Shown piece by piece: positions 1 through 64,000 of a stretch of DNA of 64,000 nt (the first letter of the stretch is position 1; each line of letters starts with the position of its first letter). The notes below the pieces were generated by a model. That model was given only the letters and a program-made list of their open reading frames with translations. It was not told the DNA's origin and searched no databases. The position numbers and the translations under genes were made by a program. The stretch is from Enchytraeus crypticus. Lineage: Eukaryota > Annelida > Clitellata > Enchytraeida > Enchytraeidae. The DNA is taken from NCBI GenBank assembly GCA_905160935.1, contig CAJHZI010000242.1, positions 259,501 to 323,500 on the forward strand. The letters run 5' to 3'.

Positions 1-184
1 ATTAAAAACAATTAAATTATTTCACTTTTCCACGTCAAATCAACGAGACAATAACGTCATGTCGACGTGAACAACTGAGCAACTGTGCGCTCAATGGAGA
101 GCGAGATTGCTGATATTTTAATAAATTTCTGCCTAGGACCAATCATTCGATGGTACTAAAAGGAGATAAAGTAAACAGCTTTAC

Positions 185-1799
185 CTCGTTTTTGTATAGA
201 CGTGGTTTCAGAGGATGAATATAGCTGACTCGACCCTGATACAATATGACACCCCTACACATACCAAATCAGTGATACAATATTATACAACACCCCTACA
301 CATACCAAATCAGTGATACAATATTATACAAAACCCCTACACATACCAAATCAGTGATACAATATTGTATAACACCCCTACGCATCCCAAATCAGTGATA
401 CAATATGACACCCTTACACATACCAAATCAGAGATACAATATCATATAGCACCCCTATACATACCATATCAGTACTACTAAATACCACCCCTATACATAG
501 CAAATCAGTGATACAATATGATACCCTTACATACCATATCAGATATAAAGTAAATTAATAGATTTATTGATTTATAGATGATTGATTGATAGAAAGAGAT
601 TGATTGACAGATAGACTAATGTGGTATAAAGTAAATGAATAGAATTATTGATTTGTTGATTGATAGATGATTGATTGATAGACTGCTAGACTACTAGGAT
701 ATAAAGTAAATATATAGATCTGATATTTGATTGATTTACTGATTGATTGATTACCTGATTCCATTACAAGTGCTGATCATAACCAGTGTGTCTACCACTC
801 TACCCACCTGACCCTGATAGTAGCAGTTCTCTACAGCAATCTGAAACCAATCCAGTAATCAATCAATAAATCCATCAATCAATCAATCCATCCATCAGTC
901 AATCACTTAATCCATCAATCAATCCATCAGTCAATCAATTAATCCATCAATCAATCAATCAACTTAATCAATCGATAGATCAATCCACGAATCAATCATT
1001 TAATTCTTACATCAATCCATCAATCAACTTCATAAATATATCCATAAATCACTCCATCAATCAATCAATCAAACAATCAATCAATCAGTCAATCCATCCA
1101 TCAATCAACATATTCAATCAATCAATAAATCAATCGATCAATCAATAGATCAAATAGTAAATAATTCTCAGAACAACGTTCGTCATCAGATGGTGGGGTA
1201 GGTGACTATATTCATGGATATAGAATCACGTTGCAGTCTGAGCTTCTACCATCAGATGTTCAACCTGAGAGCCACTTGTCTCGAGCATTAGATCTCTAAT
1301 TATTCACATGCAGAGCCTCAGCTGCTTGTAAGGCTGGTTGTTGTAGTATCACTCTCTCACTCTTAACTGTTATTTCTACTCGAGGAGGGGAGGGGGTTAC
1401 CCCCCGTGTCTCCTCATCTAAAACTCCGTTAAAATTTATAGATTTGCCCTCTGTAGCGAGGCACCGGACGTTAAATTAATATTGATTGATGGATTTACGG
1501 GATAGTTCAGTCCATGGAAAAATTAACAACAATTATATTAGGTGTGTAAATTTAGTAGCAATGTTACAAGTCTTTATCTGTAGTTTGATCCTAATATCAC
1601 CGGACCGGCATCGTTTATGATCTAACTTTATCGTTATTAGCCTGGATTTAAGAGATAAGTTTAGAGCTGAACCTCAACGTTTATGGAACATGCAAGAAAT
1701 CATACAGATATCCGTAGAAACTCTGGCAGCCCCCCCAGTCTATACTCGAAATATCTGAGAACATTTTGAGCACCGTATCTCCGTAACATTGTATCCATG

Positions 1800-1852
<53 letters not shown>

Positions 1853-1936
1853 GAGAGATAGAGACAGACAGCGAGAGAGATAGAGAGAGTGAGAAGCGAC
1901 AGAAAAAGACAGACAGAGAAATAGAGATAGAGAGAG

Positions 1937-1988
<52 letters not shown>

Positions 1989-4987
1989 GGTTCTAGAGCC
2001 CACTGGACTTGACAACTCTCATATAATAGAGCTCTATAGTAAAGTATATAGACAAACATTGTGGAATAGTTAACACACTAGACGTCCATAGCATCATCAA
2101 CTCCGTACAGACCATAAAACTATACAGCGACCTTCAACACACAGAACTTAAAAAGCTGGTAGAGCTGCTAAATTAAAATTAGTTGAGCGATATTTAAAGA
2201 GAAATGTTCTACTGTTACATTGCAGTAGGTTATTACTTCACATTATTAGATTGTAGTTCTGTAGATCTTTAGTAGCTCTGCTATGTTACAACTAATTTAA
2301 ATTTAGCAGCTCTACCAGCTTTTTAGAAAGCTGGTAGAGCTTTTTACAAAGCTGGTAAAGCTTATGTTAACGTCAGTTTCCTCACTCGAAAGCGATGTCA
2401 GTGATGGGAGAGCCCAGGATTTGAACCACACACATACTGACCCGCGGTCGAATATCTTATCGAGATCGCCACTGGCTCCAGCCAGAACAACCTACAAACA
2501 CTGAAAAGAAAGCAACTCACAGCAAGCATAATATACGATAGACAAAATATAATCAGACTACAGTGGTACAATACAATACATACAATACACTGCAATACAG
2601 AATAATGCAATGAAATACAATGCAGAACAATACAGTTAAATACAATACAATACAGTTAAATACAACACAGTAAATACAATACCTCTTCTCTGTAGGTTCT
2701 CGTAGAATCTAAGCTCGTCTCTACAGTCAATGTCTCTCCCAGTAAATCTCTGTAAACATACAGAGCCCAACATCTCTCAATCTAACGTCTCTACATCTGA
2801 CATCTCTACATTTAACATCTATCCATCAAACATATCTCCATCTAAGATCCCTCAATATCTATAACTCTATTCCACCAGCTTATCCAGATCAATAGATAAT
2901 TACAAATTAATTAGAAATTCTCAATAGTTGTAATAAGTGAAAAGATAAAAGACAGGCAACGCTTGTGCACCAGCCCGGCTACTCGAGGTCATCAAGCATC
3001 TGGCTGTATAAAAGAATTACTGAAACACACTGACTGAAATCTTGTAAAGTCAGAGAAAGCCTTGCCAAAGAAATAAGGTATCTCGCTCATTAGTGAGCAC
3101 TATTATTATTTTATATTACCTCCGGCTTAAAGAAGCCGGGTTTTTATAAAAATCATAATTATTAGTATTATCAGTATTATATAATTAAGAGAACTAGATA
3201 TCATCAGGCACATTCAGTTTTACATTTTCATAGTCATTTTCATATTGTTGGCTCCAACTATACACTAAAAATAAATCTCATATATATATTTCTATAATAT
3301 TAATTAATATTATTAACAGAGTTATCACCTCATCCTCTATTAACAACAATATTGTCTAAATTTATTGAAGATTTAAAAAAGAAATAGATTAATTTAAAAA
3401 AAGAACCGAGCAGCACTAACCTGTTTAATTTTAATTTAATTTTTTGACGTCGACCCGACAGCACGAGCTCAATGTTGGTATGATGATAGTGAGACATCTG
3501 TCACACAAATCATAAAAACTATATCACCCGCAAACACACCTTTATTTAACAGACTATCACGCTTCTTATATGACCAGCAAACACACCTTTATTTAACACA
3601 CTATCGCGTTTCTTAAATGATCCACAAACATCCCTTTATTTAACACACAACCACGCTTCTTAACACTTCATATCCTGCAAACGTACGACTAGATTACCGA
3701 GCTGAGATAGACTTTAAAATTATTTATAATAATCTCCGCTCGGTCTGTATAGTTATATGTCATGTCATGTGATCGTCCTGGGGCTGGTTCCAGCTAAAGA
3801 TTTCTATGATATTTCTCCACAAAACTCCATTCTTTGCCACATCCTCGATGTTCATTCTTTTTTTCCTTCTCTTCTTCCATAAATGCTAACTCCAGCAGCT
3901 TTCAAGTCTTCTTCGAGGCAGTCCTTCCATCTTCTTTTAGGTCTTCCCGCTGTTCTCTTGCCGCCTGCTTTATAGTTAAATATCTTTCGAAAGTTTCTGT
4001 TATCTTCCATGTGCATAACATGTCCAGCCCATTTCATTCTTCTTTCTTGATTATTTCTCTGACCATTAGTTGAATTGTTCTTATCCTAATGTTCTCAGTT
4101 ATATGTTCTAGTTATATGTAAACAGGGTATACTTAGAGCCTAAATTACAAATATTGGTTGTGTTGAAGAAACTGAAAGGCACTCATGCATAGAAGCCAAC
4201 AGAGTTCAGTACAGAGTTCCCGCTCAACACGCCGGCCAATACAGAACAAACCTACAAAGTATCTTAAAGAATTTCTAAATCATTGCTTATTATTTATGTT
4301 ACAGAGAAAGAATCTTTATTTCGTGATCTACATAGAATATAATTTATAGGAATTAACCTTGAGGTTAATTAATTAACTAAGGTTAATTAATTAAAATTAA
4401 TTTATAAATATTACTTAAATTTTGAAATCTTTAAGTAAAGATTTCAAAATTTAAGTAATACTTATAAATTAATTTTAAGAAGATTTAACTGTAAGTTGTT
4501 TTCGAGTCAATTGTTAAAATGAAATATACAATACACATTGCGTTAATCAAAGTAGTAGCAGGTCTGAAGACTAAAATTCCTAGACTTACTGGACCATTCT
4601 CTAGTGCTAGGATTTCACTCATAGACCATCTGATATAACGGATATGAACAAACCTTAGACTTGCTCATCCTATCTCTAGTGCTTAGATCAGATAGGATTT
4701 CTCTCATAGACTATCTGATATAACAGATAACAAACCTTAGACTTGCTCATCTAGTCTCTGGTGCTTAGATCAGATAGGATTTCATTCATAGACTATCTGA
4801 TATAACAGATGATGAACAAACCTTAGACTTGCTCATCCTGTCTCTAGTGCTTAGATCAGAGAGGGTTTCACTCATTCTTATCTGTTGTGGATAGACTATC
4901 TGATATTCAGTTGTTAGACCCAGCAACCAATCTCTGTTGTTCTCCACGTCAAATCTTACCATATCATCTACAACAATCAACCACACA
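185..4987 (-). CDS. ADAM-family metalloprotease, prodomain exons; gene runs off the left edge
   Basis: Three minus-strand exons are recognised: 4987-4822, 840-755 and 254-185. The first reads ...TEYQIVYPQQIR..., like the start of the reprolysin (M12B) prodomain. The second reads NCYYQGQV...ISTCNGIR and the third GVILYQGRVSYIHPL. Together they give the family pattern C-Y-Y-x-G-x-V ... S-T-C-x-G-(I/L)-R-G ... Y-I-x-P-L, whose Cys is the prodomain cysteine switch. The last two exons join in phase (AG + G restores Arg), with borders ttggtttcag/ATT, ATCAG/gtaatc, gtgtag/GGG and GAG/gtaaag. At least one exon between 4822 and 840 is missing or not recognised, as is the signal-peptide exon. The catalytic HExxH domain would lie left of the window. 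ADAMs are secretory-pathway sheddases or adhesion proteins; ADAMTS is less likely because of the CYYQG/STC spelling. Tandem arrays touch exon edges at 228-545 and 4575-4880. Confidence 0.72.
228..545. repeat. 40-43 bp tandem array, about 8 copies, seeded on an ADAM splice acceptor
   Basis: On the minus strand every unit carries a (T)GTGTAG/GGGTGT acceptor-like junction. It also carries the first 18 or so bases of the ADAM exon that ends at 254. Confidence 0.85.
546..754. repeat. Degenerate (TGAT)n tract
   Basis: GATTGATTGAT-rich DNA runs up to the donor of the 755-840 exon. It is complementary to the tract at 841-1156. Confidence 0.9.
841..1156. repeat. Degenerate (ATCA)n tract
   Basis: AATCAATCAATCC-type repeats start just upstream (in gene sense) of the acceptor of the 755-840 exon. 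They are in the inverse orientation to 546-754. Confidence 0.9.
1157..1800. other. Intergenic or intronic DNA, no gene seen
   Basis: Unique sequence. It contains a short fragment of the retroposon 3' domain ending in GGACGTTAAATTAATATTGATTGATGG (about 1440-1490), a (TGAT) tail. No exon could be supported. Confidence 0.5.
1801..1985. repeat. (GA)n microsatellite
   Basis: Interrupted GAGA run. The S/L-rich ORFs over it are repeat translations. Confidence 0.95.
2150..2345. repeat. Inverted repeat with 36-base arms
   Basis: Arms at 2150-2185 and 2289-2324 (AAGCTGGTAGAGCTGCTAAA against its complement) are separated by about 100 bases. Further direct copies of AAAGCTGGTA(G/A)AGCTT follow. Possibly a foldback element. 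Confidence 0.7.
2355..2487 (-). mobile_element. SINE B copy
   Basis: tRNA-like SINE in reverse. It has GGAGCCAGTGGCGAT at the head, a GGTTCAAATCC B box and a GAGTGAGGAAACTGACGTTAA 3' domain. The same element recurs at least nine times in the window. Confidence 0.85.
2560..2682. repeat. Short direct repeats of ATACAATACAGTTAA type
   Basis: Degenerate 10-20 bp repeats abutting the donor of the candidate exon at 2683. Confidence 0.7.
2683..2749 (-). CDS. Possible extra ADAM exon
   Basis: A 67-base open block lies between ttacag and a GAG/gtattg donor. It reads RFTGRDIDCRDELRFYENL and so on, vaguely like the prodomain stretch before CYYQGQV. It ends in phase 1, whereas the 840-755 exon starts in phase 0, so another exon would be needed. 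Direct repeats begin right at its donor (2560-2682), as at confirmed exons here. Weak. Confidence 0.25.
2955..3115 (+). mobile_element. Interspersed repeat J, (TTA)-tailed
   Basis: Shares CCCGGCTACTCGAGGTCATC and GAAAGCCTT(T)GCCAAAGAAA with the reverse copy at 45180-45420. Both end in TTATTATTATT. Possibly the 3' end of a LINE. Confidence 0.6.
3116..3530. other. AT-rich DNA, no gene seen
   Basis: Only a small CCGGCTT/AAGCCGG hairpin followed by T5 near 3122-3145 stands out. In a eukaryotic context I give it no function. Confidence 0.4.
3530..3665. repeat. About 47 bp tandem repeat, 3 copies
   Basis: Units contain CAAACACACCTTTATTTAAC and CACGCTTCTTA. Confidence 0.8.
3750..4085 (-). mobile_element. 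LINE 3' end, C-terminal ORF2 fragment
   Basis: Reverse-strand reading gives MKWAGHVMHM...GGKRTAGRPKRRWKDCLEEDL. This is the typical C-terminal tail of non-LTR reverse transcriptases. Frames break on both sides, so it is dead. Confidence 0.75.
4391..4478. repeat. Near-perfect 42-base hairpin with a 4-base loop
   Basis: Arms 4391-4432 and 4437-4478 are complementary with one mismatch around AAGT. The whole is AT-rich and preceded by TTAATTAATTAA motifs. Confidence 0.85.
4575..4880. repeat. About 84 bp tandem array, 4 copies, seeded on the ADAM exon donor
   Basis: Copies of the 3' end of exon 4987-4822 (reverse sense GATCTAAGCACTAGAGAC ... AGTCTAAG/GTTTG) repeat downstream in gene sense, donor included. 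Confidence 0.85.
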
Positions 4988-5487
4988 CTGTGCTAAAGTA
5001 AGCTCATAAGTATCGTTCTCGTGATCCAGTTGGTTTTAAGCTTTCCTGATAAATAAGAGGTCATCGGTTTCAACTCCAATCAGATCAACTCTGTCTCATT
5101 GACAACTCTCGGTAAGGATTTTGAATGTTTGACGTCAAACAACAACGTTCTGTATCTCTCTGATAATCAGACACGCTAAGCATTGTACTGTTAAGGTGTT
5201 CACGGTTAGGGCTAGGGTTTTACGGTTAGGGTTAGGGTTAATGGTCATTAATGGTCATGAGAAAAATAACAAGTGAGATTTCTCACAGTACAATGATCAC
5301 GATAGAATTGAGCAGACCTATTATAAATCAACCCTTAGCTTTTTTGTTTGACTGAATTTGTACGCATGATCAATCAGTTACGTGAACACTAATGAATGCA
5401 GTAGTTAATTAATTGATACATAATTAAATAATTTATATATTAATATATCGAACAAAATGACCCAACTTTTCGTTCCCCTCAGTCTCC
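4988..5487. other. No gene seen; short telomere-like stretch
   Basis: GGTTAGGGCTAGGGTTTT and GGTTAGGGTTAGGGTTAATGG occur near 5208-5243, too short to be a telomere tract. The ADAM signal-peptide exon could lie here but was not found. Confidence 0.45.
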
Positions 5488-5504
5488 CTCTATCTCTCTC
5501 CCTA

Positions 5505-5541
<37 letters not shown>

Positions 5542-5720
5542 ATCTCTACCTCTCTCGCTCTCTTTGTCTCTTTCGTCCTCTCTGTCTCTTTCGTCCTCTC
5601 TCTCCCTCTATCTCTCGCTCTCTCTCTCTCTCTGTCTGCCTCTCTTGCTCAGTCTCTCCCTATCTCTCTCTCTCGCTCCTGTCTCTCTCCCCCTCTCTCT
5701 CTCTCTCTCTGCCCCTCTCT

Positions 5721-5776
<56 letters not shown>
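5488..5776. repeat. (CT)n microsatellite
   Basis: Long interrupted CTCT run. All ORFs in it are low-complexity artefacts. Confidence 0.95.
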
Positions 5777-5778
<2 letters not shown>

Positions 5779-6224
5779 GCCACAGTTCAGCAAAGCTCTG
5801 CGGTTAATCAGAGGGTAGACATGTGGTTCATATTAGACAAGCAGAGGTTATAGGCAAGAAAAGCGCGAGTACGGCACAACCTTATGAGCTGGAGTAGTAA
5901 ACTGAGTAGATACATTAACGCGTGGCCGAGCCCATACATCTACCATGACTTTCAAATCATTAGTTGCAAAATTATTTACATTTTGCAAAACATCAACCGC
6001 TCAAAAGAAAAATGGAAAATGAATTGGCTCAGCCATCAAATGCCCCAACCGACGTGTGGAGTCTAGACTTTTTAATTATGAGATACAGCGTAAGGTCACC
6101 GACATTTACTACGATATACTCTGTATATACATACACCTCGTCATAAGCAGAATCCCACCAAGAATAATGGTATATCAAATGGAATGTTAGTTGATCAATT
6201 TAAAGATCCACTAGCACGGAATAT
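5777..6224. other. Unique intergenic DNA, no gene seen
   Basis: Two 60-codon readings exist but show no family signal or splice context. Confidence 0.4.
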
Positions 6225-6343
6225 AGCTCTAGGAGTGGAGGCGTTATATACCATGACCTGCCAATAGGCAGTGCACTAAGAGAGAGAGAGAGAGAGAGAC
6301 ACACAGAGAGAGAGAGAGAGAGAGAGAGGAGAGACAGACAGAG

Positions 6344-6393
<50 letters not shown>

Positions 6394-6395
6394 TA
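6225..6395 (+). mobile_element. LINE C 3' terminus with (GA)n tail
   Basis: GGAGGCGTTATATACCATGACC ... GGCAGTGCACTAAGAGAGAG matches the ends of the longer copies at 17140-17205 and 62440-62495. The GA tail runs to 6395. Confidence 0.75.
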
Positions 6396-6716
6396 TGAGA
6401 ATAAGCAAACAATTAATATTTTAAGTTTATAAATGTAAACGACCTTGTAATGATTTATTCTAATATTTACAGTTCATTGCTGGCATTCAACCACTATTGC
6501 GGACCGTTTAACTCAGATAAAATAAAGAAAGCCAAGGCTTCGCATGTCAGGACATACATTCTATAAAATACAACGCCTGCCCTGGATCACAAACTTCAAA
6601 AGATTAACAATTTTAAGCCGACAGTAGACTAATTAGTTAATTAGCTACACTTGACTCACTCATTTAGCCGCAAATCAAGAGTTAATTAGTCGGTAAGAGG
6701 CGATTTATATTTTAAA
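6396..6716. other. AT-rich intergenic DNA
   Basis: Nothing recognised. Confidence 0.4.
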
Positions 6717-6860
6717 ATGTCTACGTTTGAAGTTAGCGCCACTAATATATTAAAGAGTGTCAATGGTCTCGGCGGCTCAGTTGTTATGACTGAATTAAAC
6801 AGCAGTGGCGCAAAAGTTGAGATATCAGCAAAACGTAGAGTCATAAACGAGTTGAATTAA
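6717..6860 (+). CDS. 47-codon ORF, unknown
   Basis: An ATG-started frame reads MSTFEVSATNILKSVNGLGG and so on to a TAA. Amino-acid composition is ordinary rather than low-complexity and the context is unique DNA, so it could be a first exon or a micro-ORF. No family recognised, no strong donor. Could be chance. Confidence 0.22.
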   Translation: MSTFEVSATNILKSVNGLGGSVVMTELNSSGAKVEISAKRRVINELN

Positions 6861-6960
6861 TTAGAGTCCGAGTTCAAACGAGAAACATATTACAAGAAAC
6901 AGTCTTCTAATATAATGACGAATCAGTGTGCTTGATCGTTTCCTCAATTCACCGCATGAT

Positions 6961-7172
6961 ATGTGTGGATGAATACGGTGAATTATGTGGATGAATACGG
7001 TGAATTATTGGATGAATACAGTGAATTATGTGGATGAATACGGTGAATTATGTGGATGAATACGGTGAATTATTGGATGAATACGATGAATTATGTGGAT
7101 GGTTAGGGATGAGTTAGGGTTAGTGAATTATGTGAATGATTACATTAAATTACGTGGATGAATAAGGGTGAA
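6961..7172. repeat. 22 bp tandem array, about 9 copies
   Basis: Unit GTGGATGAATACGGTGAATT(AT); some units are shortened. Confidence 0.9.
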
Positions 7173-7186
7173 TTATGGAGATGAAT

Positions 7187-7240
7187 AGAAATCGCTTTCA
7201 AGTGAGGAAACTGAGGTTAACACTAGCTTTACCAGCTTTA
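7187..7240 (+). mobile_element. SINE B 3' fragment
   Basis: ATCGCTTTCAAGTGAGGAAACTGAGGTTAAC, the 3' domain only. Confidence 0.7.
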
Positions 7241-7479
7241 ACGTTGTCTGGACTAGTCGAACTAGTAGTAATAAGCTACTGAATAGATTTATACACCTCA
7301 GAACTATCAGTTGGAACAAGTAACATTAGCGTGTGAGTAATTATTGGTTAGATATTTTTGAAAGTCTAAAATTCTAGTGGAATTCTAGAAGAAAGTCTAA
7401 AAGTGGTTTCCATTAAAATTGGATGTTAGTCTTCTGCCGATTGATGCGAAGTATTGAACAAATTATCACATAGAGTGCC

Positions 7480-8385
7480 TTTCGTTGATGTTAACTTTGA
7501 GATGGAAGCTTTATTGTTTGTTGGGTTTATAGCTACACACGATATTGAGAGTTTTCCAAATGGGTTTTACGGAGTTTAAATCTGGTATCAAACAATTTCT
7601 GAAAAATATTCCTTTATGCATCTAAATTATACTTTCAAGGTTAAAATTAAATGCTTTATGGTTTTGCATATCATTATCATTTTGGGTGTTTTTGAATTTC
7701 AGATAAAGCTTATTTTTGAGCATGATGTCTTTTGTCAGGTCATTAGTCATCCATGATTTATCTTTAAGACATTTCCTAGAGCATCTAGGTAAGGGAAAAT
7801 ATGTTACCATTGATGTACTTCAATTAGATTTTTTGTCAGAGCATTAATAGAGTAATATATATCATTGATATTATTAAAGACCAGTCTAAAGTAGCTACAT
7901 TACTATTAAATTAGTAAAATGTTAGATTTGCTATTTATTCCTATTATAGGTCTATTTTCACAGTTTACCCATTTGTGAAGACCAACAGAAGCAATTATAT
8001 TAGCAAAGTGGTCAGTAATTTCTGTAACACCTGTTAAACAAATAGTATTACATAGTAAAAGCATACAATCAATGTTGAATGAAACTAAGTTGGTAATACA
8101 TGATCAACAATGGTACCATTCATGCCGTTAGTATAATTAGAGTTTGAACCTTGTACGCCATTCAATCAATGCGCGGTACAACAAAGGAGTAAAATTTAAT
8201 TCACTCAATATATCAACATATCGTTTGACAGTATTATTACAATCATAATTATCTGCCAATATCAATATTAAAGTTACCCCATATTAAACTCCTTTTGATA
8301 GATTTCCATATTGAAGGAAATTAGAGAAAATATCAATAAATTGGGACACTGGTTTACTTGGATGTCTATAAAATAAACAGATTCC
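7480..8385 (-). mobile_element. CR1-like LINE remnant, endonuclease part
   Basis: The reverse strand gives, in broken frames, a NFNIDI motif, an ITDHF-like motif, and KSWMTNDLTKDIMLKNKLY...FKNTQN. This is the usual order between apurinic endonuclease and reverse transcriptase in CR1/Jockey-type elements. Many stops; inactive. Confidence 0.7.
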
Positions 8386-8389
8386 GTAT

Positions 8390-8960
8390 TCGGTTTTATT
8401 AACCCATACCTAAGATTGTATAAATCTTTGATTCCACCTCATCTGGAGTATTGTATGTCAGTGTGGAGACCACTCTACAGGAAGGATATTGAGCGTATTG
8501 AAGCAGTGCAAAGAAGAGCATTAAGAACTATTAAAGGATTCAAAACATTAGGGTATGAGGAGAGGCTAAGGCCAGTTCAACTGAAACCCTAGAAACCAGG
8601 AGAATTAGAGGTGATCTTATAGAGGTTTATAAAATAATGCATGGGCTTATCGAATTAAGAGCAACAGTTTTTTTTCAAATTCTCGAATAATGGTTTAAGA
8701 GGTCATAGCTATAAGTTGTTTAAGCCTAGCGTAAGGACAGATTTACGAAAGTTTTCTTTTTCTCTAGGGTGATTGATAGGTGGAACTCTTCGAGTGAGGA
8801 GGTTGTGAATGCGGTGATGTCGGTGAATAGTTTTAAAAACAAGCTGGATGTTGTAATCATGCATGATTGGGGATTGAAATAAGCCCTTGGCTTTCTTTCC
8901 TTGTTTCTGCTATCTAAGTTTGAAGAAGGATTGGACTAATGAGAGATGGTAGCAGTTCTA
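8390..8960 (+). mobile_element. CR1-like LINE remnant, RT C-terminus and 3' end
   Basis: The forward strand gives PPHLEYCMSVWRPLYRKDIE, AVQRRALRTIKG, RRIRGDLIEVYKIMHG and RGHSYKLFKP, then NSFKNKLDVV...W-G-L-K-stop. This is the characteristic end of non-LTR RT. Frameshifted near 8590 and 8760. It abuts the opposite-strand remnant to its left. Confidence 0.82.
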
Positions 8961-9066
8961 ATAACTTCTGGTAGATACTTTAAACATAAATGTAGCGTTC
9001 ACACTAGTAACACTGAGCATCTTGAACAGTGTCCCAGGTAAAACTCTAAAACTAACATTTCATCAA

Positions 9067-9216
9067 ATGGATTACCCGGCACAACTACAGAAGTTGACAA
9101 CGGTCGGTAAGGACATTCAGGAGAATCGCTTAAACTTTGCAAGACTATTTAAACAGTTAAAAAGACTTCAGAAAGCGGTGTCTCAACAGCCGAAGCACTT
9201 TATAACACAATTATAA
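9067..9216 (+). CDS. 49-codon ORF, unknown
   Basis: Starts ATG GAT TAC; Lys/Gln-rich and helix-prone (MDYPAQLQKLTTVGKDIQEN...). A good donor consensus (GGTCG/gtaagg) lies inside, so it might instead be a 13-codon first exon. No homologue recognised. Confidence 0.2.
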   Translation: MDYPAQLQKLTTVGKDIQENRLNFARLFKQLKRLQKAVSQQPKHFITQL

Positions 9217-9555
9217 AAGAATCCATAAACTCTAATTAATTACCTAATAAACCTGCCTACAATGTAACAGATCCAGGTTAAGTGACGTCAACCTATCAGC
9301 CGCCCAACACTCGCCTACATTGTCGGTACATTGTCGGCAAGTGTCGGCTCTTTGTCGGATAGCAGAGCCGCGTGTGTCGTGTCCGTAACCAGCAGAGGTT
9401 TCGGCTTTTTTCAGCCGTCAAACATCAAACGAGACCAGTACTTAATGTCTAGCGGCAGTTTAACACTCTCAATTAACAGTATATCATTATACAGTATACT
9501 GTCTACCATCTGATAATCGCTTGACACAATCCTCTTCTGTCAGACCACAAACAGG
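9217..9555. other. Intergenic, locally less AT-rich, no gene seen
   Basis: Contains short direct repeats of TTGTCGG (9318-9358). No exon supported. Confidence 0.4.
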
Positions 9556-10040
9556 AGTTCAGCAACTTAAATATCAGCAGCTTAAAGATCAGCGGCTTAA
9601 AGATCAGCGGCTTAGAGATCGGCGGCTTAAAGATCAGCGGCTTAAAGATCAGCAGCTTAAAGATCAGCAGCTTAAAGATCAGCAGTTTAGAGATCGGCGG
9701 CTTAAAGATCGGCGGCTTACAGATAGGCGGCTTAAAGATCAGCAGCTTAAAGATCAGTAGCTTAAAGATCAGTAGCTTAAAGATCAGCAGCTTAAAGACA
9801 AGCAGCTTTAAGATAAGCAGCTTAAAGATCAGCAGCTTAAAGATCAGCAGCTTAAAGATCAGCAGCTTAAAGATAAGCAGCTTAAAGATAAGCAGCTTTA
9901 AGATAAGCAGCTTAAAGATCAGCAGCTTAAAGATCAGCAGCTTTAAGATCAGCGGCTTAAAGATCAGCGGTTTAAAGATCAGCCGCTTAAAGATCAGCCG
10001 CTTAAAGATCAGCCGCTTAAAGGTCAGCAGCTTAAATTTA
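9556..10040. repeat. 15 bp tandem array, about 32 copies
   Basis: Unit GATCAGCAGCTTAAA with variants (CGG, ATA). The first third is open as QLKDQ repeats, a by-product of a period divisible by three. Confidence 0.95.
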
Positions 10041-10600
10041 TTTCTGGAACAACATAATTATTAATAATAAACAACATAAACAAGGGTGCATACAAAGAAG
10101 TGCTACATATATCTCCACAGCCCACTGTCACACAAAATAAATTACCAAATAATGAGAATGTCCATGTGATAGTATTTCCACAGAAATGGAGCCAGATAAG
10201 AAACTGTTTCAGTGAAAAGCAACCAAATAGATCAACAGACTAAAGAAGCAAAAGACTGCAACAAAACCTATTAATAAACATCCACTCGGGCTGTGGCAGG
10301 ATAGAGCAGGTAATTGTACAAGACTAGTTTTAGTGACAACACCATTCAGCCGGTAGTCGTTGACTAAATTTATCTGACTGCTTGTCAACAAGCTTGCCTA
10401 ACAGAAAGTTTTGCACTTGTGTTGAAGAATCTTAACAGAAAGCTTGGAGCTTGCTGGGCCACTGTTTATCTAACCTATAGGCCACTTGACACAGCACCTG
10501 CAGGCTAATCTATCTATACACTGTTATGTCTCATTAATGCTAATCATTGACCACTTTCTACATAATGTTGTGCCTGCTATAATACTAGTAATTATGATGT
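10041..10600. other. No confirmed gene
   Basis: An open plus-strand stretch near 10242-10307 (...KTATKPINKHPLGLWQDRA) ends at a GCAG/gtaatt donor. It has only a weak upstream acceptor and no recognised family. Confidence 0.3.
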
Positions 10601-11130
10601 ACAATATCGCTCCAGAATTATTAATAATTATATTCAATGTTGTGCCAAAATTATTAATAATTACGTTGTTCCAGAATTATTAATAATTATGTTCAATGTT
10701 GTGCCAGAATTGTTAATAATTATGTTCAATGTAGTTCCAGAATTATTAACAAATTATGTTCAAAGTTGTTCCAGAATTACTAATAATTATGTTCAAAGTT
10801 GTTCCAGAATTACTAATAATTATGTTTAATGTTGTTCCAGAATTACTAATATTTATTTTCAATGGTGCGACATAATACTAATAATTATAAATGTTCAATG
10901 TTATGCCATAATACTAATAATTATGTTCAATGATGTTCCAAAATTATTAATAATTATGTTCAATGTTGTTCCGGAATTATTGATAGTTATGTTTAATGTT
11001 GTGCCAGAATTATTAATAATTAGGTTCAATGTTGTGCCAGAATTACTAATAATTATGTTGTGCCATAACTACTAATAATTATGTTCAATGTTGGACCAGA
11101 ATTATTAATAATTATGTTCAAGGTTGTGCA
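10600..11130. repeat. About 33 bp tandem array, about 16 copies
   Basis: Unit near GTTCAATGTTGTGCCAGAAT + TATTAATAATTAT. Confidence 0.92.
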
Positions 11131-11159
11131 ATTATGTATGAGTATTGGATACACAGTAT

Positions 11160-11181
11160 AAATTACCTCTCTCTCTCTATA

Positions 11182-11240
<59 letters not shown>

Positions 11241-11510
11241 TTCTCTCTCTCTTGCGCTCATTTAAGTGGCAGGTCTAAGATCCACATTCATACTCAACCG
11301 CTGATTTTAACACTCCAAGAAGAACACTCCATAAATCAACAAATTAACCCCTTTATGACAGGCTACATGTCTTGTCCCTATGTTAAGTAATCCATGATTT
11401 GAGATATTGCTTCTGAGGTGATTTCCTATTGCCTTTCTCAGCCTTCTTTAGTCGCCTCATACAACACGTTTAGTTATGGTTGGTCTATTCTTCGGTGTCC
11501 TGGACACAAC
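11160..11510 (-). mobile_element. Retroposon D copy with (CT/GA)n tail
   Basis: (CT)n then AAGTGGCAGGTCTAAGATCC, TTCATACTCAA, GATTTCCTATTGCC and ACACGTTTAGTTATGGTTGG. The same order occurs at 11975-12265 and 17800-18010. In sense orientation it ends in (GA)n. Confidence 0.7.
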
Positions 11511-11974
11511 ACAGTTAATAGGGAAATACGTACACACACAGAGATGTATACTAGATAATACACATATTCTGAACTTTTGCTATGAATCATAATGAATATA
11601 TCAACTGAATCCATACTGCGTGAGAATTTCAGAATAGATTAAAAACGTTATTAGATATTATATTAAATATAATCAATTTCATGAGTTACTATAAAATTAT
11701 TTCAGTGCTAAACACTTTATAGTCAATACTGCATATTAAAATCATACTTAAATGTGTTAATTTTAATATATACATGTACATGTAGAACTGAAGAAACCAG
11801 TAAAAAAGTACATTAGAACAAATAAAATAAGAGTTAAAGTTAGTTTAGAATTTAGATCAAGTGTCTCAGCTTGCATCAAATTTCAATCTCTTGCTTATGC
11901 TAAACATTAACAACAAAATGAAATAATAAATTTGCATTAAATCCACTTCTTGACAACAGTTTTCTATCTCTCCC
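11511..11974. other. AT-rich intergenic DNA
   Basis: Nothing recognised. Confidence 0.4.
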
Positions 11975-12265
11975 TCCTTCTTGCTCTCTCTCTCTCAGTC
12001 ACTCTCTCTACCCCCTCTCTCTCTAGTATTCTAACAAGTGACAGGTCCAAGGTACATATTCATACTTAGAGTCTGCTTTGACACTCCATCAAGTGCACCC
12101 AGTCGACAAGTCAACAAGTTAATCACCTCACAAAAGGCTAAGGCCTCATCCACACCTAATATCGCCTATAGCTTTGAAAAATACTGCTTCTGAGGTGGTT
12201 TCCCGTTGCCTTCCATAGTTCTTCCCGAGTCGCCTCTTTCGGACACATGCAGTTAACGGTTGGTC
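11975..12265 (-). mobile_element. Retroposon D copy
   Basis: CT tail, AAGTGACAGGTCCAAGGTAC, TTCATACTTAGAGTCTG, and GGTTTCCCGTTGCC. Confidence 0.7.
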
Positions 12266-12524
12266 CATTCTTCAGTCTGCGGTTTTATGATACCAGATTA
12301 CAATCATAAAAGATAAATCATAAAATTTAAATCATAAAAGAGCGTGCTAATGCATTGCTGTAGAGTTTTACACGAACATCGTTAGCCGTTAGATGTGAAT
12401 CCACTTTTCAGTTGATTTTAATTACTATTTTCTGATGCACTGTTTATAAAGTATGAGTGTATATGAAAGGACTATTATGTCAGGATTAAATTAACAATTA
12501 AAATAAATAAACAGACTAAAGTTT

Positions 12525-12612
12525 GTCACATTTTGGAGTCTGTACAGAGTCTGCAGGAGAATTCGTTGACATGGCCTTATGGCGAGAAACCCGACGTTAA
12601 ATTCTTATTTAT
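12525..12612 (+). mobile_element. Retroposon E 3' fragment
   Basis: GACATGGCCTTATGGCGAGAAACCCGACGTTAAATTC, the shared 3' domain. Confidence 0.55.
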
Positions 12613-12728
12613 TAACACTGCGAAAAACTGAATATGTGTCATTGTTTCAAATCAATACTGAATTTAACAAAGCTAATAAATATTAATAAACTGGCAGAGT
12701 TTGAGAAAAAAAAGTAATAATAATAACA

Positions 12729-12968
12729 CACATTATAGTGAGTTGATCCACTATATTGATATCTAGCACTTTTAATACCATAAACATATTAAACCTGTTA
12801 GACAATTTTGTCCATTTTCCGAGTAGCCAGTCCAGTGAATGTCCGTGATTTTACTCTCAGATCAGTGCGGCTGGAATTTGAATCCATGAGGGTTCAATTA
12901 ACCTCAGGATCTATCATTTAAAACTTCATGACGTTATTTACACCTCTAATCATTGCGCTATTGAAACA
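12729..12968 (-). mobile_element. SINE A copy
   Basis: tRNA-derived head (reverse sense AATAGCGC...; B box degraded to GGATTCAAATTCC), then ATCTGAGAGTAAAATC, GGACATTCACTGGACTGG and a TATAATGYGTG end. Confidence 0.85.
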
Positions 12969-12999
12969 GAATTTACCTAAACTGTTACCATCTTCATTA

Positions 13000-13080
13000 T
13001 TGCAATCCTTAGTCAAACTTAGGTAGCAGGAACAAGGGAAGCATGCCTTTTCAATAACCATAGCCTTTTTTCAACAACCG
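13000..13080 (-). mobile_element. CR1-like LINE 3' fragment
   Basis: Matches in reverse the 3' untranslated part of the 8390-8960 copy (CTAAGTTTGA...GGATTG...). Confidence 0.6.
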
Positions 13081-13181
13081 TCCGACAGAAGCAACTAATT
13101 ACATATGCAACAGTAAAAAATTAAAAATTATCATCCGGATGATCTACATAGTACTGCATGATTAAAATTTGTATAAATTAC

Positions 13182-13257
13182 CTGAAGCAAGCACCGTTAT
13201 TCCAATCTGGATAATTCCAATTAGGAAGCCCATTAAGACGAAAGAGTGATAATCCAT
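13182..13257 (-). CDS. Possible first exon with a membrane segment
   Basis: The reverse strand starts ATG in a CTACG-ATG-G context. It encodes 25 residues (MDYHSFVLMGFLIGIIQIGI...) and stops at TCAG/gtaatt. The middle is one hydrophobic stretch, fitting a signal anchor or transmembrane helix. No continuing exon was found to the left and no family recognised. Confidence 0.33.
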
Positions 13258-13385
13258 CGTAGTGGCGTAACATTACCTACTCAACCACCGCATATCTAAT
13301 GAATGAACTCCGTCTAACTCCTCTATTTACGTGACTCCTATCATTAACTATTAACTTGACTAATTAAATCAGGCTAATGGATTAA

Positions 13386-13583
13386 TTACCTCTCATAAAA
13401 CATAACAACAAAAGTAAACAAATCATTGGAACTCTGAACAAGAGCTGACTCATCGCTCTCAGGCTTCCCTATCTTCTGAAAACCACCCGCAAAAATCTGT
13501 ATCCCGCTAAAAATATAGCAACAACGGTATCTAAGCCTATAGTTTAACAAAAAATTACCAGCACTGGTACAGTCTTTCGACAT
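13386..13583 (-). CDS. 65-codon ORF, unknown
   Basis: ATG-started, mixed composition (MSKDCTSAGNFLLNYRLRYR...). Donor-like sites occur after codon 8 (GCTG/gtaatt) and at the end (GAGAG/gtaatt), so it may be one or two exons of a minus-strand gene with 13182-13257. Unsupported by homology. Confidence 0.22.
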   Translation of the reverse strand: MSKDCTSAGNFLLNYRLRYRCCYIFSGIQIFAGGFQKIGKPESDESALVQSSNDLFTFVVMFYER

Positions 13584-13666
13584 TTTATTCTCGCTTCATT
13601 GTGTCTATAGAATACACTCTGTTTATATTATTCACAGTGTCCATATCATACGCTGTGTCTAAGACA

Positions 13667-13743
<77 letters not shown>
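13667..13743. repeat. (AT)n microsatellite
   Basis: Pure alternating TA. Confidence 0.97.
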
Positions 13744-13745
<2 letters not shown>

Positions 13746-13837
13746 TGTCGTACACAGTGACTATATTATACACTGTGTCTAAATCATACACGGTTTCTTC
13801 CATATCATACACTGCGTCAATATCCTGCAAAAGGCTT

Positions 13838-13897
13838 GCGTAGCTAACACTATCGCCAGTTTCCTCACTAGAATGCGACGACAGTGATGGGCGAGCT
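13838..13897 (-). mobile_element. SINE B 3' fragment
   Basis: Reverse of the GAGGAAACTGRCG...TTAGC 3' domain. Confidence 0.6.
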
Positions 13898-13899
13898 CT

Positions 13900-14335
13900 A
13901 GAGACACAGTATATTATATAAACACAGTAAATGACATAGACACGGTATATGATATAGACACAGTGTATGTTATAGATTGTCTATGTCATACACTGTGTCT
14001 ATGATAGACACAGTGTATGACATAAACAAAGTGTATGACATAAACACATTGCATGATATAGTCACAGTGTATGACATAAACACAGTATGATATAGACACA
14101 GTGTATGATATAGACACAGTGTACATGTATGTTATAAACAGTGTATGACATAGACACCGTGTACATGTATGATATAGACACAGTGTACATGTATGTTATA
14201 GACACAGTGTATGACATAAACACAGTGTACATGTATGTTATAGACACAGTGTATGATATGGACACAGTGTATGATATGGACACAGTGTATGATATAGACA
14301 CAGTGTATGATATGGACACAGTCTATGATAGAGAC
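13900..14335. repeat. 18 bp tandem array, part 1
   Basis: Unit GTGTATGATATAGACACA with a GTACATGTATG variant. It flanks an inserted SINE B. Confidence 0.92.
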
Positions 14336-14339
14336 ACAT

Positions 14340-14460
14340 TGGCAGGAGCCAATGGCGATGTTCTTAAAATATTAGACCGCGGTTCATTTGTTCGGGGTTC
14401 AAATCCTGGATTAGCCAACACTGAAATCGCTTTCCAGTGAAGAAACTGACATTAATATTA
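14340..14460 (+). mobile_element. SINE B copy splitting an 18 bp array
   Basis: GGAGCCAATGGCGATG, GGGTTCAAATCCTGG and AGTGAAGAAACTGAC are recognisable. It lies between two halves of related satellite. Confidence 0.8.
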
Positions 14461-14479
14461 GAACAAGCTCTTTATATGA

Positions 14480-15005
14480 TTCAGACACAGTGTAAATATA
14501 TACAGAGTGTATGACATAAACACAGTGTATGCTATCGACACATTGAATGATATGCACACAGTGAATGATATGCACACAGTGAATGATTTAGACACAGTGA
14601 ATGATATGCACACAATGAATGATTTAGACACAGTGAATGATATGCACACAATGAATGATTTAGACACAGTGAATGATATGCACACAGTAAATGATATGCA
14701 CACAGTGAATGATTTAGACACAGTGAATGATATGCACACAGTGAATGATTTAGACACAGTGAATGATATGCACACAGTAAATGATTTAGACACAGTGAAT
14801 GATATGCACACAGTAAATGATTTAGACACAGTGAATGATATGCACACAGTGAATGATTTAGACACAGTGAATGATATGCACACAGTAAATGATTTAGACA
14901 CAGTGTATGATATGGACACAGTGACTAATTTAGACACAGTGTATGATATGGACACAGTGAATGATTTAGACACAGTGTATGATATGGACGCAGTGAATGA
15001 TTGAC
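14480..15005. repeat. 18 bp array, part 2, with 36 bp higher-order unit
   Basis: GTGAATGATATGCACACA alternates with GTGAATGATTTAGACACA. Open on both strands because the period is a multiple of three. Confidence 0.95.
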
Positions 15006-15029
15006 TCAGTGTTGACTCAGTCAACACTG

Positions 15030-15447
15030 AGCGTCTCATTGGCTGCTCATTTCACTCAACAATGAGCGCCTAACTGGCTGCTCACTTCACTCAACATTGA
15101 GCGCCTAAATGGCTGCTCATATCTTTTCCTCAATGGCAAATCATCTCTTCCTACTTAGCGCCTCAATGGTAGCTCATATCTCTTCCTACTTAGAGCCTCA
15201 ATGGCAGCTAATCTCTTCCTACTTAGCGCCTCAATGGCATCACACATCTCTTCCTACTTAGCGCTTCAATGGCAGCTCATTTCTTCCTACTTAGCGCCTC
15301 TATGGCCGCTCATTTCTTCCTACTTAGCGCCTCAATGGCAGCTCATATCTCTTCCTACTTAGCGCCTCAATGGCAGCTAATCTCTTCCTACTTAGCGCCT
15401 CAAAGGCATCACACATCTCTTCCTACTTAGCGCTTCAATGGCAGCTC
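15030..15447. repeat. About 40 bp tandem array
   Basis: Units with CTTCCTACTTAGCGCCTCAA and TGGCAGCTCAT. Each contains a pyrimidine-rich CTTAG acceptor-like string, but no exon was found beside it. Confidence 0.9.
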
Positions 15448-15560
15448 AATTTGCCACCGTTTTTAGACCTTCCTTTTGCTCGCCGGCTTGATTTTGTCTC
15501 AATAATGCTCGATGTTGTCATTGATGACTGTAGCACTCTAATTGTTGTTATTATTAAACC
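15448..15560 (+). mobile_element. Retroposon G copy
   Basis: TTTTGCTCGCCGGCTTGATT, TGTCTCAATAATGCTCGATG and GACTGTAGCACTCTAATTGT before a TTATTATT tail. Confidence 0.75.
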
Positions 15561-15569
15561 GCTAGATGA

Positions 15570-15795
15570 TATAACTATAACTAGTATAACTATAACTAGT
15601 AAAACTATAACCATAACTACGACCATAACTACGACCATAACTACGACCATAACTACGACTATAACTACGACCATAACTACGACCATAACTACGACTATAA
15701 CTACGACCATAACTACGACCATAACTACGACCATAACTACGACCATAACTACGACCATAACTACGACCATAACTACGATTATAACTACGACATAA
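15570..15795. repeat. 12 bp tandem array
   Basis: Unit ATAACTACGACC. Confidence 0.95.
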
Positions 15796-15967
15796 TAGGG
15801 CCTATAACAATTACTCAAACAACAGCAATAATTTATGTAGCTATTGCTGGGCTAAAAATCTAAAAGCAGATTTGTACTAGTTGATATATTACGTCATTTC
15901 AGCTCTGTTTACTATCAGCCGCGCATAAATAAATCTCTGACGTTTATTGAAAGGTTAAATTAAAGTA

Positions 15968-16446
15968 AACACGCATTATTGTGAATTGATCGACTATGTT
16001 GATATCTATCACTTTTAATACCACATGTTCAAACCGTTAGGCAATTTAGACCATTTTTCGTATAACCAGTCCAGTGAATGTCCGAAATTTTACTCTTAGA
16101 TCAGCGCGGCTGGGATTCGAACCAACGAGGGTTTTTTAGAATGTCTCAATAGAGTAGGGGTAACGTCATGAAGTTTTAAATGACAAATCCTAAGGTGATT
16201 TGAATCCTCGTGGGTTCGAATCCCAGCCGCGCTGATCTGAGAGTAAAATCTCGGACATTCACTGGACTGGCTGCACGGAAAATGGTCTAAATTGCCTAAC
16301 GGTTTAAACATGTGGTATTAAAAAGTGATAGATATCGACATAGTTGATCATTTCACTATAATGCGTGCGTGTGTGGGTTCAATTCACCTTAGGATCTGTC
16401 ATTTAAAACTTCGTGACGTTACCTCTACGCTATTGAGACATTCAGT
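15968..16446 (-). mobile_element. SINE A copy interrupted by a second SINE A
   Basis: The reverse copy is read at 15968-16138 and resumes at 16372-16446. The break lies at the B-box region (CGAGGGTT / GGGTTCAATTC), giving a 5-base candidate target-site duplication GGGTT. Confidence 0.8.
16139..16371 (+). mobile_element. SINE A copy, nested
   Basis: The best-preserved copy: TGTCTCAATAGAGTAGGGGT head, B box GGTTCGAATCC, ATCTGAGAGTAAAATC, and a CACTATAATGCGTG end. Confidence 0.9.
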
Positions 16447-16469
16447 AGCGTAGAATAGCATAATCTAAC

Positions 16470-16632
16470 AACAATTGGAGTGCTGTAGTCATCAATGACA
16501 ACATCGAGCACTATTGAGACACAACTAATCAAGCTGGTGAGTAAAAAGTAGGTTCAAAAACGGTAGTGCAAATTCCAAAATCCAGAAAATCAGTCTAAGA
16601 AAGAAAAATAGTCGATAAAAATTGTATTAAAA
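16470..16632 (-). mobile_element. Retroposon G copy
   Basis: Reverse of the GTAGCACTCTAATTGT, CTCGATGTTGTCATTG and GATTTTCTGGATTTTGGAAT motifs. Confidence 0.75.
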
Positions 16633-16647
16633 ACGTAATTCTATCGA

Positions 16648-16866
16648 ATAAACACCCACGATTACATCTATCACTTTTGTTGACTCATTACTAAATCGTT
16701 AGGCATTTTTGTAGTAAAATGTCCAAGATACCAGTCCTGTGGGTGTCGAAGAGTTTGTTCTCAGATCAGCTCGAACAGGAATTGATTCCAGGACCTCATA
16801 AATTGCCATTTTAGATGTCATGACGTTAACTGACGTTCTACCGACTGAGCCATTAAGACATTCTAA
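16648..16866 (-). mobile_element. Divergent SINE A-like element
   Basis: Same order (tRNA-like head, ATCTGAGAACAAA, ACTGG, TAACGATTTAG) but a diverged sequence; probably a subfamily. Confidence 0.6.
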
Positions 16867-16959
16867 TAACTGATGTAACTGATTTTATTCTGATTTATTT
16901 TGTAATTCGTTTAGTTATACTTGAAATTCTGTAAAGAATCGGTATAGAGAGAGGGAGTT

Positions 16960-17205
16960 AATAAATGAGATAAGAAATAGAAGGAAAAATGGATAGGACA
17001 TATTATAAGGGGGGTTGCTAAAGGATGTAACAGAAGGAAGAATACAAGGGAAAAGAGTTAAGAGGAAGACCGAGACATGGGATGCCGGATGATCTTATAA
17101 GAAATTTATATATAGAAATGAAAAGGAAGGCTGAGGATAGAATTGTTTGGAAAAGTTATATGCCATGGACCTGCCGTTAGACAGTGCACTAGAAAAAGAC
17201 AGTTA
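16960..17205 (+). mobile_element. LINE C 3' end
   Basis: Forward sense gives remnants of RRKNG..., GRIQGKRVKRK, and ends CATGGACCTGCCGTTAGACAGTGCACTAG. It parallels 62255-62500. Confidence 0.7.
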
Positions 17206-17413
17206 TTTTTTATATTTAAAGTTCCGCTCATATGTAGATACTTTTTACTAGTTTAGATATTAATTTAAATGTAATTATTATTTAGCTTACTATTATTATT
17301 GACCTCTTTCTGTAAAGTAGTTTCGAAGACCGAGTTCGGTCACGACACTGCTTTATAAATTTTCTTTGTTAATAATAATAACAATAATACTTTAAATTAT
17401 TTAACACTTGCCT

Positions 17414-17564
17414 TAGACTGACCACAGGGTTAATTGGTAGATTGAGGACCCTACTGACCACAGGGTCAATTGGTTGATTGGTTACCCTACTGACCACAGG
17501 GTTAATTGGTTGATTGGTGACCCTACTGATCACAGGGTGAATTGGCTGATTGGTGACCCTGCAG
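17414..17564. repeat. 36 bp tandem array, 4 copies, leading into DRC5 exon 1
   Basis: Unit TGACCACAGGGTTAATTGGT + TGATTGGTGACCCTAC. The last copy turns into CCCTGCAG/TGGATG, so exon 1 may have an acceptor at 17564. The period keeps frame. Confidence 0.85.
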
Positions 17565-17572
17565 TGGATGTG

Positions 17573-20500
17573 ATGGAGGAGGTAGGGCACAAGGAAGGGG
17601 AGGGGAACATGTTTGTGGTGGAGGAGGGGGGAGAGAGTGCCTCAGAGGTCAGTCACCCCACAGACACCCCAAGAGATGATCAGAGCGGACAGGACGATGT
17701 CAGGGACGTCCCTGACGAACACAAAGATCACGAAGTGGGCGAGGTAGTGTTGGACTGAGATTTTATTTGATTTGTGTTTCTATGACAACGCTGCATTGTT
17801 CTCTCTCTTCAGTGCACTGCAAAGTGGCAGGTTCAAGGTACATATTCATACTCAAAGTCTGTTTTCTCGCTCCATAAGAGCACTCCTTAGATCAACAAGC
17901 TAATCCCTTCACAAAGTCTATGCCTTAGCCATAACTTATGTAGCTAATAGCTTGGGTAAATGTGGATTCTGATGTGGTTTCCCATTACTAATTGCTAGTT
18001 AATGCTCGAGTTGACTGCTATTGCAAGAGATGTCCTTGATAATTATCTGTAGTGAGTGAGATGAAATAAATATTTCCAGGATTCTTATTCCATCCGCTAA
18101 TGCTGCATTTTATTCTTCTTTGATTTAAGCAATTAGACTAACCGTGCAAATATGCACATGTCGTAGAAAGCGACATAAAAACTAGATACAAACCAATGTC
18201 AGAAAGAGCATTCGGTTGGTGAGCGCCTAGGCTCCAGAAATTGCTACAAATACTTAAACGAATGGATAAACTTTGAAAGCCAATTCGTATCCCGGCCCTG
18301 GCTAAACTGGGATTTAAGGGCAGATGATGATGATTTGAATTAAACATTGCAAGAACTGACTTTTGAGCAGCCGCACGGAGAAGAAGGTGGAACGGAGTAT
18401 GAGGAAAGTGGCTCAACCAGCACGGGACATCTGGCGGAACTGGAAGAACTTGAAGAGGAAGAGATGGAGGAGGGAACGTTCAGAAGAGCTTTTCCACAAG
18501 TCCGTAAGACAATCGCCGAGGATAACAAGTGGAACCTGACAGTGGTGGACAGGCTGGACGAGTGCGTGCTGCTAGAGATAGCCAAAAACTATGCAGGTAG
18601 TCGATGTTATCTTGAATTACTATTGTAATACAATTTCTTGAAAACAGAAATGCAGTAGCTAGTTCTGTCTAATGTCCGATTGGTGAATCAATCAATTCTA
18701 TCAGTGATTAACCCATCAGTTGTTCTAATAAATCAATCACTTAGTCAGTGATTAATCCATCAGTTGTTTTGATAAATCAATCAATTCTATCAATGATTAA
18801 CCCAATTGTTGTTTTGATTAATCAATCCTCAGTGATTAACCCATATATGAAAAAAACGTTCTTACCAAAAATAAAAACGTTAAAAAACGCGTTTTTTTCC
18901 AAAAAAATGAAAAACGTAAAAAACGTTAGTAGCGTACACGTAGGTTTGCATATATTGCCTTCATTCCATAACACTAAGCAGTTTTATTACAACTAGACTT
19001 GTTCTAAGTGTACGTTTTTTATTTTATAAAAAATAAAAAACGTAAAAAACGCGTTTTTTTAACAAATATAAAAACTAAAAAAAAGGTTTTTTCGTCTATG
19101 CAACCCATCAGTTGTTTTGATTAATCAATAACTTACTCAGTTGATTAATGCATCAGTTGTTTTGATTAATCAATAACTTACTCAGTTGATTAATGCATCA
19201 GATGTTTTGATTAATCAATAACTTACTCAGTTGATTAATGCATCAGATGTTTTGATTAATCAATAACTTACTCAGTTGATTAATGCATCAGATGTTTTGA
19301 TTAATCAATAACTTACTCAGTTGATTAATGCATCAGTTGTTTTGATTAATCAATAACTTACTCAGTTGATTAATGCATCAGTTGTTTAATGATGTTTTGA
19401 TTAATCAATAACTTACTCAGTTGATTAATGCATCAGATGTTTTGATTAATCAATAACTTACTCAGTTGATTAATGCATCAGATGTTTTGATTAATCAATA
19501 ACTTACTCAGTTGATTAATGCATCAGATGTTTTGATTAATCAATAACTTACTCAGTTTAATGCATCAGATGTTTTGATTATATCAATAACTTACTCAGTT
19601 GAATGCATCAGTTGTTTGATTAATCAATAACTTACTCAGTTGATTAATGCATCAGAGTTTTGGAATCAATAACTTACTCAGTTGATAATGCATCAGATGT
19701 TTTGATTAATCAATAACTTACTCAGTTGATTAATGCATCAGATGTTTTGATTAATCAATAACTTACTCAGTTGATTAATGCATCAGATGTTTTGATTAAT
19801 CAATAACTTACTCAGTTGATTAATGCATCAGATGTTTTGATTAATCAATAACTTACTCAGTTGATTAATGCATCAGATGTTTTGATTAATCAATAACTTA
19901 CTCAGTTGATTAATGCATCAGATGTTTTGATTAATCAATAACTTACTCAGTTGATTAATGCATCAGATGTTTTGATTAATCAATAACTTACTCAGTTGAT
20001 TAATGCATCAGTTGTTTTGATTAATCAATAACTTACTCAGTTGATTAATGCATCAGTTGTTTTGATCAATACATTACTGTCAATGCTCGAACATTTATTA
20101 ATAACGTATGGCATCAGCAATTTGTTATTTGTTTAGATTCCACTTTCTTAAAAATTACATTTTACCATTCAGATTTGATAAATTAAACGTAAATATCGAT
20201 CGTTCGATTGATTGATTGATTTATCTATCGATCGATTTACTGATTGATTAGTTGATTGATTGATTTATCGCCTTATTGATCGATTGATCAATTGATTGAT
20301 TGATTGATTAATTGATCGATCAATCAATCGATCGATCAATCTATCGATCGATTGATTGCTTGATTGCTGGTACGAGAGAGTCAGGTGGACCTAGACTCGC
20401 TGCTGCCTCACTACAAGCAGTTCGTCGTCGACCACCTCGCCACTGACCTGCCCCTCCACCTCGTCACGGCGCTCATCGACGACGAGGGGTACTGGGGACG

Positions 20501-23500
20501 ACGCTGCTCCCGGGACTGGCCCGGCCACCCCGAGCCCTCCCGCCACGGCGGCTCCTTCAAGAGAATGTACTTCGAGCTACTGCTGCAGAGCCTCATCGAG
20601 TCCGTGGTGCCCAGGTGAGAGTCGTTGAGTCCGGGAGAGAGAGTCTGCTTGAGACGTCCCTGATATCACCTCACAGCGAGGAACCAGATATTAAATTCTT
20701 CAAACATATTATCTATATATCTGACTTCTTATTGATTGATTGATTGGTTGACTGATTGACTGATTGTGTGACTGACTGACTGATTGATTGATTGATTGAC
20801 TGACTGACTGACTGTTTGATTGACTGATTGATTGACTGACTAACTGACTGACTGACTGATTGCCTAATTGATTGATTGATTGACTGACTGACTGACTGAC
20901 TGATTGATCAGCCACAGCGACACCGGTGAGCTGCTAGCCATAGCCGCGCTCGGAGGACCCTACGTGAGGGGACTCGAGGTCGATCAGCTGCTGCCGCCCA
21001 TCCTCGACCCGCCCAGGCACGGAGACGAGCCCAGGGAGCCGGGAGCCCCCCTGCCTGACGTCCAGGGTGGGATGCTGGACCACCTGGACATCTCCGTGCT
21101 CGCCAAGCATCTTCCTCAGCTGGAGAGCCTGAGGATCCGGTACGGTGTGAAGAAGTGTCGCATGAACTTCAACTGGAACATCTTCAGGTTGCTAGGTTAT
21201 TAGTCAATCAAACAATCAATAAGACTATAAGGCAATGTCAGGGACGTCTCTTGCAGACACTACACAAACAGGCGCCAAAGCACCACACGTTTTAGTGATG
21301 ACTTTTATTAGATATTCAGATATTAGGAAGACAATGTGAAACAACCTCACAAACCATACTTTTCTCAAGCTCTAGGCTACATAAGGTATGGATAAGGCAT
21401 AGTGTTTGTGAAAGGATTAACTTGTTGATCTAAGAAGTGCTCTTATGGAGCGAGAAAACAGACTTTGAGTATGAATATGTAACTTGAACCTGCCACTTGG
21501 CAGTGCACTGAAGAGAGATTCAGATATTCAGGTCTCGCCGACACTGGCATCGCCTTCGGGCGAGGAAACTGACGTTAGCATTAGATTTACCTTTGGCGAT
21601 ATACATGTATATTTTTACAAAGTTTGTATGCAGAATTATTGATAAACAACTAGGTTAAATGGATACAATATTGCCCAATTGATTAATTAACCCGCAGATT
21701 TACGGCCGAAGATTGCAGAACGCTCACAAGCTTCGTTAGGCAGTCAGCCACGCTGAGGACGCTGGACGTGCACAGCTGCAGGATGGACGGGGCTAAGCTG
21801 CTCATCCTCGTCAAGGGCCTAGAGGGGCACCCCGCCCTATCCTCCCTCAGGCTCAACTATCAGACCCTCGACAATGACGCCGCCAGAATACTGGCTCGGT
21901 ACCTACACAACAACAACACCATACAGGTGCGAGTAGTTCTCGATGTTGTCATCGACCATAGAAGCACTCTGAGATTTAAGTTTATTTATAAGTTGTTGTT
22001 GTTTGGAGTATTTACTGTACACGTTGTGCTCCTACTTATGGTAAATAAACGATGTAGTCTTCTGGAGTATTTTTAGAGTCTTCTGGAGTCTTCTTGAATC
22101 TTCTGGAGTCTTTTAGAATCTTCTAGAGTCTTCTAGAGGCTTCTAGACTATTCTAGAGTCTGCTGGAATCTTCTTGAATCTTTTGGAGTCTTCTATAGTC
22201 TTCTGGAGTCTTCTTGAATCTTCTGGAGTCTTTTAGAATCTTCTAGAGTCTTCTAGAGGCTTCTAGACTATTCTAGAGTCTGCTGGAATCTTCTTGAATC
22301 TTTTGGAGTCTTCTATAGTCTTCTGGAGTCTTCTTGAATCTTCTGGAGTCTTTTAGAATCTTCTAGAGTCTTCTAGAGGCTTCTAGACTATTCTAGAGTC
22401 TTCTAGAATATTTTAGAGTCCCAGTTTAACCAGGGTCGGGATAACTGTTTATTAACCGTTTTATATCTACAGTATTTTATTATTTGAAACATAAATATGC
22501 TTATTTTGTTGTATTTTATAGTTTTATTGTATTAACAGTTTTATAACTACAGTATTTTATCATTTTAAATATAAATTTGCTTATTTTAGTGTATTTTATA
22601 CAATTATTTTATTAAGGAGCTGGAGCTATGTCACAACAGTATAGGCGAGGAAGGAGGAGAAGCCCTAGGCTACTGTCTGGCCTTCAACAAGTCTCTAAGG
22701 AGACTAAATCTCAGAGATAATATCCTGAGAGATCCGGGAGCCGCTGCTATCGCTAGGTTTCTAGTCTAATTCCTTAGACGCCTTAATATGCGTTCAATTA
22801 TGTCAAAATTTCTATAACGCTGTCATGCCCGGTGTCTGGTCTTCGAGGCCGCTTTACAGGTTCTTGGCAGGTTATTTGATATACGTGTTTCGAGGTTGTT
22901 TAATTAATTCCAAATATGTTTGCTTAGAAAATGTATTTTCTGTTCTCTCGCTGCATGCTTTTACGAATTTTAACTGTTGTTTATATGTTTTCCTACTTAT
23001 TAGACGATGAAATAAAGAGATGTATAAAAATAATAAACATGTAAACATCATTATAATAATATGCACTGTAGGCTGGTGGCTTTGACGATTAATTTATTTT
23101 TATTACTTGCTCTGCTGCTACTGATATAAACAGTGTTTGATGGTGAAAAGTGACTTGACTGCCTATAGCGGTTCTAAATAGTTCTTGATGTTGTCATGGA
23201 TATAGGTCGCTGATAAAGAAGAACACGACGCTAGCAGAGCTGAACCTTTGTGGTAACGACCTTGGAGTGACCTCTGCCAAAAACTTCGAACCGGTCCTCT
23301 TGAAAAACAAGTCTCTCACAGAGCTCGATCTAGCTGTCAATTATCTCTCAGAGGTGTGGCTAATTCCTTAATTGATTAATCGATTGATTGATTGATACAG
23401 ACGGGAGGCAAGCACATACTGAGTGGTCTCAGCTTGAACCGGTCGATGAGACGCCTGGACCTTAGAGCGATTAACTGACTGATTGATTGATTAATCAATC

Positions 23501-23890
23501 AACTGATTGACTGATTGATTGATTGACTGACTGATTGATTGATTGTTTGATTGATTGATTGATTGATCGATTGATTGAATGATGCAGACGGGAGGCAAGC
23601 ACATTCTGAGTGGTCTTAGGTTGAACAGGTCAATGAGAAGACTGGACCTTAGAGCGATTAACTGACTGATTGATTGATTGATTGTTTGATTGATTGATTG
23701 ATCGATTGATTGAATGATGCAGACGGGAGGCAAGCACATACTGAGTGGTCTCAGGTTGAACAGGTCAATGAGAAGACTGGACCTGAGAGCGAGTGGCTGT
23801 GGTAGTGAAGAGTTACGATGTATCAGTATGATCCTGAGCGAGAATCGTCAGATCATCAATCCATCGCCCGGGTCACGCTGCTACGTCTAG
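17573..23890 (+). CDS. DRC5: Dynein regulatory complex subunit 5 (TCTE1), complete or nearly so
   Basis: Exons 17573-17743, 18371-18596, 20377-20614, 20912-21187, 21698-21926, 22617-22756, 23206-23353 and 23723-23890 join in phase to 531 codons (human TCTE1 about 500). Residues 1-130 are acidic, then RKTIAEDNKWNLTVVDRL, HLATDLPLHLVTALIDDEGY, HGGSFKRMYFE and YGVKKCRMNFNWNIF are family hallmarks. Leucine-rich repeats follow (LELCHNSIGEEGGEAL, LRRLNLRDN, LAELNLCGNDL, LTELDLAVNYLS). DRC5 sits in the nexin-dynein regulatory complex of motile axonemes and is prominent in sperm flagella. The start ATG 17573 is the first in frame after a 36 bp array; an upstream exon is possible. Codon use is GC-richer than the introns. 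The terminal exon exists in three tandem copies (23401, 23588, 23723); only the last gives the longer tail ending SPGSRCYV. Confidence 0.9.
17800..18010 (-). mobile_element. Retroposon D copy in DRC5 intron 1
   Basis: CTCTCTCTTCAGTGCACTGC, AAGTGGCAGGTTCAAGGTAC, TTCATACTCAAAGTCTG and GTGGTTTCCCATT. Confidence 0.75.
18680..18845. repeat. About 45 bp repeats, older variant of the next array
   Basis: Units with CAGTGATTAACCCATCAGTT and GATAAATCAATC; degenerate relatives of the 19105-20075 array. Confidence 0.8.
18846..19104. other. A/T-rich spacer with repeated AAAAACGT
   Basis: At least eight AAAAACG(T/C) or complementary strings, including paired AACGCGTTTTTTT motifs. It lies between two related arrays in DRC5 intron 2. 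Confidence 0.6.
19105..20075. repeat. 45 bp tandem array, about 21 copies
   Basis: Unit TTTTGATTAATCAATAACTT + ACTCAGTTGATTAATGCATC + AGATG, highly uniform with a few deleted units. Each contains the palindromes TTGATTAATCAA and ATGCAT. In DRC5 intron 2. Confidence 0.97.
20195..20365. repeat. (TGAT)n and (ATCG)n tract before DRC5 exon 3
   Basis: Mixed GATTGATTGAT and ATCGATCGAT, ending about 10 bases before the acceptor. Confidence 0.9.
20640..20911 (+). mobile_element. Retroposon E 3' end with (TGAT/TGAC)n tail, up to DRC5 exon 4
   Basis: GACGTCCCTGATATCACC...GCGAGGAACCAGATATTAAATTC precedes a tract of TGATTGAT and TGACTGAC. The tract ends exactly at the GATCAG/CC acceptor of exon 4. Confidence 0.6.
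21350..21525 (+). mobile_element. Retroposon D copy in DRC5 intron 4
   Basis: GCTCTAGGCTACATAAGGTA, GTGCTCTTATGGAGCGAGAA, CCTGCCACTTGGCAGTGCAC and TGAAGAGAGA. Confidence 0.8.
21536..21590 (+). mobile_element. SINE B 3' fragment
   Basis: CACTGGCATCGCCTTCGGGC...GAGGAAACTGACGTTAGC. Confidence 0.65.
21930..21978 (+). mobile_element. Retroposon G fragment next to a DRC5 donor
   Basis: GTTCTCGATGTTGTCATCG...AGAAGCACTCTGAG begins about 7 bases after the exon 5 donor. A related GTTCTTGATGTTGTCATGG string forms the acceptor of exon 7 at 23180-23205. Confidence 0.55.
22062..22422. repeat. 10 bp repeat organised in 120 bp higher-order units
   Basis: TTCTGGAGTC-type decamers. 22081-22200 and 22201-22320 are identical base for base, and the third unit diverges only at its end. 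In DRC5 intron 5. Confidence 0.97.
22446..22612. repeat. About 85 bp direct duplication before DRC5 exon 6
   Basis: Two copies of TAACNGTTTTATA.CTACAG...GTATTTTATA; the second ends 5 bases from the acceptor. Confidence 0.75.
23401..23478 (+). pseudogene. Extra copy 1 of DRC5 last-exon start
   Basis: 69 bases match the true last exon (TGGKHILSGLSLNRSMRRLD), preceded by a usable GATACAG acceptor. Sequence then jumps into the TGAT tract and stops after ...RAIN. It could serve as an alternative terminal exon lacking the last 30 or so residues. Confidence 0.85.
23479..23722. repeat. (TGAT)n tracts between the last-exon copies
   Basis: GATTGATTGACTGA-type runs separating the three exon copies. 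Confidence 0.9.
23588..23665 (+). pseudogene. Extra copy 2 of DRC5 last-exon start
   Basis: Same length and same breakpoint as copy 1, again with an intact GATGCAG acceptor and the ...RAIN stop. Closer in sequence to the full exon (RLNRS) than copy 1. Confidence 0.85.
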
Positions 23891-23892
23891 CG

Positions 23893-24212
23893 ATCAATCA
23901 ATCCATCAGTGAATCAATCAATAAATCAGTCAGTCCGTCAGTCAATCAACGAATCACTCAATCAATCAATCAATCCATCAGTCAGTCAATCAGTCAGTCA
24001 ATCAATCAGTAAATCAATCAATCAATCCATCGCCCGGGTCACGCTGCGACGTCTAGCGATCAATAAATCCATTAATCATTCAATCAATCAATCAGTCAAT
24101 CAATCAATCCATCAATCAATCAGTCAATCAATCTTTCAGTCAGTCAATCAGTCAGTAAATCAGTCAGTCAGTCAGTCAATCAATCCATCAATCAATCAAT
24201 CAATCGGGCAGT
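23893..24212. repeat. (ATCA)n tract containing a copy of the DRC5 tail
   Basis: CAATCAATC-type repeats. Near 24030-24058 there is a second copy of the last coding bases (CATCGCCCGGGTCACGCTGC ... GTCTAGCGATC). It is complementary in sense to 23479-23722. Confidence 0.85.
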
Positions 24213-25325
24213 CTCATATTTATTTAGAAACTTCTTTTAAACTATACATGTAGGCTGGACACTATATAGTATATGCTCAATGCTTCTTACACTCGGATAT
24301 ACGTTATTTGCTAACTAGTGTAAAGTTCCAGGTAACAAATTGCAGGCAGCTGACGCTATTTATATACTTGTATAGCTGTATAGTGTTGTTAGTGAACATA
24401 CATTAATTTAATTATAACTTTTAACAATTTAATTATTATCGACTTTGGAGATTTAATTACTTAATTAACGTTTGATAAGTGTAGGATAATTGATTAATTG
24501 GATAAGACATGTCTATGCTTTTAAAATGAAGAATTGCATTCACGAGCTGTGTAGTTATATAAGTATGTATCTAGTAAATATAGTAGTAAATATCTTATAT
24601 AAGTATGACCACTTCTTTTTCTCAATTCAATGTTTTATTCTTTCAAAAGTATAGTTTGCTAAGATTAGCCTAAACGCGAATAATTACGGAAATAGAAGAT
24701 TTTAAAACACTTTCTACATAAGCTTTTAACTTATACAGCTATCGGCTTGTATAGAAATAGTTTTAAACCTCATACACACGGTCTTAGCTTTAGTTAGATA
24801 CCAATTTTTGAATTTTTGGGCTTCAGGATCTGAATAGCAACAAATTAATTATTTACATTTTATCCGCGACTGTCGGGCCTAGCCGGTGGCTTGTTGGCAA
24901 TTAAGTCGTTCAATAGGTCCAGGGATCAAATCCAGTGCTCACCCCGTCACTGACGTGGTATTCGAGCAGGAAACTGAAGTTAATCCTGACCTTGGGCTTG
25001 ACATAAAGCCTTTTTTAAAATTCAGCGACCAATGGTACATGTAGACAGTGACCATTGAAATAACCATAGGCCTACATGAATTCAGTGACTCTGCTGCTAT
25101 ATGCCTGAAAGCTGTGACCACACATGAAAGAAATTCATTCAATAAGTAATCATTTGACGCAACTCCAATCAATCAATCAATCAAACAATCAAATTTCCGT
25201 ATATTACAGAGTCAATTCATTACTGAACATACCCACCCATAATTTTCACTCACAAACATGAATATTGTCGGTAGAATAGAATCAATAGTAGGCCAAATCC
25301 TGCCAAAATATCTCTGTGATACGCG
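24213..25325. other. Intergenic, no gene seen; SINE B at about 24876-24995 (+)
   Basis: AT-rich. The SINE copy shows GTGGCTTGTTGGCAATTAAG, GGGATCAAATCC, CGTCACTGACGTGG and AGGAAACTGAAGTTAA. Confidence 0.5.
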
Positions 25326-25473
25326 TTAATTAAACAACAGCGATATTTGAACGATAGGTTTGTTGTCATGAAGCACGTTGTGTAACAACACAACGTGCTT
25401 CATGACAACTCGCTATCGTTCAAATATCGCTGTTGTTTAATTAAATATCGTTCAAATATCGCTGTTGTTTAAT
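25326..25473. repeat. Large hairpin, arms about 56-58 bases, loop 4, plus partial direct copy
   Basis: TTAATTAAACAACAGCGATA ... CACGTTGTGT / AACA / ACACAACGTG ... TGTTGTTTAATTAA, with small bulges. The last 30 bases of the right arm repeat once more. Confidence 0.9.
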
Positions 25474-26154
25474 TGTTGGCTCGTATCTCTTGTTTACATA
25501 TCTATGCCTCGAATTGTGGGTGTGCTCTTGTTTCTGTTTCACTATGTAAATAAAGTTATTAATAAATCTATTTTTGGCTTCTCTTGAACAATAGCAACAT
25601 TTAAATTACACCCATCGTCCGCGACATCATCGAGCACTGTGTAGTCAAAGCCAATTGGATATGCAATATAGTCAGCAAATGGTTTTGCACTGTCAAAATG
25701 ACAAATGCTTTTGAAATTAATACTCATTTAAGATATTTATTGTTGTTGACCTGTAATCACGCATTAAAGCCCTCAGGCAATTAGGTTAACAGGTTAGGCT
25801 GCGCTGCTACAAATGTCACGATACAAATTTTGAAGATCAATTGTTTAGTTGCCCCCCCCCCCATTCAGTAGCAATGGTTTAATAATTTACTGCGCACATA
25901 CTATATGACAAACTAGTTAAAATATGTGTAGCTTTGAAATTAAAAAAAACCTTTTCAGCACATTTACTACAGTTCATTGTAAGCTTGAATTTCTTAATAG
26001 GAAGATAAATTCAGTTCTAAGCTATTTCAGACGAATCGGACTCTATGCGGAAGTTTAGCCATAACTAGGCACTACAATTTGTTGCATGATATCTGTGTAT
26101 TAAATTGAATATTTTGCAGATAAATAGTATTCACAAGAGATTTGCTAAATCAAC
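25474..26154. other. Intergenic, no gene seen
   Basis: Contains a C12 run near 25851. Probably includes the OXR1 promoter if the ATG at 26155 is right. No TATA or initiator could be assigned. Confidence 0.35.
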
Positions 26155-28233
26155 ATGATGGGCAAGCGAGTCAAAGTTCCATACACAGAGCCCTATGTGG
26201 TGTGTACTCTACTTGTATTTTGTTTGCCAGAACTGCTACCATCTTTCGTTATTCCAATCCTTCTTCAAACTTAGGTAGCAGAAACATGGGAAGAAAGCCA
26301 AGGACGTATTTCAATTCCCAATCATACATGATTACAACATCCAGCTTGTTTTGAAAACTATTCACCGACACCGCAGTCATTTATGGAATAGATATACCAA
26401 GAGTTATGCCTCAGCGTATGGAAATCAGTTTACACTGTCATAGGAATTGTGTGATTCTACTGTCAATTTATCAGATATGTATTGACTTGATGTAATGTGT
26501 CATGTGCCTATGGGTTAAGTGTAGTATCACTTGTATGCATAGTAATACTGGTGAGTCTGCTGTTATTTATGGAAACACAATTTGCATGATTGCTTCCGTA
26601 TATCTAAGTTAATGTTAAGGCTGTATCTGTAATACGTGTTACCATTTTGATCTCTATTTCATATAATTTAAATTTAATGTTTATCTGTCGAATATGCAGT
26701 CAAGCTCCTCGGATACACTGTCACGCATCGCTGCGAAATTTGACACGACCGTCTCTGAACTGAAGAAGATTAATCGTCTTATGAGTGATGCTATCTTTCC
26801 TGGACAGGTTATTACTCTCTCTCTTCTCTCTCTCTCTCTCATCCTCTCTCTCTCATTTAACCTGGTGTGGTAACCTGATGTGGTAATGTGGCATGGTAAC
26901 CTGGTGTGGTAATTGTTGTTATTGTGGTAACCTAGTGTGGTAACCTGGCATGGTAATCTGGTGGGGTAACATGGCACGGTAACCTAGTGGGGTAACCTAG
27001 TGTATTAACCTCGTAACCCCAGAGTTGTTCATTCAGGTCATTGCAGATTTCACCTTCTCGTCGGAATTGAAGATAAATTTTATTTCACTTTATTGCACTG
27101 TGTCAATGTTTTAGGTAATATTTTTATTAATTTTATAAATTTAGTGCGCTGAGTCTGTGCTGTTGTAGGTAATTTTTGTAATAATTTTATTAATTTTAAT
27201 GCACTGTGTCTGTAATGTTGTAGGTAATATAAATTTGTAATAATTTTATTAATTTCATTTTACTGTGTGTGTAATGTTGTAGGCAATATTTGCAATAATT
27301 TTATTAATTTTATTGCACTGTCCCTGTAATCTCGTAGGTAATATCTGTATTAATTTTATTTTATTTTATTTTACTGTGTATGCAATCTCATAGGTAATAT
27401 TTGTACCTGATGAGAATTACTCTACAATGAGCCGGAGTCAAACGACTTCGTCTCTCAGCAGTGACACATCTTCAGCGGTCGACAAAACTGCCTCACGCCT
27501 CACCTCTACCTCTTCCTCCTACAACATACCCGCCAGAGCTAAGAGAACCAGTGTCGAGGAGGTCCGTCTAGAGCATTGTCTCTGTAGTAGACTAGATACA
27601 TAAAATAGCTATAATATAATATGGCTGGAGCCAGTGGCGATGACGTTAAGATACTCGACCGCGGTCAGTTAGTGCGTGGTTCAAATCCTGGGCTCGCCCG
27701 TCACTGACATCGCTTTTGAGTGAGGAAACTGACGTTAACACTAGCTTAGCTTTACTTTTTTAAAGGTTCTTCATGTTACTTGTAGATTACATTTATATTG
27801 GTACTTGTTGCATGTACATGTACACCGGTTGTGGTAATATAGGCCTATGTGCTCGCCCGTCACTGACATCACTTTCAAGTGAGGAAACTGACGTTAACCT
27901 TAGCTTTTTGATAACATTATATTTAATCATCATCATCTTCCCTGGAATTCCAGTTTAGCCAGGGTCGGGATTCGAATAGAATTTCTCCAGTCCTCCCTGT
28001 CCTACATCATATCATCAGTCAATCCCCTATTTTTCATGTCCTTCTTAATTACCACTTCCAACGTCAGTTGTGGACTACCTCTCGCTAGCAATATAACATT
28101 ATAGTTAATATATTTTAATTATATCTATACTATAATACAATAATGGGCAACATTTTACTAATTGATTGATTGATTAATTAATTGATTGATTGATTCACAG
28201 GCAGCGTTCAGCCTGTCCCCACCCACTGACTGA

Positions 28234-28270
<37 letters not shown>

Positions 28271-31200
28271 CACAGGCAGCGTTCAGCCTGTCCCCACCCA
28301 CCCACAGAGTACCGGGGAGGGTGGAGCGTGACGTGGCTGACAGGTGGATGGCTCCGCCCAGACCATTGACAGAGGACGAGGTGAAGAGATTGGACGAAGA
28401 GTGCCACGAGAGATTTGTTAAACTACACGCTACGTTCCTCTCCTCCATCTCTGTATGTATTTAGTGTGTGTGCGAATGATTTAGTGATTGAGTGATTGGA
28501 TGATTGGATTGATTGAACGGATTGATTGACTGACTGATTGATTGAGTGATTGGATGATTGGATTGATTGAATGGATTGATTGACTGACTGATTGATTGAG
28601 TGATTGGATGATTGGATTGATTGAATGGACGATTGATTGGTTGAGTGAATTGATTTATTGAATGAATGATTGATTGGATTTATTGCTTGGCAGAATGATT
28701 TGATTGAATGAATGATTGATTGAATGAATGATTGATTGACAGAATGATTCTATTGATTGACTGAATAAATGATTGGATTTATGGATTGACTGAATGATTT
28801 GATTTATTGTGATTGATTGACTGAATGATTTAATTGATTGTGATTGATTGACTGAATGATTTAATTGATTGTGATTGATTGACTGAATGATTTGATAGAC
28901 AGAGTGACTTGACTGAATGATTTGATTGATAGAGTGATCTGACTGATTTGATTGGCTGTAGAACGACGAGGTGCCAGGCGTGTTGTTGGTGACCCCTGAT
29001 GCAGTCATGTTTGACCCGGATGAGGACAACCCTCTCGTGAGACTGCATGGAGCGGGTGACTACTCGATGGTCGTGCCCATGGACTGTGTGGCCAGCGCCT
29101 CTGTCTACCACGACGCTGAAGATATGAACCGCAGGCGGTACGACGTGATTTAGCGATTAGAATGGTTTATGTGAGGTTTTTTTATGATGATATATATTGT
29201 TGTGAATTCTCTGATGTGATTTAACAATTAGAATGATTTATGTGAGGCTGTGTTATGAATTCTCTGATGTGATTTAACAATTAGAATGATTTATGTGAGG
29301 CTGTGTTATGAGTTATCTGATGTGATTTAACAATTAGAATGATTTATGTGAGGCTGTGTTATGAGTTATCTGATGTGATTTAACAATTAGAATGATTTAT
29401 GTGAGGCTGTGTTATGAGTTATCTGATGTGATTTAACAATTAGAATGATTTATGTGAGGCTGTGTTATGAGTTATCTGATGTGATTTAACAATTAGAATG
29501 ATTTATGTGAGGCTGTGTTATGAGTTATCTGATGTGATTTGAGTTTGAGTTATTAACAAGTATATTCACTGATTTATTGATTGTTTGTTTGACTGATGGT
29601 GGATAGATTGATTGATTAATCATGCAGCAACCAGACAACCGTTCAGCGAGTTACTGTGACGCACAAGGAAGGTTGTCCTCGAGCAACAATACAACAACAA
29701 CAGAATCAGCAACAACAACAACAACAACAACAACAGCAACATCAACAACAGTTTATTGAATCAAACCACCTATCTCGAACAAAGTCAGATAAGTCCCGTC
29801 TATCTGATGATAATAAACCCCTCAGCGGTGATGCAGTCTATACTACATCAACCAATCAAGTGCCGTCTGATGGTAATATATTCCTTAGCAGTGATGCAGT
29901 CTCTACTACATCAACCAATCAAGTGCTGAGCGGTGACGCAGCACCAACCAATCAAGTGCCTGCATGCGCCAGCGACCGTACATGTCTATCCGCTGATGCC
30001 TCACCCGACATTCCTGTCAGTACCGGCGACACAGTGATGTCCGACGTAGAAAGAGCTGATCCAATCGATGCTGTGGACGAGAGTAGAGAGGACCTGTTGA
30101 GTGCCGGGGTGGCTTCCCTGTGCTCTCTTGAGCCTATCCCTGCTGAGAGCGTCATAGCCAGGCTGAGGCTGGAGGAACCTGCCTCAGTGGAAATCCCTCC
30201 TGGTTCTATTCCTCAGTCTGAGGGGAAATCTGCCGCCAAACAGGAGCCAGAAAATGAGCGGAATGGTAACGCTGTGGTTGCGGATACACAGGCTGAAAAT
30301 AAGCGGAATGGTAGCGCTGAGGTTGGGGATGCACAGGCTGAAAATGAGCGGATTGGTAGCGCTGAGGTTGGGGATACACAGGCTGAATATAAGCGGAATG
30401 GTAACGCTGAGGTTGGAGATACACAAGCTGAAGGTGGGGAGTCAGGGACAAGGAATGATAACACTGTGGGTGGGGTGAACACACAGGGGGGCAGGGGGGC
30501 TGAGAGAGAGGGGGGTCTGTTGGGTGAGGTGAATGCAGGGGCTGTTCTAGATGACTCATTCACGAGACCTGAGGGTTGTCAGCTAGATAGCCTGCGAGTC
30601 ATCAAACAACAAGCGATTGATAATAAGTCGCTCGGTCAGTCAAAGTACAGAAATCTCTCTGTTAGAGAGGATGGCTCATCGGTTAAAGCTGTCGAGACTA
30701 CGAGAGAAAGCTGCAATAAAGGTTAGCGTTCTTGTTTCAGTTTATTTTGATTTTAGTTAATTTATTAAAAATTTCGTAGAGCAATGGTATTCTGCTTATC
30801 AGGCAAGTCTGCTGTCCACTCGTCCATTCAACCGGCTCATCAATCAAAGCCGTCCTCTGCTATAGTTGTACAGAGAGAACCATGATCATTTATTTGTAAC
30901 TGAATCAAAATATAAAGCTAAAAGCTAAGGTTAACGTCAGTTTTCTCACTCGAAAGCAATGTCAGTGACCGGCGAGCCCAGGATTTGAACCCCGCATCAT
31001 CTGATCCGCGGTCGAGTGTCTAACCGACTTCGCCACTGGCTCCAGCCAGATATACACAAAGCTCTTACAACGAGACAGAATACAAATAAAACGTAAGAAA
31101 GAGCATAATTGAGCTCTATCTAGCTGACTACCGGAAACACAGAAAATAGTAACATAGCAAAATAAGATTGTAGAAAAATTGGAGATTTGTCGAGCTAAAA

Positions 31201-32350
31201 ATGCAGTCAGAGTGCTTACCTGTTAGCATTAACTAACGTCATAATTAGGGTTATGGTGATATTACCATAAACTAATGTAGTGATTTAGGGTTTTGCTGAT
31301 GTATTCTGCTTAAACAATGACGTTTTTCAAAAATTGCGAGATTTCATGAAGTGTAGTGTTGATGGTTTGCATAGACTTGACAGTCAGAACTTTGCCTGCA
31401 GGCCGTTATTTTCACGAAACTGGAGATCTGAACTAATGAATGCTTTGATATCTTATTTCATCTTCTCTTCAGTACTAACGTTTTCTGTAACAATTATTGT
31501 GAAGTCAGTGTTGCTTTTGTATTTATCTGCTGGCTGTAACATTTCGTACTTTTTTTGTCAGTTCAAATACAATACCATCAAATACTCGTGCAATTTTGAA
31601 TAAATCTCTATTTTTTTAAAATCTCTGTATTTATTTGAACAAATCTGTTTATTTAGCATAATTCTACTCATATAGCCTAATCTAAATATCTCTCTCTCTC
31701 TCCTAGTGAACTGCCTACTGGCAGGTCTATGGTATGTAATGCCTCTGTTCATCTCTATCTACCATCTTTCATCATCTTCGCTTAAATCCCAGTTTAACCA
31801 GGGTCATGATACGAATAATCTACCGTCTTTCTCTTCAAAATAAAAATATTTAAAAAAATCAAAAATCAAAATATATGAATTGTAATTCTCTTCTCACGTT
31901 GTGTTGAATTAGGCGCTTATTATACTTGTATATTCCTATGTGCATGGTCTTTGCTGCAGACTGTATATTGACAGCTTGTACTTGCTGCTGGAACGCTGGA
32001 GGTAAAGCTTTGTTGAGTGCCTGTTAGCGCATGGTCTAACCTAGCAAGTACTCTGTTAGGAGCTTGACTGAATTGTTTATTGATTGATAATTAATTAGTT
32101 ATTAGCTGAGTGTCTGTTATTATTTAATATTTCCAGTTAGCAACTGTTGTTGCGTTTAGTGGCTTGTTGATGCTTGATGTAATAAATATTCAGTTGTGAA
32201 TTTTAACTGAATTATTTATTAGTTACTAATGCGTCGTCCATTAATTTGTCTGTAGTTGTGATGTGCTAATTCACCCTATTTGTTGTTTATGTTAGGTTAT
32301 TTTGTGGTTAGATGTTGCACGTTATAATTATATGTAACTCTCTCCCACTA

Positions 32351-32385
<35 letters not shown>

Positions 32386-33696
32386 GCCCCATTTTATCGC
32401 TCTCTCTCTCTATCTACCTATCTGTCGCTTCCTTTGTTGTGTAGTTAATTGCTGCTGTATTTAAGATGAAAGGTTACTACTCACAGCCGTTTAACTTTAG
32501 CGGTGGTTTATTCTACTGACTATATTAGTTCACTTCCTCTTATTATAGAGAGAGAATTATACTAACCTTGCATTTATTAGTGGTATATTTATTTGCCCTG
32601 CATTTAATAACGGTGTATTTAATAACGGTTTATTTAATAACCGTGCATGTATGCGTCTTGCATTTAATAACCGTGTATTTACTATTCTTGCATTTATTCG
32701 TCTGGCACTTATTAGGCCCGTGCATTTCTTAGAAGTGCGTTTGTAACAAGTAACATCTAATAGCATTCAAGAAGATTGAGTCATTCCATCTAATAGCAAT
32801 ATAGAGGACACTAATCCTTAGAACTGTTAAAGTAAAATTTTATGAAAGCGCTATCAGCGCTTTCATAAAATAAGTGCTAGACGAATAAATGCAAGAATAG
32901 TAAATACACGGTTATTAAATGCAAGACGTATACAAACCTGACTTCTTCTTGCTTTCATTATTTCACTGTTTCTAGCACTAGTACAGTCTTAAGAGTTCTG
33001 TGTCCTGGTGGTCTATTATATTACGGGAATATCACTCGGTCCTACTGGCCGGGGTTCTAAATTGAATAATTAATGTAACTCTGTATAAACATAAATATAA
33101 CGGCACACTGGGTCAGGAAGCACAGATGCATGTCTTAAGGCCCATTTCCTCCATTCTCTCCATGGTTATTAGTAATCGTTGCCTTTTGATGGCGCATCAA
33201 TTGCCGCCGGCGCGGATTTAAGAATAACCTTCCATCAGCCTGGGATTTTTTCCTTCCTAAGCTTTTACCAATATGTATTTATCTTTAAAGTACTTAATAC
33301 ATGTTAGATACACGTTAGTGTTAAATATATACAAATCTAATTTGTATATATTTAATACTGGTTTGTTTTATTATTAGACGTTATTCATTGCATGCCACTA
33401 ATCTGGGAGAGCTAAGTAATATCATTTAGGATCTCTTTGGTTGATTGATTGAGTGATTTACTGATATCTTGATTGATTGATTGAAGAATGGATTGATTGA
33501 TTGTTGTAGTGTTGTATCAATCGATTGATTAAATGATGATAGATTGATTGATGAATTACTTGATTGATTATTTGCTTGCTTTTGACTGATTTTCTGGATT
33601 TTGGAATTTGCATCATTTTTGGACCTACTTTTGCTAGCCGGCTTGATTTTGTCTCAATAGTTCTCGATTGTGACAGTGATGACTGTAGCACTCTAA

Positions 33697-33744
<48 letters not shown>

Positions 33745-36099
33745 TATTATTATTTTTTGCCCTGGGCTGGCCCTGGGCTAAAATATAAGATAAAAGAAAG
33801 ACTATTTAATTAAAAGAAAGATGAAAAAATATTTAAAATAGTTCCTCTACGCTCTGGGAGGCCGCATTCGCCAATGTGCCACGAATGCATACAGTATTAA
33901 AACGCTGGAGTGCGATAGATAGGCGCTGCCATAGAAAGGCTTTTTCATGCTGGTCGCCTGTGATAGCACTGCTTCTCCTGCCTAATTCGTTTAAGAAGTC
34001 AGACGCGGCAGAGTTGATGGGCCTAATGACTCAAAAGCAATTATTATTATTATTATTTGCTTATTAAATTGATTGATGTTGCAGCGGCCGATAAGCCACT
34101 ACCGGTGTACCTATGTCTGGGTGTTAGAGTGAGGCTAGATGCCTGCAAAGGTTCACAGCTAGAGACATGCACTAAGAGTCCCATCAGACCTGAGTACTGG
34201 TACTCCATTCCTTACGACAAGTGCGTCCATCTGTCGAATATATCTACATTTATCTATTCTAGTTTTCTAGTTGTTTTAGTTGAGCGTTTGCCACTAGTTA
34301 TAATATTTAGTTAATTATATTTAGCTAGTTTTCTTTAGCTAGTTATCTTTAGCTAGTTATATTTAGCTAGTTTTCTTTAGCTAGTTATCTTTAGCTAGTT
34401 ATCTTTAGTTATATGTATTAGTATTTAGTATGTGTGTGAATTAGTCTTTTTTAGTTTACTTCTGAAGACATGCACCTCCTGTAACAAACTGCTATCTTCA
34501 TTAGATAAGGAAATAACTATGAATAATGTTATTTTGTAGCTTAATGATTATTATTAAGGTATTGAATGTACACTTGGCGACATAATGGTCATTTTTATGG
34601 TACTGTTTTATGTCTCAATAGCGCAATGGTTAACGTCATGAAGTTTTAAATGAGAGACGCTGAGGTGAATTGAACCCTCGTGGGTTCGAATCTCAGCCGC
34701 GCTGACCTGAGAATAAAATCTCCGACATTCACTGGACTGGTTATTAGGAAAATTGAAAATGGTCTAAATTGCATAACGGACACGTGGTATTAAAAAGTGA
34801 CTGATATTAACATAGTTGATCATTTCACTATAATGCGTGTTGACTGTTTTATGTGTGAATGCAGGGTGGATCATTTGTATGCATTCTTTGTGCAATGGAC
34901 CCCCACTGATCTGTTGGAGGAGGAAGATGCCACTGTGGCAGAACATGGTTTTGTTGTCATTGAGAATGATAACACTGTTGAAGAGGGAAAGTCTGCAGAA
35001 CTGTCGTCAGGTGCTGAGAAACAAGACAGTGAAAAACTGCACAGACGTATGAGTAAAGATTGGGAGGTAAGTGCTGCTTCACATGGCGCGCCTCACATGT
35101 CACACTTCACATGTCATGCTTCACATTCACATGTACAGATAGGTTGTGTATGATTGTGTGTACAGTTAGTTTGTGTATGATTGTATGCAGACTGTCTCAA
35201 TAGCGTAGGAGTAAGGTCATGAAGTTTAAATGATAAATCCTGAGGTGAACTGAACCCTCGTGGGTTCAAGTCCCAGCCGCGCTGATCTGAGAGTAAAATC
35301 TCTGACATTCACTGGACTGGTTATACAGAATCTGGTCTGCATTGCCTAATGGTTTAAACATGTGGTATGAAAAGTGATAGATATCAACGTAGTTGATCGT
35401 TTCTCTATAATGCATGTTTACATTACTTTTGTACAGATTGTGAACAAAGCAGAGCTGTTGCGGCGTATCTCTCTCGCTGAACTGGAGACATTACCACTTC
35501 CTGATCTCTCTGAGAAAAGCTCCATCATCTCTGATACACATCTTAGACAGGTCTGTTACCACTCCTTTCAAAAACATCACATGTGCTAGTGACTGACTGA
35601 TTGATTGATTGATTGATTGATTGACTGACTGAGTGATTGATTGACTGATTTGTTGACTGATTTGTTGATCGATTTGTTGATTGATTGACTGATTGATTGA
35701 TTGATTGACTGATTGATTGATTGATTGATTGACTGATGCACAGTTGATGCAGCACTTGCCAGCACGTGCAGAGAGTTGTGCATGGAAGCTAGTGTACAGC
35801 ACGTCTAAACACGGCTTCTCTCTCAAGACTCTCTACAGATGTATGCAGCCTATCGACTCTCCCATCATCATCATCATCAGAGACAATCATGAGCAGGTAT
35901 CATCATTATCTGTATCATCATCATCATCATCATCATCATCTGTATCATCATCATCATCATCTATATCATCATCATCATCATCTGTATCATCATCATCATC
36001 ATCTGTATCATCATCATCTGTATCATCATCATCATCATCATCTATATCATCATCATCATCATCATCATCTATATCATCATCATCATCATCATCATCTAT

Positions 36100-36131
<32 letters not shown>

Positions 36132-38234
36132 TATAAGAGATAATCTAGAGCAGTATCATCATCATCTGTATCATCATCATCATCAGCATTATCATCTATA
36201 TCATCACTTATTATTATTATTATTATTAAATAGTAATAATGACGTAGATTACGATGCTGATGACGATGATGATACTGCTCAAGAATATCTCTTGTAATGA
36301 TGAGGATGATGCTCATGATAACCCTGTATATCATAATTTAGAGCCATTTATTCTAACATCAATATTATATAGATAACATCAATGTTATATCAAATTCAAT
36401 CTCAGAAAAACAACTCAAACATTTATAAGAATTACAATTCGATTGCATCAAGTTATGACTGCTCGAAATTCCATATTTATTATGTAGTCACCTAAAACTG
36501 TCTATTGAAATAGAAATCTAAGAGATCTAGGGTATTAGGTACGTATAAACAATTAAACATCAATTGACAGTAATATTCAGTCAGTAAATAAGATCAACAA
36601 TATTAATAAACGAATGAAACTAACTAATTCTAAGACACCAAGAATCCTGTGGAAGTTAGAATAAATGGCTCTAAATTATGATATACAGGGTTATCATGAG
36701 CATCATCCTCATCATTACAAGAGATATTCTTGAGCAGTATCATCATCGTCATCAGCATTGTAATCTACGTCATATAAGAACTTTTGTCTCTTTTCTTCAC
36801 ATGGTTTTTAAAATCATTTGGATTGTTGTTGTGCAGTGACTCAGACTTGTGTTGTTGTGCAGTGACTCAGACTTGTGTTGTTGTGCAGTGACTCAGACTT
36901 GTGTTGTTGTGCAGTGACTCAGACTTTTGTTGTTGTGCAGTGACTCAGACATGTGTTGTTGTGCAGTGACTCAGTTATTTGTTGTTGTGCGGTAACTCAG
37001 ACATTTGTTGTTGTGCGGTGACTCAGTTATTTGTTGTTGTGCAGTGACTCAGTTATTTGTTGTTGTGCAGTGACTCAGACATTTGTTGTTGTGCAGTGAC
37101 TCAGACATTTGTTGTTGTGCAGTGACTCAGACATTTGTTGTTGTGCGGTGACTCAGACATTTGTTGTTGTGCGGTGACTCAGTTATTTGTTGTTGTGCAG
37201 TGACTCAGACATGTGTTGTTGTGCAGTGACTCAGACATTTGTTGTTGTGCAGTGACTCAGACATTTGTTATGGTGCGGTGACTCAGATATTTATTGTTGT
37301 GCTGTGACTCAGATTTTTGGCACACTGCTGTCCTGCGCGTTGAAGCTGAGCGATCATTTCTATGGTAACGGTGAATCGTACTTGTTTACGTTCTACCCTG
37401 AGTTCAAGAAATATCCGTGGACCGGCATCAACACGTTCTTCATCAAGGGACACCAGGAGAGTCTGTGCATAGGAGCTAGCGAGTAAGTGTGTGTGTGTGT
37501 GTATATATTCATGTGTGCATGGGTGTATGTGTACGTATGTGTAAATGTGTTTGCATGTAGGTGCGTATGTGTGCGTGTATGTGTGCGTGTGTACATATGT
37601 GTATATATGTTTGCATGTAGGTGCCTGTACATGCTTGTAGGTATGTGTGTGTTGGTATGTTGATGTGTGTTGAGTGTCGTGTATGTGTTCTCATATAAGA
37701 TTCAGATATCTTCAATTATCAAGAAAACGTAAGGTATGTGAGTGTGTGTGTGGAGCCAGTGGCGATGTCGGTAAGATACTCGCCCGCGGATCAGTATGAG
37801 CGAGGTTCAAATTCTGGGCTCGTCGCTGATATCGCTTTCGAGTGAGGAAACTGATGCTAACATTAGCCTTTTTAGCTTTTGTGTGTGTGGACGTGCGTGT
37901 AATGTGTGTACGTGTTTTAAAAAAAATAAAATTTAGCTTTGCTCATTGTTGTAGGCTCGATTGTTTAACTTGCTGTTTCTGTCATCTTTTGTTTCGTACT
38001 AGTCTGTTATAAACGACCAGATGAATTACTTTAAAAATGACCAGTTGAATTAAAGGTATGAACTTGTTGCAGTTTTAGTTCGTTTTGTCCGTTTTCAGAG
38101 GTGTGAACGGGCTGTGGCTAGACGGAGATTTGAACAGAGGCAGAACCCAGACGTGTCTCACGTTTGAGAATGAACTGCTCACCGTTACGCCAGACTTCAT
38201 GATCAACTGTCTAGAGGCTTGGTGCTTCCTCTAG
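26155..38234 (+). CDS. OXR1: OXR1/NCOA7-type TLDc protein with LysM and GRAM-like domains
   Basis: Exons 26155-26199 (tentative start MMGKRVKVPYTEPYV), 26700-26807, 27394-27561, 28276-28452, 28962-29137, 29628-30721, 34085-34220, 34865-35066, 35437-35550, 35744-35896, 37313-37482 and 38099-38234 keep frame for 892 codons. LysM: SDTLSRIAAKFDTTVSELKK...FPGQVIFVPD (about 16-57). GRAM/PH-like: GVLLVTPDAVMFDP (about 167-225). A low-complexity middle (226-590) has a Gln tract and four 15-residue repeats (AENKRNGSAEVGDAQ type). Then RPEYWYSIPYDKVDHLYAFF and a C-terminal TLDc domain (about 730-892: LVYSTSKHGFSLKTLYR, DHFYGNGESYLFTF, GLWLDGDLNRGR). TLDc proteins protect against oxidative damage and bind V-ATPase. 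NCOA7 is the vertebrate paralogue, and invertebrates usually have one gene. The first exon is least certain. Confidence 0.92.
26225..26400 (-). mobile_element. CR1-like LINE 3' fragment
   Basis: Reverse of the 8800-8960 segment (ACTATTCACCGACA, ATCCAGCTTGTTTT, CTTAGGTAGCAGAAAC). Confidence 0.7.
26850..27010. repeat. About 18 bp repeat
   Basis: GGTAACCTGGTGTGGTAA variants in OXR1 intron 2. Confidence 0.85.
27070..27393. repeat. 55-60 bp array of the acceptor of OXR1 exon 3
   Basis: Five upstream copies of (T)TGTAG/GTAATATTTGTA at about 27113, 27168, 27222, 27281 and 27336 precede the genuine CATAG/GTAATATTTGTACCTGAT junction at 27393/27394. Confidence 0.88.
27620..27757 (+). mobile_element. 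SINE B copy
   Basis: GGCTGGAGCCAGTGGCGATG, GGTTCAAATCCTGGGCTCGC and GAGTGAGGAAACTGACGTTA, ending in a T-rich tail. A 3'-only fragment repeats at 27849-27911. Confidence 0.9.
28196..28231 (+). pseudogene. Truncated duplicate of the start of OXR1 exon 4
   Basis: CACAG/GCAGCGTTCAGCCTGTCC is identical to the true acceptor at 28275 for 26 exonic bases, then breaks into TGACTGATGAT and a stop. Confidence 0.88.
28475..28958. repeat. TGAT-rich tract, partly 50-60 bp periodic, up to OXR1 exon 5
   Basis: GATTGATTGACTGAATGATT units. Confidence 0.9.
29145..29545. repeat. 53 bp tandem array, 7 copies, beginning at the OXR1 exon 5 donor
   Basis: Unit GTGATTTAACAATTAGAATG + ATTTATGTGAGGCTGTGTTA + TGAGTTATCTGAT. 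The first unit starts about 7 bases after the donor at 29138. Confidence 0.95.
30927..31050 (-). mobile_element. SINE B copy in OXR1 intron 6
   Basis: Reverse of GGAGCCAGTGGCGAAGTCGG...GGTTCAAATCCTGGGC...GAGTGAGAAAACTGACGTTAA. Confidence 0.88.
31051..31685. other. OXR1 intron 6, unique DNA
   Basis: An 89-codon reading at 31334-31603 lacks family signal and splice context; no second gene claimed. Confidence 0.4.
31686..31830 (-). mobile_element. LINE C 3' terminus with (CT)n
   Basis: TCTCTCTCTCCTAGTGAACTGCC...GGCAGGTCTATGGTATGTAAT; followed by AATCCCAGTTTAACCAGGGT, a second recurring motif (also 27950, 22423, 41850). Confidence 0.65.
31831..32560. other. OXR1 intron 6 continued; (CT)n at 32335-32425
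   Basis: Mostly unique AT-rich sequence with one CTCTCT microsatellite. Confidence 0.5.
32561..32940. repeat. Nested inverted repeats
   Basis: Direct TTGCATTTAATAACCGTGTA units (32565-32705). Arms 32649-32713 and 32869-32933 are complementary. Inside sits a perfect 16-base stem with 3-base loop at 32837-32871 (ATTTTATGAAAGCGCT). Confidence 0.88.
33317..33358. repeat. Small AT-rich hairpin
   Basis: TTAAATATATACAAAT and its complement around CTA. Confidence 0.7.
33420..33577. repeat. Degenerate (TGAT)n
   Basis: GATTGATTGA-type runs in OXR1 intron 6. Confidence 0.85.
33578..33760 (+). mobile_element. Retroposon G copy with (TTA)n tail
   Basis: TTTTCTGGATTTTGGAATTT, TTGCTAGCCGGCTTGATTTT, CTGTAGCACTCTAATTG, then TTATTATT to about 33760. 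Confidence 0.85.
34300..34425. repeat. About 13 bp repeats
   Basis: TTTAGCTAGTTAT(C) units after the donor of OXR1 exon 7. Confidence 0.85.
34611..34838 (+). mobile_element. SINE A copy 26 bases before OXR1 exon 8
   Basis: TGTCTCAATAGCGCAATGGT, B box GGTTCGAATCTC, and a CACTATAATGCGTG end. Confidence 0.92.
35193..35416 (+). mobile_element. SINE A copy 20 bases before OXR1 exon 9
   Basis: TGTCTCAATAGCGTAGGAGT, GGGTTCAAGTCCC, ATCTGAGAGTAAAATC and a CTATAATGCATG end. Confidence 0.92.
35586..35740. repeat. (TGAT/TGAC)n filling OXR1 intron 9
   Basis: GATTGATTGACTGA runs occupy most of the 193-base intron. Confidence 0.95.
35897..36215. repeat. (ATC)n-rich array continuing from an exonic ATC run
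   Basis: Exon 10 ends CCC(ATC)5 AGAGACAATCATGAGCAG/GT. The intron continues as CTGTATCATCATCATCATC units. Near 36130 is a degenerate copy of the exon end (ATTATAAGAGATAATCTAGA + GCAG). Confidence 0.9.
36239..36773. repeat. 119-base inverted repeat around a 297-base spacer
   Basis: Arms 36239-36357 and 36655-36773 are almost perfectly complementary. Each contains a degenerate version of the OXR1 exon 10 end (ATTCTTGAGCAGTATCATC). Confidence 0.92.
36830..37312. repeat. 26 bp array of the acceptor of OXR1 exon 11
   Basis: About 18 copies of TTGTTGTGCAGTGACTCAGA + CATTTG. The last TGTGACTCAG is the splice acceptor of exon 11. Confidence 0.95.
37483..37720. repeat. (GT)-rich tract
   Basis: GTGTGTATGTG-type sequence after the exon 11 donor. 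Confidence 0.85.
37751..37883 (+). mobile_element. SINE B copy in OXR1 intron 11
   Basis: GGAGCCAGTGGCGATGTCGG, GGTTCAAATTCTGGGCTCG and GAGTGAGGAAACTGATGC. Confidence 0.9.
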
Positions 38235-38670
38235 CGTGGTTATGAAGGGATATTTTGTAGGCGGGGCTATGGTGGGATATTTTGTAGGCGTGGCTATGGA
38301 GGGATATATTGTAGTCGTGGCTATGGAGGGATATATTGTAGGTGTGACTATGGAAGGATATATTCTAGGTGTGACTGTGAAGGGATATATTGTAGGCGTG
38401 GCTATGGAGGGATATATTGTAGGCGTGGTTATGGAGGGATATATTGTAGGCGTGGCTATGGAGGGATATATTGTAGGCGTGGTTATGGAGGGATATATTG
38501 TAGGCGTGGTTATGGAGGGATATATTGTAGGCGTGGCTATGAAGGGATATATTGTAGGCGTGGTTATGGAGGGATATATTGTAGGTGTGGCTATGGAGGG
38601 ATATATTGTAGGTGTGGCTATGGAGGGATATATTATAGGCGTGGCTATGGAGGGATATATTGTAGGTGTG
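38235..38670. repeat. 27 bp array, about 16 copies, starting at the OXR1 stop codon
   Basis: Unit GCGTGGCTATGGAGGGATAT + ATTGTAG begins on the base after TAG 38232-38234. It is open in one frame because 27 is a multiple of three. Probably 3' UTR. Confidence 0.95.
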
Positions 38671-38884
38671 TCTTCCTCCTTAAGACACTTGCTATCGAAT
38701 ATGGCTTTGTTGTCAGTTCAATTCTTAAACAAGATATATTCAGTTGAACCTTGTAGTTATTTATGTATTTTACACATTCAGGCTTGGAGCAGTACTGCCT
38801 GGAATAATATCAAATAATTCTCGTGTGTAATCAACGTGTATTCACAGTTTAGTCTATACTGAGTGAGAAATCAGGATGTGTTCT
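38671..38884. other. Probable OXR1 3' UTR
   Basis: Unique sequence between two arrays. Confidence 0.4.
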
Positions 38885-39070
38885 AGGACGTCCCTGACAA
38901 ACCTGACATTCCTTATATCTCTGGCAATACAGACAACCTTGACATTCCTGACATCCCTGACAATACTGACAACTTTAACATCCCTGACAATTCAGGCAAC
39001 GTTAACATCCCTGACAATTCAGGCAACGTTAACATCCCTGACAATTCAGGCAACGTTAACATCCCTGACA
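38885..39070. repeat. 27 bp array, about 7 copies
   Basis: Unit ACATCCCTGACAATTCAGGC + AACGTTA. Confidence 0.92.
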
Positions 39071-39249
39071 TCCTATTTGACTGTGCAGTGGAACTAGTAC
39101 GTAATTTACACATGTATTTCATTTGTCATCGTTTACTTCAGTACTATACTTGAAATATGCAATGCCATAGCGGTTATAATGGGGACAGTTTCTATTTCTA
39201 AGACGGAGGATTAAAGTCTGTCTTGTCTACTTCTTGTATTTGTGTAGTC

Positions 39250-39255
39250 AATAAA
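39250..39255 (+). promoter_or_regulatory. Candidate polyadenylation signal for OXR1
   Basis: AATAAA about 1 kb after the stop, followed by GTTTATCG. It is the first clear hexamer noticed in unique sequence. Confidence 0.35.
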
Positions 39256-39296
39256 GTTTATCGTTTAGTCAGATGGCGCTGTATCAACGACATGTT

Positions 39297-39415
39297 TTAA
39301 TAATAATAATAATAATAATAAAGGTTTATCGTCCGTTTCCTCATCCAGGCATGATGTCTGGGACGTCCCTACAGCACACATCACTAAACTTTCAACACGA
39401 TTCTTCATATGCCCG
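39297..39415 (-). mobile_element. Retroposon F copy with (AAT)n tail
   Basis: AATAATAATAAT, then TTTCCTCATCCAGGCATGAT and GGGACGTCCCTACAGCACAC. The reverse is the GGATGAGGAAAC...3' domain followed by (TTA)n. Confidence 0.7.
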
Positions 39416-39519
39416 GACAATGCCAAGACTAATGATTTGAAAATCTGCGTCCAACGTTTGTATCCGTAGTGTAAGGATACTCTGAACGTTGGTATTCCAG
39501 GACTTGGACTCTAGCCGTT

Positions 39520-39592
39520 CTTTACGTCCCTGACATTGCGTTATGGCAAAAAACCGGACGTTAACTTCTTATTGATTGATTAATTGTCGTTT
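39520..39592 (+). mobile_element. Retroposon E 3' end with TGATT tail
   Basis: CGTCCCTGACATTGCGTTAT, AACCGGACGTTAACTTC, TTATTGATTGATT. Confidence 0.7.
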
Positions 39593-39679
39593 GTGCAATA
39601 TTATGCTCTGGTAGGTTTAAATATATTTCTGTTGTCTGATATTTTGACAGGATTTGAACAAAGTAACGGAATAAGGAAT

Positions 39680-40005
39680 GAGACTGTAGAATATAGTCAT
39701 TATAGAAATATGACTACAGAATATTGTCATTATAGAAATATGACTACAGAATATTGTCATTATAGAAATATGACTACAGAATATTGTCATTATAGAAATA
39801 TGACTACAGAATATTGTCATTATAGAAATATGACTACAGAATATTGTCATTATAGAAATATGACTACAGAATATTGTCATTATAGAAATATGACGATAGA
39901 ATATTGTCATGATTGAAATATGACGATAGAATATAGTCATTATAGAAATATGATTACAGAATATTGTCATGATTGAAATATGACTACAGAATAGTGTCAT
40001 ATTGT
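39680..40005. repeat. 30 bp tandem array, about 11 copies
   Basis: Unit ATGACTACAGAATATTGTCA + TTATAGAAAT; a first truncated/altered unit and three variant last units. Confidence 0.95.
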
Positions 40006-40059
40006 AATAATACACTAATACATTAATTTAATTTATAAGATAAAGTTTTTGTTAGTAAA

Positions 40060-40112
40060 TTAGTCATATATCTATATATATATATATATAGATATATATC
40101 TATATGATATAT

Positions 40113-40166
<54 letters not shown>

Positions 40167-40245
40167 CATGTATATATATATTTATATATATATATATATG
40201 TGTATTTCTTTATATATATATATATATATTTATTTATTTATGTAC
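40060..40245. repeat. (AT)n tract
   Basis: Alternating TA with interruptions. Confidence 0.95.
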
Positions 40246-40375
40246 AATTTAGACAATCGAATACTTATCGAATAGTTACCATAGATACTTTTTGATTTGA
40301 TCTCCTGTACAATGCCTATATAGCTACTTGATATATCTACTAATGAATAACCTCTCCGTTGTTTTGCTATTTTAG

Positions 40376-40574
40376 ATTTATATGTTTGATTTCTGTCATG
40401 TTGTTTGTAACAATACCATTACCTGCAATGTCAGCTTTAAGAGCAGACCAATACGCTAAATTATTTCTGATTTGTATTATTTTACTAATTAACTATTTAA
40501 ATCTGAAATTCTTGAATTTCCCGACTTTCCTACTTATAGTGGCTTCATTAAATTTCTATGACTTGGTCTTGTGA
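40376..40574 (+). CDS. Possible terminal exon of a membrane protein
   Basis: After a TTGCTATTTTAG acceptor, one frame stays open for about 66 codons. It has two hydrophobic stretches (LISVMLFVTIPLPAM; LFLICIILLINYLNL) and ends ...LNFYDLVL-stop. The last 60 or so bases, stop included, are then repeated twice, as at the TMEM9 stop. No upstream exon or family was found; AT-rich chance reading remains possible. Confidence 0.22.
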
Positions 40575-40705
40575 TCTTCTATAGTGTCATGGACGATGAT
40601 GTCATTAAATTTCTATGACTTGGTCTTGTGATCTTTTATAGTGTCATGGACGATGATGTCATTAAATTTCTATGACTTGGTCTTGTGATCTTTTATAGTG
40701 TCGCG
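40530..40705. repeat. About 62 bp direct repeat, 3 copies
   Basis: CATTAAATTTCTATGACTTG + GTCTTGTGATCTTTTATAGT + GTCATGGACGATGATGT. Confidence 0.9.
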
Positions 40706-41600
40706 GTGACACTGTCTAATTGTCGTATATCTACTGTTCATAAGATTTATGTGATTGGCCAATATGATCTTTATTTGTATTCTTATGTGTAGTATTTGTA
40801 GCTTTTAGTTGTCTGCCATTGTAAAGTAGACTTGAAGATCAATTTTGTGTTGATATGGTTATAATGATTTGCTGATAATAGTATGTGAATGATCTTGTTT
40901 ATTATTCTATGCGTATATGATGCGCGTGTTGTAAGGAGGCGACCAAAGCAGATGAGAGGGGAAGCCAATGAGAATCTACCTTGAGAGTCAGTGTGCTTCA
41001 AGCTATAGCTTGTGCAAGGGCTTGCTAAAGGCTTACACTTTGTGGTCGATCAATTTGTTGAGCGAGGTAGATATCTGCTTTAAATTAAAAAATTTTGTAT
41101 TGGACTCCCTAGAGCCTCTCTAGTGTGAGAGATTTGTTGCTTAAATTATGTATTATTTGCTCTCTCTCTCCCTCTGTGTGTGACTCTTTCTCACTCTCTC
41201 TCTCTCTCTCGCTCGCTCTCTCTGTCTCTGTGTGCATGACTCTCTCTTGCTCTCTCTCTCTCGGTCTCTGTGTGCATGACTCTCTCTCTCTCTCTTAGTC
41301 TTTCTCTCTCTGTCACATCACTCTACTCTTACAGTTACACAGTTTTGTAAAACCAACTGTAAAGACATCGCATTACACATGTGCATGTGCACACTAACAC
41401 ACATGCACACACACACTGACATGCTACACACACACTCATACACACATCATATCCCTCGTTTACACATACTACTGAACTTTACTATTGTACTACTGAACTT
41501 TCTTATTATACTACTGAACTTTCTATTGAATTGTATTAAACCGTAGTAAGACGTGTAATATATTATGCAACACATCAAACCATTGCTTATTGATTGATAA
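40706..41600. other. Intergenic, no gene seen; CT-rich at 41160-41320
   Basis: CTCTCTGTGTGCATGACTCT microsatellite-like block; then CA-rich sequence near 41380-41450. Confidence 0.5.
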
Positions 41601-41604
41601 CTTG

Positions 41605-42090
41605 TTTAACGTCAGTTTCTTGTCTGAACGGGACATCAATGACGAGTGGGCTATTGTTTTCGCCGCTGCTTGGTCTAGACGCTTCAACCATCGTGCACAG
41701 ACTGTTTGTATGATTTTCTTCGTGTTATTTAGTTTTAATAAATATATCTTAGATAGGTGTCGACTCTATGCAACCTTCAACTCCAGTATTATAAGTCAGC
41801 AAGTACGCGTATTATGGTTAAACAAACTTCTTATTCTTTCCTTTAATCTCAGTTTAACTAGGGTCAGGATGATACGAATGGACCTTCTCCACCCCTCTTT
41901 TTTTATACCATATCAAAGTCTCTTCCATTCGTTTTTGTAAATTTTGTAGCAATTTCTGGAGCCAAGGCGCTCACCAACCGCATACCCTTTCTGGCGTTGG
42001 TATGGATCTTAGTGCTTTAGTCGCCTTCTACGACACGTGTAGTCATCGGTTGGTCTATTCTCCGAACAACCCGGACACAACACGGGGAAT
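41605..42090. mobile_element. Composite of retroposon fragments
   Basis: AACGTCAGTTTCTTGTCTGA (reverse 3' domain of the SINE B/E/F group), then AATCTCAGTTTAACTAGGGT, and ACACGTGTAGTCATCGGTTG...ACCCGGACACAACACGG, as at the end of the 11160-11510 D copy. Confidence 0.5.
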
Positions 42091-42652
42091 TATAAATCAA
42101 CAAACACTGGTAATATTTAACTGGAATTTGTATTACAAGATTTCAAAATACAGCAGAAGGAACGAATAAATGGGAAGAATACTCTGATCACAAATTTGTC
42201 AGAAATATTCGCAAATATTTCACGACTTGAGAAATTACGTGACGATGTATTTTATACTATAATTCACACAATAAAGACGTACACGTAAAAACAATCAAAT
42301 TCAAAACACCTTGAAAACCGATCAACATCAGTACAATTCATAACCTTACATTAAATGTTCCATTCTTTAAGCTACTTATAATTTAACGCCCGGTTCTTTA
42401 TCCAAAGGAGTTGTCAGGACCTATTTGAAGGCATTCAGCTAAAAGCACATCGGATTTAAGGGGCCTAACATTTGGCTATATGAACGACGCTGGTAGATTC
42501 CACTGAGAAAGGATTAGAATATCGTAAACTGCTCGTGTATCGTAGAGAATACTAATACAGGTGTTAAGGAAGGCAATGGGAACTACACAAGACAATATAT
42601 CAATCCCTTGAAGGAAGACATACTTTTATATATCGAATCTACTGGCTGGAGT
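42091..42652. other. Intergenic, no gene seen
   Basis: Nothing recognised. Confidence 0.4.
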
Positions 42653-42774
42653 CAGTTGTGATGTCGGTAAGATACTCGACCGTGGATCAGTATGTGCGGG
42701 GTTAAAATCCTGGGCTCTCCCGTCACTGACATCGCTTTCAAGTGAGGAAACTGACGTTAACATTAGCTTTTTTA
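42653..42774 (+). mobile_element. SINE B copy
   Basis: GGCTGGAGTCAGTTGTGATG, GGGTTAAAATCCTGGGCTC and AAGTGAGGAAACTGACGTTA, ending in TTTTTT. Confidence 0.9.
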
Positions 42775-43049
42775 CAGAGAAGGAATTAATTTATTATTTA
42801 ATGGTTAGTGAAAAAGCTGCAGGGAATCAGGCAAAACACTTCAAAGATAAATATATGCATTGACCCAGCTATTTTACAGTGCTCAATGAGACGAAGAGAC
42901 GACTAACACCACGATCAATACTGGAACAATACTATACCAGGAGACAGCGAAATAAAACATAGGAACATTGTAAACATCTTGAGCCCGGTTAAAGCAGTTC
43001 AAACAGAATGCATCAGACGTTCAAAGACGTTCAGAGACGTTCAAAGGTA

Positions 43050-43095
43050 TGACGTCACGTATGACGTCATACGACGTCATACGTGACTGACGTCA
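43050..43095. promoter_or_regulatory. Cluster of CRE/ATF-type palindromes
   Basis: TGACGTCA occurs at 43050, 43062 and 43088, with a CGACGTCA variant at 43073, all within 46 bases and preceded by GACGTTCA repeats. TGACGTCA is the bZIP (CREB/ATF) palindrome. No gene start is near, so regulatory use is inference. Confidence 0.35.
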
Positions 43096-43840
43096 TCGTG
43101 GTGTGAGGAAACTGATTTAAATTATCAAAAATTTAATGTTTACTATCTCGTCATTTAATTTAAAAAACTAAACAGCTAAATCATTATTGGTAATGTCTGT
43201 ATTTCACACACAGCAAATAAACTCCACATAATAACAATATAATCAATAGTCTCATTTAACAATGAGTAAATCAATCAATCAGACATTTAGAGTTTCTATT
43301 CAGCAGATGTTATAAATTAGCAGTATAATCTACCACACATTCAGTGGCTAAATTCAGCAGATTCAGTAGATAAATTCACTTTAATTCAGCAGATCAATTC
43401 ATTAAATTAGGCTCGTAGATTCAGTAAAAATAACAGATTTCCTTCATTGGTAGATTAAATACCAATCAATCAAGACAGCGGTAAACTTTAAATATCTTCA
43501 AACCATCGTTCAATTATACTTCATACTGCTAAGCAACAATGTGCTGAAATGCCAAGAAATAAAAAACAGTGTAATGACGCGAGGACAACCCATTTATTTA
43601 TGTGAAATAGTGTACAGTTACTTACAAACAATTTTAAATTAAATTTTGCATATTAATACAAACACTTACAAACGCACATATTTACAAAGCGTTCTTGCGC
43701 TGTTTACGCATTTTTATTTGCTATTGACAATCAGACGGGTTGCTGATGATAATCTGTTTTGATGTCGAATAAAAAAAGGAAAATTCTCTGCAACATCTTG
43801 CTGTCAGCATTGAAATCATAAAAAATCATAGAGCCTAAAA
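43096..43840. other. AT-rich intergenic DNA, no gene seen
   Basis: Short CAGTAGATAAATTCA-like repeats near 43330-43420. Confidence 0.4.
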
Positions 43841-43841
43841 G

Positions 43842-44062
43842 ACTAGCAGCTGCTCTATGGCCTAGAAATAACTTTCAGAAAGACTAGCAGCTGCTCTATG
43901 GCCTAGAAATAACTTTCAGAAGACTAGCAGCTGCTCTATGGCCTAGAAATAACTTTCAGAAGACTAACAGCTGCTCCATGGCCTAGAAATAACTTTCAGA
44001 AGACTAACAGCTGCTCTACGGCCTAGAAATAACTTTCAGAAGACTAACAGCTGCTCCATGGC
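43842..44062. repeat. 40 bp tandem array, 6 copies
   Basis: Unit AGACTAGCAGCTGCTCTATG + GCCTAGAAATAACTTTCAGA. On the minus strand each carries TTATTTCTAG, acceptor-like, but no exon is identified. Confidence 0.95.
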
Positions 44063-44157
44063 CTAGACTAAAATTAATAATTATACTAAATCAATACTGA
44101 CAGCTAAAGTTCATTATAATTTGCATACTGCTGCGTAGCGTAACTTATATAAATCAA

Positions 44158-44163
44158 TTTATT
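44158..44163 (-). promoter_or_regulatory. Candidate polyadenylation signal for TMEM9
   Basis: TTTATT on the plus strand (AATAAA in gene sense), downstream of the stop-codon array. Confidence 0.3.
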
Positions 44164-44224
44164 ATTCTCATTATTAGCCAAACATCATACCTTAATCTAA
44201 TAGATGATTAATTTAATTTTAAAG

Positions 44225-44660
44225 GAGTGTCTATCACAGAGAACTAGTTCAGCATGGAGTGTCCATCATAGAGAACTAGTTCAGCATGGAGTGTCTATCA
44301 CAGAGAACTAGTTCAGCATGGAGTGTCTATCATAGAGAACTAGTTCAGCATGGGGTGACTATCATAGAGAACTAGTTCAGCATGGAGTGTCTATCATAGA
44401 GAACTAGTTCAGCATGGGGTGACTATCATAGAGAACTAGTTCAGCATGGAGTGTCTATCATAGAGAACTAGTTCAGCATGGGGTGACTATCATAGAGAAC
44501 TAGTTCAGCATGGAGTGTCTATCATAGAGAACTAGTTCAGCATGGGGTGACTATCATAGAGAACTAGTTCAGCATGGAGTGTCTATCATAGAGAACTAGT
44601 TCAGCATGGGGTGACTATCATAGAGAACTAGTTCAGCATGGAGTGTCTATCATAGATATT
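44225..44660. repeat. 32 bp array of the TMEM9 stop-codon region, about 13 copies
   Basis: In gene sense each unit reads TATGATAGACACTCCATGCT + GAACTAGTTC. This is the last seven codons plus TAG. Units alternate GGAGTGTCT/GGGGTGACT, giving a 64 bp dimer period. Confidence 0.95.
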
Positions 44661-46961
44661 TCGCCTCTGTTCGCTCACTGTGCCCTTCCACCTCTCCTGC
44701 CTGCCTGCCACCCCCAGCACTTTTCTCCTCACTCTAGAGAACACACCCCCACTCTCTGTATCACCTACCACCCTCCCTTCCCCACCCCTAGCAGTGGACC
44801 TAGACGATTCCTCCTGTGAGCATGTAGAAACACAACACGAACTAGAGTAACATAATCATCAATTATAATTATAGTGCTACTGTCGTCAGTGACAACACCG
44901 GCACTTCTGAGATAAATCCAAACCAACGAGCAAGGACTTATTTATGTTCGTTACATTGATTCGTGTTGTGTTCGATTTCTATTGCATGTGTTTCTTACTG
45001 CCCTGAATTTGGTGAAATAAAGATTGTAAAAAGCAAAAAGGGTCGACAGGCAAAATTAAAAATTCAGAAAATCAGTCCAAAGAAACAATAAACAATAATA
45101 AATAATAAATTTAAAATTAATAATATTGCATGTAATATTGAATAGTAAGTACGAATATTATGTAATAATAAAATAAAAATAATAATAATAATAATCATAA
45201 TTTTTATTAAAGGCATAGGCAGACTTATCACAGAGCAAACCGGCAATAAGCGAGAGACATCTTTTCTTTGGCAAAGGCTTTCCATGACTTTGCAAAGATT
45301 TAATGCAGTCTGCTTCAACAATTCTTTTAAGCCGTTTGATGACCTCGAGTAGCCGGGCGGCGATTCAGCACGTATTGCTTGAATCGTTTTTATCAAACCC
45401 CAGGTTCTTTACACCGGGGTAAAAATTTTTTTAATAATAATGATAATAATACATCTTAGTTTAATGTTTGTGTTCATATTTATTATTATACTGGAATATT
45501 TCCCGTAATGATTAAATACTGGCAAAACTGAATGAAATGAAAACTTGGATGGTATCAGTGTTTCAGCATTGCCATGCTACAAGTTTTGTTACACTAGAAC
45601 ATATCTAAACAACAGAGAACCACTCGGCACTACTCACAGCTTCATTGCGTTGCTCCACGTAAGCCGTCTGTCTGCGACTGAGCAGCGGATCAAGACACAG
45701 CAAGAAGAGCATATAGAGAAATAGTAGTGACACTATGCATATCACTATCATCACCACCACCTGCATAATTCCATGACAATATGTAGCATCATAAAGACAT
45801 CAACCTGCATAACATCCATGACAATATATAGCATCATATAGAAGAGGATGTAGAGAAAGAGGAAAAAGAAGCTGCCACTGGCAGCTAATAAGTATTGAAG
45901 AAAACTTTGATGGTAGCAGTGTTTCTGCGTTGCCACTGACAGTCAAAACAAAATAAGAATTGAAGAAAACCTCGATGGTAGCAGAGTTTCTGCGTTGCCA
46001 CTGACAGTCAAAACAAAATAAGAATTGAAGAAAACCTTTATGGTAGCAGAGTTTCTGCATTGCCACTGACAGTCAAAACAAAATAAGAATTGAAGAAAAC
46101 CTTGATGGTAGCAGTGTTTCTACGTTGCCACTGACAGTCGCACCTCTGACAGAAGTTAGCCTGACTCTCCATTCGCTCAATGTCAACGACATTCTCACAC
46201 TTACTGCATCAATCAATCAATCAATCAATCAATCAATTAATAAATTAATTACATTATCAACAGATTATTTACAAATATATCTACCATGTGCGCTAATAAA
46301 TTGTGTACATCTATGAAAATATCAAGCCCTGGAAGTCCTAGTTAAGGCAACTGGAGAGTTTAAGAGATTAATAATAATAATAATAATGGTTCAACATCAG
46401 TTTCCTCATCCAGGGATGATGTCAGGGACGTCCCCAACAGCACACATCACTACAGATCAATTCACCCAGACCAATCTGCAAAGAAATGTGCTGAGGAGAA
46501 GTGAAGTCCTAAACAAAAGCCAGTCTGATGACCAAAAAACGCTCAGCGTAGATTGATTATGTCTATGGTGGAAAAAGGTAAGTTTTAAGCTTGCTAGAGA
46601 ATGTTGAAAGAGAAAAACAAGAGTAAAGATTAGCAGGTTCCACATATCAGTGGCTCCACAAACATTTACTCCTTGATCAGTGTCTCTAACTCATCTGATA
46701 TGACTCTAGCAAACGCCTCAATTCATCCACAACAGAGCACTGAATCATACTATTATATACTATTTATATATATATATATATATAATATTATATATTAATA
46801 TTATATTATTATATATATAATTATTATATATATATATATATATTTATATTATTATACTATTTATATATATTATTAAATATTATATATATTATATATTATA
46901 TTATATATTAATATTATATATTATATATATATATTATTATTATATTTATATATACTGTATA

Positions 46962-47035
<74 letters not shown>

Positions 47036-47394
47036 TATATTTATATTATTATACTAATTGATCCCATCTCTAATGTCCCATAAACAGCTTCAGCTATTCA
47101 TACAATGATTTGCATGAATTTCCACTGATTCTGCCTAACTTATCATAATGACTTAATCATAGCACTAGGAACTACTGGAGCCTAAAATGCAGTATTAACT
47201 TATCATAATGATCTAGTCGCAGCACTAGCTAATAATGGCGCCTGTAATTAAGAACAGTCAATAGAGAAAGGTAAGCGTTACCAATGGGACGGCTCGTGGA
47301 ATGACTTGATGAATATTTTTCTACCAGGCAACGTTGAGTTGGTAGTGGTGGCAGCAGGGCAAACACATTTACATCTCACGTCTTCATATTGAGC
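44628..47394 (-). CDS. TMEM9: TMEM9-family type I membrane protein, all but the signal-peptide exon
   Basis: Exons 47394-47282, 46203-46101, 45760-45638 and 44813-44628 splice in phase (0/2/0/0) to 174 codons; vertebrate TMEM9 is about 183 with signal peptide. Order: AQYEDVRCKCVCP cysteine motif; CKCENVV ... FCQRCDCQWQRRNTATIK; one transmembrane helix VVVMIVICIVSLLFLYMLFL; the cytosolic CLDPLLSRR; and the C-terminus QERWKGTVSEQRRNIYDRHS-MLN, matching the family ending QRWK..V.EQR...DRH.ML. TMEM9 proteins live in late endosomes and lysosomes and act with CLC chloride/proton exchangers and V-ATPase. TMEM9B is the alternative paralogue. The first exon (signal peptide) must lie right of 47394; it was not found, perhaps as far as the 52 kb CpG-richer region. 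Arrays are seeded at its acceptor (47394), a donor (46101) and its stop codon. Confidence 0.9.
44868..45095 (-). mobile_element. Retroposon G copy, split
   Basis: TATAGTGCTACTGTCGTCAG near the start and ATTCAGAAAATCAGTCCAAA at 45060, with unrelated sequence between. Confidence 0.6.
45180..45420 (-). mobile_element. Interspersed repeat J, reverse copy
   Basis: (AAT)n then CTTTGGCAAAGGCTTTCCAT and GATGACCTCGAGTAGCCGGG, matching 2955-3115 in reverse. Confidence 0.65.
45545..45592. repeat. Isolated degenerate copy of the TMEM9 exon-end unit
   Basis: TTGGATGGTATCAGTGTTTC + AGCATTGCCA resembles 46101-46135 but lies downstream of the transmembrane exon. Confidence 0.6.
45763..45845. repeat. About 48 bp duplication of the acceptor of the TMEM9 membrane exon
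   Basis: CTGCATAA(C/T)...CCATGACAATAT(A/G)TAGCATCAT twice. In gene sense two TTATGCAG acceptors stand in tandem. Confidence 0.75.
45885..46100. repeat. 65 bp array of a TMEM9 exon 3' end and donor
   Basis: Three copies beyond the exon itself. In gene sense each reads GACTGTCAGTGGCAACGCAG + AAACACTGCTACCATCAA(G) / GTTTTCTTC. Confidence 0.93.
46205..46240. repeat. (ATCA)n at a TMEM9 acceptor
   Basis: CAATCAATCAATCAATC abuts the GATGCAG acceptor of exon 46203-46101 in gene sense. Confidence 0.9.
46366..46500 (-). mobile_element. Retroposon F copy with (AAT)n tail
   Basis: TAATAATAATAATGG, CAGTTTCCTCATCCAGGGAT, GACGTCCCCAACAGCACAC and ACCCAGACCAATCTGCAAAG. Confidence 0.75.
46745..47050. repeat. 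(AT)n tract
   Basis: TATATA with TATTATTAT interruptions, in a TMEM9 intron. Confidence 0.95.
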
Positions 47395-47815
47395 CTGTTC
47401 ACATACACATAGACACATACAAAAACACATTTACATCTCACATCTTCATATTGAGCCCGTTCACATACACATAGACACATACAAAACACATTTACATCTC
47501 ACATCTTCATATTGAGCCTGTTCACATACACATAGACACATCTTAAACACATTTACATCTCACATCTTCATATTGAGCCTGTTCACATACACATGGACAC
47601 ATGCAAAACACATTTACATCTCACGTCTTCATCTTGAGCCTGTTCACATACACATAGACACATCTAAAACACACTTACATCTCACATCTTCATATTGAGC
47701 CTGTACACATACACATAGACACATACAAAATACATTTACATCTCACATCTTCATATTGAGTCTGTACACATACACACATACAAAACACATAACATCTTAG
47801 GTCATCTTCTACAGC
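47395..47815. repeat. About 61 bp array of a TMEM9 acceptor, 6-7 copies beyond the exon
   Basis: In gene sense each unit reads CACATACACATGTGAACAG-like / GCTCAATATGAAGATGTGAG + ATGTAAATGTGT. This is the acceptor plus the first 32 coding bases (AQYEDVRCKC). Confidence 0.93.
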
Positions 47816-48270
47816 CTAAGCACATACACACAAATACATTTATACGCATGTACACAAAGATCCACTTAAGACCCAAATTTGTAAACAAAACTGACATGAA
47901 TACAGAAATAGACAGACACACAAATATAACCACTTTCCACACTATTTCTCATAGCTAAGAAATAAAATAAATGGCATGCATCTGACATCTGCAGATCTTA
48001 ACTTTCATATCAAAACTACAGATCTAAGTGAATTTAGCGTGGTTTGGGCACCCTTGCATTATTAAAATTCATAAATACAAATTCCAAGCTTTTAAATCTA
48101 TAATAATTAATATATTTCTTAGTTCTGTGATATTAAACAGATTACAGAATTCTATCGTAAAACACCTTTACATTGATTACAAAGAGATGCATATAAATCT
48201 GTGTGATTTACTTGCAAAAATTCCCTGCCTGGTATTTGCATTTACTCTACAATAATTTTACAAAACTTTT
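47816..48270. other. No gene seen
   Basis: AT-rich; a 75-codon reading at 48028-48255 has no family signal. Confidence 0.4.
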
Positions 48271-48494
48271 GCTCTCAGTGAAGTGGCAGGTCCAAGGTAC
48301 ATATTAATTTACAATATTTATGATAAATCCATACCCGCACAGGTTGTCCAAGAATTAATAGGCCGATGGACAGGACCACAAGGATTATATATGTATAAAG
48401 CATGCCAGCATCGCTTTCAACTCCTTATACAAACACTGTTTCACGACTGCCTGAAAATATTAGCAGTTTAAAGTATGTATGGGTCAGAAGCCAT

Positions 48495-48665
48495 ATTATT
48501 CTCAAGCTATAGGCTACATTACCATGTGGATAAGGCAGAGGCCATTTGTGAAGAGATTAATTCATTGATTGATGGAGTGCTCACTATAAAGCGTGAAGAG
48601 CAGCCTGTGAGTAGGAATTAGTACCTTGGACCTGCCACTTGGGAGAACAATGTGAGAGAGAAAAT
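48495..48665 (+). mobile_element. Retroposon D copy
   Basis: TCAAGCTATAGGCTACATTA, GGAGTGCTCACTATAAAGCG and TTGGACCTGCCACTTGGGAG, then GAGAGAGA. A short reverse piece of the same family lies at 48270-48330. Confidence 0.75.
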
Positions 48666-48724
48666 ATGCATACCTTAATTTATCTAACATGAGATTTTGT
48701 AAATTAAAATAAGCTAACTAAATA

Positions 48725-48865
48725 TTCTCTCTCTCACTCTCCTATGCTCTGCCAAGTAGTAGGTCCAGAATACAAATTCATACTTGGAATCTATTTTCAT
48801 GTTTCATACAGAGCACTCTATCGACCAATATGTTAATCCCTCCAATAGGTATCTATGTAGCCTAA
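48725..48865 (-). mobile_element. Retroposon D copy
   Basis: CTCTCTCTCACTCTCC, AAGTAGTAGGTCCAGAATAC, and AGAGCACTCTATCGACCAAT. Confidence 0.7.
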
Positions 48866-49394
48866 TTAATCCTTAAAACACTATAACTCAATCATAACTG
48901 CTTCTAAGTCACTGTTAATTGTTTTAAAATCTAAACCAGTATTTTATTCTTACATTTCAATTATAAACAACATTCTTAATACATTAGAGCCATCAAATAT
49001 TAATATTATCGAACCTTAAGATTAGTTCTTAAAATTAAACCTTCCATTATTATATTATTAATGTACTTTTGTCTCCCAAGGAATTTATGAACAATCAAAG
49101 AAAAGCAGCCTGATCCGGTAAATTCTTGTTCGGTACAAGATCTAGATGACAATAACTATCAGACGAACATCCTAACACATTTCAGGTAATAAATAATATA
49201 CACTAGACAATCACAACAATCTACATAATAAAAATAACTTTTAAATGTACAAGAGATAAAGGAATACTAACAAAATTTAAATTAATAATTATAAAAGTAG
49301 ACTTTGAACATAAATCTATATTTACTAACAAAGGCACGCCCACGAACAGCTACCCCTTCCCAGAAAAATCTGGTTTTAAACTCTAACATAACAG
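48866..49394. other. AT-rich DNA, no gene seen
   Basis: Nothing recognised. Confidence 0.4.
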
Positions 49395-49450
49395 CAATTA
49401 TAGTGCTACAGTCATCAATAACAACATCGAGCACTATTGAGACAAAAACC
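49395..49450 (-). mobile_element. Retroposon G fragment
   Basis: TAGTGCTACAGTCATCAATA + ACAACATCGAGCACTATTGA + GAC. Confidence 0.75.
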
Positions 49451-49924
49451 TCAAGTAACAAAACATAACAACAAACACTGGGTCAGAAAGCACAACTGCT
49501 TGTTTGAGACCCACCTACACATCTAGCATAGCATAACATAGGTAACATATTTGCATAATAACCTGTACTAACACTTTTCGATTTTTCGTTCTATTCGCCC
49601 TAATCTTATCGTCATCGCCACTGGCTTCAATCATTGGCGATGAGTGCTGTAATGGTAAAAGAAGCAAATTACAGAGGTAACAGTAGGACTATCTATTATA
49701 GCCTATATCGCCAATGATTGCTTCTATTTCACTATATTGATAAAACTAAATCCAGTTTCTATTTTAAATCACGTTTTGAGGAGTTTCCAAGATAAGTATT
49801 TGTCTATGACACTGCTGTAGAATCTATTAATCTATCTAATCTAATCTACCTATCCCAAACAGTTTTTGATCACCGGATCAACTTACATTTTAGCATAGAA
49901 TAAATTAAGATCTTTGCATTTTAG

Positions 49925-50070
49925 GACCTTGCTACTCCTCAGCACATTTCTTTTACAGATTGGTCTGGGTGAATCGATGTGTAATGACATGTGTTGTGCG
50001 GGACGTCGCTGGTATCTTCCTTGGATGAAGAAACGGGCGTTTAACCTTTATTATTGCTTATTAAATCTAT
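49925..50070 (+). mobile_element. Retroposon F copy
   Basis: TCCTCAGCACATTTCTTTTA, CAGATTGGTCTGGGTGAATC, GCGGGACGTCGCTGG and AAGAAACGGGCGTTTAACC, then a TTATTATT tail. Confidence 0.75.
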
Positions 50071-51089
50071 TTTATAGTCAGACACAGTACTGTACCTTCT
50101 GCCATCTGACGCATATTAAATTTATTTAATATTCAGACACTTTACCGGCACCAAAATGCTTATCTTTAATAAAATCAGTCAATCAACAAATGGAATCAAT
50201 CAATAAATGAAATAATCAATTAATGAGTCAATCAATTAGCCACTCAATCAATTAATTATTCAGAAATCAATCAATCAAAACTAATTCAGTTAAGCAAGCA
50301 ATCAATCAGTTAGACAAACAAGGTAAAATTTAACGTCTGTTTTGTTATATGATGAAGATATGATAGATCACACAGCATATCAACTGCCCTGTTGGTTTAT
50401 CGCCTCAGCCTTAGGTTAAGCATAGGGCCCGGTACGATACTGCCCAGAGGAGCTAAGTAACACTGAAATTGAAAAAATTGACGAATACTATGAATGCTAA
50501 TTTTATGAACGCTAATTTTGAATATAGAGCTTTGTTTATATAATTCATCATATTTACCTATGTTATTTCGGCTTGATTGCACACTCCTAGAAATCTTACT
50601 GCAGCTAAAATACTTGATTTAACGTCGGGTTTCAGGCAATCAATAGGGAGAGGAGAATGAAAGATGACAGAAAAAAGACATAAACAATTTCAGCTACAAA
50701 ACTCTAATTATCTAAACTAACTTAAAGTCCTTAATGAGATTCTATGCAAACTTTTGGCAAGATAATGCATCTTGAACCTGAATTTTTAATTATGAATAAA
50801 ATTCACAAGTAAACAGTATTTAAATTTAATGAATACAAATTTCATAATAGAAATATAAATAGAAGTTGAACTACTAATTTATTTAAAAGTTAACTTATTA
50901 AACTTCATTTTGAAACTGATATATTTCATTTTTTTTTTTTTTTTTGCACAGTTTTTGTCACATCCAATTCCATATTCGGATACATTACAGAATTCAGTTA
51001 TCAGAACACACAGAAGTGATCTTGCTATTTAGTAAGGATCATATTTATACAAACTAAACAGCAATATGCACTTCCTACAATTAAAAGAG
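50071..51089. other. No gene seen; ATCA-type repeats at 50165-50320
   Basis: AATCAATCAA runs, then unique AT-rich DNA with a T17 run near 50930. Confidence 0.5.
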
Positions 51090-51345
51090 AAAACTGCACA
51101 TCTCACTTTAAAAAAGTGATAATGCAATTTAAAGAGTGAAAGTGCACTAATTAACTGGTGAAAATGCATATATTCCTTTGAAGCAGTGAAAACGGACTTA
51201 CTTAAGAGTGGAAATGCACTTATTTCATTTTTAAAAATAAAAATGCACATATTCCATTTATAGAATGAAAGTTCACTAATTTCATTTTAAAAAGTGAAAG
51301 TGCCTTTATTTCATTTACGAGTGAAAATGCACTACTTCTGTTAAC
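51090..51345. repeat. Degenerate about 33 bp repeat
   Basis: TTTCATTTTTAAAAGTGAAA + 'ATGCACTTA' style units, about 8 copies. Confidence 0.8.
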
Positions 51346-51625
51346 GTTTCGTTTCTCGAATAGGAAAATTATTTTCTTGAAACGGCGATTTTATTAAATC
51401 GTATTTACAGCGACTTGCATTAACGTTTATATAAAAGTTAAGTTTTAAAAATCGTTAACTAAACTTTGCTCTGGAAACATTTCTATGTAAAGCTTTCAGC
51501 GGAAAATTTAACTTAGTTAAAACGTGAAAGAGAAAAGTTAATTAAAACAATAGTTTACAGCAGCATTTACTAGAGGAAGTGAGAACTAAAGGCAGTGATC
51601 TAAAACAGAGAAAGTAAGAGAGAAA

Positions 51626-51635
<10 letters not shown>

Positions 51636-51664
<29 letters not shown>

Positions 51665-51676
51665 TGAGAGAGAGAT

Positions 51677-51725
<49 letters not shown>
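51636..51725. repeat. (GA)n microsatellite
   Basis: GAGAGA with short interruptions. Confidence 0.95.
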
Positions 51726-51727
<2 letters not shown>

Positions 51728-51759
51728 TGAGAAGTCCTATTGGCCATTGTTTCAGAGAA

Positions 51760-52214
51760 CTATTAACAGATTTTGCGAGTCACTACGACTTTCAGCCAAT
51801 GAAACGCGACGTCCTCAAACTCCGAACGAAAGCAGCTTTCATACACGTGAAAACCAACGCTAGTACCAGTTTTAAGTTAACGTAACCGAGCCGACACCGC
51901 AGATTTTGCTAAAAAGCGAAATTCTCAACAATATTCAAATATCGAATATTGACATTATTTCTACTAAAATATTGACACTATTGGAGCGGTAAAGAGACGT
52001 AAAACTGATTTTAAAATTATGAAATGCGCATTAAAGTTAACTATTACGCAGACCTGGACACTCAAGCGGTCTTTAGCGGAAAGAGAGCGCCACGGCTGGG
52101 CGACATCTTGACCTAATTAACCTCATGGCGTCGTCTCATCTAAAACCGGAAGCATTTGAAAAACTTTTGCAGCAACAGAAAATCACGCGATTTCACGACG
52201 GGTTTCGACTCTAA
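51760..52214. promoter_or_regulatory. CpG-richer segment, possible promoter
   Basis: GCGACGTCC, AACCGAGCCGACACCGC, AGAGAGCGCCACGGCTGGGC and CATGGCGTCGTC stand out in otherwise AT-rich DNA. GACATCTTGAC resembles a reversed AAGATG (YY1-like) start-site motif. It could serve TMEM9 (minus) or the small ORF at 52125 (plus). Confidence 0.3.
52125..52214 (+). CDS. 29-codon ORF, possible first exon
   Basis: ATGG context in the CpG-richer segment; reads MASSHLKPEAFEKLLQQQKI... to a TAA. A weak donor (GACGG/gtttcg) sits near its end. A possible partner is an open block after CTAGGTCAG at 54843 (LSSAPAAAAAASIPTPSNQ-stop). Unrecognised. Confidence 0.25.
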   Translation: MASSHLKPEAFEKLLQQQKITRFHDGFRL

Positions 52215-53330
52215 ATAATGCAATTATAAACCTCAGCAGAAATGCATTAAGATAAATAAAATGGAAATAAAGGCAGCGAGATCACGCAAATCAAAAACAA
52301 TTTAACGTTCATTTTCTCATTCCATGGCGTCAACTGCAAACACTTGTAATTAAAAAGGCGCGAATAATTGAATGAGCGAGACAGTAAAAGTTCATATTGA
52401 GATTTGAAGTATTTATAAACCATCTTGTTGCAACATGGGAATATCAGAAATGCACAAGCTACTGAAGCCTCCAATCCAATGCAGCCGAGTCCTAGTAGCA
52501 AATAAATACATTTAGGCTACCAAAATGAAATAAACGCAAGCATGAGAAGCAGGAGACTATCGGTTCAAATCCCAGACAGAATGTCTCTGAGAATAAAAAT
52601 GATTTTTTAAATCCACTTTTCAGTTAATATCGGAGTCTTTCAAGGAGAATTTTAAAAATGTCATTGCATTAATACACAAATGCTGCCGAATAATTAAAAA
52701 ATATTTCAGAAATTTATTTAAGAAAATATCTCGTGACTTACAAAACGCGCCAATCATCGCAAATACTGACAAAAGAGGTCACCTAATTAACATAATATAA
52801 TTTAATTAACAGAACAGAAATATCTACAGGTGACCTGATCGTTGAGCGCGAGACTAAACCATCTGAAGTGCTCCGAACATTTGCAGGCCCCACGGCAATA
52901 CACCATAGATTATTAGAATATCAATTAGAAATAATTAGAAATTTCTTACATATTTTTCAATTTCTTACTAGCTCGTACAATAAATGAATTAAACTATCAT
53001 TTATTCCAACGATTTGTATGGCGACTATAAGCATATACACGCCGATTCACATTTGACGCTAATTTAATGAATTAATGCAATTAATTATTTTTATTTATTT
53101 AAAAAGACATAAATTTATTATTCTTGACGCTTTACCGAACTGGGTTCAAGTGACAGCTAATCAGCGGGATGACACCCGAAGGGTCGGTACGGGGCTTCCT
53201 TTAACCTACCAGTCAAGATTGTATCTATCTATTAACGTCAATATTAATATTATTTGTTAATATTAACATATTAACAAATATTATAATCATTTCCTGCTAT
53301 ATTACTATACAAATAGTCAAAGCTAAATAA
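52215..53330. other. No gene seen
   Basis: AT-rich. GC-richer 53145-53215 (GGGATGACACCCGAAGGGTC) is unassigned. A SINE-like GGTTCAAATCCCAGACAG occurs at 52563. Confidence 0.4.
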
Positions 53331-53459
53331 AAAAGCTAATGTTAACGTCAGTTTCCTCACTCGAAAGCGATGTCAGTGACGGGAGAACCCAGGATTTTAA
53401 ACCCCGCACATACTGATGCGCGGTAGAGTAACTTATCGACATCGCCACTGGCTCCAGCC
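53331..53459 (-). mobile_element. SINE B copy
   Basis: Reverse of GGAGCCAGTGGCGATGTCG...TTTAAAATCCTGGG...GAGTGAGGAAACTGACGTTA. Confidence 0.9.
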
Positions 53460-53484
53460 CATAAACTAGCAAACAGGCAACTAT

Positions 53485-53489
<5 letters not shown>

Positions 53490-53546
<57 letters not shown>
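53490..53546. repeat. (AT)n tract
   Basis: Alternating TA. Confidence 0.97.
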
Positions 53547-53548
<2 letters not shown>

Positions 53549-53608
53549 AAACAGGCAATTATAAAGTGCTACTATAAGGAACTCGCGTCGCTGATGCTGC
53601 CTTGGGTC

Positions 53609-55499
53609 TCACAACTCGCTGTTGAAGCACAGCACAGGATGTTTGTTCGGTCCGTGACTGTAATTGAATGCCTTGGCCTGCTCTAGTACACCAGAGATGG
53701 TATTTCTCCAGGTGTGTGGGACTCCAATCTGAAGTAGTTGTGAGGATCTCTGTGATTAATCCTTGTAACTTGATTTAAATATCTAAGTCAAGACACAGAT
53801 TTCTAAATAGCGTCTCACAATTAAATAGTCAATAAAAAGCAGCACTGCAACTTCATATAACTAACACTGCGACATAAAATTTAATATAAGATCTAAACAC
53901 ACAACCTCTGAAATATCAATACTCCGGCTTCGCCTCCGGTTTCGGCCCTCGGCCTACGACGTGTGGACTTGCCTGTCCGGCCGCCACAACTTGAATCCTC
54001 TCTCTTACACGAATCTCCAAGTAGTCTACCACCCGTGACGCTTGGTCACTTGGTAACTGATCAATCACATTCAATTACTCTGCAGCTTGACCACCGCCTG
54101 GCCAATAGCGAACATGCATGATAAAAAAGTAAATTATATCCATAATAATCAATATTAGATTAATTACGTATGTAGGCTATAATTTTAAGTGCTCAACACT
54201 ACTGTCAATCGTTGGCTATTCATAACACCTTATTACTTATTTAAAATTAATCAGAAATTCAATTACGTGTTTGAAATGAACTAATGGAATTTTTACATAT
54301 ATGCAATTACTTTAAGCTGAAATTTTTAATTTTACAAGCTTTTAAGCCTATGTAAATATATTTTGAAAGCCAAAGCCTTTTTCTGACATTGTAGATATTT
54401 ATAGAATTAACAGTTTTAAGCAACATTTACTGTTCACATCATTATAAAGCAATTTTACTTAACATCGTCATTATCACTACTAGAAGTTCGATATAATTTC
54501 TGCCAAAACAAGTAAATCAACTAATCCTTTCACATTTAATGAGCTTAAGATTATAAAATAAATCATTGGTTTATAATATGAATTTAATGGTTAAATATTG
54601 TGTTAATCCTAAAGCTTTCCGCCGGTGCCATGAAACAACGAAACAGAAACTGCAGAATGTAACGGAAAATCAAATGGCTAACTCAAACTCTTTTTTTGCC
54701 TCCCAAGATCATCGTTTTGGGTTTATCTGTGTTTGCTAAATATTTCTACTCACTAAGTACTATCCGTATGATTTTGAAGGAAGTCTCTCAAATATTATAC
54801 GGCGCGCGTTTGAAAACTTACAATAATAACTAGGTCAGCTGTCATCAGCACCTGCAGCAGCTGCAGCCGCTTCTATCCCAACACCCTCAAATCAATGAAA
54901 ACCTTAAAAATTAAATTTTAAATTTAAAAAAGTACAGTATTAGCAACGGTCCAAGCATAAAGAGCTTTTGGAAGCTTCAGAATTTTATATTGTGATTAGC
55001 ATATCTTCGATGTCTATCTCAATTTAACCGAAAAAGAGATCCAACTCAGATTTGAATCGTAGTCTCCTGTGTCTCCGACAAATGTGATAGCAGTTGGGTT
55101 AAGGTAAACGGGTTGGGAACCGATCGAGTTTGCAGCATATCAACCTAATAACTATCTATCTTATTTATTAACTATCTGATGCTTTTATTTATTTTGATCT
55201 TATTTTTCTTATGTTTCTCTATTTTTGGTTTGGTGTCAGTGCATTTGGTGTTTTTGAGTTTTAACTATAATAATAAACATATCACTCTCTAGTGAGCATG
55301 AAGTTTTAACTTTTCGAATCTCAGATGCAATAAATGAGTTTCCATTGGGCTTAATCATTTCCTAGTACCATTTCACGGTGTCGACTGTAGACTTGTGAGA
55401 ATAGATCAGATAATAACTGGCTATGCTCTTAGGACCTGACGAACCTCAATGCGATTGAAGACAATGAAGATACTAAAATTGAGTTTTGAATTTTTATTC

Positions 55500-55537
<38 letters not shown>

Positions 55538-55943
55538 GTGCACTGCCTACAGGCAGGTCCATGGCATATAATCCCTCCACTCTTCTCTGTTTTCCGCTTT
55601 TATCACTTTCCTCTTTTTATTCGCTTACAAAATGAATGGGGGGATTTTTTAAATACAAATGTAGGGATGATCATTACAGATTTAGGGGGGGGGGAGGTTG
55701 CGAAATGGGTATTCTGGGGGGGGGAGGAATTGCGTAATGGTTTTAATGGGAGATAGGTGCCCCAGGGTATTTGTTTTGTGCTTATTTTATTTTATAATTT
55801 GCGAAATAGTTCATTTGCTTTTGCGAAGCTCATGGAAATAAAAAAATTAAATAAGCAAAGGACAAGTGGAAATTTCTTATTTTAAAATTAGCGCCACTTT
55901 ACCTGTCTAAGTCGCAGCGGAGGTGCAGGCCGATGTGCTAGGA
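53609..55943 (-). CDS. Unrecognised conserved-looking gene, C-terminal exons
   Basis: Minus-strand exons 54056-53973 and 53728-53609 join in phase 0 to LPSDQASRVVDYLEIRVRER...VAAGQ + IGVPHTWRNTISGVLEQAKA...NKHPVLCFNSEL-stop (67 residues). The acceptors are GATCAG/TTA and CTTCAG/ATT. The donor between them is CAG/GCAAGT, the standard spelling of a GC-AG intron. A third block, 55943-55903, has good borders (TTCAG/ and CAG/gtaaag). It ends in phase 0 and could precede (LAHRPAPPLRLRQ), though it might be UTR. Ordinary composition and perfect border/phase agreement argue for a real gene. I do not recognise the family. If the 54056 exon is read through instead of spliced, it ends ...PKPEAKPEY-stop. 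The 5' exons are not found. Confidence 0.55.
54057..55498. other. Probable intron of the unknown gene; no other gene confirmed
   Basis: AT-rich. An Ala-rich block at 54838-54905 reads open on both strands, each with an acceptor-like border and a stop, so strand and reality are undecided. Confidence 0.35.
55499..55610 (-). mobile_element. LINE C 3' terminus with (CT)n
   Basis: (CT)n, GTAGTGCACTGCCTACAGGC, AGGTCCATGGCATATAATCC. Confidence 0.75.
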
Positions 55944-56570
55944 CTGAAGTAACTTATTTTTTAGCCAAAAGGTCATTGAGTGCAAATGTTCTTAGGCCTA
56001 AAATCACGCCACTAATTAATATTCTGCATAATTCTGGAACTTGTTTTTATCATGTCTAAAGTAGGTCAGCCTGCAATACGCATTCAGATGTCAGGTCCAT
56101 AGCACAATATTATTAAAATATTCTAATAACTCGTGCAGGCCTATTAGGAGCACAGCCTGTATATCCAGACGTGGGCAAGTTCCATGCTTCGATGTAATTA
56201 ATACTAATTACAGATTGCTTGGAAAAATGTAATTGAATTGAAAATTACAAATTACACTTTTTTCTTGGTCAAATTACAAATTACGTAATATCAAATTCCA
56301 TAAAATTACAATTTACACACCAGATTTTCCGGTATTTACAAACGATGCCAAACGTATCGTGTAAACTGATAATAAGTTTGTTGGTAGGCCTACATATGCA
56401 TGTATTTAATTTTCACACTATTGAACTAACTATAGTATTATGCTAAGCAATAATTGGCACCTGGACTACTCTCGCAATATTATCAATAATTATCATTTTG
56501 GCCAAATTTAAAGTCTGCAAAGTTTATAGGCCTATACTACAACTTAGTGCATTTAATATCTGCTACATCT
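55944..56570. other. No gene seen
   Basis: Contains AATTACAAATTAC direct repeats (56210-56320). Confidence 0.4.
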
Positions 56571-56574
56571 GTCC

Positions 56575-56745
56575 CAGACCGGCACCGTTTAGGATCTTTT
56601 TCTTTCTCTTCAGCATATTTTTTTCCAGATAGTCTGGGGTGAATCGATTTGCAGTAACATGTGATGGGGGACGTCACTGACATCATCTTTGTATGAGGAA
56701 ACTGACGTTAAACCTTTGTTACTATTATTATTATTAAATATCATT
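56575..56745 (+). mobile_element. Retroposon F copy with (TTA)n tail
   Basis: CAGACCGGCACCGTTTAGGA, AGATAGTCTGGGGTGAATCG, GACGTCACTGACATCATCTT, GAGGAAACTGACGTTAAACC and ATTATTATTATTAAA. Confidence 0.85.
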
Positions 56746-57067
56746 TTTCAATCCACACTGTACGAAAAGAAATGCACACCTGTACTGTTGCACATGTGAA
56801 ATATAAATTCATGTTAGAAGATTAAACAGAATTCTGGTGTAGGTTGTGATACTGGCAGTTTTTATGCCATTATGATATTTTTACGCAGATGGTATTTGTT
56901 ATTATCTCCTACAGTTTGGGTTTACAGAGGTTACTAGATAGATGTTCCACATTTTTGGAGTATAGCCATTTGGATTTCAATTTATCCAAATATAAATTGT
57001 TTCGCTTGCTAGTATTCAGCATTTACATGTGTATTGTTCGGATGAAGTGAAATGAAATAAAGCATAT

Positions 57068-57083
57068 TTCTCTCTCTCTCTCA

Positions 57084-57146
<63 letters not shown>
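57068..57146. repeat. (CT)n(CA)n microsatellite
   Basis: CTCTCT followed by ACACAC. Confidence 0.95.
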
Positions 57147-57149
57147 GTG

Positions 57150-57445
57150 GTATTTATTGTTCTTGATTGGTTTTCCTCCTATCTCACGGATCGTTCTTTT
57201 AGTGTGAACTTGATGGGGCACATCTGCTCTTGGACGTCTGCTAATTTCTTGGCACTTAATCCATGTAAGACTTAATTCTTGTTAGTTGTGACTAAAGATA
57301 TCATCAGAAGCTTCTGAAGCTGAACGGGAAAACTCTTTCGCTATCTTGGGGTATTACAATATCACCTGTCTCTTCTGTGAGGAATTTCGGTGTTATCCTT
57401 GATAAAACCTAACCTTTCATGAGCACATAACTAAAACTTCAACAA
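57150..57445 (+). mobile_element. CR1-like LINE RT fragment
   Basis: Forward readings YLTDRSFSV, SANFLALNPCKT and LGVL...FGVILD are the RT palm/thumb spellings of CR1-like LINEs; frames are broken. Confidence 0.72.
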
Positions 57446-57505
57446 CAGTGCTCGATTTTGTCATTTATGACTGTAGCACTCTAATTGTCGTTATTATTAT
57501 TGTGA
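57446..57505 (+). mobile_element. Retroposon G fragment
   Basis: AGTGCTCGATTTTGTCATTT + ATGACTGTAGCACTCTAATT + GTCGTTATTATTATT. Confidence 0.75.
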
Positions 57506-58085
57506 CTGGCCGGTCCAAGGTATATGATGCCTCCACTCTTCACTGTCCTCCGTTTTTCTCTTCAAGTTCACATATGAGTGGATCTTAAATCATCCAATAT
57601 TCCTAATTTCGGCCTGTGTCTGCCTCTATTTCCTTTCATTTTGCCTTCTATGACCTCTTTTAATAGACTTTCTCACCTTAGAACGTGGCCTATCCTACTC
57701 TTCTTCCAACAACAACAACAACAATAACAACAGTTAGAGCGCTACAGTCATCAATGGCAACATCGAGCACTATTGAGACAGAATCAAGTCGGCGAGAAAA
57801 AAGAAGGTCCAAAAACGGTGCAAATTCAAAAATCCAGATAATCAGTCCAAAGTAAAGGGAATTTAAGAAAAGGGTGGTTTAGGCGCAAATTTATCATGTT
57901 TCGTATTGCATTTATCAACTGTCTATCTATACCGACTCGCTCCAGAACATCCTCATTTGTAATTATTTGAGTCCAGCTAATCCTCCCGATTTTTCTCCAT
58001 ATCCACATTTCCAATGCCTCAAGTTTACTGATATCTTCCTTCTAATGTTTTGCTACGACCTGTTCAAGTTTCAGAGTTAAACTGA
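57506..58085 (-). mobile_element. LINE C 3' end interrupted by a reverse retroposon G
   Basis: The reverse strand reads LEMWIWRKIGRISWTQIITN...LERVGIDRQL (58040-57900). After a G element (57705-57870) it continues with the GHVLR-like tail and the 3' terminus near 57510. It ends about 130 bases before the MIOS start codon. Confidence 0.72.
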
Positions 58086-58214
58086 TTTTTGTTAGAATTT
58101 TGGCAGCATAGTTTTGTTTGTAAACAGAGCTAAAAGTAAAAGTAACAATTGTACTAAATATTATGAAGCTTTAACTCGATTTACCTTTGATTCATACTTT
58201 CGACGCTCTTTGTC

Positions 58215-61200
58215 ATGGAGATAAGCTGGTCGCCTAATGATGAGAACGAATTCTACGTTTTTGGAAATGAACTTTCCATCTACGACATTCGAGCATATGA
58301 AGATGATGGCGACCGTACCGAAGGAACGCTGCTATCCCACTCAACATATGCCAAGCTAATAACTGTCGCCGTGGATCCGAGCTATAAGTGCATCGCGTGG
58401 AGACCTGGTAAAAACCCTGACCATCTGTTCGCTATAGGTTTAGCTACAACTGGGAGGGTTTTACTGCGACGTTACTCGATGCAAGATCAGGACGATGACA
58501 CGCTCAGTCTGACTGGTCGAGAATTCTCTTTGAAGCAGCCGAGATCTTGTAACTATTTACACTGGAATCCTGTTGACACTAATCTTTTAGCAGAAGGTGT
58601 TGACAGGGTGAGATCGGAGCACTCCATCGTGATATGGGATGTCAACTCAACGTCTGAATTAATACAACCCGGCGAGAGAAAGCATTCAACCAATGAGACT
58701 CACATAATTAAGCCTCTCTGCGAATTTGGAGCAACCGAGACGAGCGTATCGCTGAGCTGGTTCAAGTCGCAGCCGAAGACATTCGTAAGTGGAATGAGCA
58801 ACAAGTGTATTAGGATACTGGATCTGCGAGAGTCGAGTAGACAACAACAGCTGAGATTTGCGAGCAGTCGTGCAGTATTCAACATTACCGTGGACAACCT
58901 GTGCGAGACACGCCTAGCCTCTTGCCTAGAGAACCAGGTTATGATTTGGGACACGAGATGCTTTGATAAGCCTGTATCGGTGATCCAGGCAGCCAATAAC
59001 ATATCTAGACTCTCCTGGTGTCCGACGAGAGCCGGTCTGCTGGGCTGTCTCTGCCGAGACTCTCATATCATCAGACTGTACGACGCGAGACAAAGCAGCG
59101 TCGACCTCAACGACAGCACGTCTTCGTCTTCCTCCGATACTACCCCTCCTTCAGCTGCTCCGCTGATCGTTGAGCGAATCGTTCAGGCAGAGGACGGAAA
59201 TGGCACCGGGATCAGTTGGTTTGACTGGCATCCGACGCAGAGCAATCGGATGTTAACGTTGAGCCACACGGGACAGATAAACGACCTCAGGGTTCTAGAC
59301 AGACTGCCGATCAGCTGGTCGGCGGATATCTACCTGAGCTGGGTCACGGAACGAGAGATTCGACTGCTCCACACGGTCCTATCTGACCGAGAGATGAGCG
59401 AGGACATCAGTGTTAAGATGCGCCGCCGTGCTCAGAAACGTTACGGCTCAGAGTCAATGGAGCTGAACCTCAAGTGCTGCTCGGGGGACGAGCAGCTCAA
59501 GAAGCTATGGTCGTGGATGCTGATGGTGTCGGAGCTGCGAGCAGCGGGTGTTCAGCTAGATAGCGACTACTCTTATCCCGGCGTACGTACCGTGCTGAGA
59601 GCGGACAGCCAGTCGTTGAGCAGACTGGAGCAGGAGGGAAACGCCTGGCCTTGGCTCGGCTCTGACCAGCACTCGACTGATCACATGATCGGAGCCGAGC
59701 TCACCACGTACCGTAGTGCAGCCAGGCAGAAATGTTTGCGTCTCTGCGGCTGGGTGACCGACCGGCAGGGTAATTCTCTCGGCATTGTGAGCCGGCTGGA
59801 AGCGGAGGGAGAGTTTGAGAGAGCCGCAGCCGTGGCGTGCTTCGCTCAGAACTACGATCACGCCATCGATATACTGCAGAAGGGCGCCGTGGTACGAAGA
59901 CAGAATTCACCGAATGATAGACCAGGTAGGGTGTGCTTGTATTTGTATGCTTGGTAGCATTGTGTGTGTGTTTGGATGTTTCACTAGGTGACTGTGTGTT
60001 TAGATGTAGCATTGTGTGTGTTTGGATGTTTCATTAGGTGACTGTATGTTTAGATGTAGCGTAGCATTGTGTGTATGTTTGGATGTTTCACTATGTGGTT
60101 ATATGTTGATATGTATTTGTTTGTGTGTGTCCCAGATTAACTCTATTAACTTACTCTCTTAGAATGCTTCCGACTTGGTACCTTGAATAATTTTGAGGAA
60201 GATTATGTAGATGATTTCTTTATTGTCCATTTTTCTCACCTATATGAAAGTGTTAATATTTGTTTATATACAAATTGAAATAAATTTTTATCGGCTGATA
60301 TTTTCAACTCTATTATAGTGTTATTATTTGTTGTCCATAGATGTGTCAACATTTTTCTTATGTTATTATTTGTTATCATTAGAAGTCTCGACTGTTATTC
60401 TCATGTTATTGTTATCTTCAGACGTATCGGCTGTTATTCTCAACTCGATGGTGCTCACACTCACAGTCTACCTAGAGGACAGGGAGGGGGCCTGGAGGGA
60501 GGTCTGCAGCTCCTCCCAGCACTTCCTCCACCACCCCTACCTCCAGGCCATCGTTCAACTCCTCACCTCCGAGTCCATTCACGACCTCCAGCCGATCCTC
60601 GGCTCCTCCCAGCTAGACGTGGCAGACAGGCTGGCGGTGGCATGCCTGTACCTCCCCGACAACAAGCTCTCGGAGTACGTCGATCAGCTCAACTCCGGGT
60701 TCCACTCTGACGCCAGTCTCTCGGGGGTTCTGATCACAGGAGTGACGAGGGAAGGGCTGGATCTACTGGAGAGATACGTCGACTCCACCGGAGACGTTCA
60801 GACTGTCTGTGTCTTGCTGTTGGAGGCTCTGCCATCCAGCAAGCTGCTGTCTAACCGACGAGTCAGGGACTGGATAGAGGAGTATCGAGACTTGCTCGAC
60901 AGGTGGCGCCTGTGGAAGGAGAGGGCGGAGCTGGATATCTCGATGAGGAAGCGCGACAGCAGTCTTCTAGACTCTCCGCAGGTCGTCGTAGGATGTAACT
61001 TCTGCTCTAAGTCGATATCGCTCGACAGTCTCGCGAAGGCCGGCTGGTCTGTCACCGCTACAAATGCTTCCAGCCAGCACGCGCGGCACACCAGCCGGCT
61101 ATCAGCGGGTCCAGTGGACTTACTGCCGAGCCAGAGCGTCGCGTGGCAATCGTCGTGCTGTCCCAGCTGTCGCAAACCTCTCCCCCGTTGTGCTGTGTGC

Positions 61201-61467
61201 CTGCTACACATGGGAGCTGCCTCTGGGGCGTCTAAGTCGAAGCACGCTGGTGACGGGGGAGCGATGGGGCACAAGGTGGCTCCGATATCTAGCTGGTTCA
61301 CGTGGTGCCAGACCTGCAGGCATGGGGGGCACGCTGATCATGTGGCAGAGTGGTTCCAGGCCCACGACGAGTGTCCCGTGTTTGAGTGTCGCTGTCGCTG
61401 TGCTAGCACCGATCTCATTCGCAAGCTGAGCCCCGAGGAGCCATCAGCTCAGTCTGAAGAATTTTAG
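58215..61467 (+). CDS. MIOS: MIOS, GATOR2 complex WD-repeat/zinc-finger protein
   Basis: Two exons, 58215-59925 and 60422-61467, join in phase 1 to 918 codons (human MIOS 875). The N-terminal WD40 propeller (about 1-390) shows CNYLHWNPVDTNLLAEGVDR, HSIVIWDVNS, MIWDTRCFDKPV, SWCPTRAGLLGCLCRDS and IIRLYDAR. A helical solenoid follows (LCGWVTDRQG, EFERAAAVACFAQNYDHAID, ERYVDSTGDVQT, WIEEYRDLLDRWRLWKERAE). The C-terminal zinc domain (about 762-895) has CNFCSKSIS, CPSCRKPLPRCAVCLLHMG, FTWCQTCRHGGHADHVAEWF and CPVFECRCRC. MIOS in GATOR2 (with WDR24, WDR59, SEH1L, SEC13) counters GATOR1 to activate mTORC1 at lysosomes. ATG 58215 matches the family N-terminus (M..SWSP...F...ELSIY). Exon 2 has three in-frame acceptors (60340, 60382, 60421); the last fits the family. 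Confidence 0.96.
59930..60120. repeat. About 60 bp repeat, 3 copies, after the MIOS donor
   Basis: GTAGCATTGTGTGTGTTTGG + ATGTTTCACTAGGTGACTGT units. Confidence 0.85.
60318..60445. repeat. Three tandem copies of the MIOS exon 2 acceptor
   Basis: TGTTATTATTTGTTGTCCATAG/ATGTGTC..., ...ATTAG/AAGTCTCGACTGTTATTCTC and ...TTCAG/ACGTATCGGCTGTTATTCTC. Spacings are 42 and 39. Confidence 0.9.
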
Positions 61468-61567
61468 TGGTTACTGATATAGGTCTGGACCGATGTAATT
61501 GTGAACAGATGGAAGTTGTAACTGACGTAGTTGTACTGTGAAGTCAAAATTGACGTAATGACTGTGA

Positions 61568-61800
61568 GCATGGAACAGTAAGTCATGAATGACTGTCATG
61601 AAGAACAGTTATAAGTCATGAATGACTGTCATGAAGAACAGTTATAAGTCATGAATGACTGTCATGAAGAACAGTTATAAGTCATGAATGACTGTCATGA
61701 AGAACAGTTATAAGTCATGAATGACTGTCATGAAGAACAGTTATAAGTCATGACTGATTGTCATGAAGAACAGTTATAAGTCATGACTGGCATAACTAAC
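61568..61800. repeat. 33 bp array, about 7 copies, in the MIOS 3' flank
   Basis: Unit AGTCATGAATGACTGTCATG + AAGAACAGTTATA. Confidence 0.95.
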
Positions 61801-61879
61801 ATAACTGTCATGGAGAACAGTATACTTGCAAGTTTTGACCTATAGAGAACAGATACGTTTTGCTCAGTTTGCTCAAATG

Positions 61880-62092
61880 TCTCGGCAGCGTCTTTAAATT
61901 ATACAGACCAATCCGGAGTCGTATAGAATTACCGTGGGTTCGATTCCCAGTCGAGCTGTTTAGATTGTAAAAACTGGAGACACTCTGTATATCGGTAAAT
62001 AAATAATGTAACGAAATGTCAGATTGTTTGAAACATACGGCATTTGAATTTCAGATATCATCATGGACGATCTTTTCACTGTAATGTGTTGA
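61880..62092 (+). mobile_element. Divergent SINE A copy
   Basis: GTGGGTTCGATTCCCAG B box and ATATCATCATGGACGATCTT + TTCACTGTAATGTGTTG end. It carries AATAAA at 61998-62003, a possible MIOS polyadenylation signal. Confidence 0.6.
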
Positions 62093-62254
62093 ACATTTTT
62101 ACATTTTTGTTTAAATTATGCAGTCTCTACCAATCTGTTTTTCACTGTCGACATTTAGTTTATGTTGCACCGTTGAAGTGTTTCTATTTTATGTTCTGTT
62201 TCGTAATTAGTCCTCTATATGTTACAATTATAGAGGAATTATCAACAGACAGTT

Positions 62255-62500
62255 GATAAATATATTAAGAAATTGGAAGAAGAGTTGAATAGGATACATT
62301 CTAAGGGGGGAAGGTCTAATAAAAGAGGTCATAGAAGGTAGAATGGAAGGAAAAAGAGTCAGGGGCAGGCCGAGATCAATAATGTTAGATGATTTAAAGA
62401 TCCACACGTATGCAGATATGAAGAGGAAAGCGGAAGACACGAGTGGAGGCGCTATATACCAAGGATCTGCCAGTAGGCAGTGCACTAAGAGAGAGATGTT
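62255..62500 (+). mobile_element. LINE C 3' end
   Basis: Forward readings EGRMEGKRVRGRPRSIMLDD and MKRKAED; ends CAGTAGGCAGTGCACTAAGAGAGAG. Confidence 0.8.
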
Positions 62501-62679
62501 ACAATTATCCAACCAGAAACTGTATGTGCTGTATAGTGATTGCTAATACAGATTCTGAGGTTTTATAACTTACCCCTAAAATGATAATTTAAACCAAAAG
62601 TAAACATGATAAAACGAGATCTATGGTGAATGTAATGGATGGAGACTGTTTGATGTGAGTTTGTACCATTAATCTATCA

Positions 62680-62832
62680 GTACCCTAGCTACAGAAGTCT
62701 GGCAGAGATTAGCCCTAGCTACAGAAGTCTAGCAGAGATTAGCTCTAGCTACAGAAGTCTGGCAGAGATTAGCTCTAGCTACAGAAGTCTGGCAGAGATT
62801 AGCTCTAGCTACAGAAGTCTAGCAAAGCTAGA
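62680..62832. repeat. 30 bp array, 5 copies
   Basis: Unit AGCTCTAGCTACAGAAGTCT + GGCAGAGATT. In one plus frame it reads SSYRSLAEI repeats after a CTATCAG acceptor-like string. Confidence 0.93.
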
Positions 62833-62924
62833 CTTGGGTTTGTCATGGATGACTGATTGACTGCATTAAACACGCAGCACAGGTCCTAAGTTAATATTAT
62901 TAAACATAGTGCTTTAAGTAAAAA

Positions 62925-63040
62925 TAAACACGCATTATAGTGAAATGATAACCATGTTGATATTTATTGCCTTAAATACTACACATTTAAATCGTTAGGC
63001 AATTTAGTCCATTTTCCGTGTAATCAGCCCTGTGAATTAA
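62925..63040 (-). mobile_element. SINE A copy, truncated
   Basis: AAACACGCATTATAGTGAAATG to CAATTTAGTCCATTTTCCGTG. Confidence 0.8.
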
Positions 63041-63329
63041 GCTTAGGGCAATAAACATAGGGCATTATGCGCAGGGCTTAAGTTAATCTATTAGACTTAA
63101 AGCGTCGCTACTGTAAGTTACTCTGTACCTAATCTGTAGCCACTGATTTGTTGTTGTGTTTAAAGCTGTTTAATGCGACGTTACTATATCACATCTTCGT
63201 TTTATAATTGATTTGCTGTAGTAAATGAGAGGTTCACAATACAACTATTATGATTCTATTGTGCTTACTGAACAGGCACACATGCAGAGTTATTAGGCAC
63301 TATTTTAGAGTTTGAATTATAATAAGAAA

Positions 63330-63361
63330 AGACACACACACACACACACAATCACACACAC

Positions 63362-63429
<68 letters not shown>

Positions 63430-63440
63430 TGTATATATAT
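63330..63440. repeat. (CA)n(TA)n microsatellite
   Basis: ACACAC followed by TATATA. Confidence 0.97.
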
Positions 63441-64000
63441 CACTATTAAGTAGACGCTGAGTGTTTTAAACGCTACAAGCTCTTTACAATAGTCTCGTTT
63501 ATTGTATATTGCACGATTAGTCAAGGCAGTAAAATAACAATGTTAAAATAAATGCTACGTCGCTACGATATCTGAGTACAAAATAGTCTCTCTCTAGTGC
63601 CCTCTCAACCAGCAGGCCCATTGCACATGGTCTTCTTGTACATTTAAATCATTTAAATATTTAATTCCAATCTGTTCTTCCTCCAATACACGAAGCAGGT
63701 TGATACTAAACTCAAAACTGTAGCAGTTGAATCTATTTCATTTTACTTATTTACATCATCCAGTTAAATTTAACTTGAACTTTGCTGGGTTCACGGAATT
63801 GTTCTCTTGACTGTATGATCGACTAACAGAACTGATAACGCAACCATCATAGAATATTTGAAAATTGTAGGCACGATAGGGTCTCTTACTCTATACGCCT
63901 AAAGTCCTTTGGTTTGAATCCTCCACTGATACGGCGCACTCTAGATCTACTGATTTACTACAATGCCACACTCTAGACCGCTAAAGCTCCTCTTTGAATG
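63441..64000. other. No gene seen; LINE C/D-type terminus at about 63580-63635 (-)
   Basis: CTCTCTCTAGTGCCCTCTCA + ACCAGCAGGCCCATTGCACATGG. Otherwise unique DNA to the edge. Confidence 0.45.

Follow-up and report, generated by a model that had tools for sequence, protein, structure and literature searches.

Tandem repeats and splice sites in described systems

A tandem duplication across an intron-exon boundary has been described in which, as that report outlines it, the duplicated segment carries the 3' splice site together with part of the exon (PMC4974935). In human segmental duplications, minisatellites at exon-intron boundaries are presented as altering introns, with 27 intron modifications given after manual inspection (PMC2812944). 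The tandem repeats of UBC, which are coding, have been characterized in outline as carrying dual-specific AGGT splice sites (PMC10809524). A report on the contraction of an intron repeat in dog LHX3 bears only loosely on the arrays described here (PMC3223203).

We analysed a window of Enchytraeus crypticus DNA, by which we mean the whole stretch of 64,000 nucleotides, and compared its tandem arrays with these accounts. As in the first case, the repeat unit crosses the boundary, taking in the 3' splice site and some exonic sequence, but here there are many-copy arrays at several genes. Minisatellite arrays lie at exon-intron boundaries both here and in the human duplications; the new introns there are described as transcript-backed, whereas here most copies would be non-productive. 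The closest parallel to UBC is an array at OXR1 acceptor 27394 that repeats AG/GTAAT, a candidate acceptor plus donor. It was the one array with AGGT in its units (four of five decoy copies) and, unlike the UBC repeats as reported, it is intronic, with 12 coding bases at its end.

The branch-site consensus of animals is YTNAY. That of fission yeast is given as YTRAY (PMC3629103). TTGAT and CTGAC, units of the TGAT/TGAC tracts in the window, fit YTNAY and, having G in the third place, also YTRAY. The difference from an ordinary branch site is that here a microsatellite is built of the motif, at the 3' ends of introns; a literature search of titles and abstract starts found no TGAT or tetranucleotide tracts described as branch-site runs.

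Gene models and junction copies

The first-pass annotation had placed tandem arrays on exon edges in every identified gene. This holds for five gene models, of which the names MIOS, DRC5/TCTE1 and TMEM9 are supported, as is OXR1 by LysM and TLDc, but Pfam, NCBIfam and PDB sequences gave no confirmation of the name ADAM. For OXR1 exons beyond LysM and TLDc, the edges were placed by a single open frame of 11 exons rather than by homology. When MIOS exon 1 was used as a protein query, 7995 candidates were scored and none reached E 0.001.

All eleven sites named in that annotation have tandem copies of the splice junction or stop codon when aligned in register. Coding bases, said to be part of the repeat units, are present at most sites and almost absent at 37313 and 45760. 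In the list below, coding-base counts are the coding bases inside the TRF array.

237..524, - strand: 41-bp array over acceptor 254 (TRF; 18 coding bases inside)
4608..4875, - strand: 82-bp array over putative donor 4822 (TRF; 54 coding bases inside)
22450..22615, + strand: 80-bp array that stops 2 bp short of DRC5 acceptor 22617 (TRF)
23371..23792, + strand: DRC5 array with acceptors 23401, 23588 and 23723, each with a TGAT tract and at least 65 last-exon bases
23890..24061, + strand: ATCA array containing the stop-codon end of DRC5 and a copy of it, with its stop at 24056
27076..27405, + strand: 55-bp array over OXR1 acceptor 27394 (TRF; 12 coding bases inside)
28161..28301, + strand: OXR1 array with acceptor 28276 and its copy 28201, each with a TGAT tract and 26 exonic bases
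36823..37313, + strand: 26-bp array that stops at OXR1 acceptor 37313 (TRF; 1 coding base inside)
38234..38670, + strand: 27-bp array starting on the final base of the stop codon of OXR1 (TRF)
44224..44656, - strand: 32-bp array with the TMEM9 stop codon, 44628 (TRF; 29 coding bases inside)
45887..46139, - strand: 65-bp array over TMEM9 donor 46101 (TRF; 39 coding bases inside)
47361..47776, - strand: 61-bp array over TMEM9 acceptor 47394 (TRF; 34 coding bases inside; copy 47456 without AG)
60319..60422, + strand: gapped array reaching MIOS acceptor 60422, preceded by AG copies at 60341 and 60383

In DRC5, copies 1 and 2 translate to RAIN and then a stop, the array at 23723 holds 70 coding bases, and the copy of the stop end at 24056 had been missed in the first pass. 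Two sites are weak: OXR1 37313, with 19 CTCAG acceptor copies and 1-3 exonic bases, and TMEM9 45760, with two diverged copies and about 3 exonic bases. The outer border of the 4822 exon is a guess, and TRF places the end of the gapped MIOS array at 60410. Three further arrays had been said to adjoin exon ends without copying them; those at 22612 and 38235 do, but at 29145 the open reading frame across exons puts the donor at 29137 and the TRF array starts only at 29198. A diverged partial copy, read by eye, precedes the 29198 array.

Arrays and exon edges

Arrays cover 40% of intron bases in this one window of animal-like DNA, and for most tandem repeats the frequency of contact with exon edges is close to what such crowding predicts. 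On the acceptor side, coverage was 25% at the edge and 58% between 20 and 100 bp inside the intron; on the donor side it was 12% at the edge, 29% at 20 bp and 58% at 100 bp. There was no border peak in array coverage, which drops from intron into exon.

We scored junction copies by a strict criterion: a copy had to lie within 1.2 kb and match a 24-mer over the edge without gaps, at 20 or more positions overall and 9 or more on each side. Such copies were found at 9 of 55 edges, comprising 7 of 48 splice edges, where splice site and exonic bases are duplicated in one unit, 2 of 4 stops and 0 of 3 starts; sites 37313, 45760 and 60422 did not pass. The same criterion was satisfied by 480/1500 random intron points, so that junctions are copied less often than intron sequence at large, and by 703/1500 points at 30-200 bp from an exon, 268/1500 intergenic points and 95/1500 exon-interior points.

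Two null models were applied to array position: a clip null, in which arrays are placed at random and clipped at exons, and a displacement null, in which exon-hitting arrays are put elsewhere. Under the clip null the 71 non-TGAT arrays touched 6 acceptors (5.12 expected) and 5 donors (4.94 expected), and their border positions thus match chance with exon clipping. Under the displacement null, 6.5 of 52 edges were expected to be touched by non-TGAT arrays or approached to within 12 bp, and 13 were (10/2000); for splice edges alone the count was 11 against 6.15 (47/2000). Clipping by selection would explain this residual excess. Non-TGAT arrays holding a junction at least 6 bp deep were not in excess (6 against 4.75; 679/2000), and for all arrays 9 of 52 edges lay well inside an array (6.67 expected). 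Array ends had been expected to coincide with exon borders more than shuffled positions do; within the window this fails under the clip null for arrays in general and holds for the TGAT family at acceptors.

TGAT tracts at acceptors

TGAT-family arrays were not indifferent to exon borders. With the caveat that the family was chosen after looking at the same data, in one window with 24 acceptors and 12 TGAT arrays, the displacement null gave 7/24 acceptors abutted against 0.88 expected (0/2000), and 1/24 donors against 0.84. Leaving out the unconfirmed ADAM gene gave 7/22 acceptors against 0.77 (0/2000), and the clip null 7 against 1.73 (0/2000). With motif blocks as the unit of counting, 8 of the 21 lie against an acceptor (0.76 expected when placed within introns), all 8 in the sense orientation, an outcome reached in 0/4000 trials of each of two nulls. 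Under five block definitions the counts were 7/30, 8/21, 7/18, 6/25 and 7/21, each at 0/1000. Among TRF microsatellites, 8 of 13 of the TGAT type lay near an acceptor and 0 of 20 of other types (Fisher 9e-5). The earlier remark that microsatellite noise should not respect exon borders is telling for a single family, TGAT/TGAC at acceptors. The tracts are as follows.

859..983, - strand: TGAT tract before acceptor 840 of the putative ADAM gene, gap 19 (gene name unconfirmed)
20206..20366, + strand: TGAT-family tract before DRC5 acceptor 20377 (an acceptor placed by reading frame and by homology to DRC5)
20721..20907, + strand: TGAT/TGAC tract before DRC5 acceptor 20912, gap 5
23662..23713, + strand: TGAT tract before DRC5 last-exon acceptor 23723, gap 10
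28477..28958, + strand: TGAT-family tract before OXR1 acceptor 28962
29577..29615, + strand: TGAT block before OXR1 acceptor 29628, gap 13
35593..35747, + strand: TGAT/TGAC tract running into OXR1 acceptor 35744
46209..46260, - strand: TGAT tract before TMEM9 acceptor 46203, gap 6

Besides their placement upstream of acceptors, the tracts have a strand-specific motif density: YTNAY branch-type motifs number 17.1 per 100 nt in the sense strand against 1.0 in the antisense, and AG dinucleotides 1.2 against 5.0.

We rejected the tracts as the tail of a mobile element, since visual comparison of the 60 nt preceding each of the 21 blocks revealed nothing in common. Two DRC5 blocks, being tandem copies, do share upstream sequence, and a further three blocks come after an earlier TGAT stretch. 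Searches for structured RNA gave no hit to Rfam at the gathering score, and ARAGORN predicted no tRNA.

Weighing the explanations

The reading we favour, with a probability of roughly 0.6, is that repeat-filled introns are clipped at exons by selection, and that TGAT tracts at the 3' ends of introns have been retained or have expanded there as repeats of a branch-site motif. Exon-edge arrays would then mark where introns saturated with tandem repeats come to an end, with purifying selection as the probable cause of clipping at coding sequence. A duplication over a junction would be kept because the exon-side copy still works, leaving the other copies mostly as useless decoys; the earlier suggestion that duplications are tolerated since a good splice site survives beside the exon fits this. 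Each TTGAT or CTGAC could act as a YTNAY branch-site motif, and with few AGs in the sense tract, the tract would leave splicing intact or even serve it. It may have been seeded from the branch-site region or have landed in it, and an antisense repeat, having few branch motifs and more AGs, would be removed. Two look-alikes are separated in this way: arrays stopped at exons by removal of coding damage, and a family whose position and strand would track the splicing machinery. If the TGAT pattern holds genome-wide, a mutable microsatellite acts as a splicing signal, and one could then test directly how repeat expansion, intron growth and the turnover of splice sites are linked.

We hold only tentatively, and with more doubt than belief, that in this lineage TGAT/TGAC microsatellites function as a signal for 3' splicing. 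Tracts grown from the branch site would offer many interchangeable branch points near the exon at about one third of introns, and later duplications taking in the exon start (DRC5, OXR1) would copy a complete, ready-made acceptor.

One of the two options in the first-pass annotation was that junctions are favoured sites of tandem duplication; breakage linked to replication or transcription would then seed arrays at exon edges. Both ends of the DRC5 last exon are copied, as such seeding would have it, and the displacement-null excess of non-TGAT arrays stands against dismissing it; but coverage has no peak at the edge, junctions are copied less than introns, deep-in-array junctions are not in excess and the clip null is matched. 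On coverage, copy rates and both nulls we reject seeding as a general rule and consider it quite unlikely as the source of these arrays. The annotation had also foreseen multi-choice splicing, and regulated use of several acceptors or donors per array draws on the 41 decoy copies that we read (those of 4822 and 45760 left out), of which 40 keep their GT or AG, 47456 being the exception, and on the AG beside GTAAT in the OXR1 27394 copies, which is like dual-specific sites. Two MIOS decoys, 60341 and 60383, are in frame and open, but the other 38 of the 40 intact decoys give a frameshift or stop, which speaks against productive multi-choice splicing and makes regulated use of the copies very improbable.

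For the TGAT tracts themselves, transcription-linked strand asymmetry combined with common TGAT slippage might bring them to acceptors with no role in splicing. Sense orientation in 14 of 17 intron blocks (p 0.013), some of them away from acceptors, speaks for this, and because the bias is not confined to acceptors such asymmetry may share in it. Position is skewed as well as strand, however, and donors are not favoured, which leaves sequence bias alone unlikely. That the assembler expanded or collapsed the arrays is hardly credible: array structure does rest on the assembly, but the copies differ by substitutions, and the position and strand pattern of TGAT is not of an assembler's making.

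Sequence upstream of acceptors

A pyrimidine tract supplied by the repeat was rejected, the pyrimidine fraction at -45 to -15 being 0.51 at tract acceptors and 0.58 at others. An AG-free run is not universal among tract acceptors: AG occurs 27 nt upstream of 28962 and 21 nt upstream of 29628. At the 15 tract-free acceptors, the narrower -45 to -15 zone contains YTGAY in only 4 and the broader YTNAY in 10. In the zone 11-60 nt upstream, YTGAY occurs at 9 of the 15, against 0.31 of intron-core windows and 7/24 donor zones, and its reverse complement at 1 of the 15; YTRAY occurs at 10 of the 15, against a background of 0.51.

Gene models and arrays

The window looks like animal nuclear DNA with GT-AG introns, and exon models were built from frame, phase and homology. 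MIOS matches the PDB MIOS chains (exon 1, E 2.7e-83; exon 2, E 4.5e-75), DRC5/TCTE1 matches 9fqr_Qx (E 3.8e-81, residues 11-431 of 442), TMEM9 carries Pfam PF05434 (1.3e-40), and OXR1 has LysM (3.2e-12) and TLDc (1.8e-43) domains linked through a single open 11-exon frame. The long OXR1 exon (29684-30432) contains three in-frame coding tandem arrays, with TRF periods of 15 (also 3), 63 and 45. Three exons were modelled for the gene that the first-pass annotation called "ADAM", a name unsupported by any library searched. The models supplied 24 acceptors, 24 donors and 4 stops. TRF returned 140 rows, which merged into 86 arrays; three wholly coding arrays were excluded and 83 analysed.

Copies of splice junctions and their use

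The first-pass annotation held that array units copy splice junctions or stop codons, and laying the arrays in register bore this out:

254, ADAM acceptor: copies in a 41-bp unit
4822, ADAM donor: copies in an 82-bp unit
23723, DRC5 acceptor: copies at 23401 and 23588
27394, 28276 and 37313, OXR1 acceptors: copied in arrays
44628, TMEM9 stop: copies in a 32-bp unit
46101, TMEM9 donor: copies in a 65-bp unit
47394, TMEM9 acceptor: copies in a 61-bp unit
45760 (TMEM9) and 60422 (MIOS), acceptors: weaker copies

The last bases and stop of DRC5 (23890) also recur at 24056 (24024-24061), inside the downstream ATCA array, and thus the last exon is duplicated at both ends. Junction copies belong to an already known phenomenon, since earlier reports describe a boundary-crossing intron-exon duplication that yielded a new intron in potato (PMC4974935), human introns altered by minisatellites at exon-intron boundaries (PMC2812944), and tandem repeats carrying dual-specific AGGT sites (PMC10809524).

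The accompanying proposal of multi-choice splicing finds little support. We read onward from 41 decoys, array copies of a splice site other than the exon-proximal one (DRC5, 2; OXR1 27394, 5; OXR1 28201, 1; OXR1 37313, 18; TMEM9, 6 acceptors and 3 donors; ADAM, 4; MIOS, 2). TMEM9 decoy 47456 has no AG; 38 of the 40 with AG or GT intact lead to a frameshift or stop, and only the two MIOS copies remain open, where use would add residues. In the OXR1 27394 array (27076-27394), four of the five decoy acceptors have AG directly before GTAAT. Judging by sequence, each such copy could in principle be both acceptor and donor, and we speculate that a wrongly chosen acceptor could be re-spliced there.

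Array position relative to exon edges

Of the window's intron bases 40% lie in arrays, as do 28% of its noncoding and 8.7% of its coding bases. At the exon edge itself, arrays cover 25% of acceptors and 12% of donors; moving into the intron, coverage reaches 58% at 20-100 bp from acceptors, and from donors 29% at 20 bp, then 58% at 100 bp. The profile declines going into the exon, with no peak at the border. Under a single ungapped criterion, a 24-mer centred on the edge had a nearby copy at 7/48 splice edges, against 480/1500 random intron points; the counts were 703/1500 for points 30-200 bp from exons, 372/1500 farther in, 268/1500 for intergenic points and 95/1500 for exon-interior points.

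We relocated arrays randomly while avoiding exons (displacement null; 2000 shuffles, also a 300-shuffle version), counting as contact an array over an edge or at most 12 bp from it. With all arrays, 13/24 acceptors were in contact (null 4.32, 0/2000) and 6/24 donors (4.38, 516/2000). Removing the 12 arrays of the TGAT family (TGAT/TGAC microsatellite tracts) left 6 acceptors (3.05, 168/2000) and 5 donors (3.15, 393/2000). When splice edges and stops were pooled, non-TGAT arrays were in contact with 13/52 (6.50, 10/2000), a two-fold excess that persists under this null. Edges lying at least 6 bp deep in an array numbered 6 for non-TGAT arrays (4.75, 679/2000) and 9 with all arrays counted (6.67, 410/2000). 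A second null, in which arrays were cut where they ran into exons, gave 6 vs 5.12 acceptors and 5 vs 4.94 donors for non-TGAT arrays; for TGAT arrays it gave 7 vs 1.73 acceptors (0/2000) and 1 vs 1.65 donors. From these outcomes, attraction of arrays to junctions is unneeded in general and is needed for TGAT. The claim that arrays sit at junctions beyond chance stands for TGAT arrays at acceptors and, under this second null, falls for arrays generally.

TGAT tracts at acceptors

By a definition blind to genes, the window contains 21 TTGA/CTGA blocks, eight of which abut an acceptor, all eight in sense orientation along the gene (null means 0.28 for noncoding and 0.76 for intron placement; 0/4000 each). 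The excess was stable across five block definitions (0/1000 each); for TGAT arrays under the displacement null it also held without the unconfirmed ADAM gene (7/22 acceptors vs 0.77). Among TRF microsatellites, 8/13 of TGAT type lie at an acceptor vs 0/20 others (Fisher 9e-5). A further TGAT block stands before each of two acceptors that arose by duplication, 23588 and 28201.

Sense tracts hold 17.1 YTNAY and 1.24 AG per 100 nt, antisense tracts 1.04 and 5.01. The median AG-free run upstream of acceptors is 68 nt with a tract vs 42 without (p 0.025), with exceptions at two of nine tract acceptors (AG at 27 nt, 28962; at 21 nt, 29628). Tract-free acceptors carry YTGAY at 11-60 nt in 9/15 cases (intron-core windows, 0.31), its reverse complement in 1/15, and YTGAY within a tighter zone in 4/15. 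Pyrimidine content did not rise at tract acceptors (0.51 vs 0.58), and no shared sequence of the kind expected of element tails was seen upstream of the tracts. Our interpretation is that each tract is a run of repeated branch-site motifs, which may have grown out of the branch site or may be tolerated nowhere but there. Sense-oriented TGAT tracts at acceptors are apparently new, so far as the literature searched extends.

Other repeats

A dispersed repeat of ~230 bp, tRNA-like by eye, has copies at 34608-34844 and 35189-35430, in the same orientation, which end ~20 bp or less before OXR1 acceptors 34865 and 35437; further copies lie near 12.7, 16.0, 16.2 and 62.9 kb. The OXR1 intron after donor 35896 contains a 122-nt inverted repeat (36239-36360 / 36652-36773, 98% complementary), and the end of the exon near that donor also recurs, in diverged form, at ~36118 and ~36693. 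Another dispersed repeat, of ~120 bp, is present at 2364-2486, 27622-27740, 30920-31050, 37751-37879, 42642-42774 and 53327-53459, in both orientations and with 84-92% identity between copies.
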